Assembly: GCA_031291075.1 (NCBI GenBank)
Contig: JARLJS010000151.1
Location: forward strand, 1 to 64,000
Source: Nevskia sp.
GTDB taxonomy: Bacteria; Pseudomonadota; Gammaproteobacteria; Nevskiales; Nevskiaceae
Direction of reading: 5' to 3'
Length of the DNA: 64,000 nucleotides
A program made the position numbers and the translations under genes. Under the pieces are notes generated by a model. The model was not told the origin of the DNA. It saw only the letters and a program-made list of their open reading frames with translations, and ran no database searches. This document shows positions 1 through 64,000 of the stretch, one piece after another; position 1 is the stretch's first letter; every line of letters starts with the position of its first letter.

Positions 1-140
1 ACAACCGGAGACGTCGCCACTCCACGCTGGGCTACTGCTCGCCGACTCAGTTCCTGCAGGACTGGATCAGCAAGCATCATCCACAAAACCTGGCGGCATG
101 AGAGCGGCCCGTTGGAAGGCGAAAAACAGGGGGCACCTCA
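1..140 (+). mobile_element. IS3-family insertion sequence, right end only
   Basis: The left edge of the window lies inside an IS3-family element. Its transposase ends at 101, and the element appears to end at 140. There the plus strand reads ggggcacctca, so the inward-reading terminal repeat would start TGAGGTGCCCCC; IS3-type ends start TG and finish CA. The boundary is supported because the methyltransferase reading frame on the other strand keeps its family-like sequence up to about 141 and becomes unrelated beyond it. The target-site duplication cannot be checked because the left end is outside the window. Confidence 0.7.
3..101 (+). CDS. IS3-family transposase OrfB, C-terminal 32 residues
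   Basis: This open frame enters from the window edge and stops with TGA at 99-101. It reads NRRRRHSTLGYCSPTQF and then a short tail. The string N-R-R-R-R-H-S-x-L-G-Y-x-S-P-x-x-F is the conserved C-terminal signature of the IS3-family OrfB integrase-type (DDE) transposase, just after the catalytic glutamate. Only the end of the gene is in the window, so activity cannot be judged. It lies inside the IS end that cuts the neighbouring methyltransferase gene. Confidence 0.8.
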   Translation, partial: NRRRRHSTLGYCSPTQFLQDWISKHHPQNLAA

Positions 141-613
141 GGCTGTATGAACTCGACCTCGTTCGGGATGCTGTGGTTATACTCGATGCAGATCAATTTA
201 GGCCGGTAAGCCTGCAGAGACTTTAGAATGTAATAGTCACAACCGTCGATATCGATCGACAGAAAATCGAAATCGATAGGAATGGGGGTCGTTTGAAGAA
301 TGTTCTCTAACGAAGAAGGTCCTTCAAAGGACACCAATCGTCTGATCTTGATCACCTCTTGCGAGGAAAGATTTCGGCACAGCTTCTTGTAGCTGCTCTT
401 GTCTGCTTCGATCATAACGGCACGGTAGCCATGATTGCGAATCAGATTGCAAGCATTGGACAAGTAGACTCCGTCCATCGCACCGAACTCAACGCACCAA
501 CGGTCGACAGTCACCGCGGAGCGGATCCGGTTCAGAATCTCCTCAACGAGGCCGTCCTCACCGTTCTGTGAATAGACATTCTTCTTGAATGAGTCCAGTG
601 GTGTCAGGGACAT
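77..613 (-). pseudogene. FkbM-family-like methyltransferase, 3' end replaced by IS3 insertion
   Basis: The frame starts at ATG 613 and has about 157 family-like residues. SQNGEDGLVEEIL lies near the N-terminus, then WCVEFGAMDGVYLSNA (the SAM-binding glycine-rich strand), MIEAD, and FDFLSIDIDGCDYYI with IEYN further on. This pattern is typical of the FkbM-like proteins found with surface-sugar genes; relatives are usually longer than 200 residues. From about position 141 the frame runs through the IS3 end and picks up some 20 foreign residues before a stop at 77. The gene is therefore truncated and probably inactive. Base composition is visibly less GC-rich than the rest of the window, which hints at acquired DNA. 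Confidence 0.65.
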
Positions 614-980
614 GGTTCGGATCTGTTGAGACTGCAGGTAACTACCATCCCTGCCGCGAGTGAATCCGGGCTTAAGCCGATTTGCGTAGGGATTTCTCGG
701 TTACTTTAGCTCAACAGCCGGCGGCGGCGCATGCTCGCCGGCCGTGATATCGTCATACGCATCCTGAGACAAGCGATTCGCAGGCACCGTGTTGCGCACG
801 GGTTTGTCCACGTTTGACCGCTAGCATGGATGTAGCGCCTCCGGCCTGAAGTTCCGGCCGGCCAAGCTCGTAGCTGCCGGGCGCGACTGTGCTTGCGATC
901 TTCGCGGCAGTGGCCGCGCCGCGGCAGGTTGGTTCCATACACCGCAGCCGTCGGATTCGGCTGCGGCGTATAGCATGCCT
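614..980. other. Intergenic stretch without a convincing gene
   Basis: No open frame here has a plausible start and ribosome-binding site. On the minus strand, 701-822 reads as a coding-like C-terminus (PANRLSQDAYDDITAGE then HAPPPAVELK and TAA), but an in-frame TAG lies directly upstream and no start is present. It may be the tail of a decayed gene. The only other structure seen is the hairpin at 942-966. Confidence 0.5.
942..966 (-). terminator. Hairpin downstream of the NHL-like gene
   Basis: The plus strand reads CCGCAGCCG, seven bases, then CGGCTGCGG: a perfect 9-bp stem starting 14 bases past the stop codon of the leftward gene. There is no clear T-run after it, so it may be a weak intrinsic terminator or an mRNA-stabilising hairpin. 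Confidence 0.4.
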
Positions 981-2099
981 TTACTCGTAACTTGAAGTGA
1001 GCAACTTCAGGGTGTTGTCGCCGTCGTCGACGAAGTACACGCCGTTGTACTGCGGGGTGATGGCCAGCCCGAACAGCGAGCCGGCACCGGTGGCCGTGTC
1101 GACCGTCTTGACCGCCACCTGCTTGCCGGCCGGGGTCGTTTCCACCAGGTTGCCGTCGCCGGCGTTGGCGGTGATCACGTCGCCGCCGGGGGCGATGGTC
1201 AGTCCGAGCGGGCCGTTGAGCGCTCCTCCGGCGCTGACGGTGGCGCCGGTCTGCGCCGAGCCGAGGCGGGTGAGGGCATTGGGGATGGCGGCGACGCGAT
1301 TGCCGAGTGTGTCGGCCACGTAGAGCGTTCCGTTGGGAGCCAGCCCGACGCCGGTGGGGCCGATCACCAGTGCGTTGGGGTCCGCGCTTTCTGGGAAGCC
1401 GGAGCCGATGGTGGCGGTGGCGACGCGTTGTGGCTTGCCCTGTCCCTGCTGCGGCACCGCCAGCGTGATGCGCAGGACGGTGCCCTGCTTGACGACGTGC
1501 GGAGCGCCGGTGGTCGCGTCGCCGTTGAGCACGTTGGTCACGAACAGGATGGCGGCGCCGCCCAGGTCGAGGTCGGTCATGTCCCAGGGACCGTCGATGC
1601 CGTTGCCGGAGAACACCTCGGCCACCTGGCCGTTGCTGTTCAGCACGATCAGGCAGCCCGCCTGCGCGGTGGCGGAGGTGCCGTCGGTGGTCGGCAGGCT
1701 GCCGACAATGACCCAGCCGCGCTGCAGCACGGCCAGCGCGGTGGTGAGGCCGACGCCGCCGGGGCAGGTGCCGGGCAGTGCGTTCGCGTCGATGAAGGCG
1801 AACTGGGTGGTATGGCCGTCCGGGCTCACTTCAACGATGGTCGTCCCCGTACCCTGCTGGTTGGCGGCATCGTTGAAGTTGCTGACGAGTATGTTCCCCT
1901 TCACCAGCTTGCCCGTCGACGTGCCGATGACCGCCACGCCGTAGGGATTGACGTCGCCGTTGCCGGGCACGGTCGACGCCAGCGACTTGATGGTGTTGAA
2001 CTTGTTGAGGAAGGGCGCGGAGCCGGCGGCATGCGCACCTGCGCCGGTGGCAGCGATGGACAGCGCCAAGCAAGCGAGCAAGCGTTTTTCAAGCTGCAT
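981..2099 (-). CDS. Secreted NHL-repeat / SMP-30-like beta-propeller protein
   Basis: The 372-residue product has a clear signal peptide (MQLEKRLLACLALSIAATG then AGAHAA), so it is exported. The mature part holds repeated beta-propeller units of the form x-x-G-V-G-L-A-P-N-G-T-L-Y-V-A-D-T-L-G-N-R, GPLGLTIAPGGDVITAN and SLFGLAITPQYNGVYFVDD, typical of NHL/SMP-30-like six-bladed propellers. No catalytic metal site could be assigned. The ATG at 2099 was chosen over an in-frame upstream start because the signal peptide begins there and AGGAG lies about 8 bases before it. It is divergent from the secreted protein gene at 2476. Function is unknown; it could be a ligand-binding scaffold or a lactonase-like enzyme. 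Confidence 0.75.
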   Translation of the reverse strand: MQLEKRLLACLALSIAATGAGAHAAGSAPFLNKFNTIKSLASTVPGNGDVNPYGVAVIGTSTGKLVKGNILVSNFNDAANQQGTGTTIVEVSPDGHTTQFAFIDANALPGTCPGGVGLTTALAVLQRGWVIVGSLPTTDGTSATAQAGCLIVLNSNGQVAEVFSGNGIDGPWDMTDLDLGGAAILFVTNVLNGDATTGAPHVVKQGTVLRITLAVPQQGQGKPQRVATATIGSGFPESADPNALVIGPTGVGLAPNGTLYVADTLGNRVAAIPNALTRLGSAQTGATVSAGGALNGPLGLTIAPGGDVITANAGDGNLVETTPAGKQVAVKTVDTATGAGSLFGLAITPQYNGVYFVDDGDNTLKLLTSSYE

Positions 2100-2475
2100 T
2101 GGATCATCTCCTGAGTTGATGGTGCCGCGGGACTGGGCACTAGCTCGCGTGAGTGCCGCGTCACTACAGGAAGGTTGCATCCGCTTGCGCACGTCTTCGA
2201 TCAGCCTGGCTGTCTCATTGCGACCGGCGACGGCTGTTTCGGCAAGTTGGCTGCCGCTGGACGGGTTGGCGGGACCGTCCATAAATTTCCAGTGGGAAAA
2301 GCCTCTGGCGGGGCCGGTTTTCTGCGTATGCGGATGGACGGCGCACTTTCAGGGTACGAGTGGTTCCTAAACCCCTACATTTGTTACGCCCTGCGCTACT
2401 AGACTTGCACCACGTTGGGGCTTGCTGGGGCGGGCCGGCAACGGAAAGGGATCGGGAAACCCAAGGGGAGGGAAC

Positions 2476-3843
2476 ATGCGCCAAGGAATCGGTGGTTGGT
2501 ACCGCTTTGCCTGTTTTCCGGCGGCGGTCGTCGCAGTCTTCGCGGCACTGGCCGCGCCGGGACAGGCTGCGGCCTCCGGCAGCACGACCGGCCAGGCGCC
2601 CGCTCCGCTGATCAAGCAGACCTTCTGCAACTGGACCTTCGCCAACACCGGCTCCGCGCCGGCGGACGGGGCCACGCGCACGACGATCATGGACATCAAC
2701 GCCGGATATTGGGAGTTGTACATCTCCTCCGGCTTCGCCGCAGGCACCCGCTTCAAGATCGAGGGCGAGTATCCCGCCACGCGGTATTTCTCATTGCAGG
2801 TGACCACCGACGCCACCAGGTCGCTGCAGACGATCGCGGAACTGCCGGATTTTGCGATCGTGCCGGACGTGGGCAGCCAGTCGCCGTATCCGGCGATCAA
2901 CAGCGTGGATCCCTCGATTGCTTCAGGGGGGCACTACACGGCCTACCTGGTGTTCTCGGCCAAGCCGGCGAACCCGGAGCCCAACACGCTCTACGTGGAT
3001 CCGGCCAAGATCAGCGGTTTCGGCGGCACCATCAGCCTGACCTATCGTACCTATGGCGACTTCGCCGGCGTGACGATTGCGCAACATGGCGGAGTGCCGC
3101 TGCCGGATGTCTCGATGGACACATCCAAGGGCTATGTGCCGATGAACGAGCTGTTCACGCCCTGGCTGTGCGCGCCGCTGATCGCCTTCCTGGACGCGTT
3201 CGTGGTGACGCCGGTGGCGGCGATCACCACCGCGTTGATGCTGCCGATGCATCCCGGGCCGATCCCGGCCCTGCCGGTGCCGCCGGCGCCGGTGTTCCAG
3301 TTGCGCAACCCGGACAGTACCACCGACCTGGCGGTGAACCGCGACGCCCGCTACGTTTACACCGACTCGCTGTCGCAGATGCTGGGCGACCTGGTGGTGG
3401 TGCGCATGCGGGCTCCGACCTTTTCCACCCAGCCGGGCGGCGGCTCCGATCCGCAGCTGCGCTACTGGTCGTACTGCGAAGGCGGCAACGTCAACACCAT
3501 CGCCTGCATGAAAGACTTCGATGCGACCATCGACAGCGACGGCTTTTTCAACCTGGTGCTGTCCATCCCGGGCAAGCGTCCGCCCAACGCCGACGCCAAG
3601 CATGGTTTCAACTGGATGACCTTCGGGCCGGAGCAGCCGGGCGTGCTGATCTACCGCCAGTTGCAACCCTCGCCGAACTTCACCCAGTCGGCCTTCGACG
3701 TGCCCGAGAACGGCACTCTCGAAGCGACCATGGGTGATTACCTGCCGGTCGCGACCTATTGCTCCAACGCGGTGTTCGCGGCGCACACCATTGCCGGCGA
3801 TTCCGCGGCCAAGGTGTTCGCCGGCTGCCAGGTTGGCAGATAG
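2476..3843 (+). CDS. Secreted protein of unknown function
   Basis: The 455-residue product starts at ATG 2476, preceded by GGGAGGG at good spacing. A hydrophobic signal segment (ACFPAAVVAVFAALAAPG) ends at an AxA-like site, so it is probably periplasmic or secreted. The mature region starts with an FCNWTFANTG segment and has several cysteines (CNW, WLCAPL, YCEGG, IACM, TYCSN, AGCQ) that could form disulfides. Aromatic beta-strand-like stretches such as RYFSLQVTTDA and YWSYCEGGN recur. A Pro/Ala-rich linker lies near the middle (LPMHPGPIPALPVPPAPV). I do not recognise the family. It is convergent with the TetR gene, 18 bp away, and shares a divergent control region with the NHL-like gene. Confidence 0.7.
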   Translation: MRQGIGGWYRFACFPAAVVAVFAALAAPGQAAASGSTTGQAPAPLIKQTFCNWTFANTGSAPADGATRTTIMDINAGYWELYISSGFAAGTRFKIEGEYPATRYFSLQVTTDATRSLQTIAELPDFAIVPDVGSQSPYPAINSVDPSIASGGHYTAYLVFSAKPANPEPNTLYVDPAKISGFGGTISLTYRTYGDFAGVTIAQHGGVPLPDVSMDTSKGYVPMNELFTPWLCAPLIAFLDAFVVTPVAAITTALMLPMHPGPIPALPVPPAPVFQLRNPDSTTDLAVNRDARYVYTDSLSQMLGDLVVVRMRAPTFSTQPGGGSDPQLRYWSYCEGGNVNTIACMKDFDATIDSDGFFNLVLSIPGKRPPNADAKHGFNWMTFGPEQPGVLIYRQLQPSPNFTQSAFDVPENGTLEATMGDYLPVATYCSNAVFAAHTIAGDSAAKVFAGCQVGR

Positions 3844-3861
3844 AAAGGACCTGGTGCCGCG

Positions 3862-4530
3862 TCAGGTCACCTTGGCGCGGCGCCGCGGCAGCGGAGCAGG
3901 GGCCGGTTGACCGGTATAGGCGCCGATCAGCGTGCGCGCCGCCTTGCCGGCGCTGTGCGCCGGGCCCTGGTCGCAGGAAAAGGTGAGGCGGGTGAGATAG
4001 CTGCCTTCCCATAGCAGCATGAGAGCGTCGCCGAGCGCGTCGGCTTCCTTCGCGCCCATCTCGCACGCCAGCTTGCGGAAGCGCTGGCGCATTTCGTTCT
4101 TGTAGTGCTCCACCACCGCGTGCGCGGGGTGCGTCGGGTCGGGGATTTCCACCGCGGCGTTGGCCAGGGCGCAGCCGCGCGACTCGTCCCTGCAGGTCTT
4201 GGTCACCATGGCGTCGAACAGCGCCTCGACCTGCGCGCGCGGGTTGCCGGCGTGCGGTGCCACCACCTCGTCCCACCATGCCCAGCCTTCGCGTTCCTGG
4301 TCGCGCAGGTATTCGGCCACCAGCTCGTCCTTGGACGGGAAGCTGCGATAGAAGCTCATCTTGTTGGTGCCGGCCTCGCAGGCAATGGTATCCACGCCGA
4401 CGGCGCGGATGCCGTGGCGATAGAACAACTCGCGCGCGGTGCGGAAAATGCGGTCACGCACGCGCGGCTTCGGCTGTTCTGGAAAATCTTCTTCGATTAC
4501 ATCCACTTGCTTGGTCCTTACCGGGTTCAT
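3862..4530 (-). CDS. TetR/AcrR-family repressor of the RND efflux operon
   Basis: The product has 222 residues, usual for TetR. The N-terminal helix-turn-helix domain reads RDRIFRTARELFYRHGIRAVGVDTIA and GTNKMSFYRSFPSKDELV, which includes the recognition helix and the conserved F-Y-x-x-F-x-S-K-x-x-L. The C-terminal ligand domain carries a C-A-L-A-N-A-x-x-E-I pattern seen in the TetR_C subfamily. The ATG at 4530 has GGAGG upstream. The gene is divergent from the efflux adaptor across about 210 bp holding two dyads, so it most likely represses both its own gene and the pump. The inducer is unknown. Confidence 0.88.
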   Translation of the reverse strand: MNPVRTKQVDVIEEDFPEQPKPRVRDRIFRTARELFYRHGIRAVGVDTIACEAGTNKMSFYRSFPSKDELVAEYLRDQEREGWAWWDEVVAPHAGNPRAQVEALFDAMVTKTCRDESRGCALANAAVEIPDPTHPAHAVVEHYKNEMRQRFRKLACEMGAKEADALGDALMLLWEGSYLTRLTFSCDQGPAHSAGKAARTLIGAYTGQPAPAPLPRRRAKVT

Positions 4531-4543
4531 GATGAACCTCCAC

Positions 4544-4572
4544 TTGACATGTTACTGACCGGTCACTAACGT
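4544..4572 (+). promoter_or_regulatory. Candidate promoter of the efflux operon overlapped by an operator
   Basis: TTGACA at 4544-4549 is followed after 17 bases by TAACGT at 4567-4572, a reasonable sigma-70 pair pointing towards the adaptor gene. The operator dyad at 4551-4570 covers the spacer and part of the -10 element, as expected for a repressor that blocks RNA polymerase. Confidence 0.5.
4551..4570. promoter_or_regulatory. TetR operator candidate 1
   Basis: GTTACTGACCGGTCACTAAC is a 20-bp dyad with only one mismatched base pair (the C in each half). It lies between divergent tetR and efflux genes and overlaps the candidate promoter. Confidence 0.6.
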
Positions 4573-4589
4573 ACTGCTCCAGATGTGAC

Positions 4590-4599
4590 TTACCGGTAA
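4590..4599. promoter_or_regulatory. TetR operator candidate 2
   Basis: TTACCGGTAA is a perfect 10-bp palindrome with the same ACCGGT core as the larger dyad 20 bp to its left, suggesting a second half-strength binding site for the same repressor. Confidence 0.45.
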
Positions 4600-4741
4600 C
4601 ACACCTACGTAGCATCAGGTTGTTATGACGATATGTCAAGTCCGTTTGTAGCGGATCAGGCATGTCCTGGTGGGTCGCGGCGGCGTACCGGATATCAGTG
4701 CCTGGCATGCCGTTTTCCGTTCAGGACCGCAGGGGATCGTC

Positions 4742-5983
4742 ATGCCGTCAACAAGCCCGTTGAACCTCAGCTTCTTCCTCCGTGCCGCCCTCACCGCGCC
4801 GGTGCTGCTGGCCGCCATGGTTTTCGCCACCGTCGGCCCTTCCGAAGCCCGGCCGCAGCCGGCTGCTCCGCCGCCGCCGGAGGTGACGGTGGCGGAAGTG
4901 ATCCACCGGCCGGTGCACGAGTGGCAGGAGTTCAGCGGCCGCCTGCAGGCGGTGAACACGGTGGAAGTGCGGCCGCGGGTCAGCGGCTACATCGACCGCG
5001 TCGCTTTCGCGGACGGCGCCCGCGTGAAGAAGGGGCAGTTGCTGTTCCAGATCGACCCGCGGCCGTTCCAGGCCGAGGTCGACCGCCTCGGCGCCGAGCG
5101 CAGCCGCGCCGTATCCGAGCTGGAACTGGCCAAGGCCAATTACGCGCGTGCCGAGCGTCTGATCGGCGCCAACGCCATTTCGCGCGAGGAATACGAACGC
5201 CTGCAGGCAGCCGAGGCCTCTGCCAAGGGCGGGCTGGGTGCGGTGATCGGCTCGCTGCAGGAGGCGCAACTCAACCGCGAGTTCTCGGAGGTGCGGGCGC
5301 CGATCGACGGTCACGTCTCGCGCGCGCTGATCACCGCCGGCAACCTGGTCACCAGCAGCAGCCTGCTGACCACGGTGGTGTCGGACGACCCGGTTTACGC
5401 CTACTTCGACGCCGACGAGGGGACCTACCTGCGCTACTCGCGGCTGGCGCGCAGCGCCGGCGGCGATGCCGGGGTGTTCATGGGCCTGGTGGACGAGGAG
5501 GGTTATCCGCACCCGGGCCAGCTCGACTTCGTGGACAACCAGGTGAATCCCGGCACTGGCACCATCCGGGCGCGAGCGGTGTTCGACAACGCGGACGGAC
5601 GCTACACGCCGGGGCTGTTCGCGCGCATCCGCCTGGTCGGCGGGAGCGACCAGGAGCGGGTGCTGATCGAGGACCGCGCGGTGGGCACCGACCTGGGCAA
5701 GAAGTTCGTGCTGGTGCTCGAGCCGGACCAGAGCATCGACTACCGACTGGTGGAGCTGGGACCGGAGATCGACGGCCTGCGGGTGGTGAACCAGGGCCTG
5801 GCCGCCGGCGACGTGATCGTGGTCAACGGCCTGCAGCACGTGAAGCCGGGGCAGACGGTGACGGCCACACGGGTGGCAATGGACGAGGACCGCGCCGGCC
5901 TGCGACAGGTGGCGGCAACGCCTGCGCCGGTGGCGGTGGCGCATGACGGCGCCGGCCACGGTTCCGGTCGTTTGCAGCCGTAG
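4742..5983 (+). CDS. RND efflux periplasmic adaptor (membrane fusion protein)
   Basis: The product has 413 residues. ATG 4742 was chosen because AGGGG lies just upstream and the N-terminal hydrophobic export segment (FFLRAALTAPVLLAAMV) starts there. Family features are in order: the first lipoyl half-motif VEVRPRVSGYIDRVAFADG with GQLLFQIDPRPFQAEV, a helical hairpin, the second lipoyl half (FSEVRAPIDGHVSRALI), then beta-barrel segments (PVYAYFDADEGTYLRY; NPGTGTIRARAVF; YTPGLFARI) and a membrane-proximal domain. It links the inner-membrane permease at 6140 to the outer-membrane channel at 10548. It resembles MexE-type adaptors more than AcrA. Confidence 0.93.
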   Translation: MPSTSPLNLSFFLRAALTAPVLLAAMVFATVGPSEARPQPAAPPPPEVTVAEVIHRPVHEWQEFSGRLQAVNTVEVRPRVSGYIDRVAFADGARVKKGQLLFQIDPRPFQAEVDRLGAERSRAVSELELAKANYARAERLIGANAISREEYERLQAAEASAKGGLGAVIGSLQEAQLNREFSEVRAPIDGHVSRALITAGNLVTSSSLLTTVVSDDPVYAYFDADEGTYLRYSRLARSAGGDAGVFMGLVDEEGYPHPGQLDFVDNQVNPGTGTIRARAVFDNADGRYTPGLFARIRLVGGSDQERVLIEDRAVGTDLGKKFVLVLEPDQSIDYRLVELGPEIDGLRVVNQGLAAGDVIVVNGLQHVKPGQTVTATRVAMDEDRAGLRQVAATPAPVAVAHDGAGHGSGRLQP

Positions 5984-6027
5984 CTCGAGCGTCGTGCTTT
6001 TTCGAGGCAGCACCACTTTTATATCCG

Positions 6028-6121
6028 GCTTGCCCTCACCCACGCCTGCGGCGCGGCCTCTCCCGGAGGGAGAGGCGACGGTTCCCCTCTCCCTCTGGGA
6101 GAGGGGTAGGGGAGAGGGCAG
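6028..6121. repeat. Intergenic GGGAGAGG-type repeat element
   Basis: Between adaptor and permease lies a palindromic-looking unit. It starts TTGCCCTCACCC, contains CTCTCCCGGAGGGAGAG (a near-perfect dyad) and CCCCTCTCCCTCTGGGAGAGGGG, and ends GGGGAGAGGGCAGG. Elements of this wording recur between genes in many Xanthomonadales-like genomes and act as REP/MITE-like sequences. It sits inside the operon, so it could form a stable mRNA hairpin. Confidence 0.7.
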
Positions 6122-6139
6122 GCGCAAAGGAGACCCGTT

Positions 6140-9100
6140 ATGAAACTCTCCCAATTCTTCATCAGCCGGCCGATCTTCGCCGGCGTGCTGTCGACGCTGA
6201 TCTTCCTGGCCGGCCTGCTGGCGCTGCCGGGGCTGCCGATCAGCGAGTACCCGGAAGTGGTACCGCCCACGGTGGTGGTGAAGGCGACCTATCCGGGCGC
6301 CAACCCCAAGGTCATCGCCGAGACGGTGGCGGGTCCGCTGGAGCAGTCGATCAACGGCGTGGAGGGCATGCTGTACCAGTTCTCGCAGGCCACCGCCGAC
6401 GGCGTGATGACGCTGACCATCACCTTCGCCCTCGACACCGACGTGGACAAGGCCCAGGTGCAGGTGCAGAACCGCGTGTCGCAGACGCTGCCCAAGTTGC
6501 CGGACGTGGTGCAGCGCCTGGGCGTGACCACCAACAAGGCCTCGCCCGACCTGACGCTGGTGGTGCACCTGCTGTCGCCGGACAATCGCTATGACACGCT
6601 GTACCTGTCCAACTACGCGCTGGTGCGGGTCAAGGACGAGCTGGCGCGGCTGGAGGGCGTGGGTGACGTGCAGGTGTTCGGGGCCGGCAACTACTCCATG
6701 CGCGTCTGGCTCGATCCTGACAAGGTGGCCAGCCGCGGCCTCACCGCCGGCGACGTGGTGAAGGCGATTCGCGAGCAGAACGTGCAGGTCGCCGCCGGCC
6801 AGTTGGGCGCGCCGCCCGCTCCCGGCAGCGCCGACTTCCAGGTGGCGATTAACGCAAAGGGGCGCCTCAACACCGAGGAGGACTTCCGCAACATCGTCAT
6901 CAAGACCGGCGACTACGGCGAGGTGACGCGGCTGCGCGATGTGGCGCGGGTGGAGCTGGGTGCCGACAGCTACGCCCTGCGCGCGCTGCTGGACAACAAG
7001 CCGGCCGCCGCCATACCGATCTTCCAGCGCCCGGGCAGCAACGCCATCGCCATCTCGCAGGAAGTGCGGGCCAAGATGGAGGAGCTGAAGAAGGACTTCC
7101 CGCAGGGCGTGGACTACCGCATCGTCTACGACCCCACCGTGTTCGTGCGCGGCTCGATCCGCGCGGTGGTGCACACCCTGGCCGAGGCGATCCTGCTGGT
7201 GGTGCTCGTGGTGATCGTGTTCCTGCAGACCTGGCGCGCCTCCATCATCCCGCTGATCGCGGTGCCGGTCTCGTTGGTGGGCACCTTCGCGGTGATGCGC
7301 CTGTTCGGCTTCTCGCTCAACGCGCTGTCGCTGTTCGGCCTGGTGCTGGCGATCGGCATCGTGGTGGACGACGCCATCGTGGTGGTGGAGAACGTGGAAC
7401 GCAACATCGGCAACGGCCTGAAGCCGATCGAGGCCACCCGCCAGGCGATGCGCGAGGTCACCGGCCCCATCATCGCCACCGCGCTGGTGCTTTGCGCGGT
7501 GTTCGTGCCCACCGCCTTCATCAGCGGGCTGACCGGGCAGTTCTATAAGCAGTTCGCACTGACCATCGCCATCAGCACGGTGATCTCGGCCTTCAACTCG
7601 CTGACCCTGTCGCCGGCCCTGTCCGCCGTGCTGCTGAGGGAGCATGGCGCCGCGCCCGATCGCCTGACCCGCGTGCTCAACGCCGGCCTGGGCTGGTTCT
7701 TCCGGCCTTTCAACCGGCTGTTCGAGAGTGCTTCCCACGGCTATGTGCACGGCGTCGGCCGGGTGCTGCGCGCCGGTGCCATCGCCCTGTTCGTCTACGG
7801 TGGGCTGCTCGGCCTGACCTGGCTCGGCTTCACCCGCACCCCCACCGGCTTCGTGCCGCAGCAGGACAAGCAGTACCTGGTGGCCTTCGCCCAGCTGCCG
7901 GACGCGGCCACCCTGGACCGCACCGAGGATGTGATCCGCCGCATGAGCGCGCTGGCGCTGGAGCAGCCGGGCGCGGAAAGCGCGGTGGCCTTCCCGGGGC
8001 TCAACATCAACGGCTTCACCAACAGCCCCAACTCCGGCATTGTGTTCGTCACGCTCAAGCCGTTCGAGCAGCGGCGCAGCCGGGAACTGTCGGCCGGCGC
8101 CATTGCCGGCGCGCTCAACGCCAAGTACGGAAAGATCCAGGACGCCTTCATCGCCGTGTTCCCGCCGCCGCCGGTGGAGGGGCTGGGCACCATCGGCGGC
8201 TTCCGCATGCAGATCGAGGACCGCGGCGGCCTCGGTTTCGAGGAGTTGTACAAGCAGACCCAGAACCTGATCGCCAAGGGCAATGCCGACCCGGCCCTGC
8301 ACGGCCTGTTCTCCGGCTACCAGGTCAACGTGCCGCAGGTGGACGCGGTGGTGGACCGCGAGAAGGCCAAGTCACAGGGCGTGGCGCTGCAGGATCTGTT
8401 CGATACCATGCAGATCTACCTGGGCTCGCTCTACGTCAACGACTTCAACCTGTTCGGCCGCACCTACCAGGTGAACGCGCAGGCCGAGCCGCGCTTCCGC
8501 CTGCAGGCCGAGGACATCGTGCGCCTGAAGACGCGCAACGCGGCGGGCGACATGATCCCGCTCGGCTCGTTCGTCAACGTGAAGCAGACCTCCGGGCCGG
8601 ACCGGGTGATGCACTACAACAGTTATCCCACCGCCGAGATCAACGGCGGCCCGGCGCCGGGCTATAGCAGCGGCCAGGCGCAGGTGGCGATCGAGCGGCT
8701 GGCGCGGCAGGAGCTGCCCAACGGCATGAGGTTCGAATGGACCGAGCTGACCTACCAGCAGATCCTGGCCGGCAATACCGCCGTGCTGGTGTTCCCGCTG
8801 GTGGTGCTGCTGGTGTTCCTGGTGCTGGCGGCGCAGTACGAGAGCCTGGGCCTGCCGCTGGCGGTGATCCTGATCATGCCGATGGTGTTGTTCTCCGCCA
8901 TCGCCGGCGTGCACCTGTCCGGCGGCGACAACAACATCTTCACCCAGATCGGTCTGATTGTGCTGGTGGGCCTGGCCAGCAAGAACGCGATCCTGATCGT
9001 GGAGTTCGCCCGCGATCGCGAGGCCCACGGCGAGAGCGCCCTGCGCGCGGTGCTGGATGCGGCGCGCCTGCGGCTGCGTCCGATCCTGATGACCTCGCTG

Positions 9101-9328
9101 GCCTTCATCATGGGCGTGGTGCCGCTGGTGACTTCCACCGGCGCCGGCGCCGAGATGCGTCACGCCATGGGCGTGGCGGTATTCTCGGGCATGCTGGGCG
9201 TGACCTTCTTCGGGCTGCTGCTGACGCCGCTGTTCTATCTGCTGGTGCGCCGGTTCACCGGCCGCCGGCGGGCGCGCGAGTCCACCCCGGTGACAGCCAC
9301 CGCGCAGCAACCAGCGCTTACCCATTGA
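6140..9328 (+). CDS. RND multidrug efflux permease (HAE1 family, MexF-like)
   Basis: The 1062-residue inner-membrane pump is full length for the family. It opens MKLSQFFISRPIFAGVLSTL, the usual first transmembrane segment, followed by a porter domain. Proton-relay residues are present: paired aspartates in VVDDAIVVVENVERN near residue 410 (TM4), and the lysine in LVGLASKNAILIVEFA near residue 947 (TM10). A GxxxD-rich second half repeats the first. AAGGAGA precedes ATG 6140. It lies between adaptor and reductase and should work with the channel at 10548. The best match by eye is the MexF group, whose members export antibiotics and nitro- or phenolic compounds; the actual substrate is unknown. 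Confidence 0.95.
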   Translation: MKLSQFFISRPIFAGVLSTLIFLAGLLALPGLPISEYPEVVPPTVVVKATYPGANPKVIAETVAGPLEQSINGVEGMLYQFSQATADGVMTLTITFALDTDVDKAQVQVQNRVSQTLPKLPDVVQRLGVTTNKASPDLTLVVHLLSPDNRYDTLYLSNYALVRVKDELARLEGVGDVQVFGAGNYSMRVWLDPDKVASRGLTAGDVVKAIREQNVQVAAGQLGAPPAPGSADFQVAINAKGRLNTEEDFRNIVIKTGDYGEVTRLRDVARVELGADSYALRALLDNKPAAAIPIFQRPGSNAIAISQEVRAKMEELKKDFPQGVDYRIVYDPTVFVRGSIRAVVHTLAEAILLVVLVVIVFLQTWRASIIPLIAVPVSLVGTFAVMRLFGFSLNALSLFGLVLAIGIVVDDAIVVVENVERNIGNGLKPIEATRQAMREVTGPIIATALVLCAVFVPTAFISGLTGQFYKQFALTIAISTVISAFNSLTLSPALSAVLLREHGAAPDRLTRVLNAGLGWFFRPFNRLFESASHGYVHGVGRVLRAGAIALFVYGGLLGLTWLGFTRTPTGFVPQQDKQYLVAFAQLPDAATLDRTEDVIRRMSALALEQPGAESAVAFPGLNINGFTNSPNSGIVFVTLKPFEQRRSRELSAGAIAGALNAKYGKIQDAFIAVFPPPPVEGLGTIGGFRMQIEDRGGLGFEELYKQTQNLIAKGNADPALHGLFSGYQVNVPQVDAVVDREKAKSQGVALQDLFDTMQIYLGSLYVNDFNLFGRTYQVNAQAEPRFRLQAEDIVRLKTRNAAGDMIPLGSFVNVKQTSGPDRVMHYNSYPTAEINGGPAPGYSSGQAQVAIERLARQELPNGMRFEWTELTYQQILAGNTAVLVFPLVVLLVFLVLAAQYESLGLPLAVILIMPMVLFSAIAGVHLSGGDNNIFTQIGLIVLVGLASKNAILIVEFARDREAHGESALRAVLDAARLRLRPILMTSLAFIMGVVPLVTSTGAGAEMRHAMGVAVFSGMLGVTFFGLLLTPLFYLLVRRFTGRRRARESTPVTATAQQPALTH

Positions 9329-9353
9329 TCCTTTCATCCAAGGAGTTCCAGAC

Positions 9354-10433
9354 GTGTCGAACAACAACCTGCTGCTGACCCCGCTCAAGGCCGGCGACCT
9401 GCAACTGCCCAACCGCGTGGTGATGTCGCCGCTGACGCGCAGCCGCGCCGAGCCCGGCCATGTGCCAGGGGCGCTGATCGCCGAGTACTACGCCCAGCGC
9501 GCCGGTGCCGGCCTGATCATCGCCGAGGCCACCATGGCCGCCGGCGATGCCTCCGCCTTCATCGCCGAGCCGGGCATCTACAGCCCGGCCCAGGTGGTGG
9601 GCTGGAAGAAGGTCACGGACGCGGTGCACGCCGCCGGCGGCCGCATCGCCTTGCAGATCTGGCATCCAGGCCGCGCCACCCATCCGCTGCTCAACGACGG
9701 CGCGCAACCGGTGTCGTCCTCGGACAAGCCGATCCGCGGCGACAAGATCCGCACCTTGCAGGGCAGCCACGACTACCCGGCGCCGCGCCGCCTGGCCACC
9801 GCCGAGCTGGCCGGCATCGTCACGCTGTTTCGCGCCGCCGCCGAGAACGCCAGGGACGCCGGCTTCGACGCCGTGCAGGTGCACGGCGCCCACGGCTACC
9901 TGCTCGACCAGTTCCTGCGCGACGGCGTCAACGACCGCACGGACCGCTACGGCGGCTCGCTGGAGAACCGCGCGCGCCTGCTGTTCGAGGTGGTGGACGC
10001 GGCGATCGAGGTGTTCGGCGCCGGCCGCGTCGGCCTGCGCATCTCGCCGCTGGTGGCCTATAACGACATGCACGATTCCGACCCGCGCGGGCTGGTGCAA
10101 TACGTGGCGGCGCAGTTCGACCGCCGCGGCGCCGCCTTCCTCGACCTGCGCCACGAGCGCCACGACGCGCCGGAGGAGCAGGAGCTGGCGCGCATCGCCC
10201 GCCGCGCCTACGGCGGTGCGCTGATGCGCAACGGCGGCTTCGACCAGGCCAGCGGCGAAGCCGCGCTGGCGGCGGGCGCAGCCGACGCCATCATCTACGG
10301 CAAGCCCTTCATCGCCAACCCGGACCTGGTGGAGCGCTTCCGCCGCGGCGCGCCGCTGGCGCCGGTGGACTTCGCCACGCTCTACACGCCGGGGCCGCAG
10401 GGTTACACCGACTATCCGGCTTTGGCTGCCTAA
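9354..10433 (+). CDS. Old yellow enzyme family alkene reductase (NemA/XenB-like)
   Basis: The 359-residue FMN- and NAD(P)H-dependent reductase acts on electron-poor C=C bonds or nitro groups. GTG 9354 follows AAGGAG at 8 bases. Family features are PLTRSRAEPGHVPGALIAEYYAQRA near the N-terminus, IALQIWHPGR, and the active-site stretch VHGAHGYLLDQFL with a His/His pair and the proton-donor tyrosine region. RTDRYGGSLENRARLL and GALMRNGGF (phosphate binding) follow. Its place between permease and outer-membrane channel, in the same direction, suggests co-expression: reduction of a reactive substrate coupled to export. The exact substrate cannot be told. Confidence 0.92.
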   Translation: MSNNNLLLTPLKAGDLQLPNRVVMSPLTRSRAEPGHVPGALIAEYYAQRAGAGLIIAEATMAAGDASAFIAEPGIYSPAQVVGWKKVTDAVHAAGGRIALQIWHPGRATHPLLNDGAQPVSSSDKPIRGDKIRTLQGSHDYPAPRRLATAELAGIVTLFRAAAENARDAGFDAVQVHGAHGYLLDQFLRDGVNDRTDRYGGSLENRARLLFEVVDAAIEVFGAGRVGLRISPLVAYNDMHDSDPRGLVQYVAAQFDRRGAAFLDLRHERHDAPEEQELARIARRAYGGALMRNGGFDQASGEAALAAGAADAIIYGKPFIANPDLVERFRRGAPLAPVDFATLYTPGPQGYTDYPALAA

Positions 10434-10459
10434 ACCCATGAGGAACCATTTCCCATCCC

Positions 10460-10528
10460 GTCATTCCGGCGCAAGCCGGAATCCAGTGGCTTCAAACAGC
10501 ACTGGACCCCGGCTTGCGCCGGGGTGAC
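10460..10528. repeat. REP-like inverted repeat pair
   Basis: GTCATTCCGGCGCAAGCCGG starts a well-known type of bacterial intergenic repeat. It is followed by AATCCAGTGG and, after a short spacer, the complementary half ACTGGACCCCGGCTTGCGCCGGGGTGAC. The two halves could fold into a long imperfect hairpin between the reductase and outer-membrane channel genes. Such repeats can attenuate or stabilise operon mRNA. Confidence 0.75.
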
Positions 10529-10547
10529 ATCTGCTTCGGGAGTTCAG

Positions 10548-11978
10548 ATGAACGTGAACCGATCCTTGTTAACAGCCCTGATCGCCCTGGTGCTGTCCGC
10601 CTGTGCCGCGGGGCCAGACTACCGGGCGCCGCCGACCGCGCCGGCCGCGGTGCAGAACAGCGCAGCCGCCGGCGCGGTGGCGCAAAGCCCGGAAGGCGCC
10701 TGGTGGCAGCAGTTCGACGATCCCGAGCTGGAGGCGCTGGAGCGCCGCGGCCTGGCCGCGAACCTGGACCTGCGCATCGCCGTCGACCGCGTGGGCGCCG
10801 CGCGCGCCCTGTTCGTGCAGAACCGGCTCGACTACGCGCCGCACGTACCGCTGCAAGCGGCGTATTCCCACGCGGACGAGCAGCAGCCGGGCTTCGGCAA
10901 CCAGCGTTACGACATCGATAGCTACAACCTGGGCTTCGACGCCACCTGGGAAATCGACCTGTTCGGCCACGTGCGCCGCTCGGTGGAAGCGGCGCGGGCC
11001 GATCTCGGCGCCGAGCAGGCCGACCTGCGCGACGCCCAGGTCAGCGTCGCCGCGGAAGTGGCGCGCAACTACTTCGAACTGCGCGGCACCCAGAAGCGGC
11101 TCGACGTGGCGCGCCGCAACCTGGCCAGCGAGGAGCAGACCCAGCGGCTCACCCAGCTCCGCTACGACGCCGGCCGCGTCACCGAATTGGACGTGCAGCA
11201 AAGCCTGGCGCGGCTCAAGGCCACCGAGGCGGGCATCCCGCCGCTGGAAGCGGCCGAGAAGCAGTCCGCCTACCGCCTGGCCGTGTTGCTGGGGCTGCGT
11301 CCCGGCGCGCTGGACGCGGAGCTGGGCCCGGCCGAGGTGCCGACCTATGCCAAGGCCCTGCCAGTCGGCGACACCGCCGAGCTGCTGCGCCGCCGGCCCG
11401 ACGTGCGGGCCGCCGAGCGCCGGCTCGCCGCCGCCACCGCGCGCGTCGGCGTGGCCACGGCCGAGCTGTTCCCGCGGGTCAACGTCACCGGCTTCGTCGG
11501 CTTCCTCTCCGGTGACGTGGGCCGTCTGTTCAGCGCCGGCGCCGGCAACGACGCCCGCGCCTGGGGTGTGACGCCCACGGTGAGCTGGGCCGCGTTCGAC
11601 ATCGGCTCGGTGCGGGCGCGGGTGCGCGCCAGCAAGGCCGACGCCGACGCCGCGGCCGCCGCCTACGAGAAGGCCGTGCTGGCCGCGCTGGAGGACACCG
11701 AGAACAGCTTCGTCGCCTACGGCCGCCAGCAGGCGCGGCTGAAGAGCCTGAGCGAGCAGGCGCAGGCCTCGCGACGGGCCGCCGAGCTGGCCGAAATCCA
11801 GTACCGCGACGGCGTGACCGACTTCCTGACCCTGCTAGACGCCCAGCGCACGCAGCTTGAGGCCGAGGACGCCGTGGCCTTGGCCGAGACCGCGGTCAAC
11901 GTCGACGTGGTGGCGATCTACAAGGCCTTGGGCGGGGTGGGGCAGCCGGAGGGGCTGCAGACGGCGAGGGCGGATTGA
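10548..11978 (+). CDS. RND efflux outer-membrane channel lipoprotein (NodT/OprN-like)
   Basis: The 476-residue TolC-like factor starts at ATG 10548 with GGGAG upstream. The signal sequence ends in the lipobox LSAC, so the protein is lipidated at that cysteine. The mature start AGPDYRAP, W-W-x-x-F-x-D-P-x-L, two long alpha-helical halves and the C-terminal pattern YRDGVTDFLTLLDAQR are diagnostic of the OMF family. It completes the tripartite pump with the adaptor (4742) and permease (6140). Confidence 0.94.
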   Translation: MNVNRSLLTALIALVLSACAAGPDYRAPPTAPAAVQNSAAAGAVAQSPEGAWWQQFDDPELEALERRGLAANLDLRIAVDRVGAARALFVQNRLDYAPHVPLQAAYSHADEQQPGFGNQRYDIDSYNLGFDATWEIDLFGHVRRSVEAARADLGAEQADLRDAQVSVAAEVARNYFELRGTQKRLDVARRNLASEEQTQRLTQLRYDAGRVTELDVQQSLARLKATEAGIPPLEAAEKQSAYRLAVLLGLRPGALDAELGPAEVPTYAKALPVGDTAELLRRRPDVRAAERRLAAATARVGVATAELFPRVNVTGFVGFLSGDVGRLFSAGAGNDARAWGVTPTVSWAAFDIGSVRARVRASKADADAAAAAYEKAVLAALEDTENSFVAYGRQQARLKSLSEQAQASRRAAELAEIQYRDGVTDFLTLLDAQRTQLEAEDAVALAETAVNVDVVAIYKALGGVGQPEGLQTARAD

Positions 11979-12049
11979 CCGCACAAGCGCACATAAGTCC
12001 TTGATTCGCAGCCCCCGATATCGCCGCGACACCCCCGATCCCATCCAGC

Positions 12050-12055
12050 TATAAT
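12050..12055 (+). promoter_or_regulatory. Candidate -10 element for ispB
   Basis: A perfect TATAAT lies 70 bases upstream of the ispB start in the gap after the efflux operon. No good -35 box stands 16-18 bases before it, so this is a tentative call. Confidence 0.4.
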
Positions 12056-12124
12056 TCCGCATCGGCGGGCAGTCGCAGAGGGTGGTTCGGCCGCGCCGGT
12101 TCGTTTCTTGCGGGAGCAACCGCA

Positions 12125-13201
12125 GTGCGAGCTCCGCTGCGGATGGCCGTGGCGGCCCCGCTTCCAAACAATCGATCCCAGAGACACACCAACTTGCTCG
12201 CTCCGAGGCCGCTCAGAACCGATCCGGAACCCCTGGATCTCAAGACAGTCCTTGCCCCCGTCAAAGAGGACATGGGTCGCGTGGACGCCTTGATCGGCGA
12301 GCGGCTCGCCTCCGAGGTGGTGCTGATCAACGAGATCAGCCGCTATCTCATCGGCGCCGGCGGCAAGCGGCTGCGCCCGGCCACCGTGCTGCTGGCGGCC
12401 CGTGCCCTCGGCGCCCGCGGCCCGCTGCCCTGCCTGCTGGCGGTGGTGATCGAGTTCATCCACACCGCCACCCTGCTGCACGACGACGTGGTGGACCACT
12501 CCGATCGCCGACGCGGCCGCAAGACCGCCAATGCCGTGTGGGGCAACTCCGGCGCGGTGCTGTCCGGCGACTTCCTCTATTCGCGCAGTTTCCAGCTCAT
12601 GGTGGAAGCCGACAGCATGCCCGTCATGCGTGTGATGGCGGACGCCACCAACGCCATCTCCGAGGGCGAGGTGCTGCAGCTGATGAACTGCCACGACCCG
12701 GAAGTGGACGAGGCACGCTACCTGCGCGTGATCGAGCTGAAGACCGCGCGCCTGTTCCAGGCCGCTGCCGAGATCGGCGCCATCGCCGCCGGGGCGGACC
12801 CCGCCCAGCAGGCGCAGCTGAACGCCTACGGCCACGCCATGGGCATGGCCTACCAGCTGGTGGACGACCTGCTCGACTACGCCGCTGACCCGGAAATCAC
12901 CGGCAAGAACCTGGGCATCGACCTGGCCGAGGGCAAGCCCACGCTGCCCCTGATCTACGCCATGCGCAAGGGCAGCCCCGAGCAGGGCGAGCTGATCCGC
13001 GGCGCCGTGGTCCACGGCCGGGTGGAAAAACTGGACGAAGTGCTCGCCACCGTTGAAGCGGCCGGCGCAATCCCTTACACTCGCGCCCTCGCTGAGCGCT
13101 ATTGTGAATCAGCGGTTGCAGCGCTGGGCGACATACCCGACTCGCCATACAAGCAGGCGCTGCAGAATCTGGCCCATTTCGCCATCCAGCGGATCAGTTG
13201 A
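12125..13201 (+). CDS. ispB: Octaprenyl (polyprenyl) diphosphate synthase
   Basis: This trans-polyprenyl synthase adds isopentenyl units to make the side chain of ubiquinone. Both aspartate-rich motifs are intact: LLHDDVVDHSDRRRG (first DDxxD) and YQLVDDLLDYAAD (second). GGKRLRPA, AVLSGDFLYSRSFQL, SEGEVLQL and GKNLGIDLAEGKPTLPL fit IspB closely. GTG 12125 has GGGAG 8 bases upstream; the first 45 or so residues are not conserved, so ATG 12143 or a later start is possible. It is a chromosomal housekeeping gene just upstream of tRNA-Pro and marks the core side of the integration hot spot. Confidence 0.95.
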   Translation: MRAPLRMAVAAPLPNNRSQRHTNLLAPRPLRTDPEPLDLKTVLAPVKEDMGRVDALIGERLASEVVLINEISRYLIGAGGKRLRPATVLLAARALGARGPLPCLLAVVIEFIHTATLLHDDVVDHSDRRRGRKTANAVWGNSGAVLSGDFLYSRSFQLMVEADSMPVMRVMADATNAISEGEVLQLMNCHDPEVDEARYLRVIELKTARLFQAAAEIGAIAAGADPAQQAQLNAYGHAMGMAYQLVDDLLDYAADPEITGKNLGIDLAEGKPTLPLIYAMRKGSPEQGELIRGAVVHGRVEKLDEVLATVEAAGAIPYTRALAERYCESAVAALGDIPDSPYKQALQNLAHFAIQRIS

Positions 13202-13212
13202 AAGGGGCCTTG

Positions 13213-13289
13213 CGGGGCGTAGCTCAGCTTGGTAGAGCGCTTGCTTCGGGAGCAAGAGGTCGCAGGTTCAATTCCTGTCGCCCCGACCA
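13213..13289 (+). tRNA. tRNA-Pro (anticodon CGG)
   Basis: The 77-nt cloverleaf has acceptor stem CGGGGCG/CGCCCCG, then discriminator A and an encoded CCA. The anticodon stem CTTGC/GCAAG closes the loop TTCGGGA, giving anticodon CGG. The T arm reads CGCAG-GTTCAAT-TCCTG (T-arm pairing is imperfect by eye; the GTTCAAT loop is intact). Its 3' part is duplicated at 14888-14939, so this gene has served as an integration site. Confidence 0.95.
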
Positions 13290-13290
13290 A
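13239..13290 (+). repeat. attB-like 3' part of tRNA-Pro, copy 1
   Basis: This 52-bp segment, from the anticodon stem through CCA plus one base, is repeated perfectly in inverted orientation at 14888-14939. tRNA 3' ends of this kind are the usual core sites for tyrosine integrases. Confidence 0.85.
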
Positions 13291-13395
13291 TTAATTCCCT
13301 GATTTACAACGAATTTCAGGCCGCCATTCGGCCCGTATTCTGCTGTAAAATTTTTTGCAGATGGCTTATCTGCACTATATCTGCACCGGGGATTG

Positions 13396-14118
13396 ATGGC
13401 CTACATACGAAAGCGCGACTACGTGCGACCGGACGGTACCTCCGCGTCTCGGTACGACGTGTGGGTTACGAAGAAGGGAGCAAAGCGGCAGACAAAAACC
13501 TTCACGACGAAAGCTGCTGCTGAGAAGTGGGCACGCAATGTCGAAAGCGAGATTGAACGCGGCAGCTGGGTAGACCAGTCGGCGGCACAGCTCATGACCG
13601 TTGCTCGCGCGCTCGACATCTACATTGCCGAAGTCGTCCCTCACCTGAAGTCGAAGGACTCGCTGCCGTATAGCGCGAAGAATCTCAAACGGCGACTCGG
13701 CAACCGCCCTCTTTCCTCCCTCACCACTGCTGACCTGGCTGAGTATCGCGATGCTCGCCTCAAAGAACACGCGCGCCGCGGTGCTGGTCGCAAGGGCGAA
13801 GGCACGGTGGAGCTGGACCGCCTAGTTTCGCCGCAGACCGTGAAGCATGAGCTGGGCTTGTTGAACCGGGCGCTTGCTCACGTCGAGCATGCCCACAACG
13901 TCTCGTTCCCTCGCGGGCGGCCGCACCTGGACCACCGCCGCAATAACGCGCTTTCGCTCCCTCGCCGACGCATTGAGGGCAGAAGTTTCTCCCGCACTAA
14001 CGGCAGGGCCTCCCTGATGGTGACAGCGGGTGACCTGTGGGACGGAAAAGCTTGGTGTCCACAGCCGGTCCCTGCCGAGTCTCCGCAAGGCAGCACTCAT
14101 TGCATTAATTCCGTATAA
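13396..14118 (+). pseudogene. Tyrosine site-specific integrase, N-terminal part only
   Basis: From ATG 13396 the frame gives MAYIRKRDYVRPDGTSASRY then a phage-integrase N-terminal region (TFTTKAAAEKWARNVESEIERG) and a core-binding domain (SAKNLKRRLGNRPLSSLTTADLAEYRDARL ... SPQTVKHELGLLNRALAH). After about residue 170 the sequence loses family character, probably through a frameshift near 13900, and no catalytic R...HxxR...Y domain follows. It begins about 105 bp after the tRNA-Pro 3' end, the expected place for the integrase of an element using that tRNA. Dead relic. Confidence 0.75.
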
Positions 14119-14132
14119 TACGCAATATACGG
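14111..14132. promoter_or_regulatory. Promoter/operator dyad of the toxin-antitoxin pair
   Basis: CCGTATAATACGCAATATACGG contains 7-bp inverted arms (CCGTATA/TATACGG) around an 8-base centre, with TATAAT at 14114-14119 as a -10 box. Phd/YefM antitoxins repress their own operons by binding such dyads, so autoregulation is likely. Confidence 0.55.
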
Positions 14133-14154
14133 ATCTCGTCGTGGGGACAATGAC

Positions 14155-14406
14155 ATGCAGTTCTTCAACAGCACCGAGGTGGCAAAGAAGTTTGGCGCCA
14201 TCTCCCAAATCGTTCAAACCGAGCCGGTGTGCGTTCAGTCACACGGCCGCCCGCAGATGGTGATGCTGTCGCCGGCGGAATACGAGCGGCTACGCCGCCA
14301 GGATCGCCGGGTGTATTCAACAGACCAACTGCCGGCCAGCCTGCGCGCGGCGATCGCCGCGGCGCGACCTTCACCCCAGGCCGCCGCCTTCAATGACGAA
14401 GCGTAA
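14155..14406 (+). CDS. Phd/YefM-like antitoxin
   Basis: The small 83-residue protein has a typical Phd/YefM N-terminus: STEVAKKFGAISQIVQTEPV followed by VQSHGRPQMVMLSPAEYERL, the DNA-binding and dimer fold with the conserved S/P-x-E-Y motif. The C-terminal tail is short and probably wraps the toxin. It ends 3 bp before the toxin gene, so the two are co-translated. GGGGA lies upstream of ATG 14155. It sits in a region of integration relics, as is common for such modules. Confidence 0.8.
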   Translation: MQFFNSTEVAKKFGAISQIVQTEPVCVQSHGRPQMVMLSPAEYERLRRQDRRVYSTDQLPASLRAAIAAARPSPQAAAFNDEA

Positions 14407-14409
14407 CGG

Positions 14410-14835
14410 GTGGCCGACTACCCGGTTCCGATCCCCGGCCTGGTGATCCGCTACGCCTACCTGTGGAAGCGCGAGGCGGACCGCGGCCAGATCGAGGGGC
14501 AGAAGCATCGGCCTTGTGTCGTCGTGCTCTGCGTGGAGGAGGTGGACGGCGAGAAGATCGTCACCGTGGCGCCGATCACGCACAGCCCGCCCCCGAATCC
14601 CGAACAGGCCATTGCCATGACGCCGGCCACGCGGCGTCGCTTAGGCCTGGACGAAGAAAAGAACTGGATCATGGCCACCGAGGTGAATAGCTTCTACTGG
14701 CCCGGGCCGGATCTGACGCCGACGCCGACGGGCGAATACGCCTACGGCGAACTTCCGGCCGTCGTGTTCGAGGCGCTGATCAAGAAGATTGTTGCCGCGG
14801 GCAGCAAGCTTGCTGAAGTTCCCCGCACCGAGTAG
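14410..14835 (+). CDS. PemK/MazF-like toxin (probable)
   Basis: The 141-residue protein starts at GTG 14410, directly after the antitoxin. GLVIRYAYLWKREADRGQ followed by KHRPCVVVL and TVAPITHS match the beta-barrel core of PemK-like growth inhibitors, in which the R-P-C/x-V-V segment and a T/S-rich strand shape the ribonuclease site. A later stretch (KNWIMATEVNSFYWPGPDL) corresponds to the second half of the barrel. Family membership is inferred from pattern and from the paired antitoxin; the catalytic residues are not certain. Confidence 0.65.
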   Translation: MADYPVPIPGLVIRYAYLWKREADRGQIEGQKHRPCVVVLCVEEVDGEKIVTVAPITHSPPPNPEQAIAMTPATRRRLGLDEEKNWIMATEVNSFYWPGPDLTPTPTGEYAYGELPAVVFEALIKKIVAAGSKLAEVPRTE

Positions 14836-14887
14836 GCGCCCACGAGCCGGACCGCGCCGAGCGGAAACCGGGAGACCATTGTTTACG

Positions 14888-14939
14888 TTGGTCGGGGCGA
14901 CAGGAATTGAACCTGCGACCTCTTGCTCCCGAAGCAAGC
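14888..14939 (-). repeat. tRNA-Pro 3' end, inverted copy (att-like)
   Basis: A perfect 52-bp reverse complement of 13239-13290, running from TTGGTCGGGGCGA to GAAGCAAGC. Outside this segment the two copies differ completely, so the copy is limited to the tRNA 3' end, as in attachment-site duplications. Direct, not inverted, copies are expected at the two ends of a simple integrated element. Confidence 0.85.
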
Positions 14940-14957
14940 CAAAGTCTATCCGAAGCC

Positions 14958-15023
14958 GTCCGGGACTGTCCAGGTAAACGTCGTAACTGTTTGATTATAG
15001 ACAATTCACTGTCCGGGACCATC
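14958..15023. repeat. Short direct repeats upstream of the second integrase
   Basis: CGTCCGGGACTGTCC (near 14959) and CTGTCCGGGACCATCC (near 15010) share GTCCGGGAC in the same orientation, about 50 bp apart, between the att-like copy and the integrase gene. They could be integrase arm-binding sites. Confidence 0.4.
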
Positions 15024-15121
15024 CGATGGCGTCCGAGCGCAGCCGGCGTATACTGTTCCCCCAAGTGTTCCCCCAGAAATGCCGTGTGAGAGCCCTTGTC
15101 TCGCCGGCAAGAGGTCGCGAT

Positions 15122-15790
15122 ATGGCCGCCAAGCTCCTCACCGCCACCGCCATCCGCGCGGCGAAAACCCCCTCCCGCGAGACCTTGCTCGCCGACGGTG
15201 ACGGGCTGTTCCTGCGCGTTCGCCCCCGCGGCAAAGACTGGCTGTTCATCTATTCGCGCGACGGCCGGCGCCGCAAGATGGGGTTCGGCCCCTATCCCGA
15301 CGTGTCGCTGGAACGTGCCCGCGAGAAAGCCGGCACCAGCCGGCAGCTCATCGCCGACGGCATCGACCCCGCGCTCGCGCGCGCGGCGGCCGATGCCGAG
15401 CAGAAGGCCGCCGAGGCTGCCAGCGCGGCGCGCCCTACCGTGAAAATGTTGTTCGAGGACTGGCACCGGAAGGAGGCCAGCAAGCGCCGCGACCAGGGCG
15501 CGGAAATCCGGCGGGCGTTCGCGAAGGACGTGCTGCCGGTCATCGGCAGCATGTATGCCGACGAGGTCAGCCGGCGGCACATCATGCAGGTGCTCGATGA
15601 AGTCAAGGAGCGCGGCGTCGGCCGGTATGCCAACGTGCTGCTGCAATACTTGCGGCAGATGTTCCGGTTCGCGGCGCTGCGCGAGATCGTTGCCGGCGAT
15701 CCGCGGCCCGCCGACAGCGCGCGCTCGGCGTCGCGCAGCGGCCGTAGGTACGTCGCGCACAGGAGGTTTCTGGCCTCTTGGTCAAATTGA
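15122..15790 (+). pseudogene. P4-type tyrosine integrase, C-terminus deleted
   Basis: From ATG 15122 (AGAGG upstream) the product begins MAAKLLTATAIRAAKTP and LADGDGLFLRVRPRGKDWLF, the DUF4102 arm-binding domain of P4-like integrases, followed by KMGFGPYPDVSLERARE and a core-binding helical domain up to REIVAGDP. At about 15700 family similarity stops and the frame runs through the opposite strand of an ATPase gene until 15790. The catalytic domain is gone. Intact members have about 400 residues; some 195 remain. Confidence 0.8.
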
Positions 15791-16224
15791 GGCCCATCAC
15801 CCGCCGTCCCGGAGCGGACCTCGGCAAAGTTGAAGCGGCGGGGGCCACCTACCATGCCTCCTGCAATCGCCTTCCAGGTGACGAACAGAACCGCAATCCT
15901 CTTCCCGGCACGATCCTCGTAGGTCAGGTATTCAGCAAACGCAGCCCGATCCAGCGCGGTGAGTCCGTCGAGCTTGCATCGAATTCGTATCTCGCGGCGG
16001 CGATCCGACCCATCGGGCGGCTGGTGAAAATCGGAGTCCTCTACGCGGAAAAATTCCTGATCGCGGGTGCCGAAGGTCAGGCGGATCGCGTCGATGACGG
16101 CGGTCTTGCCGGCGTCGTTCTCGCCAACCAGGGCGGTCAGTCCAGGCTTCATCGGAAGGATGAGCGCCTTGTCGCCCTCACCAAAAACGCGGAAATTCTC
16201 TATCTTCAGCTCGGCCAAAAACAT
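15706..16224 (-). pseudogene. OLD-family ATP-dependent endonuclease, N-terminal stub
   Basis: From ATG 16224 the frame reads MFLAELKIENFRVFGEGD and LVGENDAGKTAVIDAIRLTF with an intact Walker A (GENDAGKT), then RIRCKLDGLTALDR and NLLCATYLRPLRDAERALSAGRGS, all typical of the ABC-type ATPase half of OLD nucleases. Just after this point, near 15700, the sequence becomes the antisense of the integrase. About 170 residues remain; the rest of the ATPase and the Toprim nuclease domain are missing. The same junction truncates the integrase, so one deletion probably removed both 3' ends. Confidence 0.75.
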
Positions 16225-16282
16225 ATAGCCCTCATTTAGCGCAGGGCACCTGCGCCGCTTATTGGTTGTCGTACTGCACGAC

Positions 16283-16924
16283 TTAGGAAGCGTCCGTGAT
16301 TGGGAGTGGACTGCCGTCTCCCCAATCCCCGCGCCGGCCCGCCGTGCCGGCGTGTATTCGGGGGGATATTCCTACCGGGCGGTACCCATTGCGATAACCG
16401 AGTTCGCCAACGCGCGGACTGGCTTCCACGTGAACCAGGTTGACCGCGGCAAGAAAGGAGATTGCGCCACGGATGTCATTCTGAGGGATGTTCGTATATA
16501 GATGAATTGTGTCGTAGGCAGCCCGCGCCAGGTTCTCGGCGTTGTGCCGCAGCGCGAGCACGAGGTAGTAGAGCTTCAGCGCGTTCAGCTCATTCTTGTT
16601 CCGCAACGTGAAGTGCTTGAAGGGCAGAATCCGTGTGAAGTCGCTTGAATAGAGAGCGCGGGCCGGCAGTTTGGCCCACTCCCCGGGGACGTTATAGCGA
16701 TGAAGCTTGTAAATCACATTCCTGCCGGAATGCGTCCGCGAAATGAGGCCGCGGGCCTCCAGCACCTTCAAGCCGGCGGACACGCTCGCGCGGCTCAAGC
16801 CGGCGGCCTCCGCCAGAACCCGGTACGGCACGTCGGTTTGCCCCGACTCCGGGAACTGGTCGTTGGGATAGTGAAGGTAGAACGTGTGGCTGTTCTGATG
16901 AGGTATATCGATGCAATCGATCAC
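16283..16924 (-). CDS. Winged-helix DNA-binding protein of unknown role
   Basis: The 213-residue product starts at GTG 16924. Residues 30-75 form a clear helix-turn-helix: VPYRVLAEAAGLSRASVSAGLKVLEARGLISRTHSG, including the recognition helix and the start of a wing (NVIYKLHRYNVP). The middle is helical (LNALKLYYLVLALRHNAENLARAAYDTI). The C-terminus is low-similarity and Gly-rich. No strong ribosome-binding site is seen, so the start is uncertain. It lies among integration relics and may be a regulator or replication-type protein from a mobile element. Confidence 0.55.
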   Translation of the reverse strand: MIDCIDIPHQNSHTFYLHYPNDQFPESGQTDVPYRVLAEAAGLSRASVSAGLKVLEARGLISRTHSGRNVIYKLHRYNVPGEWAKLPARALYSSDFTRILPFKHFTLRNKNELNALKLYYLVLALRHNAENLARAAYDTIHLYTNIPQNDIRGAISFLAAVNLVHVEASPRVGELGYRNGYRPVGISPRIHAGTAGRRGDWGDGSPLPITDAS

Positions 16925-17010
16925 ACACGGGAGACGTTGGTTGAATCCGGCGTGCCGAAGCCGGCGGAGCTGCCGGCTTCCATGTTCAATCCCCGTTCCC
17001 TGGAGGAGAA

Positions 17011-17676
17011 GTGAACCGTGCCGCCGCCCTCGCCGTGGGTCTTACAGCCTTCACATCGTTGGCGGCCAAGCCCGATGCCGAAATCGGTGGTTTTGCACTG
17101 CAGAGTCTCACCCGCACTGAGATACGGGAGAGCCCGGTCAATCCCAATGATTTCCTCAGTATTTCACGGGACAGCGAGGAGACGGCTTTGCTTCTGGAAG
17201 GGCAGAAGTTGGGAGTCACCGGCCGGGTCCGCGCTTCCGGAACGGCAAACTTCAATCCGGGATCCAATGCCGCCAAGCATTTCACGATAGAGGAACTCAA
17301 TCGGGTATTTGCAATCGGCGATGACTGGTCGCTATCCATCGGGAATGGACCACGAAATCCCGAGCTTCGTCAGGCGAGACGGAGGATGGGCATGCACGGC
17401 GGGCGACGAGCAACGCCACCGGTAGCGGCAGCTCCGCTCGGTCCCAGCCTTGAATCAATTCAAGGCCTGGCTGGACGGGCAGGGCCAATATCGTGCTGCC
17501 CAAGAGCCTCTGGGCACCGCCATCCGGTACACGCTAAAGAGAGGCCGGTTCCGGCGCGCCTGCTAGCTAGAGCGGTTGGTTCGGCACACCTTCGTACAAT
17601 TGCTCGGTCGGCGCAACGGTCTGCAGATGCAGCAACTTGGTGGCGAGATGTGGCGCGAAGACCGAAAGATAAATGA
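17011..17676 (+). pseudogene. Hypothetical gene remnant, frame lost in its 3' half
   Basis: The first 115 residues or so look protein-like: a short exported-type start (AAALAVGLTAFTSLAAK), then FALQSLTRTEIRESP and KHFTIEELNRVFAIGDDW. GGAGGAG stands just before GTG 17011, but too close for an ideal start. After about 17380 the composition changes and the frame runs through the IS66 remnant and into the 3' end of the AveC-like gene on the other strand, so that part is not real protein. No family recognised; low certainty. Confidence 0.25.
17450..17566 (+). mobile_element. IS66-family TnpC transposase remnant (C-terminus)
   Basis: In frame from 17450 the DNA reads LNQFKAWLDGQGQ and, after a shift of frame and back, VLPKSL then LGTAIRYTLKRG. 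The string F-K-A-W-L-D...V-L-P-K-S-x-L-G-x-A-I-R-Y-x-L is the C-terminal signature of IS66 TnpC. It is broken by at least two frameshifts and stops at 17566, directly beside the stop codon of the AveC-like gene. Confidence 0.65.
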
Positions 17677-18352
17677 CATGGCCGATGACGATGACGGCCG
17701 CAATTGAGAGGAGGGAGGACCGTAGTCGGCCCTTCGATTTTGAATCCGCCCATGCCTCGATGAATGTGCGCCCGACCGAATCAGTTCGTCCGAGAACATA
17801 AGTGATGACCATCATCTGCACGCCCATCGCGAGGGCGTCATAAAGCGGATACTGGTGAGTCGTGCCTGGCCACAGGGCAAGTCCCTCGATGACGCGGCCA
17901 TAGCGCCACACGCCAAGCTGCGCCCCGATGATCGCATTGTTTACGAAAGCCCACAGGCTGCCGACAGCGAGGCCTACAGTCAGCAGCGTGACAGGTGCAC
18001 GCCACTGGAAGCTGGCGTTCAACCAGCGCGCCAGAGCGACGCTTATCACGGCAGGAAAGACGAAATACGCGATGTAACCGGGGGGAACCGCTCGCGGCAG
18101 CCCGCCACCCCATGTCATGTTCAACGGCCACCAGGACGGCATGCGCGGAAGAGCGGGAGGGAACTGTGCATACACCGCCCAATCATAGGGGGCCTCAATC
18201 CAGGAGATTGAGAGGGCGGATATGCACACCAGCAGGAGTGGGTGGGGACGGCCTCGGCGGAAACTCAAAACCAGGCCAACGACCACCAGCAAAAACGCGC
18301 AGGCGTAGCTGGAGTTGAGAGCCGCTTTCGCGATTGGACTTAGTTCAGGCAT
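17567..18352 (-). CDS. AveC-family (spirocyclase-like) integral membrane protein 1
   Basis: The 261-residue hydrophobic protein has about six to seven membrane segments. It shares two sequence motifs with the second AveC-like protein at 27903: W-x-[ED]-x-x-x-[DN]-W-A-x-Y (here WIEAPYDWAVY) and G-T-T-x-Q-[YF]-P-L (here PGTTHQYPLYDA). AveC itself is a dehydratase/spirocyclase in avermectin synthesis, but no polyketide genes are present here, so only membership of the wider family is claimed. ATG 18352 directly follows the stop codon of a 39-aa gene. Its 3' end abuts an IS66 remnant. Last gene of the leftward operon. Confidence 0.7.
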   Translation of the reverse strand: MPELSPIAKAALNSSYACAFLLVVVGLVLSFRRGRPHPLLLVCISALSISWIEAPYDWAVYAQFPPALPRMPSWWPLNMTWGGGLPRAVPPGYIAYFVFPAVISVALARWLNASFQWRAPVTLLTVGLAVGSLWAFVNNAIIGAQLGVWRYGRVIEGLALWPGTTHQYPLYDALAMGVQMMVITYVLGRTDSVGRTFIEAWADSKSKGRLRSSLLSIAAVIVIGHVIYLSVFAPHLATKLLHLQTVAPTEQLYEGVPNQPL

Positions 18353-18472
18353 TTATTGTTGGGCTCCTTTATTCCTTGAAGGACCACGTGCCTCCGGGTC
18401 ATATCGAAGCACCAGGGCGAAGATAAGGACAATCAGTCCGAAAAGCGTGCCAAGCATGATCAATGCGCCCAA
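18353..18472 (-). CDS. 39-aa single-pass membrane peptide (micropeptide C)
   Basis: A short frame from TTG 18472 encodes MGALIMLGTLFGLIVLIF and then ALVLRYDPEARG with a polar tail. One strong membrane helix covers residues 3-22. GGAGG lies 7 bases before the TTG, an excellent ribosome-binding site that decides this unusual start. Its TAA is immediately followed by the ATG of the AveC-like gene, so the two are translationally coupled. It follows the TonB receptor by 63 bp. No family recognised. Confidence 0.65.
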   Translation of the reverse strand: MGALIMLGTLFGLIVLIFALVLRYDPEARGPSRNKGAQQ

Positions 18473-18535
18473 GATGTTTCCTCCAAAGTTTGCTTTGCCG
18501 CGCTTTGCGAAGCGACTGGCGCCCGGAGCGGAGTG

Positions 18536-21253
18536 CTACTCCCCCCATCCGTAGCTGAGTTGGAGACCCAGGATGCGCGGCTCGCCGTAGAGCGAGGACT
18601 GGTAGAACACGGTGTTCCAGACGTTGCTGTTGGCGATGCGGTAGACCCTGTTGGTCAGGTTGGTGCCGTAAAACCGCAGTTCCGCCGCGTGCTTCTCGCC
18701 GAACAGCCGGTCCCAGTTCAAACTGGCGTTGAGCAGCCCCGAGGGGGACAGCCAGGCGGTCGGCTCGGCTTGCGGCACCTCGTAGGTGGAGGAGTACTGG
18801 CGGTCGGTCCAGGCATAGGTGAGGGAGCCGGTGATCCTGCCGCCCGCCACCTCCTGCGGGAGGGTAAAGATGCCGGTGAAACTGGCCTGGTGCTTGGGCA
18901 GGCTGGCGAACGGAATGCAATGAAGGTCCTCGATCGCGGCGCTGGTGTTCTTCCCATCGTTGACCGGGATCAATTGACCGCTACAATCCGGTACCGCGGC
19001 CAGCTCGTTGTTCACCAGGTGATATTGCCGGTACTTGCCATAGTTCAAGGCGTAGTTCGCCGACAGCGTAAGGATGGGGAGCGGGCGCACCGTGCCCTCC
19101 AGCTCCAGGCCGGCCATTTCGGCCTTGCCGGCGGTGAAGGTGGATTCGCCGATGGCTGGCGGAAACCTGGCTTTTCCTCCCGCGCTGTCCGTTGCGTCCC
19201 TCTGCATGTCGCTGTAGTTGGTGTAGTAGGCCGCGGTGTTCAGGCGGGCCGGAGCGTCGCCGATGCGGAAATCGGACTTCTGGCCGACCTCGAAGTTGGT
19301 GACGTATTCCGGCTTGAAGGTATAGTCGGCGGGATTGGCGGCGATCACCTCGAAACCGCCGGCCTTGTAGCCGCGGCTGACCTTGCCGTATAGCAGGGTG
19401 TCTTCGACCTGTTTGTCCAGACCCACCGTCCAGGTCGGCACCGACTTGCCGGTCGATGCGGTGTGCGGTCCGAGGCCCGCGTTGGAGGAACCGGTGGTGT
19501 TGTCGGTGGTATAGCGTGCCCCCAGCGTGAAGTTGTATCCGTCCAAGGCATCGAGCCGCCCGCCCAGGTCGTAAGTGCCCTGCGCATACGGCGCGTACGA
19601 GATTTGCTTGACGGTGTAGATATAAGGCGGCAGGACGAAGAAGAGTCCGGCCGTCGTCTCCTCCTGCATCCCGATCGGCAGGACGCTCTGGTAGTAGACG
19701 CCGGTGGCGAATTTGAGCCGGTTCTCGAGGGCCGCGCCTTGCAGCTGCATTTCCTCGGTGAACTGTCCGGTGTTGGTGGAATATTGGTCGTGCTTGTTGT
19801 TGGTGTAGTTCAGACCCGCATAGGTGCCCGCCAGGTTCCAGTTGTAACTGTGCAGGAGGAAGCTGTAGCTCGTGATGTTGCGCAACGCGATCTGATCGGT
19901 CACGTCGAACTTGAACTGGTCGATGGCGGAACCGGTCTTCACATAATCGTACATCTCGTTCAGATGGCCAAAATCCACCTGGCGAATGCCGCGGGACCGC
20001 TGGGCCGCGAGCAGGTTCTGGCCGCAGTTCGTCGATGGCGCATTGATGTCCATCCACAGGCAGCCGAAATTCAGGGTGTTGGCCAGGGTCTGGAAGCTGG
20101 CGATCTGCTGCTGCGTGGTCGGATTCGGCAGACTCAGCAGCGACGTCGCCTCCTCCAGGATGCCGTAGTTGAGCCCGGGCCTGTTGATGTTTCCCAGAAC
20201 CCAGCCGCTGCCGTTGTCCCTGCTGTCGGTGTAGGACGCGAGGAAGTAGTTGTCGATCCGGTCCGTCGGCTTCCACATGAGTCCGAAGCGGGAGGTCAGG
20301 TAGTGCTTGTTGTCGTAGTCCTCGCCGGTCGCGACATCGTGGGTGAAGCCGCCGCGGCCTACATATTGCGTCGCCAGGCGCATCGTCAGCGTGTTGTCCA
20401 ACAACGGCAGGTTGATGACGTTCTCCACGGTGTCGCCGGAGAACTGGCTATGGTCTTCCTTGATCGAAAACACGTAGCGATCGTCCGGCTTGTGTGGTTC
20501 CAGCAGGAGTGCGCCGCCGGTCGTGTTGCGGCCGAACAGGGTGCCCTGCGACCCTTTCAGCACCTGCAGGTTGGTCAGGTCGAAGAACTTGCCGGGGCCG
20601 CCCTGGCCGCTGGTGATGGTGTGGGATTGCGCCGGCACTTCGGCCATGTAGATCACCACGCCGGGACTGGATCCGAAAGTCGCGCCCTGGCCGCGGATCG
20701 TCGGCAGTTCGGTGTTGCGCGTCTGGCCGAACGCACTGACCGTCAAGGATGGCACCCGCCCTTGCAGGTCCTGGGTGCTGTTGATTTTTTCGCGTTCGAG
20801 ATCGTCGGCCTTGAAGGCGGTGATCGCCGTCGGCACGCTCTGGATGTTTTCCGCCGTCCGCCGGGCGGTGACGACGATTTCTTCGATCTTTTCCGAGCCT
20901 GCTGGTGCTGTGGCCGTCCCGGCCGATTGCTGCGGAACCGGAATGGTGGGTAAGGCCGCGTTTGGCGGGGCCGCCGCGGGCGGTTCCGGGGAGGACGCCT
21001 TGTCCGCGCCTGGCGCGGCGGCCGCAACGGGTTCGGCCGGTTCCGGCTTGTCCGTTGTGGTGGGCGCCGGCGGCGCGGCCAGAAGTTGATCGAGCGATGA
21101 ATCCGCGGCAGGTGGCGCGGAAGCCGCCGGTTGAGCCGGTGCTGTGCCGGCGTCGGGAGCCTTGTTCGCGCCCTGTGCAACAACCGCCAGGGGACATACC
21201 AGCGCCGCGGAGATGCCAATGGACAGGCCAACAGTACCGACCACCTTGTGCAT
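18536..21253 (-). CDS. TonB-dependent outer-membrane receptor with long Pro/Ala-rich N-terminal linker
   Basis: The 905-residue receptor starts at ATG 21253 with GGGAGGAGG upstream. After the signal peptide, residues 27-120 are a Pro/Ala/Thr-rich linker, then the TonB box EKIEEIVVTARR at 121-132. The plug domain follows (VPTAITAFKADDLE, PTIRGQGATFGSSPGV, LQVLKGSQGTLFGRNTTGGALL), then a long beta-barrel ending in LGLQLSYGWGE. The plug with GTLFGRNTTGG is typical of the hydrophobic-substrate receptor group common in sphingomonads and other degraders. In this operon it likely imports the hydrophobic substrate of the P450 and membrane enzyme. It has its own upstream gap, so it may be separately expressed. 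Confidence 0.93.
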   Translation of the reverse strand: MHKVVGTVGLSIGISAALVCPLAVVAQGANKAPDAGTAPAQPAASAPPAADSSLDQLLAAPPAPTTTDKPEPAEPVAAAAPGADKASSPEPPAAAPPNAALPTIPVPQQSAGTATAPAGSEKIEEIVVTARRTAENIQSVPTAITAFKADDLEREKINSTQDLQGRVPSLTVSAFGQTRNTELPTIRGQGATFGSSPGVVIYMAEVPAQSHTITSGQGGPGKFFDLTNLQVLKGSQGTLFGRNTTGGALLLEPHKPDDRYVFSIKEDHSQFSGDTVENVINLPLLDNTLTMRLATQYVGRGGFTHDVATGEDYDNKHYLTSRFGLMWKPTDRIDNYFLASYTDSRDNGSGWVLGNINRPGLNYGILEEATSLLSLPNPTTQQQIASFQTLANTLNFGCLWMDINAPSTNCGQNLLAAQRSRGIRQVDFGHLNEMYDYVKTGSAIDQFKFDVTDQIALRNITSYSFLLHSYNWNLAGTYAGLNYTNNKHDQYSTNTGQFTEEMQLQGAALENRLKFATGVYYQSVLPIGMQEETTAGLFFVLPPYIYTVKQISYAPYAQGTYDLGGRLDALDGYNFTLGARYTTDNTTGSSNAGLGPHTASTGKSVPTWTVGLDKQVEDTLLYGKVSRGYKAGGFEVIAANPADYTFKPEYVTNFEVGQKSDFRIGDAPARLNTAAYYTNYSDMQRDATDSAGGKARFPPAIGESTFTAGKAEMAGLELEGTVRPLPILTLSANYALNYGKYRQYHLVNNELAAVPDCSGQLIPVNDGKNTSAAIEDLHCIPFASLPKHQASFTGIFTLPQEVAGGRITGSLTYAWTDRQYSSTYEVPQAEPTAWLSPSGLLNASLNWDRLFGEKHAAELRFYGTNLTNRVYRIANSNVWNTVFYQSSLYGEPRILGLQLSYGWGE

Positions 21254-21404
21254 CGTTGCCTCCTCCCGCTCTTCGCTTTTTAGTGCTTATCCTTGCTGTC
21301 ATCGCCGCGGGACGAGGCTCGGGGCCACCGCGCGGGCCGCGGCGGCGAGCTTTCGTTTCTGCAGCTTCTCCTCCCAAATCCTTGTCAAGTCGGACGCTGG
21401 CGGT

Positions 21405-21421
21405 ATCCCGGATTCCGGGAT
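21405..21421. promoter_or_regulatory. Perfect palindrome upstream of the TonB receptor
   Basis: ATCCCGGATTCCGGGAT is a perfect dyad of 8-bp arms around one base, about 150 bp before the receptor start and 57 bp past the preceding gene. The one-base centre makes a terminator hairpin unlikely; an operator is more plausible. Confidence 0.4.
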
Positions 21422-21477
21422 CGGGGAACCATGCGTTCGGGCTGCACCACGCCATCCGCCCGGTCCGGATGAGCCGA

Positions 21478-21825
21478 CTAGAGCTTTACGCCGGTGAAAG
21501 GGAATGACCCCATGAAGCCGGCAGCGACTTTTCCACTCATGGTGTTGCCTTCGACAACGCCTTGAAACCGCAGCGTGAGCGGCAAGGGTTTCTTGATCTT
21601 GTTGACCCAGATGACCTCACCGCTCGCACCGTCGTAGGTGATCTGGTCGATCATCTCGACCTGACCAAGGCTGGACTGGGTGCCGCCCAGCACGCCGTCG
21701 ACCGTTTGCACCTCCAGCGAGGTTTCCTGGGGGCCGGTCGGACCGTGTATGGTGACAGTCCACTTCCCTTCCACCGAAACCGGTGCGGAACCGGATCCGG
21801 CAATGCCGGCATTCTTATCCATCAC
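21478..21825 (-). CDS. Small beta-rich protein of unknown function
   Basis: The 115-residue protein has alternating short strands: VEGKWTVTIHGPTGPQET, DGVLGGTQSSLGQVEMID, VIWVNKIKKPLPLTLRFQG and NTMSGKVAAGFMGSFPFTGVKL. The ending M-S-G-K-V-x-x-G-x-x-G-S-F-P-F-T-G is characteristic of a small, poorly described family; a lipocalin- or barrel-like ligand carrier is possible. There is no signal peptide, so it is probably cytoplasmic. ATG 21825 or the next ATG (21822) could start it. It follows the P450 by 37 bp in the same operon, which suggests it handles the same substrate. Confidence 0.65.
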   Translation of the reverse strand: MMDKNAGIAGSGSAPVSVEGKWTVTIHGPTGPQETSLEVQTVDGVLGGTQSSLGQVEMIDQITYDGASGEVIWVNKIKKPLPLTLRFQGVVEGNTMSGKVAAGFMGSFPFTGVKL

Positions 21826-21862
21826 TTTCTCCCCCCGGTTGCTGCGAAGATCTCACCGGCCA

Positions 21863-23113
21863 TCACACGTCCCAGACCAGGTGAATGCTTGACGGTCCCG
21901 CGATGATGCTGCCGTGAAATGTTGGCGGGTGGTCCGGGTCCAGACGGAACTCCGGCAATTTGTTCAATATCGTTTCGTACATGATCTTGAGTTCCAGCCG
22001 GGCCAGGTGGGAGCCCAGGCAGATGTGCGGTCCGGTTCCGAACGCCAGGTGCGAGAGTCTTTCGCGCCGTATATCGAACACGGTGGGATGGGGGTAGATG
22101 CTCGCGTCCACGCTCGCGCTTGGAATGAACATCATGACCCGCTCGCCTTCCTTCAACTGCACGCCGTGGAACACGTAATCCTTTTTCATGATGCGGATCG
22201 GTGCGACAAAGGAATAACGGCGCAGTATTTCTTCCGAGGCGCTGGGAATAAGCTCCGGATTTGCGCGCAACTCCCGTTGCAGAGCGGCGTCCAGCGCCAG
22301 ATGACGCACGCCGAATCCGAGCGCGTTTACCACGGTGTCGAGTCCGGCGATGAAGAGGATGACGCAGTAGCTCAGCATGAGATCGAGGGTCATCGGCGCG
22401 CCGTCGATTTCGAGCGACCACAGCAGGCTGATGATGTCGTTCCTGCGATTGTCCTGGCGCTCGATAATCGTCTCGCGCATGACCGTGGCGATGCTCTTCA
22501 TCATGATCATGTTTTCGGCAAGATCCGGTGAAATCACCGACAAGTGCCTTTTCGCCAGTTCCCGGTACTCCCGTTCCTTTTCGACGGGAAGACCGAACAT
22601 GCCCAGGAATATCTCCACGGGATATATGTCGGACACCTCGTGTTGAAATTCGCATCGGCCTGTCCCCGCGATCCTGTCGATGAGACGCTCGGCAAGCGCG
22701 CGGATTTCCCCTTCGCGGGCCGACACCGATTTCGGCGAAAATGTCGAATACAGGGGGTGGCGAAGCCTTGCGTGCAGTGGCGGATCGATGCAAATGGGGA
22801 CGGGGGCGGGTATGCGCTCCTCCTCCGGCAGGGCCACCATCATCGAGGCAAATGCCTCCGGCGAAAAATGCTCGCTGGAGAACGCCTGGTAGTCGCGAAG
22901 GGCATCGGCCACCGCTCCATATGCCTGGAACATCCAATGGCCGCCGTTGAATGGCGTCCAGAATATCGGCGGCGCATTCCTGGCCAGGTCGGCGGCCCGG
23001 GCGTGCGGGTCTTTGCAGTATTCGGCGTCCTTGTTGTAGTCGAACTCATAAACAAGGGAGTCCGTGACGTGGGCCGGCCGTCTCACCTTGTTGGCCATAG
23101 CGGCACTATTCAT
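21863..23113 (-). CDS. Cytochrome P450 (class I bacterial type)
   Basis: The 416-residue soluble P450 has I-helix ILFIAGLDTVVNA (oxygen-activating A-G-x-D-T), the K-helix ExxR in SEEILRRYS, and heme loop FGTGPHICLGSHLARLE with the cysteine ligand. Length and lack of a membrane anchor fit class I enzymes that need ferredoxin and ferredoxin reductase; neither is encoded nearby (the closest ferredoxin is at 53655). ATG 23113 has GGAG upstream; ATG 23098 is an alternative. It follows the membrane-protein genes in the operon and probably hydroxylates the imported substrate or an intermediate. Confidence 0.94.
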   Translation of the reverse strand: MNSAAMANKVRRPAHVTDSLVYEFDYNKDAEYCKDPHARAADLARNAPPIFWTPFNGGHWMFQAYGAVADALRDYQAFSSEHFSPEAFASMMVALPEEERIPAPVPICIDPPLHARLRHPLYSTFSPKSVSAREGEIRALAERLIDRIAGTGRCEFQHEVSDIYPVEIFLGMFGLPVEKEREYRELAKRHLSVISPDLAENMIMMKSIATVMRETIIERQDNRRNDIISLLWSLEIDGAPMTLDLMLSYCVILFIAGLDTVVNALGFGVRHLALDAALQRELRANPELIPSASEEILRRYSFVAPIRIMKKDYVFHGVQLKEGERVMMFIPSASVDASIYPHPTVFDIRRERLSHLAFGTGPHICLGSHLARLELKIMYETILNKLPEFRLDPDHPPTFHGSIIAGPSSIHLVWDV

Positions 23114-23153
23114 TTACGGGTCTCCATGGGAAAAATGCGCTATTGCTCTTGCC

Positions 23154-23585
23154 TCAGGGCGACGGTCTTGCAGCTGGACGCGCCCCGGCATCGGTCTTGG
23201 TGGCCGCGGCCTGGCGGGCCAGCCTCTCGTCGCGGAACTTGACGAGGTCGCGGAAGCCGATGCGCTTGTACTGCGGCGTTGGCTGGATGCCCCAGATGTC
23301 TTTGGCCGTCGTCTGGCCCGCTCCCTCGGACGGACCGAACAGCGGGTAGGGGTACAGGCATTCACGCGTATCGTCCGAATACCGCACCTTTTCCAATTCA
23401 CTGCAGATGTCTACCAGCGACAACGTCGGCCATCCCATCCAGACCATCAGGAAGGGGACCGTAAACGTTCCCTCGATGACCAGCGCCGTCAGGCAGACGA
23501 ACAGTCCGCGCTGGAGCCATTTGTGCATGGTGGCGAATGGCGCCGTGGTGCCAAGCGGCAGGCTAATTTCGGCAGAGTTCTTCAT
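23154..23585 (-). CDS. One-helix membrane protein with extracytoplasmic domain, unknown family
   Basis: The 143-residue product has one hydrophobic helix at about residues 24-48 ([20 protein letters not shown] then LMVWMGW), followed by a soluble domain. That domain holds two cysteines 18 residues apart (DICSEL ... [11 protein letters not shown]) and a basic, Ala-rich tail. The layout, anchor then domain, resembles small accessory or electron-transfer subunits of membrane oxidases, but no known metal motif is seen. GAGGA precedes ATG 23585. It lies 34 bp after the five-helix protein, suggesting the two form a complex. Confidence 0.65.
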
Positions 23586-23619
23586 CTGTGCGTCCTCAGG
23601 CAGATTGCAGGCAGACCGA

Positions 23620-24321
23620 TCAGTCCGAGAAGATCTCGCGATTCACCGTGTGCAGGTAAGGAATCGAGAGGAATGGGGTGATGTAGAAGATGTCGTAGAG
23701 CCACCATCCCCACACCGGGAACGTCACGTGTGCGTAGCGGACATCGGCGAAAATGGTCATGTTGGTGTTGTAGCCGACCCATACGATAAGACCCATCCAG
23801 CAGGTGACGATCAGCCACTGCTGGCCCCAACGCTTCATCTGCAGGAAGCCGATGGCCGCAGCCAGGCGCGCGCAGAACACGACGGGTATGAGGGCGATTT
23901 CCCAGGCCTTCTCGCCCGGCGCGCCGGCGCCGCCGAGCCAGAGCTCGTTGTAGTGCCAGAAGTAACCGCCATCCACCATGGCTCCCCAGGAGGTGGTGAT
24001 GACGCGGTTGATCAAGGTGTGGTTCGCGATGAGGTCCAGGGTCCAGCCGATGCTGTTCAGGGCCGAATCGATGATGACCAGGTAGCCGATCAGGGTGACG
24101 ATGAGCGGGCGGACTGAAAGCCCTGCCTTGGCCGCCTCTTTCTGGAGCCACAATCCCCTGAGAAAGAGAGGGAAGCCGATGAAGCCGAGGATCGCGGTGC
24201 CCATCAGGAGCGTTCCCGCGATCATCCATTTATCGGCTCGCCGTTGAGCGTCGGAGCTGGTGTTCTGGTGCGCATCGTAGGCGCCAAACGCGCCGGAGGT
24301 CTGTTGAGCTCTTGTGGCCAT
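23620..24321 (-). CDS. Five-helix integral membrane protein, unknown family
   Basis: The 233-residue protein has a polar N-terminus followed by about five membrane segments: near 33-53 ([18 protein letters not shown]), 72-92 ([20 protein letters not shown]), 140-158, 167-187 ([18 protein letters not shown]) and 198-220 ([20 protein letters not shown]). Loops hold conserved-looking polar and aromatic residues ([24 protein letters not shown]) that include His and Glu and might bind a metal. Not recognised. It starts 6 bp after the stop of the 44-aa membrane peptide and lies directly downstream of a MoxR/VWA pair, the position a client metalloenzyme would take. Confidence 0.65.
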
Positions 24322-24327
24322 GATTGC

Positions 24328-24462
24328 CTACCAGTCGCGAGTGGAATACATGTGCAGCTGGAGCAGGAACAACCCCAGCAGATAGCCGTAAATGAGAATC
24401 TGAAAGACGATCAGCGCCTTCTTGCGCCGGCGGTCTTGATCGGAAATGGACTTGTCGTTCAC
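24328..24462 (-). CDS. 44-aa single-pass membrane peptide (micropeptide B)
   Basis: GTG 24462 starts a short frame reading VNDKSISDQDRRRKKALIVF and then QILIYGYLLGLFLLQLHMYSTRDW. The charged N-terminus and one membrane helix (about residues 16-36) predict an N-in topology. A perfect AGGAGG lies 8 bases upstream, inside the end of the MoxR gene, whose stop codon is one base away. The stop lies 6 bp before the five-helix protein. This tight packing strongly supports a real gene. No family recognised. Confidence 0.75.
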   Translation of the reverse strand: MNDKSISDQDRRRKKALIVFQILIYGYLLGLFLLQLHMYSTRDW

Positions 24463-24463
24463 G

Positions 24464-25288
24464 TCAGGTTCCTCCTGTGCTGACACGTGCTGGTTGGCCG
24501 GACTTGCGGGCGGAAGGCAGGCTCGCCGCGGCTATTTCCCGCAATCCGGCGGTGATGGCGCCGTCGTTGCTCAGCGGCGCCAGAATGCAGGCTTCGGCTG
24601 CCTCCAGCTCGCTTGCCCCGGCCGCAACGAGCTTTGCTGCCGTGACCAGGACCCGCGTCGAGGGAGGGTCGAAATGAAAAACGTCGTCCGCTTTGCGGAT
24701 GCTCATGGCGCAAGCGACGAGGCGTCGGGCGACGGCCGGATCGACGCCCGCCTCGGCGACCAGCACTTCGGCCTCCCGCTCGGGTGGCAGGTAGTCCATC
24801 GCCACGGTGACGAAGCGCTGGCGAAAGGACGGCTTCAGCTCCTTGAGCGAGCTCCGGTACGCCGGGTTGTACGAGCACACGAGCATGAAGGAGTCGGGGG
24901 CTTCGACAGCCGCGCCTGCACGGTCGAGGTAGAGCGTGCGCCGGTGGTCGGTCAGCGAGTGCAGGACGGCCAGGGAGTCGTGACGCGCTTCCACCACCTC
25001 GTCCATGTAACAGATGGCGCCTTCCCTGACCGCCCGGGTGAGGGGGCCATCGTTCCATGCGACGTCACCGCCGGTGACCATGAACCGCCCTACCAGGTCG
25101 GCGCTGGTGAGATCGTCATGACAGCTGATGGTCATGACCTTGCGGCCTAGTAAGTCTCCCATGTGCTCGACGAGCCGCGTCTTGCCGCATCCGGTCGGGC
25201 CGGTCAGCATCAGGGGTACGCGTTGCTCCGCGGCCCGCGTGAACAGTTCTACTTCGTTGCCGCTGACGTGGTAATGGTCGGATTTCAT
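24464..25288 (-). CDS. MoxR/NorQ/CbbQ-type AAA+ ATPase 1
   Basis: The 274-residue AAA+ ATPase has Walker A GPTGCGKT (30-37), Walker B ICYMDE (92-97), and the NorQ/CbbQ signature SCHDDLTSADLVGRF with DGPLTRAVREGAICY. Later, LVCSYNPAYRSSLKELKPSFRQRF covers sensor 1 and the arginine-finger area. Such ATPases work with a VWA protein to load or remodel metal cofactors (NorQ with NorD, CbbQ with CbbO). ATG 25288 is chosen because the conserved start follows; a longer upstream frame lies in the VWA gene. It follows VWA 1 by 16 bp and precedes three membrane proteins. No nor, cbb or cox genes are present. Confidence 0.92.
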   Translation of the reverse strand: MKSDHYHVSGNEVELFTRAAEQRVPLMLTGPTGCGKTRLVEHMGDLLGRKVMTISCHDDLTSADLVGRFMVTGGDVAWNDGPLTRAVREGAICYMDEVVEARHDSLAVLHSLTDHRRTLYLDRAGAAVEAPDSFMLVCSYNPAYRSSLKELKPSFRQRFVTVAMDYLPPEREAEVLVAEAGVDPAVARRLVACAMSIRKADDVFHFDPPSTRVLVTAAKLVAAGASELEAAEACILAPLSNDGAITAGLREIAAASLPSARKSGQPARVSTGGT

Positions 25289-25304
25289 ATCGCTTCGATC
25301 TGGG

Positions 25305-26840
25305 CTAGGCGGCCACCAGCTCGCGATGGACGCGGGCCAGGACCCCTGGGAGATCTTCCACCCGCTTGATTCGCGTCGAGCGGCGGGGACCGAAGACGTC
25401 AGGAAGGGGATCCACCCGCGTCTGCCCGACCCCGATGTAATAGACCGAGACCGCGGCATCGTCGGCCTCCTCCACCGCATGAGCTGCATCGGCCCACGCG
25501 TATCTGCCCTCGTAGCCCTCGTCCGATATGAGGCCGTCGCCGATGACGATGAGCAGGCGCCGTTCCGATGGCTGTTCGAGCAGTCGGCTGGTCAGGTGCC
25601 GCAACGGAGCGCCCAGCCTCGTGTAGCCGCCGGTGGCGAGGCCCAGATCGCTCGGCACAACGGCGTGGGTGTGTTTGAAGTCCTTGAGACAGGTCACGTC
25701 CACCCGATGCCGGGTCTTGCCGTTGAAGACAAACAGGCCGTGGCGTTCCCGGGCCAGGGACATGGCACGGCACAGCGCATCGGCACAGGCGAGCTCCAGC
25801 TCGAAGATCCGGCCGTTGCTGGCTCCCAGGGAGGCGCTGCCATCGAGTAGAAGCGCCGTGGTGACGTCGCGGAGTCCGGGCTGCAGATCCCTGAACACCC
25901 GGGCTTCCGAAGCCTTGCCGGTCAATCTGTCGACATGGAACTCGATGTAGCGGTCGATATCGAGGTCGGATCCGTCCTCAAGGCGGCTCTTCATGACCCG
26001 ATGAGTGTGTTCCTCGAACCAGCGACGCAAGTCCGCAGGGACAGGCCCGGCGGGCTTCGCAGTGGGTGCCCGCCCACGTTCGAGAACGGCGACATGATCG
26101 GGAAGAAATTTCTTCGTCCAAAGATTCCATTCCGGGTAGGGAATGCCCGCACGCCGGTCGGAACGAATCTCGATGTCGTCATCCTCGGGACGGCTTGGAG
26201 GCGGCAGGCGCGAGCTTCGAATATTGCTTTCGCCGCCGACCGGGACCGTGTCGAACTCTGGCGAGAGGTAGCGCCTGGTCTTCGACCATGGCATGCGCGC
26301 CTGCGCCCTTCGAAGGGCTTGGAGCAGCCCACCCTTGGGCTGCATGCCCAGCGGCAGTTGCCCGAGCAAGGGATGGCAATGCAGCTCCCGCGTGGACCGT
26401 GCGAGGGCCATCGCGCGGTCCAGTATGGCGGGACCATCGAGATCGTCGTCGTGCATCTCGAAATCGGGCAGGAGGCGCCGAAACTCCGGTAGAAGGCCGG
26501 GCCAGCGTGAGCCGACCCAGCCGAGCGCAACTCCTCCTTCGACGATCGAAAGCGCCTTGATTTGCCGGGGAGACAGTGCCGCCAGCGTATACGCGGCGAT
26601 ACGGCTCTTGGACGGCGAGCACTGCATCGCGATCCCGCAGGTCCAGGTCCGCAGTGTCCAGTCCGGGGCGATCGCAGGGTAGGGGACATTCACCACGGTT
26701 CGTCCGGCGTTCATGCCGAAGCTGCGACGCTCGCCTGACATCAGGCGGACGATTTCGCAGCGCCCCGCCGAGAGCGCGGTTGCCACCACGGCGCAAGCGC
26801 GTTCGACCCCGAGCGCGTGGCCATTGCCGGAGGAATTCAT
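25305..26840 (-). CDS. VWA-domain protein 1 (NorD/CbbO-like partner of MoxR)
   Basis: The 511-residue protein has a helical N-terminal half (YTLAALSPRQIKALSIVEGG), a mid-region GIPYPEWNLWTKKFLPDHV that parallels the Y-P-E-W-D motif of NorD, and a C-terminal von Willebrand A domain. The metal-adhesion site is complete: LLLDGSASLG (D-x-S-x-S), the threonine in GGYTRLGAPLRHL, and VIGDGLISDEGYEGRYAW. The ATG at 26840 is preferred to an upstream one because GGAG-like bases precede it. It lies 25 bp after micropeptide A and just before MoxR 1, the order seen for chaperone pairs. Confidence 0.88.
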   Translation of the reverse strand: MNSSGNGHALGVERACAVVATALSAGRCEIVRLMSGERRSFGMNAGRTVVNVPYPAIAPDWTLRTWTCGIAMQCSPSKSRIAAYTLAALSPRQIKALSIVEGGVALGWVGSRWPGLLPEFRRLLPDFEMHDDDLDGPAILDRAMALARSTRELHCHPLLGQLPLGMQPKGGLLQALRRAQARMPWSKTRRYLSPEFDTVPVGGESNIRSSRLPPPSRPEDDDIEIRSDRRAGIPYPEWNLWTKKFLPDHVAVLERGRAPTAKPAGPVPADLRRWFEEHTHRVMKSRLEDGSDLDIDRYIEFHVDRLTGKASEARVFRDLQPGLRDVTTALLLDGSASLGASNGRIFELELACADALCRAMSLARERHGLFVFNGKTRHRVDVTCLKDFKHTHAVVPSDLGLATGGYTRLGAPLRHLTSRLLEQPSERRLLIVIGDGLISDEGYEGRYAWADAAHAVEEADDAAVSVYYIGVGQTRVDPLPDVFGPRRSTRIKRVEDLPGVLARVHRELVAA

Positions 26841-26865
26841 CGCCTTGCCGCTCCGCACGCGGGGG

Positions 26866-26964
26866 CTAGAAGGTTCCAACCGAATCCATGAACCAGTACC
26901 AGAAGACGATGATCACGCCGGCAAGCCCGAACGCGGCGGCAAGACGCAAGATGTCCAGAAGCAT
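26866..26964 (-). CDS. 32-aa single-pass membrane peptide (micropeptide A)
   Basis: ATG 26964 begins MLLDILRLAAAFGLAGVIIV followed by FWYWFMDSVGTF and TAG. Nearly the whole peptide is one membrane helix with an aromatic end. GGAGGG stands 7 bases upstream, an ideal ribosome-binding site. It is the first gene of the leftward operon, 25 bp before VWA 1. A longer in-frame start exists but runs through the control region with poor protein character. No family recognised. Confidence 0.7.
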   Translation of the reverse strand: MLLDILRLAAAFGLAGVIIVFWYWFMDSVGTF

Positions 26965-27049
26965 GATCAGACCCTCCTCGCAGGCGCCTTGTATGCGAAC
27001 GAGGGCGGCGCGCGACCCTCTTCGAAAGACGCTTGTTGATCCATTACGA

Positions 27050-27106
27050 CAACACTGTTGATTTACTGCGATCGAAATTCTACTTGCGCGCAAGTTGAAA
27101 TTCAAC
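27050..27106. promoter_or_regulatory. Operator cluster between the two operons
   Basis: Three dyads lie within 60 bp between micropeptide A and the divergent tetR gene: CAACACTGTTG (27050-27060), ACTTGCGCGCAAGT (27082-27095, perfect 14-bp palindrome) and GTTGAAATTCAAC (27094-27106). They are good candidates for binding by the adjacent TetR protein and would control both operons at once. The stretch is also locally AT-rich, as expected for divergent promoters. Confidence 0.6.
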
Positions 27107-27176
27107 TGGCGAGTCAGTAAAATTTAGACTCCTATTACAACCGGCCCGGTGACCGCGGGTCCGCGAGCGATCAGCC

Positions 27177-27839
27177 GTGATCAATTTGGCTGCCCCTGAA
27201 CCTAGCGGTGCCAAGGCCGAGCGAAGCCGGTCGACCATTCTTGCCGCCGCCGAGGAATTGTTTGCGACGCGCGGCTACGCGGCTGCCCGCCTGGAGGATG
27301 TGGCGGATGCGGTAGGTCTGACCCGCGCCGCGCTTTTTTATTATTTCCGCGACAAGCAGTCGCTCTACGACGCGATGCTCAAGAATGCGTTTGCGTCACT
27401 GACCACACAGCTCAAGGACGTGCTGGCGGGAAAAGGGACCATCGCGCAGCGCATCGAGCTGGCTGTGGAGGCCTGGGTGGACGCGATCGTGGCCCGTCCG
27501 TCCCTTGCCCGGCTGATCCTTCGTTACGTCGCGGATGCGAAGGAGCAACCGCCGCAGCACATGCTTCCCGACAACATCCTTCTGAATTTCTGGTCCCTCT
27601 TCGAGCAAGGACGCAGGAGCGGAGAGCTTCGACCGGTCAGCGACGATCCGTTTCACGTTGCGAGCGCCATCATCGGGACCACGGTTTTCTACGTATCCGG
27701 ACTGGCCACCTTGATACCGCAAGGCGAGTTCGAGCCCTTGGATCCAAAGCAGGTGGCGGCTCACAAGCGGGAAGCGGTGTTTGCAGCACGACATCTGCTG
27801 GGCATTCCGCACGGCCGGCAGGCCGTGAGCAAAAAGTAG
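27177..27839 (+). CDS. TetR-family regulator of the divergent operons
   Basis: The 220-residue protein has N-terminal domain RSTILAAAEELFATRGYAAARLEDVADAVGLTRAALFYYFRDKQSLYDAML, a textbook TetR helix-turn-helix. The C-terminal domain (LARLILRYVADAKEQPPQHM ... FHVASAIIGTTVFYVSGLATL) is of the ligand-binding TetR_C type often found with fatty-acid or terpenoid catabolism genes. GTG 27177 is the likely start. The operator cluster just upstream and its central place between the two arms make it the probable cluster regulator. Confidence 0.9.
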   Translation: MINLAAPEPSGAKAERSRSTILAAAEELFATRGYAAARLEDVADAVGLTRAALFYYFRDKQSLYDAMLKNAFASLTTQLKDVLAGKGTIAQRIELAVEAWVDAIVARPSLARLILRYVADAKEQPPQHMLPDNILLNFWSLFEQGRRSGELRPVSDDPFHVASAIIGTTVFYVSGLATLIPQGEFEPLDPKQVAAHKREAVFAARHLLGIPHGRQAVSKK

Positions 27840-27902
27840 CCGTTTAAACCAGGAGAGAGCCGGTTTCAGCCGGCCGTTATCAACGCACTGGAGTGAGCAG
27901 GG

Positions 27903-29021
27903 ATGTCGAATCGTATCGATGCCAATGTGGCGTCTTCCGACAAAGCTTCGGCGACGTGGATGTGGGGGCCGATCTGCCTGGCTGTTATCGGCGTGATTGC
28001 CCATTTCGCGCGCGAGGGTGCCGTATCGCCACGCATTGCGAATCCGGAAGTGACGGGGGTTCCCCGCCCGGTCGAGTTCCTGTTCGGTTTCGGTCATTGG
28101 GTGGAGTTCCACCAATACCTGACCGTGGTGGCGATGGTTGCCCTCCTGGTGATTTGTATCACAGCCTGGCGACGTAATCCGGGGCATCCGTACGTGCTGA
28201 TGGCAATAGCCTCGACAGCGATCGTCTGGCAGGACCCGGTCATGAACTGGGCTCCCTATGCGGTCTACAACCCGCAGCTCTGGCATTGGCCGGAAGACTG
28301 GCCCCTCGTGACGCTGTCGCCTACGGTCGAGCCCTTCATCGTGGTTGGGTATGCGTTGTTCTATTTCGGACCTTATTTCCCCGCCGTCTGGGTTCTAAGA
28401 CGCTTGCAGGCCAGACGGCCGATGGACGCATTCGTCTGGCGGAGGCCGTTGCTGAGCCTGGCCGCCTTGATCCTGGTATTCGGGTTCGTCATCGATATGC
28501 TGCTCGAGGTGACGCTGGTCCGCACCGGGCTCTACGTCTATTCGCAGGTGATTCCCTGGGGTTCGCTGTTTGCGGGAACCACCTTTCAGTTTCCGCTGAT
28601 CTGGGAGTCCACATTTGTCACGTTCGTGATGATCCCGGCGGGCGTGCTCTGCTACCGGGACGATACCGGTCGCACGGTGGCCGAAAAGCTGGCGCAAAGA
28701 CTTCGCATATTTCAGTCGCGTCCGGTCCTGGCCACATTCCTGGTCATGTTCGGCATCGTCAACATCGCCTATTTCATGTACGGCGCGGCCTTCGCCGCCA
28801 TCCGTGCCAGCGGCGTCGCCACGGCAGTGGCCTGCCCCTATCCATACCCGGAAGCCAAAGTCTACGACCCGCAGGGCTTCTACGAGCGGGAGGGACAGCC
28901 CGGTCCCTACTTCGGGGGACGCTGGGATACATGGATGACGGGCCAGCCCGGCGGGCGGCCGCAGGCGAACCCGCTCAAGGAAAACGCCGGCTGTCTGCCG
29001 GCGAGAGTGTCCGGTGCGTAG
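27903..29021 (+). CDS. AveC-family (spirocyclase-like) integral membrane protein 2
   Basis: The 372-residue membrane protein has about seven hydrophobic segments, starting with WMWGPICLAVIGVIAHFA. It shares with the protein at 17567 the motifs W-x-[ED]-x-x-x-[DN]-W-A-x-Y (VWQDPVMNWAPY) and G-T-T-x-Q-[YF]-P-L (FAGTTFQFPLIWE). A W-rich loop lies between them (LWHWPEDWPLVTLSPTVEP). The C-terminus is soluble and rich in Pro, Tyr and Gly (AVACPYPYPEAKVYDPQGFY). Homologues in actinobacteria are annotated as spirocyclase AveC family; the chemistry here is unknown. Its stop overlaps the start of the SDR fusion by 8 bp. Confidence 0.8.
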   Translation: MSNRIDANVASSDKASATWMWGPICLAVIGVIAHFAREGAVSPRIANPEVTGVPRPVEFLFGFGHWVEFHQYLTVVAMVALLVICITAWRRNPGHPYVLMAIASTAIVWQDPVMNWAPYAVYNPQLWHWPEDWPLVTLSPTVEPFIVVGYALFYFGPYFPAVWVLRRLQARRPMDAFVWRRPLLSLAALILVFGFVIDMLLEVTLVRTGLYVYSQVIPWGSLFAGTTFQFPLIWESTFVTFVMIPAGVLCYRDDTGRTVAEKLAQRLRIFQSRPVLATFLVMFGIVNIAYFMYGAAFAAIRASGVATAVACPYPYPEAKVYDPQGFYEREGQPGPYFGGRWDTWMTGQPGGRPQANPLKENAGCLPARVSGA

Positions 29022-31095
29022 CGTCGTCATCACGGGCGCGTCGCGAGGTCTCGGTCTCGCCTCCGCGACGTACCTGTATCAACAGGGCTGGCGTGTCGTT
29101 GCGGCGATGCGCTCGGTCGATGCGGGTCTTGCACGGCTGCGCGCTTCAAGCGGGGCGCCAGTCGACGATCCGCGCCTGATCGGAGTGAAGCTGGACCTGA
29201 CGGATCCGGCCTCGATCCCGGCCGCCGCCCGGGCTATCGAGGCCGCCGTGGGTGCCCCGGATGTGGTCGTGCATAACGCGGGCGTCGCCGCATTTGCCGG
29301 TGTGGAAGAAACCCCGGACCAAGTCTGGGAGCAGCTGTTCGCAACCAATCTGTTCGGGCCCGTCGCACTCACCAAGGCCTTGCTGCCGGCCATGCGCACA
29401 AGAGGGCGTGGTCGCATTGTCGCGATATCAAGCGCAGGCGCTATCCGAGGCATGCCCGGCATCAGTGCCTACTCGGCGTCCAAGGGAGCGATTGAACGTT
29501 GGGCCGAAGCGCTGTCGCAGGAAATCGCACCGTTCGGACTCGGCGTCACGATCCTGGTCACCGGGACGTTCAACACCGACATCCTGACGGAGCAGACGCC
29601 GGACTACGGCGATCACAATGGCCCATACGCGTCGCTCTACCAGGGAATTCACAGCACGGGCAAAGCGGCGGTGAGCAAGGCCAGTCCGCCTGCGCGCTTT
29701 GCCCGCGCGTTGGCGGCGGCATTGGAAGACGAAGCGCCCATCGCGCGCCGAACCGTCGGAGCCGACGCGGCGGCACTCGCATTCATGGCCCGGCTGCTTC
29801 CGGGCTGGCTCGTGCATCAGATCATTCGAGTGGCGATGCGCATTCCCCGCAAGGGCGCACTGCATACGGGATCGCAGGGCCTGGTGACCGTGCAGGCGTC
29901 CGGTGCGCCTGCCGGGGGCGCCGGGCGAAAGATCGACTTCGTGGATCAGGTTGTCATCGTCAGCGGCGCCGGTCGAGGTCTCGGCCGGCTGTATGCGCTT
30001 GAGTTTGCGCGGCGCGGCGCGGCGGTCGTCGTCAACGATCTGGGTGGCTCCATGCACGGCGAGGGCGCGGATGCCGGCGTGGCCGATCAGGTCGTCGAGG
30101 AAATCAGGCGCGAGGGCGGCAGGGCCGTTGCCTCTCACGACTCGGTGGCCAGCCCGGAGGGCGGAGAGGCCATCGTTCGCAGGGCAGTAGAGGAGTTCGG
30201 GCGCCTCGACGCCGTCGTCAGCAATGCCGGGATCTTCGGCTCCGTCGACTTCGAAATGCTGACAGCCGAGGAGTGGCGGCGTATGTTGAATGTTCACCTC
30301 GACGGTAGCTTCTTCCTGAGCCAACCCGCGTTTCGCGTGATGAAATCACAAGGCTACGGCCGTTTCGTCTTCACCTCGTCGTCCGCGGGAATGTTCGGGC
30401 AGCCACAGGAAGCACACTACGCCGCCGCCAAGGCCGGGGTCGTCGGACTGTCGAACGTCATCGCAATCGAGGGCGAGGCCTGCGGTATCAAGGCCAACTG
30501 CGTCCTGCCGTTCGGGCACTCGCGGATGGTGACCGAGACCGTGGGCGGCGACGATGCCGCCGCGCAGTTCCCGTTCCTGCAACTGATCGACCCCAAGTTC
30601 GTCGTGCCCATGGTGGTCTTCCTGGCGAGTCGTACCTGTGAGCTGACCCATCACAATTACTCGACCGGAGCGGGTCGTTATGCCCGCGTCTTCGTCGGAC
30701 TTGGCGAAGGCTGGCTCGCGGCACCGGGGAGCGAGCCGACGGCGGAGGACATCGCGGGGAATCTCGACGAGGTGTCGGCGACCCAGCCCTTCACGGTCCC
30801 CTCGTCGATCGTTGACGAGGTCATGCAGATCAGCTTGCGGCGGGGCTTGGGCCAGGGCGGCGCACCTGGCAACGAGGCCGAGACGCGATTCACCGCGGAG
30901 ACCAGGCTTGCCGCGATTCTGGACGACCCGAAGGCCAAAGCCGTCATGGCGAAGCACTATCCCGAGATCGCGAACGCGGGCCCGCTGTTGCGGATGGGAC
31001 GCGGCCTGACGCTCAGGCAAATCTCCGCCTTTCCGCAGGCGAAGATGCCGCCCGAGCGGTTGCAGACGATCGTCGACGATCTCCAGAAGCTTTAG
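29014..31095 (+). CDS. Double short-chain dehydrogenase fusion protein
   Basis: The 693-residue protein contains two complete SDR domains. Domain 1 (about 1-280) has VVITGASRGLGLASATYLYQ, VHNAGVA, and catalytic Ser with YSASK. Domain 2 (about 307-560) has VVIVSGAGRGLGRLYALEFA, VVVNDLGGSMHGEGADA, SNAGIFG and SSSAGMFGQPQEAHYAAAK, and resembles the (3R)-hydroxyacyl-CoA dehydrogenase domain of multifunctional enzyme type 2. A 110-residue C-terminal extension (ETRFTAETRLAAILDDPKAKAV ... MPPERLQTIVDDL) follows. GTG 29014 overlaps the end of the AveC-like gene. Both active sites look intact, so two sequential oxidoreductions are possible. Confidence 0.9.
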   Translation: MRSVVITGASRGLGLASATYLYQQGWRVVAAMRSVDAGLARLRASSGAPVDDPRLIGVKLDLTDPASIPAAARAIEAAVGAPDVVVHNAGVAAFAGVEETPDQVWEQLFATNLFGPVALTKALLPAMRTRGRGRIVAISSAGAIRGMPGISAYSASKGAIERWAEALSQEIAPFGLGVTILVTGTFNTDILTEQTPDYGDHNGPYASLYQGIHSTGKAAVSKASPPARFARALAAALEDEAPIARRTVGADAAALAFMARLLPGWLVHQIIRVAMRIPRKGALHTGSQGLVTVQASGAPAGGAGRKIDFVDQVVIVSGAGRGLGRLYALEFARRGAAVVVNDLGGSMHGEGADAGVADQVVEEIRREGGRAVASHDSVASPEGGEAIVRRAVEEFGRLDAVVSNAGIFGSVDFEMLTAEEWRRMLNVHLDGSFFLSQPAFRVMKSQGYGRFVFTSSSAGMFGQPQEAHYAAAKAGVVGLSNVIAIEGEACGIKANCVLPFGHSRMVTETVGGDDAAAQFPFLQLIDPKFVVPMVVFLASRTCELTHHNYSTGAGRYARVFVGLGEGWLAAPGSEPTAEDIAGNLDEVSATQPFTVPSSIVDEVMQISLRRGLGQGGAPGNEAETRFTAETRLAAILDDPKAKAVMAKHYPEIANAGPLLRMGRGLTLRQISAFPQAKMPPERLQTIVDDLQKL

Positions 31096-31109
31096 CCGGC
31101 TTGGACGAC

Positions 31110-32783
31110 ATGGCGCAAGGCGAAAGCATTTCTCGGCTGGGAATGCTGGCGTCAGCTCTCTCCGGCCGGGATATTGCCATCGACCACGCCGCTGCCGGCA
31201 TGCCGGCGTGGACGAATGGAGCGGTGATCTTTGTCAGCGGCGCCGCCGACGTCCAGACGCAGATCAAGGAACTTTGCGTTCAAAGCGCTCTGCTCGCGGC
31301 AGGCAGTCTGGACAGGGAGCTTGTACAGCGCCTGGCGCGGCGGCCGGAACTGTCCAGGCGATATCTGGCCGTCGAAGGGGCCCGCGTGTTGGCGGCACTG
31401 GAGCGCGTGTTGCCCCCGTTGATGCTCCCGCTCATCGACCACTCGATGGCATCTTTCTCAAAATCACCGGTGACGTCGCTGCATATTGCCCTGAGCCGGG
31501 AAGGTATCGAAGATCCACCGCCGGTGTTCGGGTCGATCCGGGTACGGGAACTGCTGGCTGCACGGCCTCGTGCCGGAGAGGTGGCTTCTCCCGGCTTGCA
31601 TATCGCGCGTGAGCGGCGGGACAAAGAGCTTGCCGAACTGGCTCATGATGCAGATCAGGACGGCCAGGATGCCGAAGATGTTGCCACCAGCCCGGTGGGT
31701 GGCGGCGGGGGGCTGGGCCGGCTGCTGCAGAAGATGTTCCAGGTGGTACGGCAGCTCAAGGGTGGCGGACCTCCGGGCGCCGATGCCCCGACGCACTGGT
31801 CCCGGTCGAGGCCGCGAGGCGGCGTGCGTTCCCTGCCTTCCACGGCAACCGCCGAAGCGGTCGCCGACGTGCTTGGCGCAAGCTGCGGAATCCTGTATCC
31901 GGAGTGGGATGTCCATCGGCATTGCTACCGGCCCGAGTGGTGCACCGTGAAGGAAGTGGACGCGCCGATGGACCAGCATGCATCGGTGGAGTGGCTGGAG
32001 TGGTATGGATGGCGGCGCCCGCTCGCGCGCCTGGGAATGGGCTTCGACCGCCTTCGTGGCCAGGCCCAGGGTGACGACGTCGACATCGATGCCGCGGTCG
32101 AGGCGCAAGTGCAGCTGCTGGCGGGTACGGTGCCGGACGAAGCTACTTATGTGGAGAGCCGGCGGCATCGGCGCGACCTGTCGGTGCTGATCCTGCTGGA
32201 CATATCGGGTTCCGTCAGGCAGACCAGCCCGGCGGGCCGCGACGTTCACCAGCAGCAACGCGAGGTCGCTGCCGGGCTCGCCACGGTGCTGCATGAAATC
32301 GGGGATCGCGTAGCCCTGTATGCATTCCACTCGCAGGGGCGATCGGCGGTTCACCTGGTTCCGGTCAAGCGTTTCGACGATGGGCTGGACAGCCTGGTCA
32401 TGCGCAGGCTCCACAGCCTCGTCCCCGGCGCTTATTCGAGGCTGGGCGCCGCGATTCGCCATGGGGCCACGGTGTTGATGGAGCGCGGTGGAACATCGAG
32501 GCGATTGCTGTTGGTGCTTTCCGATGGGCTTGCCTATGACCATGGCTATGAACCTGCATACGGCGCGGCGGATGCGCGACAGGCCCTGGCGGAGGCCCGC
32601 CGCGACGGAGTCGGGTGCCTGTGCCTGAGCGTCGGTGCGAACACGGACGCTGAATCGTTGGGACGGGTGTTCGGAAGTGCCGCGCACGCCATCATCCACA
32701 GGGCCGACCAGCTTGATCTGCTGATCGGCCCGCTCTTCCGCCTGGCCCTGCGAAGCGCGGAGCTAAGGCGTCGGGCTGCATGA
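31110..32783 (+). CDS. VWA-domain protein 2 (NorD/CbbO-like)
   Basis: The product has about 557 residues from ATG 31110; TTG 31101 is an alternative start. A helical N-terminal part is followed by an acidic stretch (HDADQDGQDAED), a Gly-rich loop and the NorD-like motif GILYPEWDVHRHCYRPEWC. The C-terminal VWA domain has a complete metal site: LILLDISGSV (D-x-S-x-S), YSRLGAAIRHG and LVLSDGLAYDHGYEPAYG. It is paralogous to VWA 1 (25305) but clearly diverged. It overlaps MoxR 2 by ATGA, so the two are translationally coupled. Confidence 0.9.
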   Translation: MAQGESISRLGMLASALSGRDIAIDHAAAGMPAWTNGAVIFVSGAADVQTQIKELCVQSALLAAGSLDRELVQRLARRPELSRRYLAVEGARVLAALERVLPPLMLPLIDHSMASFSKSPVTSLHIALSREGIEDPPPVFGSIRVRELLAARPRAGEVASPGLHIARERRDKELAELAHDADQDGQDAEDVATSPVGGGGGLGRLLQKMFQVVRQLKGGGPPGADAPTHWSRSRPRGGVRSLPSTATAEAVADVLGASCGILYPEWDVHRHCYRPEWCTVKEVDAPMDQHASVEWLEWYGWRRPLARLGMGFDRLRGQAQGDDVDIDAAVEAQVQLLAGTVPDEATYVESRRHRRDLSVLILLDISGSVRQTSPAGRDVHQQQREVAAGLATVLHEIGDRVALYAFHSQGRSAVHLVPVKRFDDGLDSLVMRRLHSLVPGAYSRLGAAIRHGATVLMERGGTSRRLLLVLSDGLAYDHGYEPAYGAADARQALAEARRDGVGCLCLSVGANTDAESLGRVFGSAAHAIIHRADQLDLLIGPLFRLALRSAELRRRAA

Positions 32784-33646
32784 ACATCGGAGGTCCCAGC
32801 CACCCCATGGCACCACACAACCACGATGCGAGTATCCGCGGCATGCAAGATCACATTCGGCCGTATTACGTTGCGGTGGCGAATGAAGAGCGGGTATTCA
32901 AGGCGGCCTTTCAGCAGGGGCTTTCGATCCTGCTCAAGGGGCCGACCGGTTGCGGCAAAACCCGCTTCGTCGAGGCCATGGCCCATGACCTGGACAGGCC
33001 GCTCATTACTGTCGCCTGCCACGACGATCTGACCACCGCCGATCTGGTCGGGCGTTTCCTGCTGCAGGGCGGCGAGACGAAGTGGGTGGACGGCCCGCTG
33101 ACCAGGGCGGTACGCGAAGGTGCCATCTGCTACCTCGACGAGGTTGTGGAGGCCAGGCAGGACACGACCGTCGTGCTCCATCCTTTGGCGGACTACCGTC
33201 GCCAGCTGCCGCTCGAGCGCCTGGGGGAAACCTTGGCGGCCGCGCCGGGATTTTGCCTCGTCGTCTCCTACAACCCGGGCTATCAGAGCGTGCTCAAGGA
33301 TCTCAAGGATTCCACTCGTCAGCGCATGGTGGCCATTGAATTCGGCTTTCCGGCACCCGACGTGGAGGAAAGAATCGTCGTGAACGAGGCTGGCGTCAGC
33401 CTTGAACAAGCCGCGAATCTGGTCCGCCTGGGACAGGCCATCCGCCGGCTCGAGGGCGGAGGGTTGCGCGAGGTCGCATCCACCAGGGTGCTGATCGCCG
33501 CCGGCCGGCTGGTCGCCGAAGGCTTGACGCCTGCCGAAGCTGCCCGGGCTGCGATCGCGGGACCGCTGACCGACGACGCACAGCTCACCAGCGGCCTGGC
33601 CGGGATGATCGACGTCTACCTGGGCAGCCAGGCGGGTTCCGCCTGA
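32780..33646 (+). CDS. MoxR/NorQ/CbbQ-type AAA+ ATPase 2
   Basis: The 288-residue AAA+ protein has Walker A GPTGCGKT (54-61), Walker B ICYLDE, and the same signature as MoxR 1: ACHDDLTTADLVGRFLLQGG and DGPLTRAVREGAICYLDE, then VVSYNPGYQSVLKDLKDSTRQR. It starts within the VWA 2 stop codon and is the last gene of the rightward arm, converging with the acyl-CoA ligase 12 bp away. A second, separate MoxR/VWA pair in one cluster suggests either two clients or a specialised two-step maturation. Confidence 0.93.
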   Translation: MNIGGPSHPMAPHNHDASIRGMQDHIRPYYVAVANEERVFKAAFQQGLSILLKGPTGCGKTRFVEAMAHDLDRPLITVACHDDLTTADLVGRFLLQGGETKWVDGPLTRAVREGAICYLDEVVEARQDTTVVLHPLADYRRQLPLERLGETLAAAPGFCLVVSYNPGYQSVLKDLKDSTRQRMVAIEFGFPAPDVEERIVVNEAGVSLEQAANLVRLGQAIRRLEGGGLREVASTRVLIAAGRLVAEGLTPAEAARAAIAGPLTDDAQLTSGLAGMIDVYLGSQAGSA

Positions 33647-33658
33647 CCGGCTGCGAGT

Positions 33659-35383
33659 TCAGGCTTTGACTTCCGGGCCGGAGAGCTGCCTGGCGGCCCA
33701 CTCCCTGAGGTCGCCGATTTTGACTTTGCCGTTGGCGGTGACCGCCAGTTCGTCATCGCGCAGCAGCAGGATGTGGCGGGGCAGCTTGTAACTGGCCAGG
33801 CGTTCCTTGAGGAAGCCGGTGATCGCAGCGGTTTCGAGCGTGACGCCATCCTGCGGGACGATGCACGAAACCACCATCTCGCCGAGCGTGTCGTGCGGTA
33901 TGCCGATGGTCTGGGCGCGGCGCACGCCCGGGAACAAGGCCAGGGCGGCGTCGATTTCCAGCGGTGAGACATTGGCGCCGCCGGTCTTGATGATTTCGGT
34001 CAGGCGGCCTTCCCAATACAGGCGGCCGACGTCGTCGACATAGCCGCCGTCACCGGTGCGGTAGTAGCCGTCCTCGTCGAAGGTTTCCTCCGCGGTCTTG
34101 CCGCTATACCCGGTCATCAGGGTCGGGCCCTTGACACAGATTTCCCCCCGCTGGCCGCGTGGGACCACGGCGCCGCTGAGCGGGTCGACGATCTTGAGGA
34201 CGTTGCCGGGCAGGGGCACGCCGGCGCTGCCGGCATATTGTTCCGCCGTGGTGTCGGCCGAGTACGAGGTGATGATCGTCATGGTCTCGGTAGCGCCGAA
34301 CGACATGGGCAGGCGCCAGTCGGTCTCGACCGTCGGATGCGTCTTGAGTAGTTCGGAGTTGGTGATGTAGCGCAGGCTGCTCAGGTCGCTCGACGCCCAG
34401 TTGGGGGCTTCCTTCAGGCGCGCCCACTGGTGCGGGCGCCCGGACAGGAAGTTCACGCGCTCGGCTTGCATGAGCCGCAGGGCCCATGCGGGTTCGAAGT
34501 AAGGCTGCAGGACGACCGAGCCGCCGGTGGAGAGGGCTACGCCGACGATCATGGTGATGTTGGCGGACCAGAAAAAGCCGTTGCCGGTCCAGCTCCGCAC
34601 CGGGCCTTCCACGCTCATCACGCGCGGCCAGCGCCACCACTGGATGGCGAAGGCGCGCTGGGTGTGCAGGATCGCCTTGGGCAGGCTGGTGGTGCCGGAC
34701 GAGAAGAACAGTCCGCCGGCGTCCGCAGGCGTGATGGACTGCGCCCGCGCTTCGACCACGCGGTCGGGAATGTCGCGTCCGGCGGCCAGGAACTCGGCCC
34801 AGGACTCGAAGGCGCGCGCCTGCACGTCGGCCTCGCCGCGACCGGTCACGGATTCCAGGCGCACCAGGTGCCGCAGGAACGGGAACTTGTAGGATTGCAG
34901 CGCGCCGCGATCCGCGCCATGGATGGCTGGTTCCAGTTCCGCCAGCAGGGCGCCGAAGTCCTTCTTCAGGATACGGCCGTCGAAAAGCAGGACCGATACG
35001 CCCGACATCGCGAGCAGCTGCTCCAGCTCCGCCGCCGTCGAAAAGGTGCTCAGGCCCACCGATACCCCGCCCGCAAGCGCGGTGCCGAACACCGCGGCGA
35101 GGTACTCCGGCCGGTTGGTCATCAGGATGCCGACGCGGCTGTTCTTGCCGACCCCCAGGGCGATCAGAGCCTTGGCGACTTCGACCGACTTGTGCCACAG
35201 CACGGAATAGGTCCAGCGCTCCACCCCTTCCGGGGTGTGCATCACCAGGGCTTCGCGCGAGGCATGGCGGGCGCTCACCTCGCGCAGATAGCCGGGGATC
35301 GTCAGTGCACCCAGGCCGGGTTCCTCTTGCAGCGGGATGCCGTGAACGATCGACAGCTTTGGAGTCGGTGCGACGGTGTCCAT
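33659..35383 (-). CDS. AMP-forming acyl-CoA ligase
   Basis: The 574-residue ANL-family ligase activates a carboxylic acid with ATP and CoA. Motifs are GGLFFSSGTTSLPKAILHTQ (P-loop A3), SFGATETMTIITSYSAD (A5), YYRTGDGGYVDDVGRLYWEG with RLTEIIKTGGANVSPLEID (A7/A8), and the C-terminal catalytic lysine in VTANGKVKIGDL (A10). ATG 35383 is the start; the longer open frame above it is antisense-like sequence over the hydratase gene. It follows the MaoC-type gene by 29 bp. The substrate is unknown, probably an acid from ring or side-chain oxidation. Confidence 0.93.
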   Translation of the reverse strand: MDTVAPTPKLSIVHGIPLQEEPGLGALTIPGYLREVSARHASREALVMHTPEGVERWTYSVLWHKSVEVAKALIALGVGKNSRVGILMTNRPEYLAAVFGTALAGGVSVGLSTFSTAAELEQLLAMSGVSVLLFDGRILKKDFGALLAELEPAIHGADRGALQSYKFPFLRHLVRLESVTGRGEADVQARAFESWAEFLAAGRDIPDRVVEARAQSITPADAGGLFFSSGTTSLPKAILHTQRAFAIQWWRWPRVMSVEGPVRSWTGNGFFWSANITMIVGVALSTGGSVVLQPYFEPAWALRLMQAERVNFLSGRPHQWARLKEAPNWASSDLSSLRYITNSELLKTHPTVETDWRLPMSFGATETMTIITSYSADTTAEQYAGSAGVPLPGNVLKIVDPLSGAVVPRGQRGEICVKGPTLMTGYSGKTAEETFDEDGYYRTGDGGYVDDVGRLYWEGRLTEIIKTGGANVSPLEIDAALALFPGVRRAQTIGIPHDTLGEMVVSCIVPQDGVTLETAAITGFLKERLASYKLPRHILLLRDDELAVTANGKVKIGDLREWAARQLSGPEVKA

Positions 35384-35412
35384 TGGATCCAAGGTCCGGC
35401 GCTTTCGCTTTC

Positions 35413-36606
35413 TCAGCAGGGCAGCTGCACGTCCGCGTTGGCGGTGAGAATGGTGTCGCCGTCCTGCGTGGTCATCTTCAGCTGGACCTTGACGGCGGGG
35501 AAGCCGTAGGGCGACAGGGCGGTTTTCTCGACGACTTCGCCGTCGATGTAAGTGACATCGCCCTCGAAGGCCGGGCTGCGGAACTGGGTCTGGGAATGCC
35601 AGATGTAGCCTTCGTGGCCGGCCCAGTAGGCGATGGTGTCCAGGCACCAGGCGTTCATCGACGAGCCGTAGCCGTAGGTGCCGCCCATGCCGACCTTCTC
35701 GCCTTTGTCGGCGTTGATGTGCCCGCTCGATGGGCCGTAGAAGAGCCCGTCCTTCTTGCGGGGATCGATCCTGCCGGCCTCGTGATCGTAGGTCATGTTC
35801 GGGTCGAAACCGGCGTCCTCCTTGGCGGGGTCGTAGACGCCGGCCGGAGGGTTCCAGCGCCAGGTGCCCCAGATGTTCTGGCGGTGCGCGCGGCATTCCA
35901 GCGCGAAGGTGATGATCGAATGCGGACCGATCACGCGGCGGGGGAGCTTCTGGCCCACCTGGACCTCGTCGTAGTGCGGCGATCGGCCCTCGCGATTGGA
36001 CAGGATCCAGTCCATGCGCACGCGCTGGATGGCGTCGAGCTCCGCGGCGCTCCACTTGCGGGGGAGGCGCTGCTGCTTGTCGTACATGCCGCGCATCTTT
36101 GCTTCTTCGACCAGGTAGCGGATCGCGGTGGCCCGCTCCTTGGCGACGAGCACGCCGTCCTGGTTGCGGTGCACGGTGTCGCCGCGGGTGAACACCGTCG
36201 GCCCGGCGAACTTGGTGTCGCCGACCTTGTAGCCGTCGAAGCGGCGCTCCTGGAACAGCTTGTCGCCGGGCCGTATGCGGGAGCCGTAGAACCACCACTC
36301 CTCGCCGCCGAAAATCAGGTGCGAGCCCGGGATCCTGCCGACACAGGCCGGATGGCAGCCGTGGCCGTAGTCCATCGCCACGGTGAAGGACTGCGGCGCC
36401 ACCAGGCCGCCGAAGCGCGAGCTTCTGGCGATTTCCTCGTCCCAGTGAATGGGGTTGGGATAATCCATCGCCTGCACCCAGCGACGGATATCCGTTCCGT
36501 TACAGGGCTGCCACAGCTCGGCGAAGATGACGGGCTTGCCGACCCACTTGTCGACGTCGCTGAGGTCGAGCTTCACATCGCCGCTGCTTTCGCTGGAACC
36601 GGACAT
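35413..36606 (-). CDS. MaoC-like double hot-dog dehydratase/hydratase
   Basis: The 397-residue protein has two hot-dog halves. The N-terminal half (VDKWVGKPVIFAEL ... AMDYPNPIHWDEEIARSSRFGGLVAPQSF) matches the MaoC dehydratase-like N domain. The C-terminal half has PHSIITFALECRAHRQNIWG and YGYGSSMNAWCLDTIAYWAGHEGYIWH. A D/H hydratase pair is suggested by D-Y-P-N-P-I-H in the first half. It likely hydrates an enoyl-CoA in place of, or as well as, the crotonase at 50510. It lies 9 bp after the reductase gene and 29 bp before the ligase, one operon. Confidence 0.85.
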   Translation of the reverse strand: MSGSSESSGDVKLDLSDVDKWVGKPVIFAELWQPCNGTDIRRWVQAMDYPNPIHWDEEIARSSRFGGLVAPQSFTVAMDYGHGCHPACVGRIPGSHLIFGGEEWWFYGSRIRPGDKLFQERRFDGYKVGDTKFAGPTVFTRGDTVHRNQDGVLVAKERATAIRYLVEEAKMRGMYDKQQRLPRKWSAAELDAIQRVRMDWILSNREGRSPHYDEVQVGQKLPRRVIGPHSIITFALECRAHRQNIWGTWRWNPPAGVYDPAKEDAGFDPNMTYDHEAGRIDPRKKDGLFYGPSSGHINADKGEKVGMGGTYGYGSSMNAWCLDTIAYWAGHEGYIWHSQTQFRSPAFEGDVTYIDGEVVEKTALSPYGFPAVKVQLKMTTQDGDTILTANADVQLPC

Positions 36607-36615
36607 GGAGCCTGC

Positions 36616-37599
36616 TCAGGCATTGACGTTGACGACGACACGTCCGCGCACCTTGCCCTGCAGCAGGTCGGCCGCGGTGGGAATCGCCTGCGCAAGACCG
36701 ATCTCCGTGGCGATCAGGTTGAGCGAGGCGGGGGCCAGGTCGCGCGCCAGGCGCTGCCAGGCCGCCAGGCGCGGCGGCTTGGGCGCCATCACGCTATCGA
36801 CGCCGAGCAGCGACACGCCGCGCAGGATGAACGGCGCCACGCTGGCCGGGAAATCCATGCCCTGGGCCAGGCCGCAGGCCGCGACGGCGCCGCCATAACG
36901 GGTCTGGGCGCAGGCATTGGCGAGGGTATGGCTGCCGACGGAGTCCACCACGCCGGCCCAGCGCTCCTTTTGCAGGGGCTTGCCGGCCGCGGCCAGCTCG
37001 GCACGATCGATGATCGTCCTGGCGCCGAGCTGCTTGAGGTACTCGCCCTCCGCTGCCTTGCCGGTGGCCGCGGCGACGCCGAATCCCAGCTTGCTGAGCA
37101 GCGCCACGGCGAAACTGCCGACGCCGCCGGTGGCGCCGGTGACCAGCACTTCGCCCTGATCGGGCTTGAGGCCGTGTCTCAGCAGGGCTTCCACGCACAG
37201 GCTGGCGGTGTAGCCGGCCGTGCCGATGGCCATGGCCTGCCGGCTGCTCAGCCCGGCGGGCAGGGGGATCAGCCAGTTGCCGTTGACCCGGGCCCGCTGG
37301 GCCAGGCCGCCCCAGTGCGTTTCGCCGACGCCCCATCCGTTGAGGATGACGTGGTCGCCGGCCTTCCAGTCGGCGTGGCTGCTGTGCCTGACCACGCCGG
37401 CGAAGTCGATGCCCGGGACCATCGGGAACTTGCGCACCACCGGCGACTTGCCGGTGATGGCCAGCGCATCCTTGTAGTTGAGGGTCGAAAACTCCACGTC
37501 TACGGTGACGTCGCCTTCCACCAGCTGCGCTTCGTCGAGCTGGGTGAGCTCCACGGTCTGGCCGGATTCACCTTTCTTGATCAACACTGCAGCGAACAT
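36616..37599 (-). CDS. YhdH/AcuI-like NADPH-dependent enoyl-CoA or quinone reductase
   Basis: The 327-residue medium-chain dehydrogenase/reductase has no zinc ligands. It begins [20 protein letters not shown], with [34 protein letters not shown] and the nucleotide loop [23 protein letters not shown], both typical of the YhdH/AcuI (acryloyl-CoA reductase) group. ATG 37599 is preferred because the conserved start and AGGGG lie there; a longer start at 37638 adds 13 non-family residues. First gene of a three-gene operon with hydratase and ligase. Confidence 0.9.
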
Positions 37600-37670
37600 A
37601 AAAGCCCCTGGCTTTGGAATCGGGAGGGATGCGGGCACCGTCCATTGCGGCCGGGCATCCCGCTGCCATA

Positions 37671-37693
37671 ACTATACATCATTGTTGAATAGT
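37671..37693. promoter_or_regulatory. Dyad upstream of the reductase operon
   Basis: ACTATACA and TGAATAGT, 7 bases apart, match in 7 of 8 arm positions. The site sits about 70 bp before the reductase start in an AT-rich gap, where a promoter is expected. Possible regulator binding site. Confidence 0.35.
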
Positions 37694-37793
37694 AACACCG
37701 GGCGCGGAAGCCGACGGTGCAGGGCCGGCCGATTTCGCGAATCGGCAATTGCAATGGCAGTGCGGGGCAAGCCGCGAGAGGGCATGGACGTAT

Positions 37794-38840
37794 TCAGAGG
37801 CCGCCCAGCAGGGCGTCGGCGAGGTCGGGTTCGTAGCAGTCCGGGCGCCGGCCCAGTTGCTGGTTCAGCAGGGCCCGCTTGAGGAACAGGTGGCAGGGAT
37901 GCTCGACGGTCATGCCGATGCCGCCGTGCAGCTGCAGCGCCTCTTCCGCCAGGCTTGCGTACATCGAGCACGCCAGGTACTTGGCCGCCTTTGCCGCCGC
38001 TTCCGCACCCGGCGCATCGAGCGAGTCGCCGATGCGGTCGAGGCTGCCGATCAGCAGGGCCTCCGCCGCAGCCAGCTGGGTCTTGAGATCCGCGCAACGA
38101 TGCTTGAGGGCCTGGAACAGCGCAAGCGGCCGGGCGAACTGCCGGCGGGTCTGCAGGTAATCGACGGTTCGTTCCAGCAGGGCGCCGGCGCCGCCGACCG
38201 AATCGGCCGCAAGGGCGAGGTCGCGCTGGATCGATAGTGCGCGGCAAAGCGCTTGTGCATCGGTTTCACGGGCGAGCATCAGCGGCTCGTCCAGCGCTAC
38301 GTCGGTGAAGTGCACGTCGAACAAGCGCCGGGTGGAGTCCCAGGTGGGGCGATAGGTGAGCTGCACGCCGGCCCGGTCGAGCGGCACCAGGGCGACGCAG
38401 TCCGCCGCCGAGGAACACACCAGGATGTGACTGGCTTTGTCCGCCGATGGAACAGCCGATGCCACACCGCGCAGCGTGAGCTTGCCGGCGGCGACGCGTG
38501 CAATCTGGGTGCTGTCGCTCAGCGGCGTGCAGACGTATTCGCCCGCCGTCAGGCGTTGCACCCAGTCGGCGCGTCGGCCCGCCCCGATCCGGCAGACCGC
38601 GTCGATCGCCAGCGTCGCCGAGGCGTAGGGGACACTGGCAAGGCCGCGGCCCAGCTCGGTGTGAAAGGCGCAGGCGCCGCTGAGACCCTGTCCCAGGCCG
38701 CCGAGCTCCTCCGGCACGGCCACCAGCAACCAGCCGAGTTCGGTGACGAGGTCCCAGGTGCTGGGTTCCGCCGCAGCGAGGCCAAGCTCGGCCAGCACAT
38801 GTCGCGCCGACTCGCGCAGTTGGTGCAAGGTCTCGCTCAC
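37794..38840 (-). CDS. Acyl-CoA dehydrogenase, second (shorter) subunit
   Basis: The 348-residue ACAD-like protein starts at GTG 38840, inside the stop of the preceding ACAD (GTGA overlap). Its N-terminal helical domain reads LVTELGWLLVAVPEELGGLGQG. The beta domain is degenerate. The C-terminal helices YLQTRRQFARPLALFQALKHRCADL and ALQLHGGIGMTVEHPCHLFLKRA are well conserved. Such short, diverged ACADs pair with a catalytic partner to form alpha2beta2 enzymes in steroid and bile-acid side-chain degradation. I infer the same here with the gene at 38837. Confidence 0.88.
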   Translation of the reverse strand: MSETLHQLRESARHVLAELGLAAAEPSTWDLVTELGWLLVAVPEELGGLGQGLSGACAFHTELGRGLASVPYASATLAIDAVCRIGAGRRADWVQRLTAGEYVCTPLSDSTQIARVAAGKLTLRGVASAVPSADKASHILVCSSAADCVALVPLDRAGVQLTYRPTWDSTRRLFDVHFTDVALDEPLMLARETDAQALCRALSIQRDLALAADSVGGAGALLERTVDYLQTRRQFARPLALFQALKHRCADLKTQLAAAEALLIGSLDRIGDSLDAPGAEAAAKAAKYLACSMYASLAEEALQLHGGIGMTVEHPCHLFLKRALLNQQLGRRPDCYEPDLADALLGGL

Positions 38841-40030
38841 GGTGCGGTCCAGGTCTTCGGTTCGCGCGGCATGCCGAGCATGCGCTCGGCGATGATGTTG
38901 CGCTGGATCTCGTCGCTGCCGCCGGCGATGGTCCAGTTGTACGAGTTCATGAAGTCGACCGCCCAGTTGCCGGTTTCCTGGCTGCCGCCGCGGGTGAAGT
39001 CCTCGCGGTACTGGCCCGGCAGGCCGCTGATGCGCAATCCGAGCGCGACGAACTCGCGCAGGGTGCGGGAATACCAGAGCTTGACGATCGAGGCGTCGCC
39101 TGGCGCCTCCTCCCCGGAGATGCGCTTCGTCAGGTAGCGGTCCGCCAGCGCACAGGCCGCGTCGACCTTGGCGACGAGCCGGCCGAGGTCGCGCCGCAGG
39201 GCCTGGTCGCCGGCGCAGCCGCGCTCCTGCATCAGCGCCGCGATGCGCCCGAGCGAGCAGCGCATGCGCTGCGTCAGCTCCACCAGCGTGAGGCCCCGCT
39301 CCGAGGCCAGCGTGGACTGGGCCACCGCCCAGCCCTCGCCTTCGCGGCCGACCCGGTTTTCGATGGGGATCTCCACGTCGTCCAGGAAGATCTCGCCGAA
39401 TTCGTCGTCGCCGGTGATCTGCGCGATCGGGCGTACCGATACGCCTTTGCTGCGCATATCCAGCAACAGGTAGGTCAGTCCCCCCTGGGGAGGCTGGGAG
39501 GCCCCGGTCCGGACGAGCAGCAGGCAGCGATCGGCGTATTGCGCCATGGTCGACCAGGTCTTCTGGCCGTTGACGACGTAGCGATCGCCACGCAGCTCGG
39601 CGCGCGTCCGCAGCGAGGCCAGGTCGGAGCCCGCGTTGGGTTCGGAGAAGCCCTGGCACCAGATGTCGCCCTGGATGATTGCGGGCAGGTAGCGGCCCTT
39701 CTGCTCCGGCGTGCCCCACTCCATGAGGGTGCAGGCGGCGTGGTAGAGCGCCACGAAATACAGGATCAGGCGCGGCGCGTCGGCACGCGCCACCTCCTCG
39801 TAGATCACTTTCTGTTCGGCCAGCGAGCGGCCGCCGCCGGGCCAGCCGGCGGGCCAATGCGGCGTGGCGTAGCCGGCTTCCACCAGCCTGGCAAACCATT
39901 CGCGCTGGGCGCGTACGAAGGTGTCCTGACCGGTCCCCGTCATGGCGGCTCGCCAGTTACGCGGGACGTTCTGCTCCAGCCAGGCTCTGACGCCGAGGCG
40001 AAGCAGTTCGGGATCCTGCTGCTGGGTCAT
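38837..40030 (-). CDS. Acyl-CoA dehydrogenase, first subunit
   Basis: The 397-residue flavoprotein starts at ATG 40030 (MTQQQDPELLRLGVRAWLEQ); an upstream in-frame start would overlap the ferredoxin gene and adds no family sequence. QGFSEPNAGSDLASLRTRAELRGDRYVVNGQKTW is the FAD-binding/substrate region, and WTIAGGSDEIQRNIIAERMLGMPR the C-terminal helix. In classical ACADs the catalytic glutamate sits in an E-G-T at the site that reads A-G-G-S here, a variation common in ACADs acting on steroid-like CoA esters. It is coupled to the shorter ACAD by a 4-bp overlap. Confidence 0.92.
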   Translation of the reverse strand: MTQQQDPELLRLGVRAWLEQNVPRNWRAAMTGTGQDTFVRAQREWFARLVEAGYATPHWPAGWPGGGRSLAEQKVIYEEVARADAPRLILYFVALYHAACTLMEWGTPEQKGRYLPAIIQGDIWCQGFSEPNAGSDLASLRTRAELRGDRYVVNGQKTWSTMAQYADRCLLLVRTGASQPPQGGLTYLLLDMRSKGVSVRPIAQITGDDEFGEIFLDDVEIPIENRVGREGEGWAVAQSTLASERGLTLVELTQRMRCSLGRIAALMQERGCAGDQALRRDLGRLVAKVDAACALADRYLTKRISGEEAPGDASIVKLWYSRTLREFVALGLRISGLPGQYREDFTRGGSQETGNWAVDFMNSYNWTIAGGSDEIQRNIIAERMLGMPREPKTWTAP

Positions 40031-40050
40031 GCTGGCCGAACCTTCGCCGA

Positions 40051-40377
40051 TCAAGTTGCGACCTCTTTTATCAGCACCTCGATCCACTCGTCCACCACGC
40101 GCACCTCGTAGGTGGCGATCGGCTTGACCGCGGGCGGGTTCAAGGCCTTGCCGGTGGCGAGGTCGAAGCGTGCGCCATGGGTGGGACAGGCGATCCAGGT
40201 TGCCGACATGCGGCCGCGTTCCAGTGGCTTTTCCGCATGTGTGCAGATGTTCGAGATCGCGTAAAGCCGCTGGTTGGAGTTGCAGATCAGGATGCAGCGG
40301 TCGCCGACCTGTACCGCCTTCTTGGTTCCGGGCGGAACCTCCGCGGCGCTCAGTACGCGGTGAAACGAGTCCGCCAC
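40051..40377 (-). CDS. Rieske [2Fe-2S] ferredoxin
   Basis: The 108-residue Rieske protein has cluster motifs CTHAEKPL (C-x-H) and CPTHGARFD (C-x-x-H) 17-20 residues apart. The end of the gene overlaps no other gene. Its ATG is 1 bp after the oxygenase stop codon, so it very likely feeds electrons to the oxygenase at 40379. No reductase gene is present in the window. Confidence 0.92.
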   Translation of the reverse strand: MADSFHRVLSAAEVPPGTKKAVQVGDRCILICNSNQRLYAISNICTHAEKPLERGRMSATWIACPTHGARFDLATGKALNPPAVKPIATYEVRVVDEWIEVLIKEVAT

Positions 40378-40378
40378 C

Positions 40379-41797
40379 TCAGCTTTTCTGGCCGAGGTAC
40401 TGGTCGACCGTGCGTTCGAAGTGGCGCACCCGGATCTCCTGGTAGTTGCCCAGGGTCAGGCCGCGCTTGGCGCTGGCCTCGATGCCCTCCTGCTGCAGGC
40501 GCAGGTTGTCGGTGTCCTGGTCGAGGATGACCCCGAACCCCTGGTCCATGCCGGCGGCCTCGGTGAAGGACTGGTCGTCGCGCAGCTCGATCGGCTCGGC
40601 CGGGGCGGGACGCTGGCCGTCGAGCGGGACCGGGCGCAGGAACAGCACCTCGTACAGGCATTTGCGGTGATCGAAGCGGTCCGGCCGGAAGCGGTAGACC
40701 ATCGGCAGGGAAATGCCGGGAAACAGGAAGGTATTCGGAAAGACGGTGTAGGAGAAGCAGTCCAGCAGCTCGGAATCCGAAACCTTGCTCAGGTCGGTGT
40801 TGGTGGCCTTTTCGAACATGCCGCGGAACATCTGGGCCATCACTTCGCGCGCCGTGGCGCCGCCGGAGAGCGTGCGCTGCACACTGCCCAGCGCGCCGCT
40901 GTCGCCGAGCGTGAACTGGTTGAGGATGTCCTGTTCGGTGTGCTTGCCGTATAGGTGCGGGCTCAGCACGCCGAGCGTGGAGATGAAGCGGTCGACGTGG
41001 TCGCCGTAGACGTCGTACTGCGAGTTGGCGTCGCCGTTGGAAACGGCCACCTGGGGATGCGTTTCGATGACGTGGTAGGCCTCCATGAAGGCCTCGATCA
41101 CCAGCTTCCAGTTGGCCGGCAGCCGTTTGGACACGTGCAGGTAGACGTAGCGGTCCTCCAGCTTCCAGGCTTGGATGTGGGCCAGGGCCTCGGGGCCCAG
41201 GTACTCGGCCAGCGAAGGCGCCGCCTGGTCCATGTTGATGAACACGAAGCCCGCCAGCCGCTCGACCCGCGCCTGCGGCAGGGTGAACTTCTTGGGATCG
41301 ACGTGCGGGAAGTCCCAGTGGCAGGTGGTCGACTTGTGCGAGCCGTCGACGTTCCAGCACCAGCCGTGGAAGCTGCAGCGGAACTCCTCGGCGTTGCCCA
41401 CGGTGCCGGAGGCGCGCAGCTTGGTGCCGCGATGCAGGCAGGCATTGTAGTGGGCGCGGATTTCGTTCTGCGCCACGCGGGTGATGATGAACGAATAGGG
41501 GCCGATGTCGTAGACGTAGTAGTCGCCGACCTCTGGAATGTGTTCCTCGCGGCAGGCGAATTGCCAAGTCTTCTTCCACAGCGTATCGAATTCCTTCCTG
41601 GCGTAGGCGGGATCGATGTAGCGGTCGGTGGGGATGTCCTGGTCGCCCATGAACTCGTAGGACTCAGAGCGGACCCAGGCCGGCGCCGGCACCTTGTCGC
41701 GGGCGATGATCTCCTGCGTGGTCGGAGCCCCCGGGCAGCGGGTCTCGCCTTTGGGCGGCGTGGTGTTTTTGCCTGCTTCGATCGTCTCGCCAGCCAT
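40379..41797 (-). CDS. Rieske-type ring-hydroxylating oxygenase, large subunit
   Basis: The 472-residue oxygenase has Rieske motifs ACLHRGTKL and CSFHGWCWN. The catalytic domain has NWKLVIEAFMEAYHVIETHPQ, where the E-x-Y-H-x-x-x-T-H pattern supplies the iron-binding histidines, and a later aspartate completes the triad. The length and alpha-type layout resemble aromatic-ring and carnitine-type oxygenases; no small beta subunit is encoded next to it. With the adjacent Rieske ferredoxin it forms the oxygen-activating part of the pathway. The substrate is unknown. It starts 36 bp after the amidohydrolase. Confidence 0.93.
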   Translation of the reverse strand: MAGETIEAGKNTTPPKGETRCPGAPTTQEIIARDKVPAPAWVRSESYEFMGDQDIPTDRYIDPAYARKEFDTLWKKTWQFACREEHIPEVGDYYVYDIGPYSFIITRVAQNEIRAHYNACLHRGTKLRASGTVGNAEEFRCSFHGWCWNVDGSHKSTTCHWDFPHVDPKKFTLPQARVERLAGFVFINMDQAAPSLAEYLGPEALAHIQAWKLEDRYVYLHVSKRLPANWKLVIEAFMEAYHVIETHPQVAVSNGDANSQYDVYGDHVDRFISTLGVLSPHLYGKHTEQDILNQFTLGDSGALGSVQRTLSGGATAREVMAQMFRGMFEKATNTDLSKVSDSELLDCFSYTVFPNTFLFPGISLPMVYRFRPDRFDHRKCLYEVLFLRPVPLDGQRPAPAEPIELRDDQSFTEAAGMDQGFGVILDQDTDNLRLQQEGIEASAKRGLTLGNYQEIRVRHFERTVDQYLGQKS

Positions 41798-41833
41798 GGG
41801 TGCTTCTCCGCAAGCTTCTTGAGGGTATGTTTG

Positions 41834-43111
41834 CTATGCCGCCGCGCGCCGGCTCACGGCGGCGCTGGTGTTCTTGTAGACCGCGCCGTGCTTCATGATG
41901 ACCGCCAGGCGGTCGGCGTTCTGGAGCACTGTCAGGTCCGTCAGCGGATCGCCGTCGACGAGGAGCAGGTCGGCGAGTTGGCCTTCCTTGATCTCGCCGA
42001 GCCGGTCGTCGCCCCGGCTCATCAGCCAGCCGCCGTTGCGCGTGGCGCATTGAAGTGCGCTCGCTGGCGTGTAGCCGTAGTACTTGACGAAGAATTCCAG
42101 GTCGCGGGCGTTGGTGCCGTTGCGGCTCCAGGCGAAGCCATAGTCGCCGCCGATGAGATGACGGATGCCGCGCTTGCGCAGCTCGGTATGGGTTTTCACC
42201 GAGGCTTCGAGCAGCGCCGGGATGCCCATGTAGCCGCCGACTTCGGCGCTCAGGCCGTTGGGCGCCGCCTCGTTGTTGACGATGGTGTGGAACAGGCTGA
42301 CGGTCGGCGCGACGAAGACCCGGTCCCTGGCCTGCTCGAACAGGTCCAGCGTCTCCTCGTCGGAGTATTCGCAGTGGAACAGCACGTCCACTCCGGCCCG
42401 CAGGCAGGCCTGGGTGCCGGCGATCGAGCGCGTATGCGCGTTGACCTTGCGTCCGTAGGCGTGGGCGGTCTCCACCGCCATGCGGATCTCCTCGAACGAC
42501 ATCGGCGTGGTGTGGGCTGGTGTGCTCGGGTAGAAGGGATCGCCGGAGACGTCGAGCTTGATGTTGTCGCAGCCCTCGCGGCAACACAGCCGCACGGCCT
42601 TGCGCATCTCCTCGGGGCCGTCGACGATGATCGACGGGCTTTGGCGCGGATTGTGCAGCCGGCTCTCGTCCCCCATGCCTCCGGTGACGGAGATTTCCGG
42701 CGAGCCGGCGCGGATGCGCGGGCCCGGCAGGCGGCCGGCATCGACCTCGTTGCGCACCGCCACGCCCAGCCGCATCTTGGCTTCCGAGGCACCCCAGGCG
42801 CTGGTGAAACCGTGGTCGAGCAGCACCTTGGCGACGCGCGCCGTCAGCAGGGTGTGCTCCTCGGGCGGCGGTGTGATGAGGTCTTCGGTGGCGGCCACCG
42901 TTTCGAAGGACAGGTGCGCATGGCCCTCGGTCATGCCCGGCATCAGGAACATGCCGCGCGCGTCGATGACCTCGCAGCCGCCCTGCGTGAGTTGTCCGGG
43001 GGATCTGGACACCGCGGCGATGCGATTGCCTTCGACCAGCACGTCGCCGGGGAATGCGGGAGCGCCAGTGGCGTCCCACACCCTGGCGCCCGCAAAGATT
43101 GTTCTCGCCAT
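41834..43111 (-). CDS. Amidohydrolase-family metal-dependent hydrolase
   Basis: The 425-residue protein starts at ATG 43111 (MARTIFAGARVWDATGAPAF) with GAGGTG upstream. The metal-site pattern is MPGMTEGHAHLSFE (H-x-H), a lysine in NIKLDVSGD, VNAHTRSI, FHCEYSDEE and a later aspartate in GGDYGFAW. The end LGEIKEGQLADLLLVDGDPLTDLTVLQ is typical of imidazolonepropionase-like and prolidase-like amidohydrolases. It may hydrolyse an amide, lactam or lactone in the pathway. It heads the operon amidohydrolase, oxygenase, ferredoxin, two ACADs. Confidence 0.9.
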   Translation of the reverse strand: MARTIFAGARVWDATGAPAFPGDVLVEGNRIAAVSRSPGQLTQGGCEVIDARGMFLMPGMTEGHAHLSFETVAATEDLITPPPEEHTLLTARVAKVLLDHGFTSAWGASEAKMRLGVAVRNEVDAGRLPGPRIRAGSPEISVTGGMGDESRLHNPRQSPSIIVDGPEEMRKAVRLCCREGCDNIKLDVSGDPFYPSTPAHTTPMSFEEIRMAVETAHAYGRKVNAHTRSIAGTQACLRAGVDVLFHCEYSDEETLDLFEQARDRVFVAPTVSLFHTIVNNEAAPNGLSAEVGGYMGIPALLEASVKTHTELRKRGIRHLIGGDYGFAWSRNGTNARDLEFFVKYYGYTPASALQCATRNGGWLMSRGDDRLGEIKEGQLADLLLVDGDPLTDLTVLQNADRLAVIMKHGAVYKNTSAAVSRRAAA

Positions 43112-43278
43112 CGGACCGCACCTCACCGCGCTACGCAAAGCCATTGCAACGATTAGGAATTATGCCGTTGGTACGGGGGGGCAGAATGACCGGGCACGCA
43201 AGGCGTTTTGTCTGCCCCGGCCAGTCGCCGGGCGCGCGCGGCGCCGGGTTCCCGGCGGCGGCCCGGGATTGCTGCGGG

Positions 43279-44865
43279 TCAAGCCGGTTCGGCTTCGAGG
43301 TGCCGGCCCGGCTTGGCCAGCAGCGGGACCAGGATCAGCAAGGTGAGCACGCCCCAGGACAGCAAGCGGTACATGTCGCTGTAGGCCATCACGGCGGCCT
43401 GCTGGCCCGCCATCTGCGCCAGCCGGCCGATCGCGGCACCCGAGGCGCTGTTGCCGAGTGCCGGGGTGAAGGCTCGGGTCAGGCTGGACAAGGCCTCGCG
43501 CACCGGTTCACGCGACAGGCGGGTGGACTCGGCCAGGCCCTGCCAGTGGGCCCAGGTGTTGTGGTTCATCAGCGTGCTCACCAGGGCCAGGCCGATGGCC
43601 CCGCCGAGGTTGCGCGTGACGTTGTACAGGGCGCTGGCGTTTTTCACCTCGCGCATGCCCAGTGTGCCCATGGCCAGATCGGTCAGCGGAATCATGCAGA
43701 ACAGGTTGCCGAAGCCGCGCAGCACCTGCAGCAGTGCGAACTCCCAGAAACCCCAGTCGGCGGTCAGGCGGACGTTGATCAAGCCCCCGATGGACAACAG
43801 CACGATGCCCACGCTCACCAGGGCGCGCGGCTCCATCACCCGCGACAGCCGTCCGGCCAGAGGTGCGGCGACGAACATCGACCCGCCCTGGACCATCATG
43901 ATCTCGCCGATCTGCACCGGGTTATAGCCACGGACCTGGCCGAGGAACAAGGGCGTGATGTAGATCAGCGTGTACATGCTCACGCCCAGGACCGCGGCGA
44001 ACAGGCAGCCGATCGCGAAATTGCGATTGCGCATGGTGCGCAGCTCGACGATGGGGTGCTCGGTGGTCAGTGTCCGCCAGAAGAACAGGGCGCCGGCGAC
44101 GGCGGCAACGGCGGTGGTCAGGGCCACCGTGTCGTCAGACAGCCAGTCCTTGCGCGGGCCCGTGTCCAGGGTGTACTCCATGCCGCCCAGGAACAGGGCC
44201 ATCAACAGCACGCCCGGGAAGTCCGTCAGCTTGAGCATCTGCGGCTGCGGCTTGTCGATGTCGATGTGCCGCCACACGGTGGAGGCGCACAGGATGCCCG
44301 GTGCCAGGTTGAGCAGGAACAGCCAGTGCCAGGAGGAAAACTCGGTGATGAAGCCGCCGAGAGTCGGGCCCAGGGTCGAGCCCAGCGTGGTGGTCATGCC
44401 CAGCAGCACGCGCGGCAGGATGCGTCGCTGCTGCTCCGGGAACAGGATGAACAGGGTGGCGAAGGTGGTCGGGATCATGCCGGCGCCGAGCAGGCCCTGC
44501 AGCAGGCGGAACACCACCATCGAGCCCAGACTCCAGGAAGCGGCGCAGCCGAGGCTGGCGAGCACGAAGCCGAGCGAGCAGGCGACGAAGTACACCCGCG
44601 TCGACAGCATGCGCGACAGGTAGCCGGACAAGGGCACGCCGATCACTTCCGCGATCAGGTACGAGGTCTGCACCCACTGGATCTCGTCGGGGCTGGCCGA
44701 CAGCCCGGCCTGGATTTCGTTGATCGAGCTGGCGACGATCTGCACGTCGAGCACGGCCATGAAGTTGCCGATGACCATCGCCATGTAACCGGCCCACTCC
44801 CGGCGACGGCGTTGTCGCTCCTGCGCCGGCATGGCCGCATGAGGCGCTGGCAGAAGCTGGTTCAT
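43279..44865 (-). CDS. DHA2-family (EmrB/QacA-like) MFS transporter
   Basis: The 528-residue protein has about 14 membrane helices. Motif C-like and DHA2 features are visible: GNFMAVLDVQIVASSINEIQ at helix 1, WVQTSYLIAEVIGVPLSGYLSRMLSTR (motif A type), and GSTLGPTLGGFITEFSSWHWLFLLNL. It is probably a proton-driven exporter of hydrophobic compounds or pathway intermediates. ATG 44865 faces the divergent VOC gene across a 214-bp gap with a strong dyad, so it is likely co-regulated with it. Confidence 0.93.
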   Translation of the reverse strand: MNQLLPAPHAAMPAQERQRRRREWAGYMAMVIGNFMAVLDVQIVASSINEIQAGLSASPDEIQWVQTSYLIAEVIGVPLSGYLSRMLSTRVYFVACSLGFVLASLGCAASWSLGSMVVFRLLQGLLGAGMIPTTFATLFILFPEQQRRILPRVLLGMTTTLGSTLGPTLGGFITEFSSWHWLFLLNLAPGILCASTVWRHIDIDKPQPQMLKLTDFPGVLLMALFLGGMEYTLDTGPRKDWLSDDTVALTTAVAAVAGALFFWRTLTTEHPIVELRTMRNRNFAIGCLFAAVLGVSMYTLIYITPLFLGQVRGYNPVQIGEIMMVQGGSMFVAAPLAGRLSRVMEPRALVSVGIVLLSIGGLINVRLTADWGFWEFALLQVLRGFGNLFCMIPLTDLAMGTLGMREVKNASALYNVTRNLGGAIGLALVSTLMNHNTWAHWQGLAESTRLSREPVREALSSLTRAFTPALGNSASGAAIGRLAQMAGQQAAVMAYSDMYRLLSWGVLTLLILVPLLAKPGRHLEAEPA

Positions 44866-44898
44866 CAGGTGCTTGGGTGCTGCCGGGTTTATTGTTGT

Positions 44899-44918
44899 AA
44901 TGAACAGTGTTGTTCATT
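44899..44918. promoter_or_regulatory. Operator-like dyad between exporter and VOC gene
   Basis: AATGAACAGTGTTGTTCATT has perfect 8-bp arms (AATGAACA/TGTTCATT) around four bases. It sits 34 bp before the exporter start in the divergent gap, a typical site for a TetR- or MarR-type regulator. Confidence 0.55.
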
Positions 44919-45079
44919 CTCGGTTGCGCCGGACGCGAAAGTCAATCGTCGGCCTCGCCCGGATGACCGGACACGCAGCTCCATTTGCCTGTTTCCGCCA
45001 CAGGCTCCATGCAGCGGGCCGTCCCTGGCTAGACTCAGGCGTTGACCATGGCCGGAACGTGTCCGCGAGGGAGGCAAAG

Positions 45080-45547
45080 ATGATCAGAGGCATCCACCAC
45101 GTGGCGGTCCACGTTCACGACCTGGAGCGGATGATGCGGTTCTACCGCGAGGCATTCGGATTCGAGGTGGTGGGTGAGCCGTTCGGCTGGCAGGAGAGTG
45201 AGTTCATCGACAGGATCGTGGATGTCCCCGGCTCGGCGGCCCGCGGCGCAATGCTGCGTGCCGGCACCTGCTACCTGGAGCTATTCCAGTACAGCGTGCC
45301 GGCTCCCACGGTGACGCGGGCGCTGCGCCCATACGACAAGGGCTACACCCACTTCTGCCTCGACGTGACCGATATCGAGCACGAGTTCGAGCGCCTCAAG
45401 GGCCTGGGCATGAGCTTCAGCCAGCCGGGGCCGATCGACGTCGGCCATGTGAAGTCCATCTACGGCCGCGATCCGGAAGGCAACCTGGTCGAGCTGCAGC
45501 AGACGGCGCCGCACTGTGATTTCCGTCTCGACCTGCTGCGGCAGTGA
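45080..45547 (+). CDS. VOC-superfamily enzyme (glyoxalase / epimerase-like)
   Basis: The 155-residue protein has two beta-alpha-beta-beta-beta modules. Metal ligands fit the vicinal oxygen chelate pattern: His in GIHHVAVHVHD, Glu in CYLELFQY, His in GYTHFCLDV and Glu in GNLVELQQ. ATG 45080 has GGGAGG 5 bases upstream; an earlier in-frame start would cover the promoter region. It is followed 42 bp later by the large oxidoreductase gene. Could be an epimerase, lyase or extradiol-type enzyme. Confidence 0.88.
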   Translation: MIRGIHHVAVHVHDLERMMRFYREAFGFEVVGEPFGWQESEFIDRIVDVPGSAARGAMLRAGTCYLELFQYSVPAPTVTRALRPYDKGYTHFCLDVTDIEHEFERLKGLGMSFSQPGPIDVGHVKSIYGRDPEGNLVELQQTAPHCDFRLDLLRQ

Positions 45548-45589
45548 AGTGCGCTTCGCCGGCAGCGGAAGGGCGGGGAGCGCGCGCTG

Positions 45590-50127
<4,538 letters not shown>

Positions 50128-50142
50128 GGACGGTAACCGGCG

Positions 50143-50478
50143 CTATTTCACCACGGCCGGGGCGAGAGCTTCGTAGACGGCGGCGTAAACGGAATCCTTT
50201 GCGAGGGCATCCGAGATGACCAGATGCTCGCCGCCGGCACGGCGCGAAAGCTCCTGCAGCACGCCGTCGATATCGTCGGTCTCGACCTCGTAGATCGCCA
50301 GGTACGGCCAGGTGTGGCGCTCCCCCAGGCCGCGCGCGAGGCGGAAACGCTGCGCGGATTTGACTCCGGGCAAGGCCAGCATCTGCCGCATGTGGGCGTC
50401 CTCGTACCAGCGATGGTATTCGTCCTCGCGTCCAGCCACCGGCTGGCTGAGCACCATGAGCTTGTAGCAGGATGCCAT
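50143..50478 (-). CDS. EthD-like / dimeric alpha-beta barrel small protein
   Basis: The 111-residue protein begins with YKLMVLSQPVAGREDEYHRWY followed by ALPGVKSAQRFRLA and YLAIYEVETDD, the pattern of EthD/NIPSNAP-type ferredoxin-like folds. It may be an accessory or small dehydratase or monooxygenase. Last gene of the leftward operon from 53981; converges with the nitronate monooxygenase-like gene across 15 bp. Confidence 0.75.
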   Translation of the reverse strand: MASCYKLMVLSQPVAGREDEYHRWYEDAHMRQMLALPGVKSAQRFRLARGLGERHTWPYLAIYEVETDDIDGVLQELSRRAGGEHLVISDALAKDSVYAAVYEALAPAVVK

Positions 50479-50509
50479 CGGGTCCCCGGGTGACGTTCCG
50501 TGGCCAGCC

Positions 50510-51319
50510 TTAAGGCTTGAACACGGGTTTGCGCTTGTCCAGCAGGGCCTGCACGGCCTCGCGGTGATCGGCCGAACGCACGCTCAGGGATTCGTAAGCC
50601 AGGCCCGCGTCCATCAGCGCATGCGAGACGCGCTTCAGTTCGAGGTTGGTAAGCAGCTTGGTCCAGCGGATCGCGCGCGTGGCGCCGCCCAGCAGCCGCT
50701 CGCAGAATGCGTTGACTGCCGCATCCAGCTCGGCCACCGGCACGCAGTGGTTCACCAGTCCGATCTCCTCGGCTTTCTTCGCGCTCAGCAGCTCGCCAGT
50801 CATCAGGTATTCCTTGGCGCGCCCCAGGCCCACGCGCTGGGCCCAGATCGCGGCGCCGCCGTCGCCGGCGACCAGGCCTATGGCGACATGGGGATCGCCG
50901 ATCTTTGCGCTATCCGCGGCGAAGATCACGTCGCAAAACAGCGCGAGTGTCGCGCCCAGGCCAACGGCGTGACCATTGAGGCGGCAGATCAGGGGTTTGT
51001 CGAGGTCGAGCATGGCGAACACGATGCGCTTGGCCAGCCGGACTTCCTCGTCGAACAGCTCGGGGTGCGCCGCGTTGTGAGCCATGTGCTGGGCGTCGCC
51101 GCCGGCCGAGAAGGCGCGGCCGGCGCCGGTTAGAAGGACCACGTCCGAGTGCTGGTCGGCCACGGCGAAGGCAAACACCGCGGCGAGCTCTTCGTGCATC
51201 GCCAGGTTGACCGAGTTGAGGGCTTCCGGCCGGTTGAGCGTGATCGTCAGCAGGCGCCCGGAGCGCTGCAGAACGATGGTCTGGTAGGTCGGAACCGGCT
51301 GATCCTGCGGCTGCGTCAT
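50510..51319 (-). CDS. Enoyl-CoA hydratase/isomerase family protein
   Basis: The 269-residue crotonase starts at ATG 51319. ITLNRPEALNSVNLAMHEEL and GRAFSAGGDAQHMAHN (CoA-binding/oxyanion hole) are typical; a second oxyanion glycine lies in NGHAVGLGATLALFCD. The usual second catalytic glutamate position, in a P-E motif, reads D-P-H-V-A-I-G-L-V-A-G-D-G-G, a variant widespread among hydratases or isomerases of unusual specificity. ATG is 4 bp after the cupin stop codon. Confidence 0.9.
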   Translation of the reverse strand: MTQPQDQPVPTYQTIVLQRSGRLLTITLNRPEALNSVNLAMHEELAAVFAFAVADQHSDVVLLTGAGRAFSAGGDAQHMAHNAAHPELFDEEVRLAKRIVFAMLDLDKPLICRLNGHAVGLGATLALFCDVIFAADSAKIGDPHVAIGLVAGDGGAAIWAQRVGLGRAKEYLMTGELLSAKKAEEIGLVNHCVPVAELDAAVNAFCERLLGGATRAIRWTKLLTNLELKRVSHALMDAGLAYESLSVRSADHREAVQALLDKRKPVFKP

Positions 51320-51323
51320 CGGG

Positions 51324-51872
51324 TCAGGTCCTTTTGCGCTGCGAGGGTGGGGTCGTCTCCGTCCGCCACGCATCGGCGCGCTCGCGGAACGTGGTGAGGA
51401 CGCGATCCCAGCGGCCGGCGTCGCGGTCGGAGAGGGCGATGTTGAAGCGCGTGGCATTGCGGAACTCCAGCACCTCGACGCCGTCCGGACCCGCTTCGTA
51501 AGCGTAGACGCGGCCGGCGGGGACAAACAGGCCGTCGCCTTTCTGCAGCACCCGTGAGCCGATGCGCAGCTCGCCGTCCAGCACATAATAAAGACAGTCG
51601 CTGTCGTGGCTATGAGGGGCCAGCACGTAGTGGCTCTTGAACCAGACGTACACCAGGCTCAGTCCCGTTTCACCGGGTTCGCTGAACAGGACCAGGTTCT
51701 TTTCACCGATCCCGGGTTTGACTCCCGCTTCGGCCAACCTGGCCATCACCGCTTGCAGCGCCTCGCCAGGCCTTTCGGTCGACATCGTTTCCGGACCTAG
51801 CGCCCTGGCATCCTTGGCGTAGAACACCTCGGTGCGCTTGCGCGGTGGGGTCGGGGCGCCGGCGGTGCTCAT
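51324..51872 (-). CDS. Cupin-domain protein
   Basis: The 182-residue protein has one cupin barrel: HYVLAPHSHDSDCLYYVLDGELRIGSRVL with His-x-His and acidic residues for metal binding, then KGDGLFVPAGRVYAYEAG. The function in the pathway is unknown (isomerase, dioxygenase-like or regulatory). It sits 12 bp after the flavoprotein gene. Confidence 0.8.
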   Translation of the reverse strand: MSTAGAPTPPRKRTEVFYAKDARALGPETMSTERPGEALQAVMARLAEAGVKPGIGEKNLVLFSEPGETGLSLVYVWFKSHYVLAPHSHDSDCLYYVLDGELRIGSRVLQKGDGLFVPAGRVYAYEAGPDGVEVLEFRNATRFNIALSDRDAGRWDRVLTTFRERADAWRTETTPPSQRKRT

Positions 51873-51884
51873 GGCCAGCTCGGG

Positions 51885-53615
51885 TCAGGCCGCCGCCCGG
51901 ACCTCGGACGGCTGGCCTTGCCCGCGGGCCTGGGCCGCGATGTGCAGGGCGGCGACGTAACCGAAGGTCATGGCCGGACCGAGGGTCCCGCCGGCGCCCG
52001 GATAGCAGTTGCCGAACGGGCTGCCCGCGTTGTTGCCGGCCGCGTACAGCTTGGGGATGGGGTTGCCGGCGGTGTCCAGAACGCGCGCCTGTGCATCGGC
52101 TTTGAGGCCGCCTTTGGTGCCCAGGTCGCCGCAGTTGATTGCCACCGCGTAGTAGGGCGGAGTTGCGATCGTGCCGAGGCAGGGATTGGGCTTGACGTTG
52201 GCGTCGCCGAACATCTGGTCGTAGCTGTTGCCGCCGCGGCCGAACTCCGGATCGACCCCGCTGGCGGCATAGGCGTTCATGTTCGCGATCGTCTTGCGCA
52301 AGGCGTCGACCGGAACGTGGATCTTGGCGGCCAGCGCATCGATGGAAGTGGCGCGGAAAATATAGTGATCCCACCAGTCGACCGGGATGCTGCGGTCCGG
52401 CATGAGCACCGTCGGCATGATGCCGCCGGCGGTGAACTTGGTGCGGAAGCTGGCATCGAACACCAGCCAGCAAGGCGTATTGGCGCCGGTCTTGAGCTGA
52501 TCGGCGACCATCGCCTTGCCGAACTCGTCGTAGCTGCAGGCTTCGTCGACGAAGCGCACGCCGTTGCGGTTGACGCATACGCTGTGGGGCCGGCCGACGT
52601 CGAAAGCGGCTTGGTGGATGTCCTCGAAGTTCGAGGCCTGGCGCATCGGGATGTGCATGGTGGGAATCCACCACCCCTCTTCGGTATGGGCGGTGGCGGC
52701 GCCGACTTTGAGGCCGGCGAGGAGGGCCTCGCCGCGGTTGGCATCCTCCGGCGTGCTGCTGTGCCGCGCCAGGCCCGGTACCGGGAAGAAGCGCTCGCGC
52801 AGTTCCTGGTTCCATTCGAAGCCGCCGGCGCACAGCACCACGCCGTGCCGTGCGTGGATGGTATAGCGGCGGCCGAAATGGCTGACCAGCACGCCGCTCA
52901 CCTTGCCGTCGCCCAGCACCAGTTCCTCGAGCCGGGTCTCCTGCCGGACTTCGACGCGGCGGTCGAACAGTTTCTTGTAGATCCAGCCCATCAACGCCGC
53001 GCCCTGCGTGAAACGACGATCGCGGCGGGTGAGGCGACGCGTGTCAAAGTCGGTCCAGTAGCGCCACAACATCCTGAGGAAGGTGACGACCCAGCCCTTG
53101 GCGCGGGTCGAGATGGCAAAGAACTGCATCACGTCCATCGAATAGCGATTGAGCAGCTTGAAGCGTGCGTACTGCTCGCGCATCAGCGTGAAGTGTTCGC
53201 CAAGGGTCCGACCGTCGCAGGTGTCGCAGATCAGCGAACGGTCGGCGCGGGCGGCGGGGGCGGCGGTGTAGTAATCGGGCCAGGCGGCCGGCGCGATGGG
53301 AATCCCGGCTTCCTTGAGGAAACGCGCCATCTGTGGCGCCTGGCCGAGATAGGCGTCCAGCCGCTCCCGGTCGACGGGGACCTTGATCAGGCTGTCCAGA
53401 TACTCCAGCGCCTTGGCGCGGCTGTCGTCGTTCGGCGTGAGCTGATGGTTGGGCACCCACAGCACCCCGCCCGAGGTGGCGGAGGTGCCGCCGTACTTGT
53501 GCGCCTTCTCGACGATGAGCACGGAAAGTCCGGACTCCGCCGCGCGCAGCGCCGCCGTGGCCCCGGCCGCGCCGGAACCGACCACGACCACATCATAGGT
53601 CTCGGAAGTGCCCAT
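51885..53615 (-). CDS. FAD-dependent 3-ketosteroid dehydrogenase-like flavoprotein
   Basis: The 576-residue protein belongs to the succinate dehydrogenase/fumarate reductase and KstD flavoprotein group. It has TYDVVVVGSGAAGATAALRA (dinucleotide-binding), GGTSATSGGVLWVPN, RRYTIHARHGVVLCAGGFEWN, and the C-terminal PYYAVAINCGDLGTKGGLKAD with GNNAGSPFGNCYPGAGGTLGPAMTFGYVAA. The Y-Y-A-V and G-D-L-G-T-K-G-G-L patterns and the tyrosine in YDQMFG are typical of 3-ketosteroid Delta1- and Delta4-dehydrogenases, so dehydrogenation of a cyclic ketone is likely. A steroid substrate is inference. Confidence 0.9.
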   Translation of the reverse strand: MGTSETYDVVVVGSGAAGATAALRAAESGLSVLIVEKAHKYGGTSATSGGVLWVPNHQLTPNDDSRAKALEYLDSLIKVPVDRERLDAYLGQAPQMARFLKEAGIPIAPAAWPDYYTAAPAARADRSLICDTCDGRTLGEHFTLMREQYARFKLLNRYSMDVMQFFAISTRAKGWVVTFLRMLWRYWTDFDTRRLTRRDRRFTQGAALMGWIYKKLFDRRVEVRQETRLEELVLGDGKVSGVLVSHFGRRYTIHARHGVVLCAGGFEWNQELRERFFPVPGLARHSSTPEDANRGEALLAGLKVGAATAHTEEGWWIPTMHIPMRQASNFEDIHQAAFDVGRPHSVCVNRNGVRFVDEACSYDEFGKAMVADQLKTGANTPCWLVFDASFRTKFTAGGIMPTVLMPDRSIPVDWWDHYIFRATSIDALAAKIHVPVDALRKTIANMNAYAASGVDPEFGRGGNSYDQMFGDANVKPNPCLGTIATPPYYAVAINCGDLGTKGGLKADAQARVLDTAGNPIPKLYAAGNNAGSPFGNCYPGAGGTLGPAMTFGYVAALHIAAQARGQGQPSEVRAAA

Positions 53616-53654
53616 TACGTTCTCCTCGCCAAGACAGCGGTGTGCCGGCCGGCT

Positions 53655-53981
53655 CTATTCACTCGGGGCGACGGCCACCCTGACCCCATCCAATTCGGCT
53701 CTGAGCGTGATCTGGCAGCACAGGCGGCTGTTGCCGCGATGGGCGTCGGAGACCATGTCGAGCGTCGAGCTTTCGACCTCGTCGGCCGCGCCCACCCGTT
53801 CCAGCCACTCCGGCTCCACGTAGACATGGCAGGTCGCACAGGAGCAGCAGCCGCCACAGTCGCCGAGAATGCCTGCCACCATATTGTCCCGCGCGATCGT
53901 CATCAGCGACTGCCCGGGTTCGGCCTCGATGGTCTTCTCGATCCCATCCAGTTGTATGTACGTCACTTTAAGAGCTGCCAC
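53655..53981 (-). CDS. Adrenodoxin-type [2Fe-2S] ferredoxin
   Basis: The 108-residue product starts at GTG 53981 (VAALKVTYIQLDGIEKTIEA) with AGGAG upstream; a longer open frame crosses the promoter and is not used. Cluster ligands are GDCGGCCSCATCHVYVEPEW and LCCQI, the vertebrate/bacterial P450-type plant-like motif C-x5-C-x2-C...C. It probably donates electrons to the P450 at 55098 (or 21863). It heads the operon with the flavoprotein 39 bp downstream. Confidence 0.9.
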   Translation of the reverse strand: MAALKVTYIQLDGIEKTIEAEPGQSLMTIARDNMVAGILGDCGGCCSCATCHVYVEPEWLERVGAADEVESSTLDMVSDAHRGNSRLCCQITLRAELDGVRVAVAPSE

Positions 53982-54038
53982 AGCACTCGGTCTCCTGCGG
54001 TCGGATGCGCCTGGCGATCCGGGTCGATGATCGAAACT

Positions 54039-54055
54039 AATCAACAGCGTTGATT
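54039..54055. promoter_or_regulatory. Operator-like dyad upstream of the ferredoxin operon
   Basis: AATCAACAGCGTTGATT has perfect 7-bp arms around three bases. It stands 58 bp before the ferredoxin start in the gap after the SDR gene. Confidence 0.5.
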
Positions 54056-54181
54056 GTGGCGTCGAACCGCCGCGGGCGCAACCCGGTTGGCGCCGGGCCG
54101 TCCCCTGCGCCCGCCTGCGCGGCGGCATTGGCGCGATGGCCGGCGGGCGTGCCTGAACCTGGTGCAAGCCTGAACAGGCGC

Positions 54182-55021
54182 TCAGGACGACATCGCCCGC
54201 GCCCGCGCCTCCATGATCTCCTTCAGGTGATTCACCGGATCGCCGGCGGTGATGCCGCCATCGACGGGGAGCACGATGCCGGTCACCTGGGCCGCCCGCT
54301 GGCTGGCGAGGAACAGGACCACCTGCGCCACGTCCTCGGGGGTGCCGTGGCGCTTGAGCGGCTGGTTGGAATCCATGACCGGGCTTACCGCCGCCTTGAC
54401 GCGCGCCACCGTTTCCTCCGACATGCCGGGTTCGGCGAACGCCGTCAGCTGCGTGCGGATATGCCCCGGTGCCAGGCAGTTGACCCTGATTCCGTATTCG
54501 GCGAAGTCGATGGCGATTGATTTGCTGAACAGGATCACCGCGGCCTTGGAGGCCCGGTAGCTCATCAGGGCGTGGCCGGGCAGGATCCCTGCGATGGAGG
54601 CGTTGTTGATGATGACGCCGCCGCCGTGCCTGGACATGTGGCGGGCCGCGTTCTGGCTGCCGGCCATGACACCGAACAGGTTGATGCCTATGACCCGGCT
54701 GAAGTCCTTCAGGTCGTCGTCCAGGAAGCGGTCGTACATGGTGCCGGCGATCCCGGCGTTGTTGAACATGATGTGCAGCCCGCCGAAGCGGTCCACCGCG
54801 AAGTCGACCAGCGTCTTCACCTCGTCGGCATTGGCCACGTCGGTGCGCTTGAAAACGGCGGCCTCGCCCAGTCGCGTGGCGAGCGCCTCGCCCCGCTCGG
54901 CATCCACGTCGGCGATCACCACCCGTGCCCCGTGCTTGACGAACAGCTCGGCGGTCGCGCTGCCGATGCCGCCCGTCCCGCCGGTGATGATGGCGACTTT
55001 GCCGGAGAGTTCCTGCTCCAC
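54182..55021 (-). CDS. Short-chain dehydrogenase/reductase
   Basis: The 279-residue classical SDR has ITGGTGGIGSATAELFVKHGA (Rossmann glycines), NNAGIAG, the catalytic serine in INNASIAG, YRASK (Tyr/Lys) and GTPEDVAQVVLFLASQRAAQVTG near the end. GTG 55021 has GGAGA upstream. It probably oxidises a hydroxyl made by the P450 located 76 bp upstream. Confidence 0.93.
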   Translation of the reverse strand: MEQELSGKVAIITGGTGGIGSATAELFVKHGARVVIADVDAERGEALATRLGEAAVFKRTDVANADEVKTLVDFAVDRFGGLHIMFNNAGIAGTMYDRFLDDDLKDFSRVIGINLFGVMAGSQNAARHMSRHGGGVIINNASIAGILPGHALMSYRASKAAVILFSKSIAIDFAEYGIRVNCLAPGHIRTQLTAFAEPGMSEETVARVKAAVSPVMDSNQPLKRHGTPEDVAQVVLFLASQRAAQVTGIVLPVDGGITAGDPVNHLKEIMEARARAMSS

Positions 55022-55097
55022 TGATGATCTCCGAATGGGTTGTCGTGGGTCTGGCGCGAAAGGCCTGCGCCGGGATGCCGGGGTCCGTGCGTTGCGG

Positions 55098-56417
55098 CTA
55101 CTGCCGCCGCGACAGGGTCAGGGGCAGCGACTGGATCGAATGGGTGGCCACGGTGGGCAGGTACCGGATCTGCTCGACTGGCACGGCGAGCCGGATCTGG
55201 CCCAGCCGCTTGACGATCTCCCTGGCCGCGACCTTGATCTCCATGCGGGCCAGGGAGGCGCCGACGCAGCGGTGGATGCCGACGCCGAAGGCCACGTGCG
55301 AGCTGAGGTTGCCGCGATTCAGGTCGACCTCGCGCGGGCAGGTGAAGTGCGTCTCGTCGTCGTTGCCGGAGGCGTACAGCACCAGCAGGTGCGCGTGCTC
55401 GGGCAGCTTGCGTCCGCCCAGCTCGACCTCGCGCGTCGTCATCTTGGCCAGCCCGCGGACCGGCGGCGCGACCCGCAGCAGCTCCTCGACGAAGCGGTTG
55501 AGCAGGCGATCGTCGGCAGCCGAGCCCTGCAGGGCCTTGGCGACCTCGGGCCGGGTGGCCAGGATGAACAGCAGGTTGCCGATGGCCGTGGCGGTGGTGT
55601 CGTTGCCGGCGATGATCAGGGCGCGGATCAGCGACACCGCCTCGGCAAAGCTCAGCTTGCCGCCGTCGTCGGTGTGCGCATGCACCAGGTCCGAGATCAT
55701 ATCCTCGCGCGGCGCCGCCTCGCGCTGCTTCATCTGCTCGATGATGAAGTTCTGCAGCTCGCAGATCTGCCTGGCGTTGTCGATCATCTGTTCGCGGTTT
55801 TGCATGCGGCCGATCTGGGCCGTCACCGCGGCGGACCAGCCTTTGATCTTGTCGGCGCTGAAGTGGCTCAAGCCGAGCTGCTCGCAGATCACCGAGATGG
55901 TCAGGGGGATGGCGAAATCGTTCACCCCGTCGACCACCCTGCCTCCGGCCGCCTGGTCGGCGAGCTTTTCGACGAAGCCGGCGATGATGGTGGTGATCCC
56001 GGGCTCCAGGCTCGCCACGCGGTGCGCCGTAAAGGCCTTCTCCAGCAGCCGCCGCACGCGGGTGTGTGCAGGCGGATCGTCCTTGATCACGTCGGGGAAA
56101 AAGCCGCCGCCCTCGCGCTCGAGGATCTCCTTGAACTCGGCGAAGAAGCCGCTGGCGTACTGGGCGGCGTAGCCGTGCTTGTCGGAGTAGGTCAACGGGT
56201 CGCGCAGAACGGTGACGATGTCCTCGTAGCGCGACACCAGCCACATGCCGAGCTTTTCGTCATAGTGGACGGGATCTTCCCTGCGCATCGCCTGATAAAA
56301 CGCATTGGGGTGCGCCTGGATCTCCGGCTGGGTCAACGATGACCCGGCCAGGTCGAAGAGGCTGCCGCCCGATGCGGGGCAGGCCGTAGCTTGCGTTTCA
56401 GCGTTACTCTGCCCCAT
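55098..56417 (-). CDS. Cytochrome P450 (second)
   Basis: The 439-residue class I P450 has ALIIAGNDTTATAIG (I-helix A-G-N-D-T-T), EELLRVAPPVRGL (ExxR), and heme loop FGVGIHRCVGASLARMEIK. It differs clearly from the P450 at 21863 (A-G-L-D-T and other loops). ATG 56417 follows the AraC gene by 13 bp, so it is likely under that regulator's control. The nearby ferredoxin (53655) is its likely electron donor; a reductase is missing from the window. Confidence 0.95.
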   Translation of the reverse strand: MGQSNAETQATACPASGGSLFDLAGSSLTQPEIQAHPNAFYQAMRREDPVHYDEKLGMWLVSRYEDIVTVLRDPLTYSDKHGYAAQYASGFFAEFKEILEREGGGFFPDVIKDDPPAHTRVRRLLEKAFTAHRVASLEPGITTIIAGFVEKLADQAAGGRVVDGVNDFAIPLTISVICEQLGLSHFSADKIKGWSAAVTAQIGRMQNREQMIDNARQICELQNFIIEQMKQREAAPREDMISDLVHAHTDDGGKLSFAEAVSLIRALIIAGNDTTATAIGNLLFILATRPEVAKALQGSAADDRLLNRFVEELLRVAPPVRGLAKMTTREVELGGRKLPEHAHLLVLYASGNDDETHFTCPREVDLNRGNLSSHVAFGVGIHRCVGASLARMEIKVAAREIVKRLGQIRLAVPVEQIRYLPTVATHSIQSLPLTLSRRQ

Positions 56418-56430
56418 GGAGGACTCCGTT

Positions 56431-57450
56431 CTAGTGGGATGATTCGGCGCCGGACGCGGCCTGCCCGGCCGGGCCCGGTCCTGCCACGGAGGTGCCGCAG
56501 GCGCGGTAGCGGCGCGGATTGACGTGAAAGGTGCGCTTGAACATGCGGCTGAAGTGCGCCGGGCTTTTGAAGCCCACGCGGTAGGCGATCTGGCTGATCG
56601 ACGCTTCGCCTGGCTTGGAACGGGTCAGCCAGTCGCGGGCGATGGCGAGGCGCTTGTCCCACACCAGCGTAGAGAAGGGTGTCCCATGCAGCTTGAGCAG
56701 CAGCGACAGGTAACGGGGCGAAATACCGCAGCCCTTGGCGACGGTGGCGATGCTCAGCTTGGGGTCCGACACGTGCACGTCGATGTAGCGCAGCACGTCC
56801 TGCAAACGTTTTTCTGACAGCGACAGCCGTGCCGGCCCGTCCATGCCGCGGCATTTGATCGCTTCGCTCAGTACCAGCAGGCTGCTGTCGAGCAGCGCCT
56901 CGGCGATATGGTCGGCGAGTTCGCCGGTATCCTCGAACAGGTCCGACAGCAGCCGTTCGGCGATGGCGAAGTCGCGCCCCTGGGCGTGCATGCAGAACCC
57001 AGGCGTCAGGTCGTAGGGCAGGAAGCGCCGCAGGACGTGGGTGGGGACGATGACGTGCAGCACCTCGTGCACCGAGTCCGCGTCGGTCAGGCATTCGATC
57101 GCGAACGGTGTCATGGACTGGGTGATGGCGAAATCGCCTGGTTGGGCGACGGTGTGGCCGCGCTGGTGCGATACGCAGAGGCGTCCGCGCTTGACGAACC
57201 ACAGCACCGCCACGTCGGTGGCGTCCTGCTGGATATGCGGCCACGCGCGCCGGAAGAACAGGCGTGTCTTGGACCGCAGGCGGATGATCGAACAGGTGCC
57301 GACGGCCTTGCGCTCGGCGCGCACGTCGATGACCGAGCCAGGATCGATCGTGTAGTCGCCCAGGTAGTACTCCTGGTTCCTGGTCCCGCGGAAAGCGGTT
57401 TGACAGTCGCGATAGTTGCGCTTGTCGAATGCAAACAGCGTCTCGGCCAC
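56431..57450 (-). CDS. AraC-family transcriptional activator
   Basis: The 339-residue regulator starts at GTG 57450 after GGAGGAGG. The N-terminal half is an AraC-binding-like cupin domain with IECLTDADSVHEVLHVIVPT. The C-terminal DNA-binding domain has LQDVLRYIDVHVSDPKLSIATVAKGCGISPRYLSLLLKLHG (first helix-turn-helix) and ASISQIAYRVGFKSPAHFSRMFKRTFHVNPRRYR (second). It probably activates the P450/SDR unit and perhaps neighbouring operons. Confidence 0.93.
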   Translation of the reverse strand: MAETLFAFDKRNYRDCQTAFRGTRNQEYYLGDYTIDPGSVIDVRAERKAVGTCSIIRLRSKTRLFFRRAWPHIQQDATDVAVLWFVKRGRLCVSHQRGHTVAQPGDFAITQSMTPFAIECLTDADSVHEVLHVIVPTHVLRRFLPYDLTPGFCMHAQGRDFAIAERLLSDLFEDTGELADHIAEALLDSSLLVLSEAIKCRGMDGPARLSLSEKRLQDVLRYIDVHVSDPKLSIATVAKGCGISPRYLSLLLKLHGTPFSTLVWDKRLAIARDWLTRSKPGEASISQIAYRVGFKSPAHFSRMFKRTFHVNPRRYRACGTSVAGPGPAGQAASGAESSH

Positions 57451-57697
57451 CTTTGTGCCTCCTCCGATTCAGGGCGTGCAGGGCGCCGCTCCTGCTCGCC
57501 GCGGCCCAGGTGCCCGCTGCGCTTGAAACGCCGGGCCTTTGGCCTGGAATCCCAAGCCGTGCATCGATCGACATTATCCTCGCGATTGCCCGGGCGATCC
57601 CCGCAATTTGCGCGGGGCCATCTACATTTGGCGCACTGCGGACGGGTGCCCTGGACCGCCGAGAACCGGCGCAAAACGACGATCGGCAGGACTGCCG

Positions 57698-58903
57698 TCA
57701 GCGTGTGACGCCTGCGTCGGCGAAGCCTTGCCGTTCGGCTGCGGACAGCCCCAGAAGCTGTCCCAGGACATAGGCGTTGTGTTCGCCCAGGCGCGGCGCG
57801 GCATCGGCGATGGAGGCCTCTCCGGTCATGCTCCAGCCGGGGCCGACGACGGTGCGGGTATCGCCATCCCGGTCGCTGACGGTGCGGTAGAACTGCCGGG
57901 CCCACAGCTGCGGATCGGCGACCAGGTCCACCGAGCTCTGGCTTTTCGCGGCGGCGATGCCGCGCGCCTGCAGCCGCCCGGCAAGATCCTGGGCGTCTTG
58001 GCTGGCGGTCCAGGCCGCCAGCAGGCGATCCAGTTCGGGCTCGCGGGCCTTGCGCGCCGCGAGGGTCCTGAAATCCGGGTGCTGCGCCAGCTCGGGCCTG
58101 GCCATGACCTCGGCCAGGGCCGACCAGGCCGGATCGGAGGCGACGGCAATGCTGATCCACTGCTGTTCACGGCATGGATAGACCCCATGGGGCGCCATCT
58201 CCGGATGGCGGTTGCCTTCGCAGCGCTGCACCGTCCCGTTCAGGGTGTAGTCCATCACCGTGTCGCCGATCATGCTGGTCATGCTTTCGACGGCCGATAC
58301 GTCGATGTACTGGCCGACGCCGGTGCGACGGCGATGCAGCAGGGCCACCATCGTGGCGTAAGCGGCCGCTGTGCCGTAGGTGGAATCGCCGTAGCGCACG
58401 TTCATGCCGCCGGGTGCTTCTCCCTCGTAACCGACCAGTGCGCTCAGGCCGCCGAGCGCCGCGAAGCAGGGGGCGTAGCCGGTCTGGTAGCTCAGCGGCC
58501 CCTCGCTGCCGTACATGCCCATGGAGACGTAGACGATGTCGGGTTTGGCGGACTTCACGGTGTCGTAGCCCAGGCCCAGTCTCTTCACGGCTCCGGGCCG
58601 CAGGTTTTCGATGACCACGTCGGACTTGCCCAGCAGCGCGAGAATCAGCCCGACCCCCTCCTTGGTCTTCATGTCGATCTGGACGCTCAGCTTCTGCGGA
58701 TTGACCGCCTGGAAGCCCGGCGCCTTGTCGATGTCCGCAACCCCGTAGGTCCGCGTGACATCGAGTGATTCACGGCTCTCCACGCGGATGACCTCGGCTC
58801 CCAGGAAGGCCAGCAGCTTGCCCGTGTAAGGGCCGGCCCAGACCTTGGTGAGCTCAATGACCCGCACGCCCTGCAAGGGTCCGCCGCGCGCAGCCGGGCT
58901 CAT
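57698..58903 (-). CDS. Family III CoA transferase, catalytic-type subunit
   Basis: The 401-residue CaiB/BaiF-type transferase starts at ATG 58903, inside the stop of the second transferase (ATGA overlap). GVRVIELTKVWAGPYTGKLLAFLGAEVIRVE and NVRYGDSTYGTAAAYATMVALLHRR, with GVGQYIDVS, are typical. The aspartate in R-Y-G-D-S fits the catalytic Asp that forms the enzyme anhydride. Paired with the gene at 58900. Confidence 0.9.
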   Translation of the reverse strand: MSPAARGGPLQGVRVIELTKVWAGPYTGKLLAFLGAEVIRVESRESLDVTRTYGVADIDKAPGFQAVNPQKLSVQIDMKTKEGVGLILALLGKSDVVIENLRPGAVKRLGLGYDTVKSAKPDIVYVSMGMYGSEGPLSYQTGYAPCFAALGGLSALVGYEGEAPGGMNVRYGDSTYGTAAAYATMVALLHRRRTGVGQYIDVSAVESMTSMIGDTVMDYTLNGTVQRCEGNRHPEMAPHGVYPCREQQWISIAVASDPAWSALAEVMARPELAQHPDFRTLAARKAREPELDRLLAAWTASQDAQDLAGRLQARGIAAAKSQSSVDLVADPQLWARQFYRTVSDRDGDTRTVVGPGWSMTGEASIADAAPRLGEHNAYVLGQLLGLSAAERQGFADAGVTR

Positions 58904-60078
58904 GATCCGAGCCCCTGCGCGCCGGAGAGCCCGCTCACCGGCTCGCCGAGGCGGGGCGCCGGCGTGTGCAAGGCCGCAGGTGTTACGCTGAGCTTGTAAG
59001 GTACGGTCGGATAGCGCCCGGGACCCTGCGCGGGATGGGTGAGCGGAACGAAAAAGCCGCGATGCCGGTATTGCGGCGAAGCCTCCAGGTCGCGGGCGTT
59101 GTTGACCGCCACCAGCGTGAGCCCGAGTTCCTGGGCCCTTTGCGCCGCCTCGTGCTTGTCCTGGGTCCTGAGCCAGTCTCCAATGTGATGCCTGACCTGG
59201 GCGACGCGTTCGGGCGTGCATTCGCGTTCGAGCCAGCGTTCGGGGAAGGCGCGCATCCACTGCGGATGGCCGAGCAGCTTGCCCAGCGCGTCCCAGTGGG
59301 CCGGCGCCGACATCCAGATGTAGCAGTAGCCGTCGCGGCAGGGAAAGATACTGGCCGGCCCGAACAGGTCGAAGGCGCTGCGCTGTGGGCTCACATCCAT
59401 GTCGCCGGATACCATCTGTCCGAGCACGTAATCGATGCGCGACGCCAGCACCTGCTGTTTCGACACGTCGATGAAGCGGCCGTGGCCGGTGACGTCGCGC
59501 TCGTAGAGGGCCGCGACCACGCACAGCGCGGCATCCAGCGCCGCTTCGTAGCTGGGCAGGAAGCGGCCCGGTCCCTTCAATGGCGGCCTGCGCTCGTCGG
59601 CCTGGCTGGGCGTGTGATAGCCCCATCCGCTGGCGTGGAAGACGTTCAGGTCCTCGGCATGGCGGCGGTCGTCCGGAGGAGATTGTCCGAACGCGGTGAT
59701 CGAGCACAGCACCAGGTGCGGCCAGCGGGTTTGGAAGGACCGGGGGTCCAGGCCGATGCCGGCAAGCCAGCCGGATGGGTGGTCCTCGATCACCACGTCG
59801 ACGTGCTCGACCAGCTGGAACAGCGCCGCCTGCGCGGCGGGCAACGCAAGGTCAAGCGCGCACGAGCGCTTGTTGGTGTTGAGGTAGGCGAACAGGCCGC
59901 TGTTCTCGCCGGGCCCGCCGTTGGGCGCGAACGGCGCCCGCTGCCGCGTGGGGCTGCCGGTGCCTGGCTTCTCGAGCTTGACCACTTCGGCCCCGAAGTC
60001 GGCCAGGAGCTTGCCGCAGTATTCGCCGCCGACGTCCTCGGCGAGTTCCAGCACCCGGGTTCCGCTCAAGGCCGACAT
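58900..60078 (-). CDS. Family III CoA transferase, likely non-catalytic partner subunit
   Basis: The 392-residue CaiB-like protein has SGTRVLELAEDVGGEYCGKLLADFGAEVVKLE, NTNKRSCALDLALPA and GHGRFIDVSKQQ. In the stretch aligned to the catalytic Asp of its partner it reads R-F-L-P-S-Y-E-A-A-L-D, with Ser at the expected position, so it may lack the catalytic residue. Heteromeric pairs with one catalytic subunit are known, for example BbsEF of toluene degradation. ATG 60078 follows HyuA by 10 bp. Confidence 0.85.
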   Translation of the reverse strand: MSALSGTRVLELAEDVGGEYCGKLLADFGAEVVKLEKPGTGSPTRQRAPFAPNGGPGENSGLFAYLNTNKRSCALDLALPAAQAALFQLVEHVDVVIEDHPSGWLAGIGLDPRSFQTRWPHLVLCSITAFGQSPPDDRRHAEDLNVFHASGWGYHTPSQADERRPPLKGPGRFLPSYEAALDAALCVVAALYERDVTGHGRFIDVSKQQVLASRIDYVLGQMVSGDMDVSPQRSAFDLFGPASIFPCRDGYCYIWMSAPAHWDALGKLLGHPQWMRAFPERWLERECTPERVAQVRHHIGDWLRTQDKHEAAQRAQELGLTLVAVNNARDLEASPQYRHRGFFVPLTHPAQGPGRYPTVPYKLSVTPAALHTPAPRLGEPVSGLSGAQGLGS

Positions 60079-60088
60079 TCGCGCGTTC

Positions 60089-62173
60089 TCAGCGGGCCGC
60101 TGCGGCGCGGGTCAGCTCGTAGTCGCCGGCGTCGTCGACACGGGCTTTCCAGCCGGGATACACGACGATGGTGGTGAAGGTCTCCTCGATGATCGCGGGT
60201 CCCACCACCTCGTGGCCCGCCTGGAGGCGGCTGCCGCGGAAGATCGGCGTATCCTGGTAGCCGCCGCCGAGATTGGCACGGCGGGTTTTATCCGGCCGTG
60301 CGGCCAGCGCCGGTGTATCGAGGCCCTTGCCGATCACGGGGACGGGCGTGTCGACCGAGGTGGCCAGACGCACGCCGGTCACCTCCGGCGTTTCACCCTC
60401 GCGGATGTGGCCGAATTCCTCCATGTGGCGCTTGTTGAACGCTTCGATGGCAACGGCGCCGATATTGTCGCTGACGAACGACAGGTCGCGCACACCCTGC
60501 TGGCTCTGCATGTCGAAGGTCAGCGCCCAGTTCTGGCCGCGGTAACGCATGTTGAGCTGGTATTTGGCCTCGATCGCATCGGCCGCAAAGCCGGCCTCGG
60601 CAAAGTAACGTTCCGCGCGTTCGCCCAGCTGCATCCACAGCGCCTTGAGCTTCTGCCGATCCAGGCCCAGGGCCGGGGCAATGTATGAGCGTTCCTCGTC
60701 GATACTGGGTTTGGCGGCCAGTGCGCCGAGTGCGGAAAACGCCGGCGATGCCCTGGGCACCAGCACCTTGTCGATGCCGAGGTCCTCGGCCTGGATGGCG
60801 GCGAATACCGGTCCGTTGCCGCCGTAGGCGAGCATCACCATGTCCTTGGGGTCGATGCCTTTGCCGGCCGTGGTCCTGCGCACCGCCTGCGACATGTTCG
60901 CGTTGACCACGCGCCAGCAGTCCAGTGCGGCCTCCTCGGCGCCGTAGCCCATTTGCTCGCCGATGGCCCGGAATGCCTCCTCGACGCCGCGCCGGGTCAG
61001 CGAGAAGCTGCCGCCGGCAAAGCCGCTGTCCGCCGTCAGGATGCCGAGCATCAGCAAGGCATCGGTGATGGTCGGCCGGGTGCCGCCGCGGCCGTAGCAG
61101 ATCGGTCCCGGTTCGGAGCCGGCCGAGGCGGGGCCGACCTCGAGAGCGCCGTTGTCGGCATGGCAGATCGAGCCGCCGCCGGCGCCCAGTGTCTCCACTT
61201 TCACCATCGGCACGCCGATGAGGTAGCGGTGGTGCATGTTCCAGCCGGCCTCGGCCGGGGCGGCGCCGCCAAGCACCACCGACATGTCGTAGGAAGTGCC
61301 GCCCATGTCCACGCACAGCAGGTTCGAATAGCCTTTGGCGGCTCCGACATGGGCCGAACCGATGACGCCGCCCGCCGGGCCCGAAGCCAGCACGCGGATC
61401 GGCGAGCCGGCGATGTATTCACGGGTCATGACGCCGCCGCTGGCCTGCATCACCATCAGGCGGTTGCGGTAGCCGCCATCCTTCAGCCGTGTCACCAGCT
61501 TTTCCAGGTAGGAGGTGACCCGCGGCGCCACGTAGGCATCGACCACCGTGGTGCTGGTGCGGTCGTATTCCGGCGCCCGCGGCAGCACCTGGTGGGACAG
61601 CGAGATGTGCACGCCGGGCATCTCCTCCGCGACGATTTCCGCGACGCGCTGTTCGTGCGCGGGGTTGACGAACGAGAACAGCAGGGAGACCGCTACCGAT
61701 TGCACGTTCTGCTTGCGGAGCTTGCGGCAGCACTCGCGCACCGCGGCCTCGTCCAGCGGCTTGTAGACCGAGCCGTTGGCGAGCATGCGTTCCGGTACGG
61801 TCAGGCGGCGGCGGCGCGGCGTGATCTGCCTGGGAGGCGCCAGGCGCACGTCCCAGATATCCTCCTTGAAGCCGCGGCGGTACTCGATCTCGTCGCGAAA
61901 GCCCTCCGTCGTGATCAGGCCGGTGAGCGCGCCGTTCATCTCGATGAGCGTGTTGTCGGCCACCGTGGTGCCGTGCACGATGGCGTCGCACTTGCCGAGA
62001 AAGCCGGACAGCGGCATTCCTTCGAGCTCCGCCAGCTTGCCGAGGCCGGTCATGACGCCGACCGAGCGGTCTGCGGGCGTGCTCAGGTTTTTGTGGAGCA
62101 CGACTTGCGAGCCCTTGAGCAGCGCGAAGTCGGTGAAGGTGCCGCCGATGTCGATGCCGACGCGATATCCCAC
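60089..62173 (-). CDS. Hydantoinase/oxoprolinase family protein, A subunit
   Basis: The 694-residue protein has the N-terminal ASKHA-type site YRVGIDIGGTFTDFALL, then DAIVHGTTVADNTLIEMNG, LLCVDMGGTSYDMSVVLGG and MLAYGGNGPVFA, all typical of HyuA/AcxA-type subunits. With HyuB it could be a hydantoinase, oxoprolinase or acetone/acetophenone carboxylase-like enzyme; no third carboxylase subunit is seen. GTG 62173 follows HyuB by 11 bp. Confidence 0.9.
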   Translation of the reverse strand: MGYRVGIDIGGTFTDFALLKGSQVVLHKNLSTPADRSVGVMTGLGKLAELEGMPLSGFLGKCDAIVHGTTVADNTLIEMNGALTGLITTEGFRDEIEYRRGFKEDIWDVRLAPPRQITPRRRRLTVPERMLANGSVYKPLDEAAVRECCRKLRKQNVQSVAVSLLFSFVNPAHEQRVAEIVAEEMPGVHISLSHQVLPRAPEYDRTSTTVVDAYVAPRVTSYLEKLVTRLKDGGYRNRLMVMQASGGVMTREYIAGSPIRVLASGPAGGVIGSAHVGAAKGYSNLLCVDMGGTSYDMSVVLGGAAPAEAGWNMHHRYLIGVPMVKVETLGAGGGSICHADNGALEVGPASAGSEPGPICYGRGGTRPTITDALLMLGILTADSGFAGGSFSLTRRGVEEAFRAIGEQMGYGAEEAALDCWRVVNANMSQAVRRTTAGKGIDPKDMVMLAYGGNGPVFAAIQAEDLGIDKVLVPRASPAFSALGALAAKPSIDEERSYIAPALGLDRQKLKALWMQLGERAERYFAEAGFAADAIEAKYQLNMRYRGQNWALTFDMQSQQGVRDLSFVSDNIGAVAIEAFNKRHMEEFGHIREGETPEVTGVRLATSVDTPVPVIGKGLDTPALAARPDKTRRANLGGGYQDTPIFRGSRLQAGHEVVGPAIIEETFTTIVVYPGWKARVDDAGDYELTRAAAAR

Positions 62174-62184
62174 TGGTGCGCTCC

Positions 62185-64000
62185 TCAGGCTGCCTTTGCC
62201 GCCTTGGCGGATTTCATCTGTTCCCTGAGCGCCAGCGTCGCCGCGAGGTCCACCGCAAGATCGTAGTTTTCGAGCGTGCCGGTCAGGACGACGCCGTACC
62301 GTGTGCGGGCGGCCTCAAGGCTGACGTATTCGTCGAGCACATCTTCCTTGACCGCCTCCGGATCGCGCTCCAGGGGAGAGCCGAATCCGGCGCCGCCGCC
62401 GTGCTGGTAGGCAATCACGGCGCCGGCGGGCAGCTGGGCCCGGGCGGTGAGTTCGATGCGGCGCTCGTTGGGGCTGCCGACCTCGAAGTGATTCAGGTAA
62501 GGGCTGGCATCCTCCCCGCCGCACATGCCGCTGAGCGGATGCGCGGCGGACACCATCCAGGCCATGGCCATGGTCGGCTCCAGCACCTTCTTCACGTTGA
62601 GGCTGCCGGGCTGGCCGCGCCACCGGCCGGGGCCGCCGGCATCGGTGGTCATCTCCCGGCTGATGTTCAGCACCGGGAAGCGCAGCTCGGCATCCTCGGC
62701 TTCGGACAGCAGCAGGTTGCCCAGGGCCGCGGGGCAGGAGCCCCAGCCGTCGATGCCGGCGACGGCCGATACATCCATCGACCGCGCGTCGACGCCCTGG
62801 TCCAGCCACATGCCGTGCTGGTCGAAGCCGATCACGGCGTTGGGCATGCCGATCTTGTAGACCTGGGGTTGGCAGCGTCCCGGGACGACCTTCGACAGGG
62901 CCACCGCGACCGCCTCGGTGATTTCGCAGGCCGGGTGAAACGAGCCCAGGGCGGCAGGTGCGTTGGGCGGCGGCTGTGCGATGCAACCTTCCGGGATGCG
63001 GATATCCACCGCATGGAACAGGCCCTCGTTCTTGACGATGCCGGGGTCGACCATGGCGGCCAGCTGCACCATCACATAGCCACGGCTGTTGGCGAAGGTG
63101 TTCCAGACGCCGACGAGCTCGCGGCGGTCGTCGGTGCCTGCCAGGTCCACCGTGAGCTGATCGCCTTGCACGGTGCAGGTGACGTGGACCTTGACGTCCT
63201 TGGTGCCGAGGGTGTCGTGGTCGATGTATACCGTGCCTTCGTAGCTGCCGTCCGGCCAGCGCGCCACTTCCTCGCGGAAACGCTGCTCGGTGTGATCGAT
63301 GCTGTGGTTGATCGCCGCCTTGACGACGTCCGGGCCCCACTTGCGGATCAGGTCCTGCAGCCGTTTCACCGACATCTGCACGCCGCTGATCATCGCGGCG
63401 AGGTCGCCGGAGAAGGTGGCGAAGCGGTTGTTGCGCTCGACCAGGCGGATGATGTCGCGCCGCTTCTCGCCGCGGTGCACCAGCTTGACGCAAGGGATGG
63501 CCAGGCCTTCCGTGAAGATGTCGGTCGCCTCCAGCGTGAATCCCCCGGGGTCCTTGCCGCCGGTGTCACCCTGATGCGCCTGCAGGGCCTGGACCAGGAT
63601 CAGCTCGCCGTGGTCGTCATACACCGGCGCGTAGACGTTGTAGTCGGGCAGGTGTCCGCCGCCGCAGTCGGGGTCGTTGCCGAGAAACACGTCGCCCGGG
63701 CCCCAGTCATACTCCTGGACGTAGTCCAGGCCGTAGCGGACGGTGAGCTGGGACACGAAGGTCAGGTGCGGCGTGCCGATCGAGCCGGACGCGAGCCGGC
63801 CCTGCGCGTCGATGATGCTGGCGTTGCGTTCGTTCGACTGGTTGATGATCGGCGAGGAGGCGGATCGCCCCAGATGCGTGGCGGCCTCGAAGCAGATCGT
63901 CTCCAGCGCCCCGCGAATGATGCCCGCCGTGACCGGATCGACTTTGGCCGCGGTCGGCAGCGGCTTGCGCCTGGCGGCTAGCTTGCGGTTGAGCTCGAAT
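62185..64000 (-). CDS. Hydantoinase/oxoprolinase family protein, B subunit (5' end cut by window)
   Basis: The reading frame is open from the right edge. It starts within the protein at FELNRKLAARRKPLP, followed by KVDPVTAGIIRGALETICFE and NQSNERNASIIDAQGRLASGSIGTP, the usual HyuB N-terminus. GDVFLGNDPDCGGGHLPDYNVYAPVYDD, TDDRRELVGVWNTFANSRGYV and GGAGFGSPLERDPEAVKEDVLDE follow. At least 604 residues are present. It is followed by HyuA 11 bp away. The start codon lies beyond 64000. Confidence 0.9.
   Translation of the reverse strand, partial: FELNRKLAARRKPLPTAAKVDPVTAGIIRGALETICFEAATHLGRSASSPIINQSNERNASIIDAQGRLASGSIGTPHLTFVSQLTVRYGLDYVQEYDWGPGDVFLGNDPDCGGGHLPDYNVYAPVYDDHGELILVQALQAHQGDTGGKDPGGFTLEATDIFTEGLAIPCVKLVHRGEKRRDIIRLVERNNRFATFSGDLAAMISGVQMSVKRLQDLIRKWGPDVVKAAINHSIDHTEQRFREEVARWPDGSYEGTVYIDHDTLGTKDVKVHVTCTVQGDQLTVDLAGTDDRRELVGVWNTFANSRGYVMVQLAAMVDPGIVKNEGLFHAVDIRIPEGCIAQPPPNAPAALGSFHPACEITEAVAVALSKVVPGRCQPQVYKIGMPNAVIGFDQHGMWLDQGVDARSMDVSAVAGIDGWGSCPAALGNLLLSEAEDAELRFPVLNISREMTTDAGGPGRWRGQPGSLNVKKVLEPTMAMAWMVSAAHPLSGMCGGEDASPYLNHFEVGSPNERRIELTARAQLPAGAVIAYQHGGGAGFGSPLERDPEAVKEDVLDEYVSLEAARTRYGVVLTGTLENYDLAVDLAATLALREQMKSAKAAKAA

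Follow-up and report, generated by a model that had tools for sequence, protein, structure and literature searches.

Two NorQD-like MoxR/VWA pairs in a Nevskia gene cluster: candidate machines for an undescribed membrane complex and for AveC-like proteins

Two divergent operons of Nevskia sp. each encode a MoxR-type ATPase and a VWA protein, and the question is which proteins these two pairs serve. Few clients of MoxR/VWA chaperones have been well studied. The locus was analysed within a stretch of 64,000 nucleotides (contig JARLJS010000151.1, positions 1 to 64,000), hereafter called the window. On the best reading of the data, two NorQD-like machines are encoded, one of which would mature an undescribed membrane complex and the other the AveC-like proteins.

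Gene content and control region

All genes named in the original prediction lie where it had located them. The features, with Pfam assignments where there are any, are the following.

17567-18352, minus strand: AveC1, AveC-like membrane protein (PF17198, 240 bits)
18536-21253, minus strand: TonB-dependent receptor (uptake) with TonB plug (PF07715)
21863-23113, minus strand: cytochrome P450 (Pfam), downstream of sm143
23154-23585, minus strand: sm143, 143-aa protein with one membrane helix and an outer part
23620-24321, minus strand: m233, 233-aa polytopic all-helical membrane protein, proposed core of the complex
24328-24462, minus strand: p44, 44-aa one-helix membrane peptide, GTG start
24464-25288, minus strand: MoxR1, NorQ/CbbQ-type AAA+ ATPase with CbbQ_C, of the type found with m233
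25305-26840, minus strand: VWA1, NorD-like VWA protein (PF00092)
26866-26964, minus strand: p32, 32-aa one-helix membrane peptide, first gene of the operon (from sequence)
27074-27103, no strand: 30-bp near-palindrome between the divergent operons, likely TetR operator (predicted)
27177-27839, plus strand: TetR-family regulator (PF00440)
27903-29021, plus strand: AveC2, AveC-like membrane protein, proposed client of MoxR2/VWA2
29014-31095, plus strand: double SDR dehydrogenase (PF00106, two stretches)
31101-32783, plus strand: VWA2 protein (PF00092)
32780-33646, plus strand: MoxR2, CbbQ/NorQ-type ATPase with CbbQ_C, of the AveC-linked type

The gene order of the minus operon is p32-vwa1-moxR1-p44-m233-sm143. 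The gene at its head, p32 (MLLDILRL...FWYWFMDSVGTF), is an addition which had gone unnoticed in the original prediction. Three membrane parts had been named there; with p32 the proposed complex has four. The products of p32, p44, m233 and sm143 are referred to as the quartet. As had been stated, no NO reductase, Rubisco, CO dehydrogenase or methanol dehydrogenase was seen among the window genes scanned.

The proposed control region was borne out by the near-palindrome GAAATTCTACTTGCGCGCAAGTTGAAATTC at 27074-27103. It was compared with nine relatives, for four of which the region bounds are approximate. Related ACTTGCG/CGCAAGT palindromes lie between tetR and p32 in L025, L026, L028 and L037, and the second palindrome of the window (...GTTGAAATTCAACTGGCG) is common to L020. 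The palindrome of L015 is a different one, and none was found in L017, L018 and L019. TetR together with the 30-bp palindrome would switch both operons.

To the right of the modules lie genes for a KstD-like FAD enzyme (51885-53615), a Rieske protein, acyl-CoA dehydrogenases, ECH and an acyl-CoA ligase, the KstD-like and ligase matches falling under the curated cut-offs. The neighbourhood looks like one of cyclic-compound catabolism, and the stretch was probably acquired horizontally, beside catabolic genes.

Conservation and partners of the two MoxR/VWA pairs

One scan of species genomes returned 343 relatives of m233. From the best-scoring 80 of them 78 loci were drawn, which are therefore biased to close relatives and which together with the window make 79. 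The six-gene block p32-vwa1-moxR1-p44-m233-sm143 was intact on one strand in 73 of the 79 loci, which rules out chance. Block-bearing loci belong to Pseudomonadota, Actinomycetota and one Myxococcales MAG; the proposed four-part complex is carried by some soil and water bacteria.

Six genomes with the locus have no adjacent pair, and five of them hold a moxR1 of 72-81% identity elsewhere. In L027, L028, L045 and L046 the quartet is present but the distance limits enclose no MoxR/VWA; moxR1 is found elsewhere in these genomes. The genome of L084, in which vwa1 reaches the end of the locus, gave MoxR matches of 47-48% and weaker. No MoxR match was detected on the 864-kb record of the Mycobacterium branderi plasmid that carries an m233 homologue. 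An extra m233, lacking a p44 or sm143 of its own, occurs in many of the mycobacterial loci.

Co-occurrence was exact in two samples. A moxR1-type gene, defined by at least 74% identity (the next best match in both samples reached at most 52%), was present in 16/16 genomes with m233 and in 0/184 without it among 200 Mycobacteriales, where scoring was confined to the top 12 first-look candidates of each genome and matches were listed at E <= 1e-60. The corresponding counts among 85 genomes of the window's order were 6/6 and 0/79. The naive odds, uncorrected for kinship, are 6e-24 for the Mycobacteriales and 2e-9 for the window's order. Homologues occurring widely without MoxR/VWA, which would speak against a dedicated pair, were not seen in these samples, where m233 and moxR1-type genes share the same genomes.

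Apart from G000, no convincing m233 was found in a sample of the class (274 genomes; one weak 68-aa match, G442) or of the phylum (398 genomes). Since the species-genome scan found m233 members in other Gammaproteobacteria, both samples show rarity rather than absence. A further sample of 396 genomes contained 11 with an m233 match, of which eight were already known and one, G678, was new; the weak partial matches of G654 and G762 (E 7.6e-4 and 2.5e-4) were treated as noise.

MoxR1, searched as 24464-25285 with the start Met left out, is an AAA_5 ATPase with CbbQ_C (PF07728, E 1.8e-35; PF08406, E 2.7e-21). It matched NorQ (9qh4) over its full length, across residues 5-254, with E 2.3e-76 and CbbQ (6l1q) with E 9.2e-66; behind giant Midasin entries, these two are its best solved relatives. 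The Walker A motif G-P-T-G-C-G-K-T and the Walker B D-E are intact in at least 97% of 73 sequences. Residues 217-511 of VWA1 match residues 341-646 of NorD (9qhd; E 2.6e-32), its sole solved relative, and the N-terminal ~216 aa gave no match to NorD. The MIDAS residues DxSxS-T-D of VWA1 (D333, S335, S337, T407, D435) are kept in at least 97% of 71 sequences. Judged from these alignments, MoxR1 is clearly NorQ-like and VWA1 NorD-like. A defence role for MoxR1 or MoxR2 was unsupported, PADLOC giving weak IetA/RtcR ATPase matches only.

A MoxR tree was built from 60 of 113 rows (58 different). It took in 21 of the 74 m233-linked MoxR1 rows and every one of the 39 remaining rows. The 21 m233-linked rows form one branch, separate from the NorB- and AveC-linked rows (100/99). 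L021_5406 owes its m233 label to proximity alone, L134 carries the label 'other' although the region scan finds AveC adjoining, two loci enter twice (as L140/L027 and as L141/L028), and the branch of L219 is long. Exact co-occurrence, the kept block and the separate branch of MoxR1 together uphold the proposal that MoxR1/VWA1 have the small membrane proteins as their partner. Since the quartet is nearly always accompanied by a dedicated chaperone pair, and one of the type by which NO reductase receives its metal, it is probably a hitherto undescribed membrane enzyme.

The second module has a different partner. MoxR2 is, as MoxR1, an AAA_5 ATPase with CbbQ_C (Pfam), and AveC1 and AveC2 matched PF17198 with 240.1 and 236.7 bits (cut-off 26.6). 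AveC-like proteins adjoin MoxR2/VWA2-type pairs in 22 of 30 regions; in seven of the eight regions without AveC, L209 being excluded, the neighbours scanned were one or two ORFs each. The idea that both pairs act on one client is thereby disfavoured, and each of the twin pairs probably has a different membrane protein to serve. By the same approach, the expected COX1-family (NorB-like) gene was found to adjoin MoxR in L142, L202 and L211. In a profile search AveC2 had no match among solved structures up to E 1. A common family of m233 and the AveC-like proteins was rejected at a profile-profile probability of 9%.

Nature of the membrane quartet

None of the four subunits matched Pfam, and m233 and sm143, the two searched there, matched nothing in NCBIfam or PADLOC. 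Profile searches against solved structures stayed empty up to E 10 for the m233 alignment and gave three chance-level matches for sm143. The m233 model is middling (pLDDT 69.6, pTM 0.65); Foldseek returned nothing at E<1, and Foldseek and VIA together gave background only. For the sm143 model VIA compared 2 chains (best Z 2.1). A structure match of m233 to a transporter or other family did not emerge, though with a model of this quality the fold search is weak evidence.

Conservation within the subunits is high. The p32 sequences collected comprise 57 distinct ones, the window copy included; among 56 distinct copies at least 97% keep R7, F21 W22 Y23 W24 and the final T31 F32. The outer part of sm143 carries two invariant Cys, C61 and C76. 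In m233, D85, N89, D96, H101, D117, H123, N125 and E137 are invariant in 120/120 distinct sequences and E126 is kept in 119/120; fully conserved His are H101, H123 and H224 only, with H18 in 116.

Of two deep variants, G678, where MoxR/VWA are nevertheless present, has Asp/Ala in place of H123/E126, and M. branderi has Asn/Arg; these two residues therefore cannot be universal ligands. D85, D96, D117 and E137 are invariant in the deep variants too. With m233, VWA and MoxR side by side, a deep variant (identities 39% for m233, 34% for vwa1, 56% for moxR1) appears on reading to retain p32-like and sm143-like peptides (tblastn E only 6.7 and 0.014); the sm143-like proteins of both variants are without the outer part of sm143.

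The disagreement at H123 and E126 speaks for the strongest competing explanation, that MoxR1/VWA1 assemble or remodel the quartet with no metal, as RavA-ViaA or GvpN would; the quartet would then be a transporter of lipids or substrates, a channel or a structural complex. All subunits except m233 are small one-helix proteins, which fits it as well, as does a weak score of MoxR1 against GvpN, which is a gas vesicle protein and not a metalloenzyme factor (72 bits in NCBIfam, far under the cut-off of 267). However, the four acidic residues that persist in the deep variants, the ranking of NorQ and CbbQ behind Midasin for MoxR1, the place of NorD as the sole solved relative of VWA1, and the lack of any transporter family for m233 and sm143 (Pfam, NCBIfam) or for m233 (Foldseek) argue against it, and this metal-free alternative is considered unlikely.

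A reading of the quartet as a membrane enzyme without metal that isomerises or cyclises hydrophobic cyclic compounds, comparable with the sterol isomerase EBP, and that needs MoxR/VWA for assembly only, is improbable. It would suit a neighbourhood resembling cyclic-compound catabolism, and in VIA EBP shares the top rank (Z 8.5, rmsd 4.2, 173 aligned). Yet a Z of 8.5 is the background of the tool for helical proteins, the unrelated tetraspanin CD53 ties with it, the Foldseek E for EBP is 7.2, and the EBP profile finds nothing in G085, the bearer of two m233 genes. An assignment of m233 to the EBP/EXPERA sequence family was rejected, as PF05241 matched none of 85 m233 members and 0/149 genomes including G085.

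That the client is instead a neighbouring enzyme such as the P450, with the quartet only its membrane electron carrier or anchor, is very improbable: with one tblastn query and some loci cut short, a P450 was detected at most 2.5 kb downstream of sm143 in 23/79 loci (anywhere in the locus in 40/79) but not downstream in 56/79, whereas the quartet stands with MoxR1/VWA1 in 73/79, and haem insertion into P450 is not known to require MoxR/VWA.

Proposed mechanism and comparison with known systems

The explanation favoured overall, with a probability of roughly 55%, is that the quartet has its own MoxR1/VWA1 maturation machine, which inserts a metal, and oxidises a hydrophobic compound. The products of m233, sm143, p44 and p32 would form an inner-membrane complex, with MoxR1 acting as the ATPase ring and VWA1 as the adaptor. 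The NorD-like C-terminal half of VWA1 would dock on the ring, and its N-terminal half, unlike that of NorD, should recognise the membrane complex. If it works as NorQD does, VWA1 would twist, driven by ATP, and open the membrane subunit, and a metal ion would then be placed at the conserved Asp/His/Asn/Glu residues of m233. The TonB receptor would bring in the substrate, a hydrophobic cyclic or lipid compound that the finished complex would probably oxidise or otherwise activate; the nearby P450, SDR, Rieske, acyl-CoA ligase and beta-oxidation-type enzymes may process the product further. Perhaps, then, the quartet oxidises greasy compounds, its metal content and oxygenase chemistry being presumed. 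In the plus operon, a parallel module, MoxR2/VWA2 would mature the AveC-like proteins likewise. A bolder version is put forward tentatively, at somewhat less than even chances: the quartet would be a new class of membrane metalloenzyme, likeliest an oxidase or oxygenase that uses O2 on hydrophobic substrates and receives its metal from a dedicated NorQD-type machine, and the AveC-like proteins a second class of clients of such a machine, unsuspected so far and likewise metal-dependent.

No description of the quartet complex was found in the literature at title/abstract level. Copper membrane monooxygenases of the pMMO/AMO type are multi-subunit membrane complexes and resemble the quartet in this general way; in contrast to them, the quartet comes with MoxR/VWA. 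No Pfam match to AMO, AmoC or Monooxygenase_B was obtained for m233 (85 members) or the window sm143, and in the comparison with the PmoC/PmoA fold the absence of a Foldseek match at E<1 for a model of pTM 0.65 excludes nothing. Neither a copper monooxygenase nor an AlkB family stood among the fold matches listed for m233, an absence which likewise excludes nothing. AlkB and the membrane fatty-acid desaturases have a signature of eight or more conserved His; m233, with three fully conserved His and no FA_desaturase match, does not carry this signature of the di-iron enzymes.

The AveC-like proteins share PF17198 with the AveC spirocyclase family. We know of no MoxR/VWA-type partners in the avermectin cluster, whereas the window-type relatives adjoin MoxR2/VWA2-type pairs (22/30 regions), a link which offers a testable prediction for a family known from avermectin biosynthesis. 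A spirocyclase, P450, SDR, TetR and CbbQ/NirQ are listed, uninterpreted, among the accessory CDS of one M. avium paratuberculosis isolate (PMC10876796).

The ATPase family (CbbQ_C) is shared with the Rubisco activase CbbQ/CbbO; no Rubisco is among the window genes scanned, and the partner here consists of membrane proteins. The closest likeness is to NorQ/NorD with NorCB, where a CbbQ/NorQ-type AAA+ ATPase also works with a VWA protein of conserved MIDAS and one of the adjoining membrane proteins is a one-helix subunit bearing an outer part. NorQD, a case now understood structurally (PMC13036017), is reported to be required for iron insertion into a membrane enzyme (PMC13036017, PMC9976466). 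In contrast, the partner in the window is m233/sm143/p44/p32, no COX1/NorB match was obtained among the neighbours of both window pairs, MoxR1 branches apart from the NorB-linked MoxRs, and no match to NorD was obtained for the N-terminal ~216 aa of VWA1. In two samples a clearly NorQD-like machine is linked, genome by genome, to membrane proteins outside all Pfam models. If the complex holds a metal, it would be a new membrane enzyme class, and a comparison of VWA1 with NorD would reveal how the N-terminal half of the adaptor chooses its client.

Gene order around m233

Two divergent operons flank the tetR gene. Every gene named for the minus operon in the original prediction was recovered, the complete set also including p32, which had been left out. 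Together with p44, m233 and sm143, this peptide makes up a quartet of small membrane proteins.

Minus operon, gene order: p32, vwa1, moxR1, p44, m233, sm143, P450, TonB receptor, aveC1
26866-26964, minus operon: p32, 32-aa peptide
27074-27103, between the two operons: near-palindrome
Plus operon, gene order: tetR, aveC2, double SDR, vwa2, moxR2

Among nine relatives examined, palindromes related to that of the window were found at the same position in four loci (L025, L026, L028 and L037). The second palindrome of the window was common to L020, L015 displayed another palindrome, and none was obtained at this place in L017, L018 and L019.

A scan of species genomes yielded 343 relatives of m233. 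The best 80 of these, corresponding to 78 loci, were used for gene order analysis, giving 79 loci with the window. The hosts of these 78 loci were Pseudomonadota (Nevskiaceae and other Gammaproteobacteria), a Myxococcales MAG and, in many cases, Mycobacterium, Mycolicibacterium, Mycolicibacter, Nocardia, Rhodococcus and Aldersonia. Solimonas terrae (G046, locus L021) belongs to the family of the window, listed as Nevskiaceae in the tree, while L022 (G028) is titled Verrucomicrobia, yet ranked within the window's own genus. In 73/79 loci, p32, vwa1, moxR1, p44, m233 and sm143 were present together on a single strand. The quartet stood alone in four loci (L027, L028, L045, L046), and two were partial (L075, on a 6.6-kb contig, and L084). 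Five of the six genomes with incomplete loci harbour a moxR1 of 72-81% identity elsewhere; none of this type was detected in the assembly with L084 (G089).

In many mycobacterial loci (e.g. L050, L052, L059), a second m233 is located directly upstream of p32, so that p32-vwa1-moxR1-p44 is flanked by two m233 paralogues. The complex encoded by such loci may therefore contain two different m233 chains.

Co-occurrence of m233 and MoxR1

Both proteins were searched in identical genome sets. Among 200 genomes of the Mycobacteriales, the order of Mycobacterium celatum (G085, locus L029), 16 carry m233, and the MoxR1-type matches (74-82% identity) fell in the same 16 and no others; only a MoxR type of 47-50% identity was detected in four further genomes. 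In 85 genomes from the window's order, m233 and MoxR1-type matches (79-100%) were both found in the same six, distributed over four genera, and ten further genomes had only the 44-52% type. This identity gap cleanly separates MoxR1 from the other MoxR type in both samples. The naive probabilities of co-occurrence (6e-24 and 2e-9, respectively) are both inflated by kinship. The check suggested in the original prediction, whether the membrane proteins always occur with this MoxR/VWA type, thus gave exact agreement between m233 and MoxR1 in these two samples (16/16 and 6/6).

When 60 MoxR proteins were placed in a tree, a branch with 100/99 support set the 21 m233-linked MoxR1 sequences apart. 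AveC-linked, COX1-linked and unassigned sequences were located on the opposite side, together with L021_5406, a MoxR2 whose m233 label comes by proximity only. The placement of the deep member L219 is uncertain due to its long branch. MoxR1/VWA1 and the quartet very probably form one functional unit (probability about 0.85).

Of 396 Actinomycetota genomes, only G678 gave a clear distant case, with an m233 of 39% identity adjoining a VWA (34%) and a MoxR (56%). Judged from an alignment, a short ORF with an FGTF end and a one-helix ORF following it look like p32 and sm143, respectively, with weak tblastn matches (E 6.7 and 0.014). A plasmid of M. branderi (NZ_AP022607.1) encodes an m233 homologue of about 35% identity, preceded by a 40-aa peptide and an 82-aa protein; no MoxR1 match was obtained in this plasmid record. 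In the alignment, the second helix of the 82-aa protein aligns with sm143 and the first resembles p32, which hints at a contact between p32 and sm143. The outer part of sm143 is absent from the sm143-like proteins of both deep variants.

The second MoxR/VWA pair and the genomic setting

The original prediction considered the two pairs as twins. Association with the membrane proteins was retained for MoxR1/VWA1, while MoxR2/VWA2 goes with AveC-like membrane proteins instead, as an AveC-like gene was present in 22 of 30 MoxR regions (all 13 with matches of the 47-51% type in seven genomes, plus 17 from genomes devoid of m233). The 22 include L140 and L141, which coincide with the loci L027 and L028. 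In three of the eight AveC-less regions (L142, L202, L211), a COX1-family gene adjoins moxR, as expected for true NorQ. The other five (L197, L204, L206, L209 and L213) contain NorQ-like MoxR/VWA pairs for which NorB, AveC-like or m233 neighbours were not recognised; the neighbour scan covered one or two genes each in L197, L204, L206 and L213, and L209 groups with L211 in the tree.

Profile comparison rejected AveC-like proteins as m233 relatives (probability 9%). The window, L021-L028 and L037 each have an AveC-like gene within their m233 locus; none was detected in the fetched actinobacterial m233 loci. In L130-L139 and other loci of actinobacterial genomes, AveC-like genes accompany moxR in two or more different gene orders (vwa-moxR-aveC-SDR and aveC-moxR-vwa), which suggests several AveC-dependent pathways.

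The window belongs to a 5.65-Mb genome (302 contigs). Its G+C content is 63.2% in 17567-33646 versus 67.2% in 1-13200 and 67.4% in 33650-64000. The two operons therefore look acquired, and the catabolic genes on their right resemble the remaining DNA. On the left, 13213-17566 (62.2% G+C) is a likely integration site:

13213-13289: tRNA-Pro
13393-14118 and 15026-15790: short ORFs resembling parts of an integrase, judged from translations
about 14888: inverted repeat copy of the 3' end of this tRNA
15292-16224: AAA_15 ORF

This site and the patchy spread (6/85 genomes) both fit horizontal acquisition. Further left, RND-type efflux genes (HlyD, AcrB, OEP; 4670-11978) enclose an FMN oxidoreductase gene and adjoin a TetR gene (3862-4530). 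The right-hand genes code for a Rieske oxygenase, acyl-CoA dehydrogenases, an enoyl-CoA hydratase, an acyl-CoA ligase, a CoA-transferase, a second P450 and an FAD enzyme, whose top model, 3-ketosteroid-delta-1-dehydrogenase, scored under the cut-off. These genes point to the breakdown of a cyclic compound that may be steroid-like.

The membrane quartet and its probable partner, a NorQD-like machine

No Pfam model matched any of the quartet and no NCBIfam model matched m233 or sm143; 85 m233 relatives gave scattered chance matches only. AlphaFold2 predicted an all-helical m233 (pLDDT 69.6, pTM 0.65) and an sm143 with one helix and little packed structure beyond the membrane (pLDDT 79.9, pTM 0.40). 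Searches of solved structures with both models and sequences returned no convincing match. All 120 distinct m233 sequences share D85, N89, D96, H101, D117, H123, N125, E137, K138, R152, K163 and R195, and 119 of them also have E126. Residues 96-138 make up a conserved loop, which may face either side of the membrane. A comparison of six sequences including both deep variants retained D85, N89, D96, D117, N125, E137, K138 and a His at position 100 or 101, with H123 replaced by Asp or Asn and E126 by Ala or Arg in the deep variants. A metal site in m233 is therefore plausible, but H123 and E126 cannot be universal ligands.

Among solved structures, MoxR1 matched NorQ (E 2.3e-76) and CbbQ, giant Midasin entries ranking slightly above NorQ with two matched stretches per entry. 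The MIDAS of VWA1 and the Walker residues of MoxR1 are conserved. VWA1 resembles NorD in its C-terminal half (residues 217-511 matching NorD 341-646, E 2.6e-32), whereas no solved counterpart was found at E 0.1 for the N-terminal 211 to 216 residues. Set against the NorQD work (PMC13036017), this pattern is consistent with VWA1 serving as adaptor for a client other than that of NorQD. By analogy with NorQD, the unit is somewhat likely to be a metalloenzyme; that it is an oxygenase is a more tentative proposal. The MoxR1/VWA1 machine is of a known kind, while its client is not.
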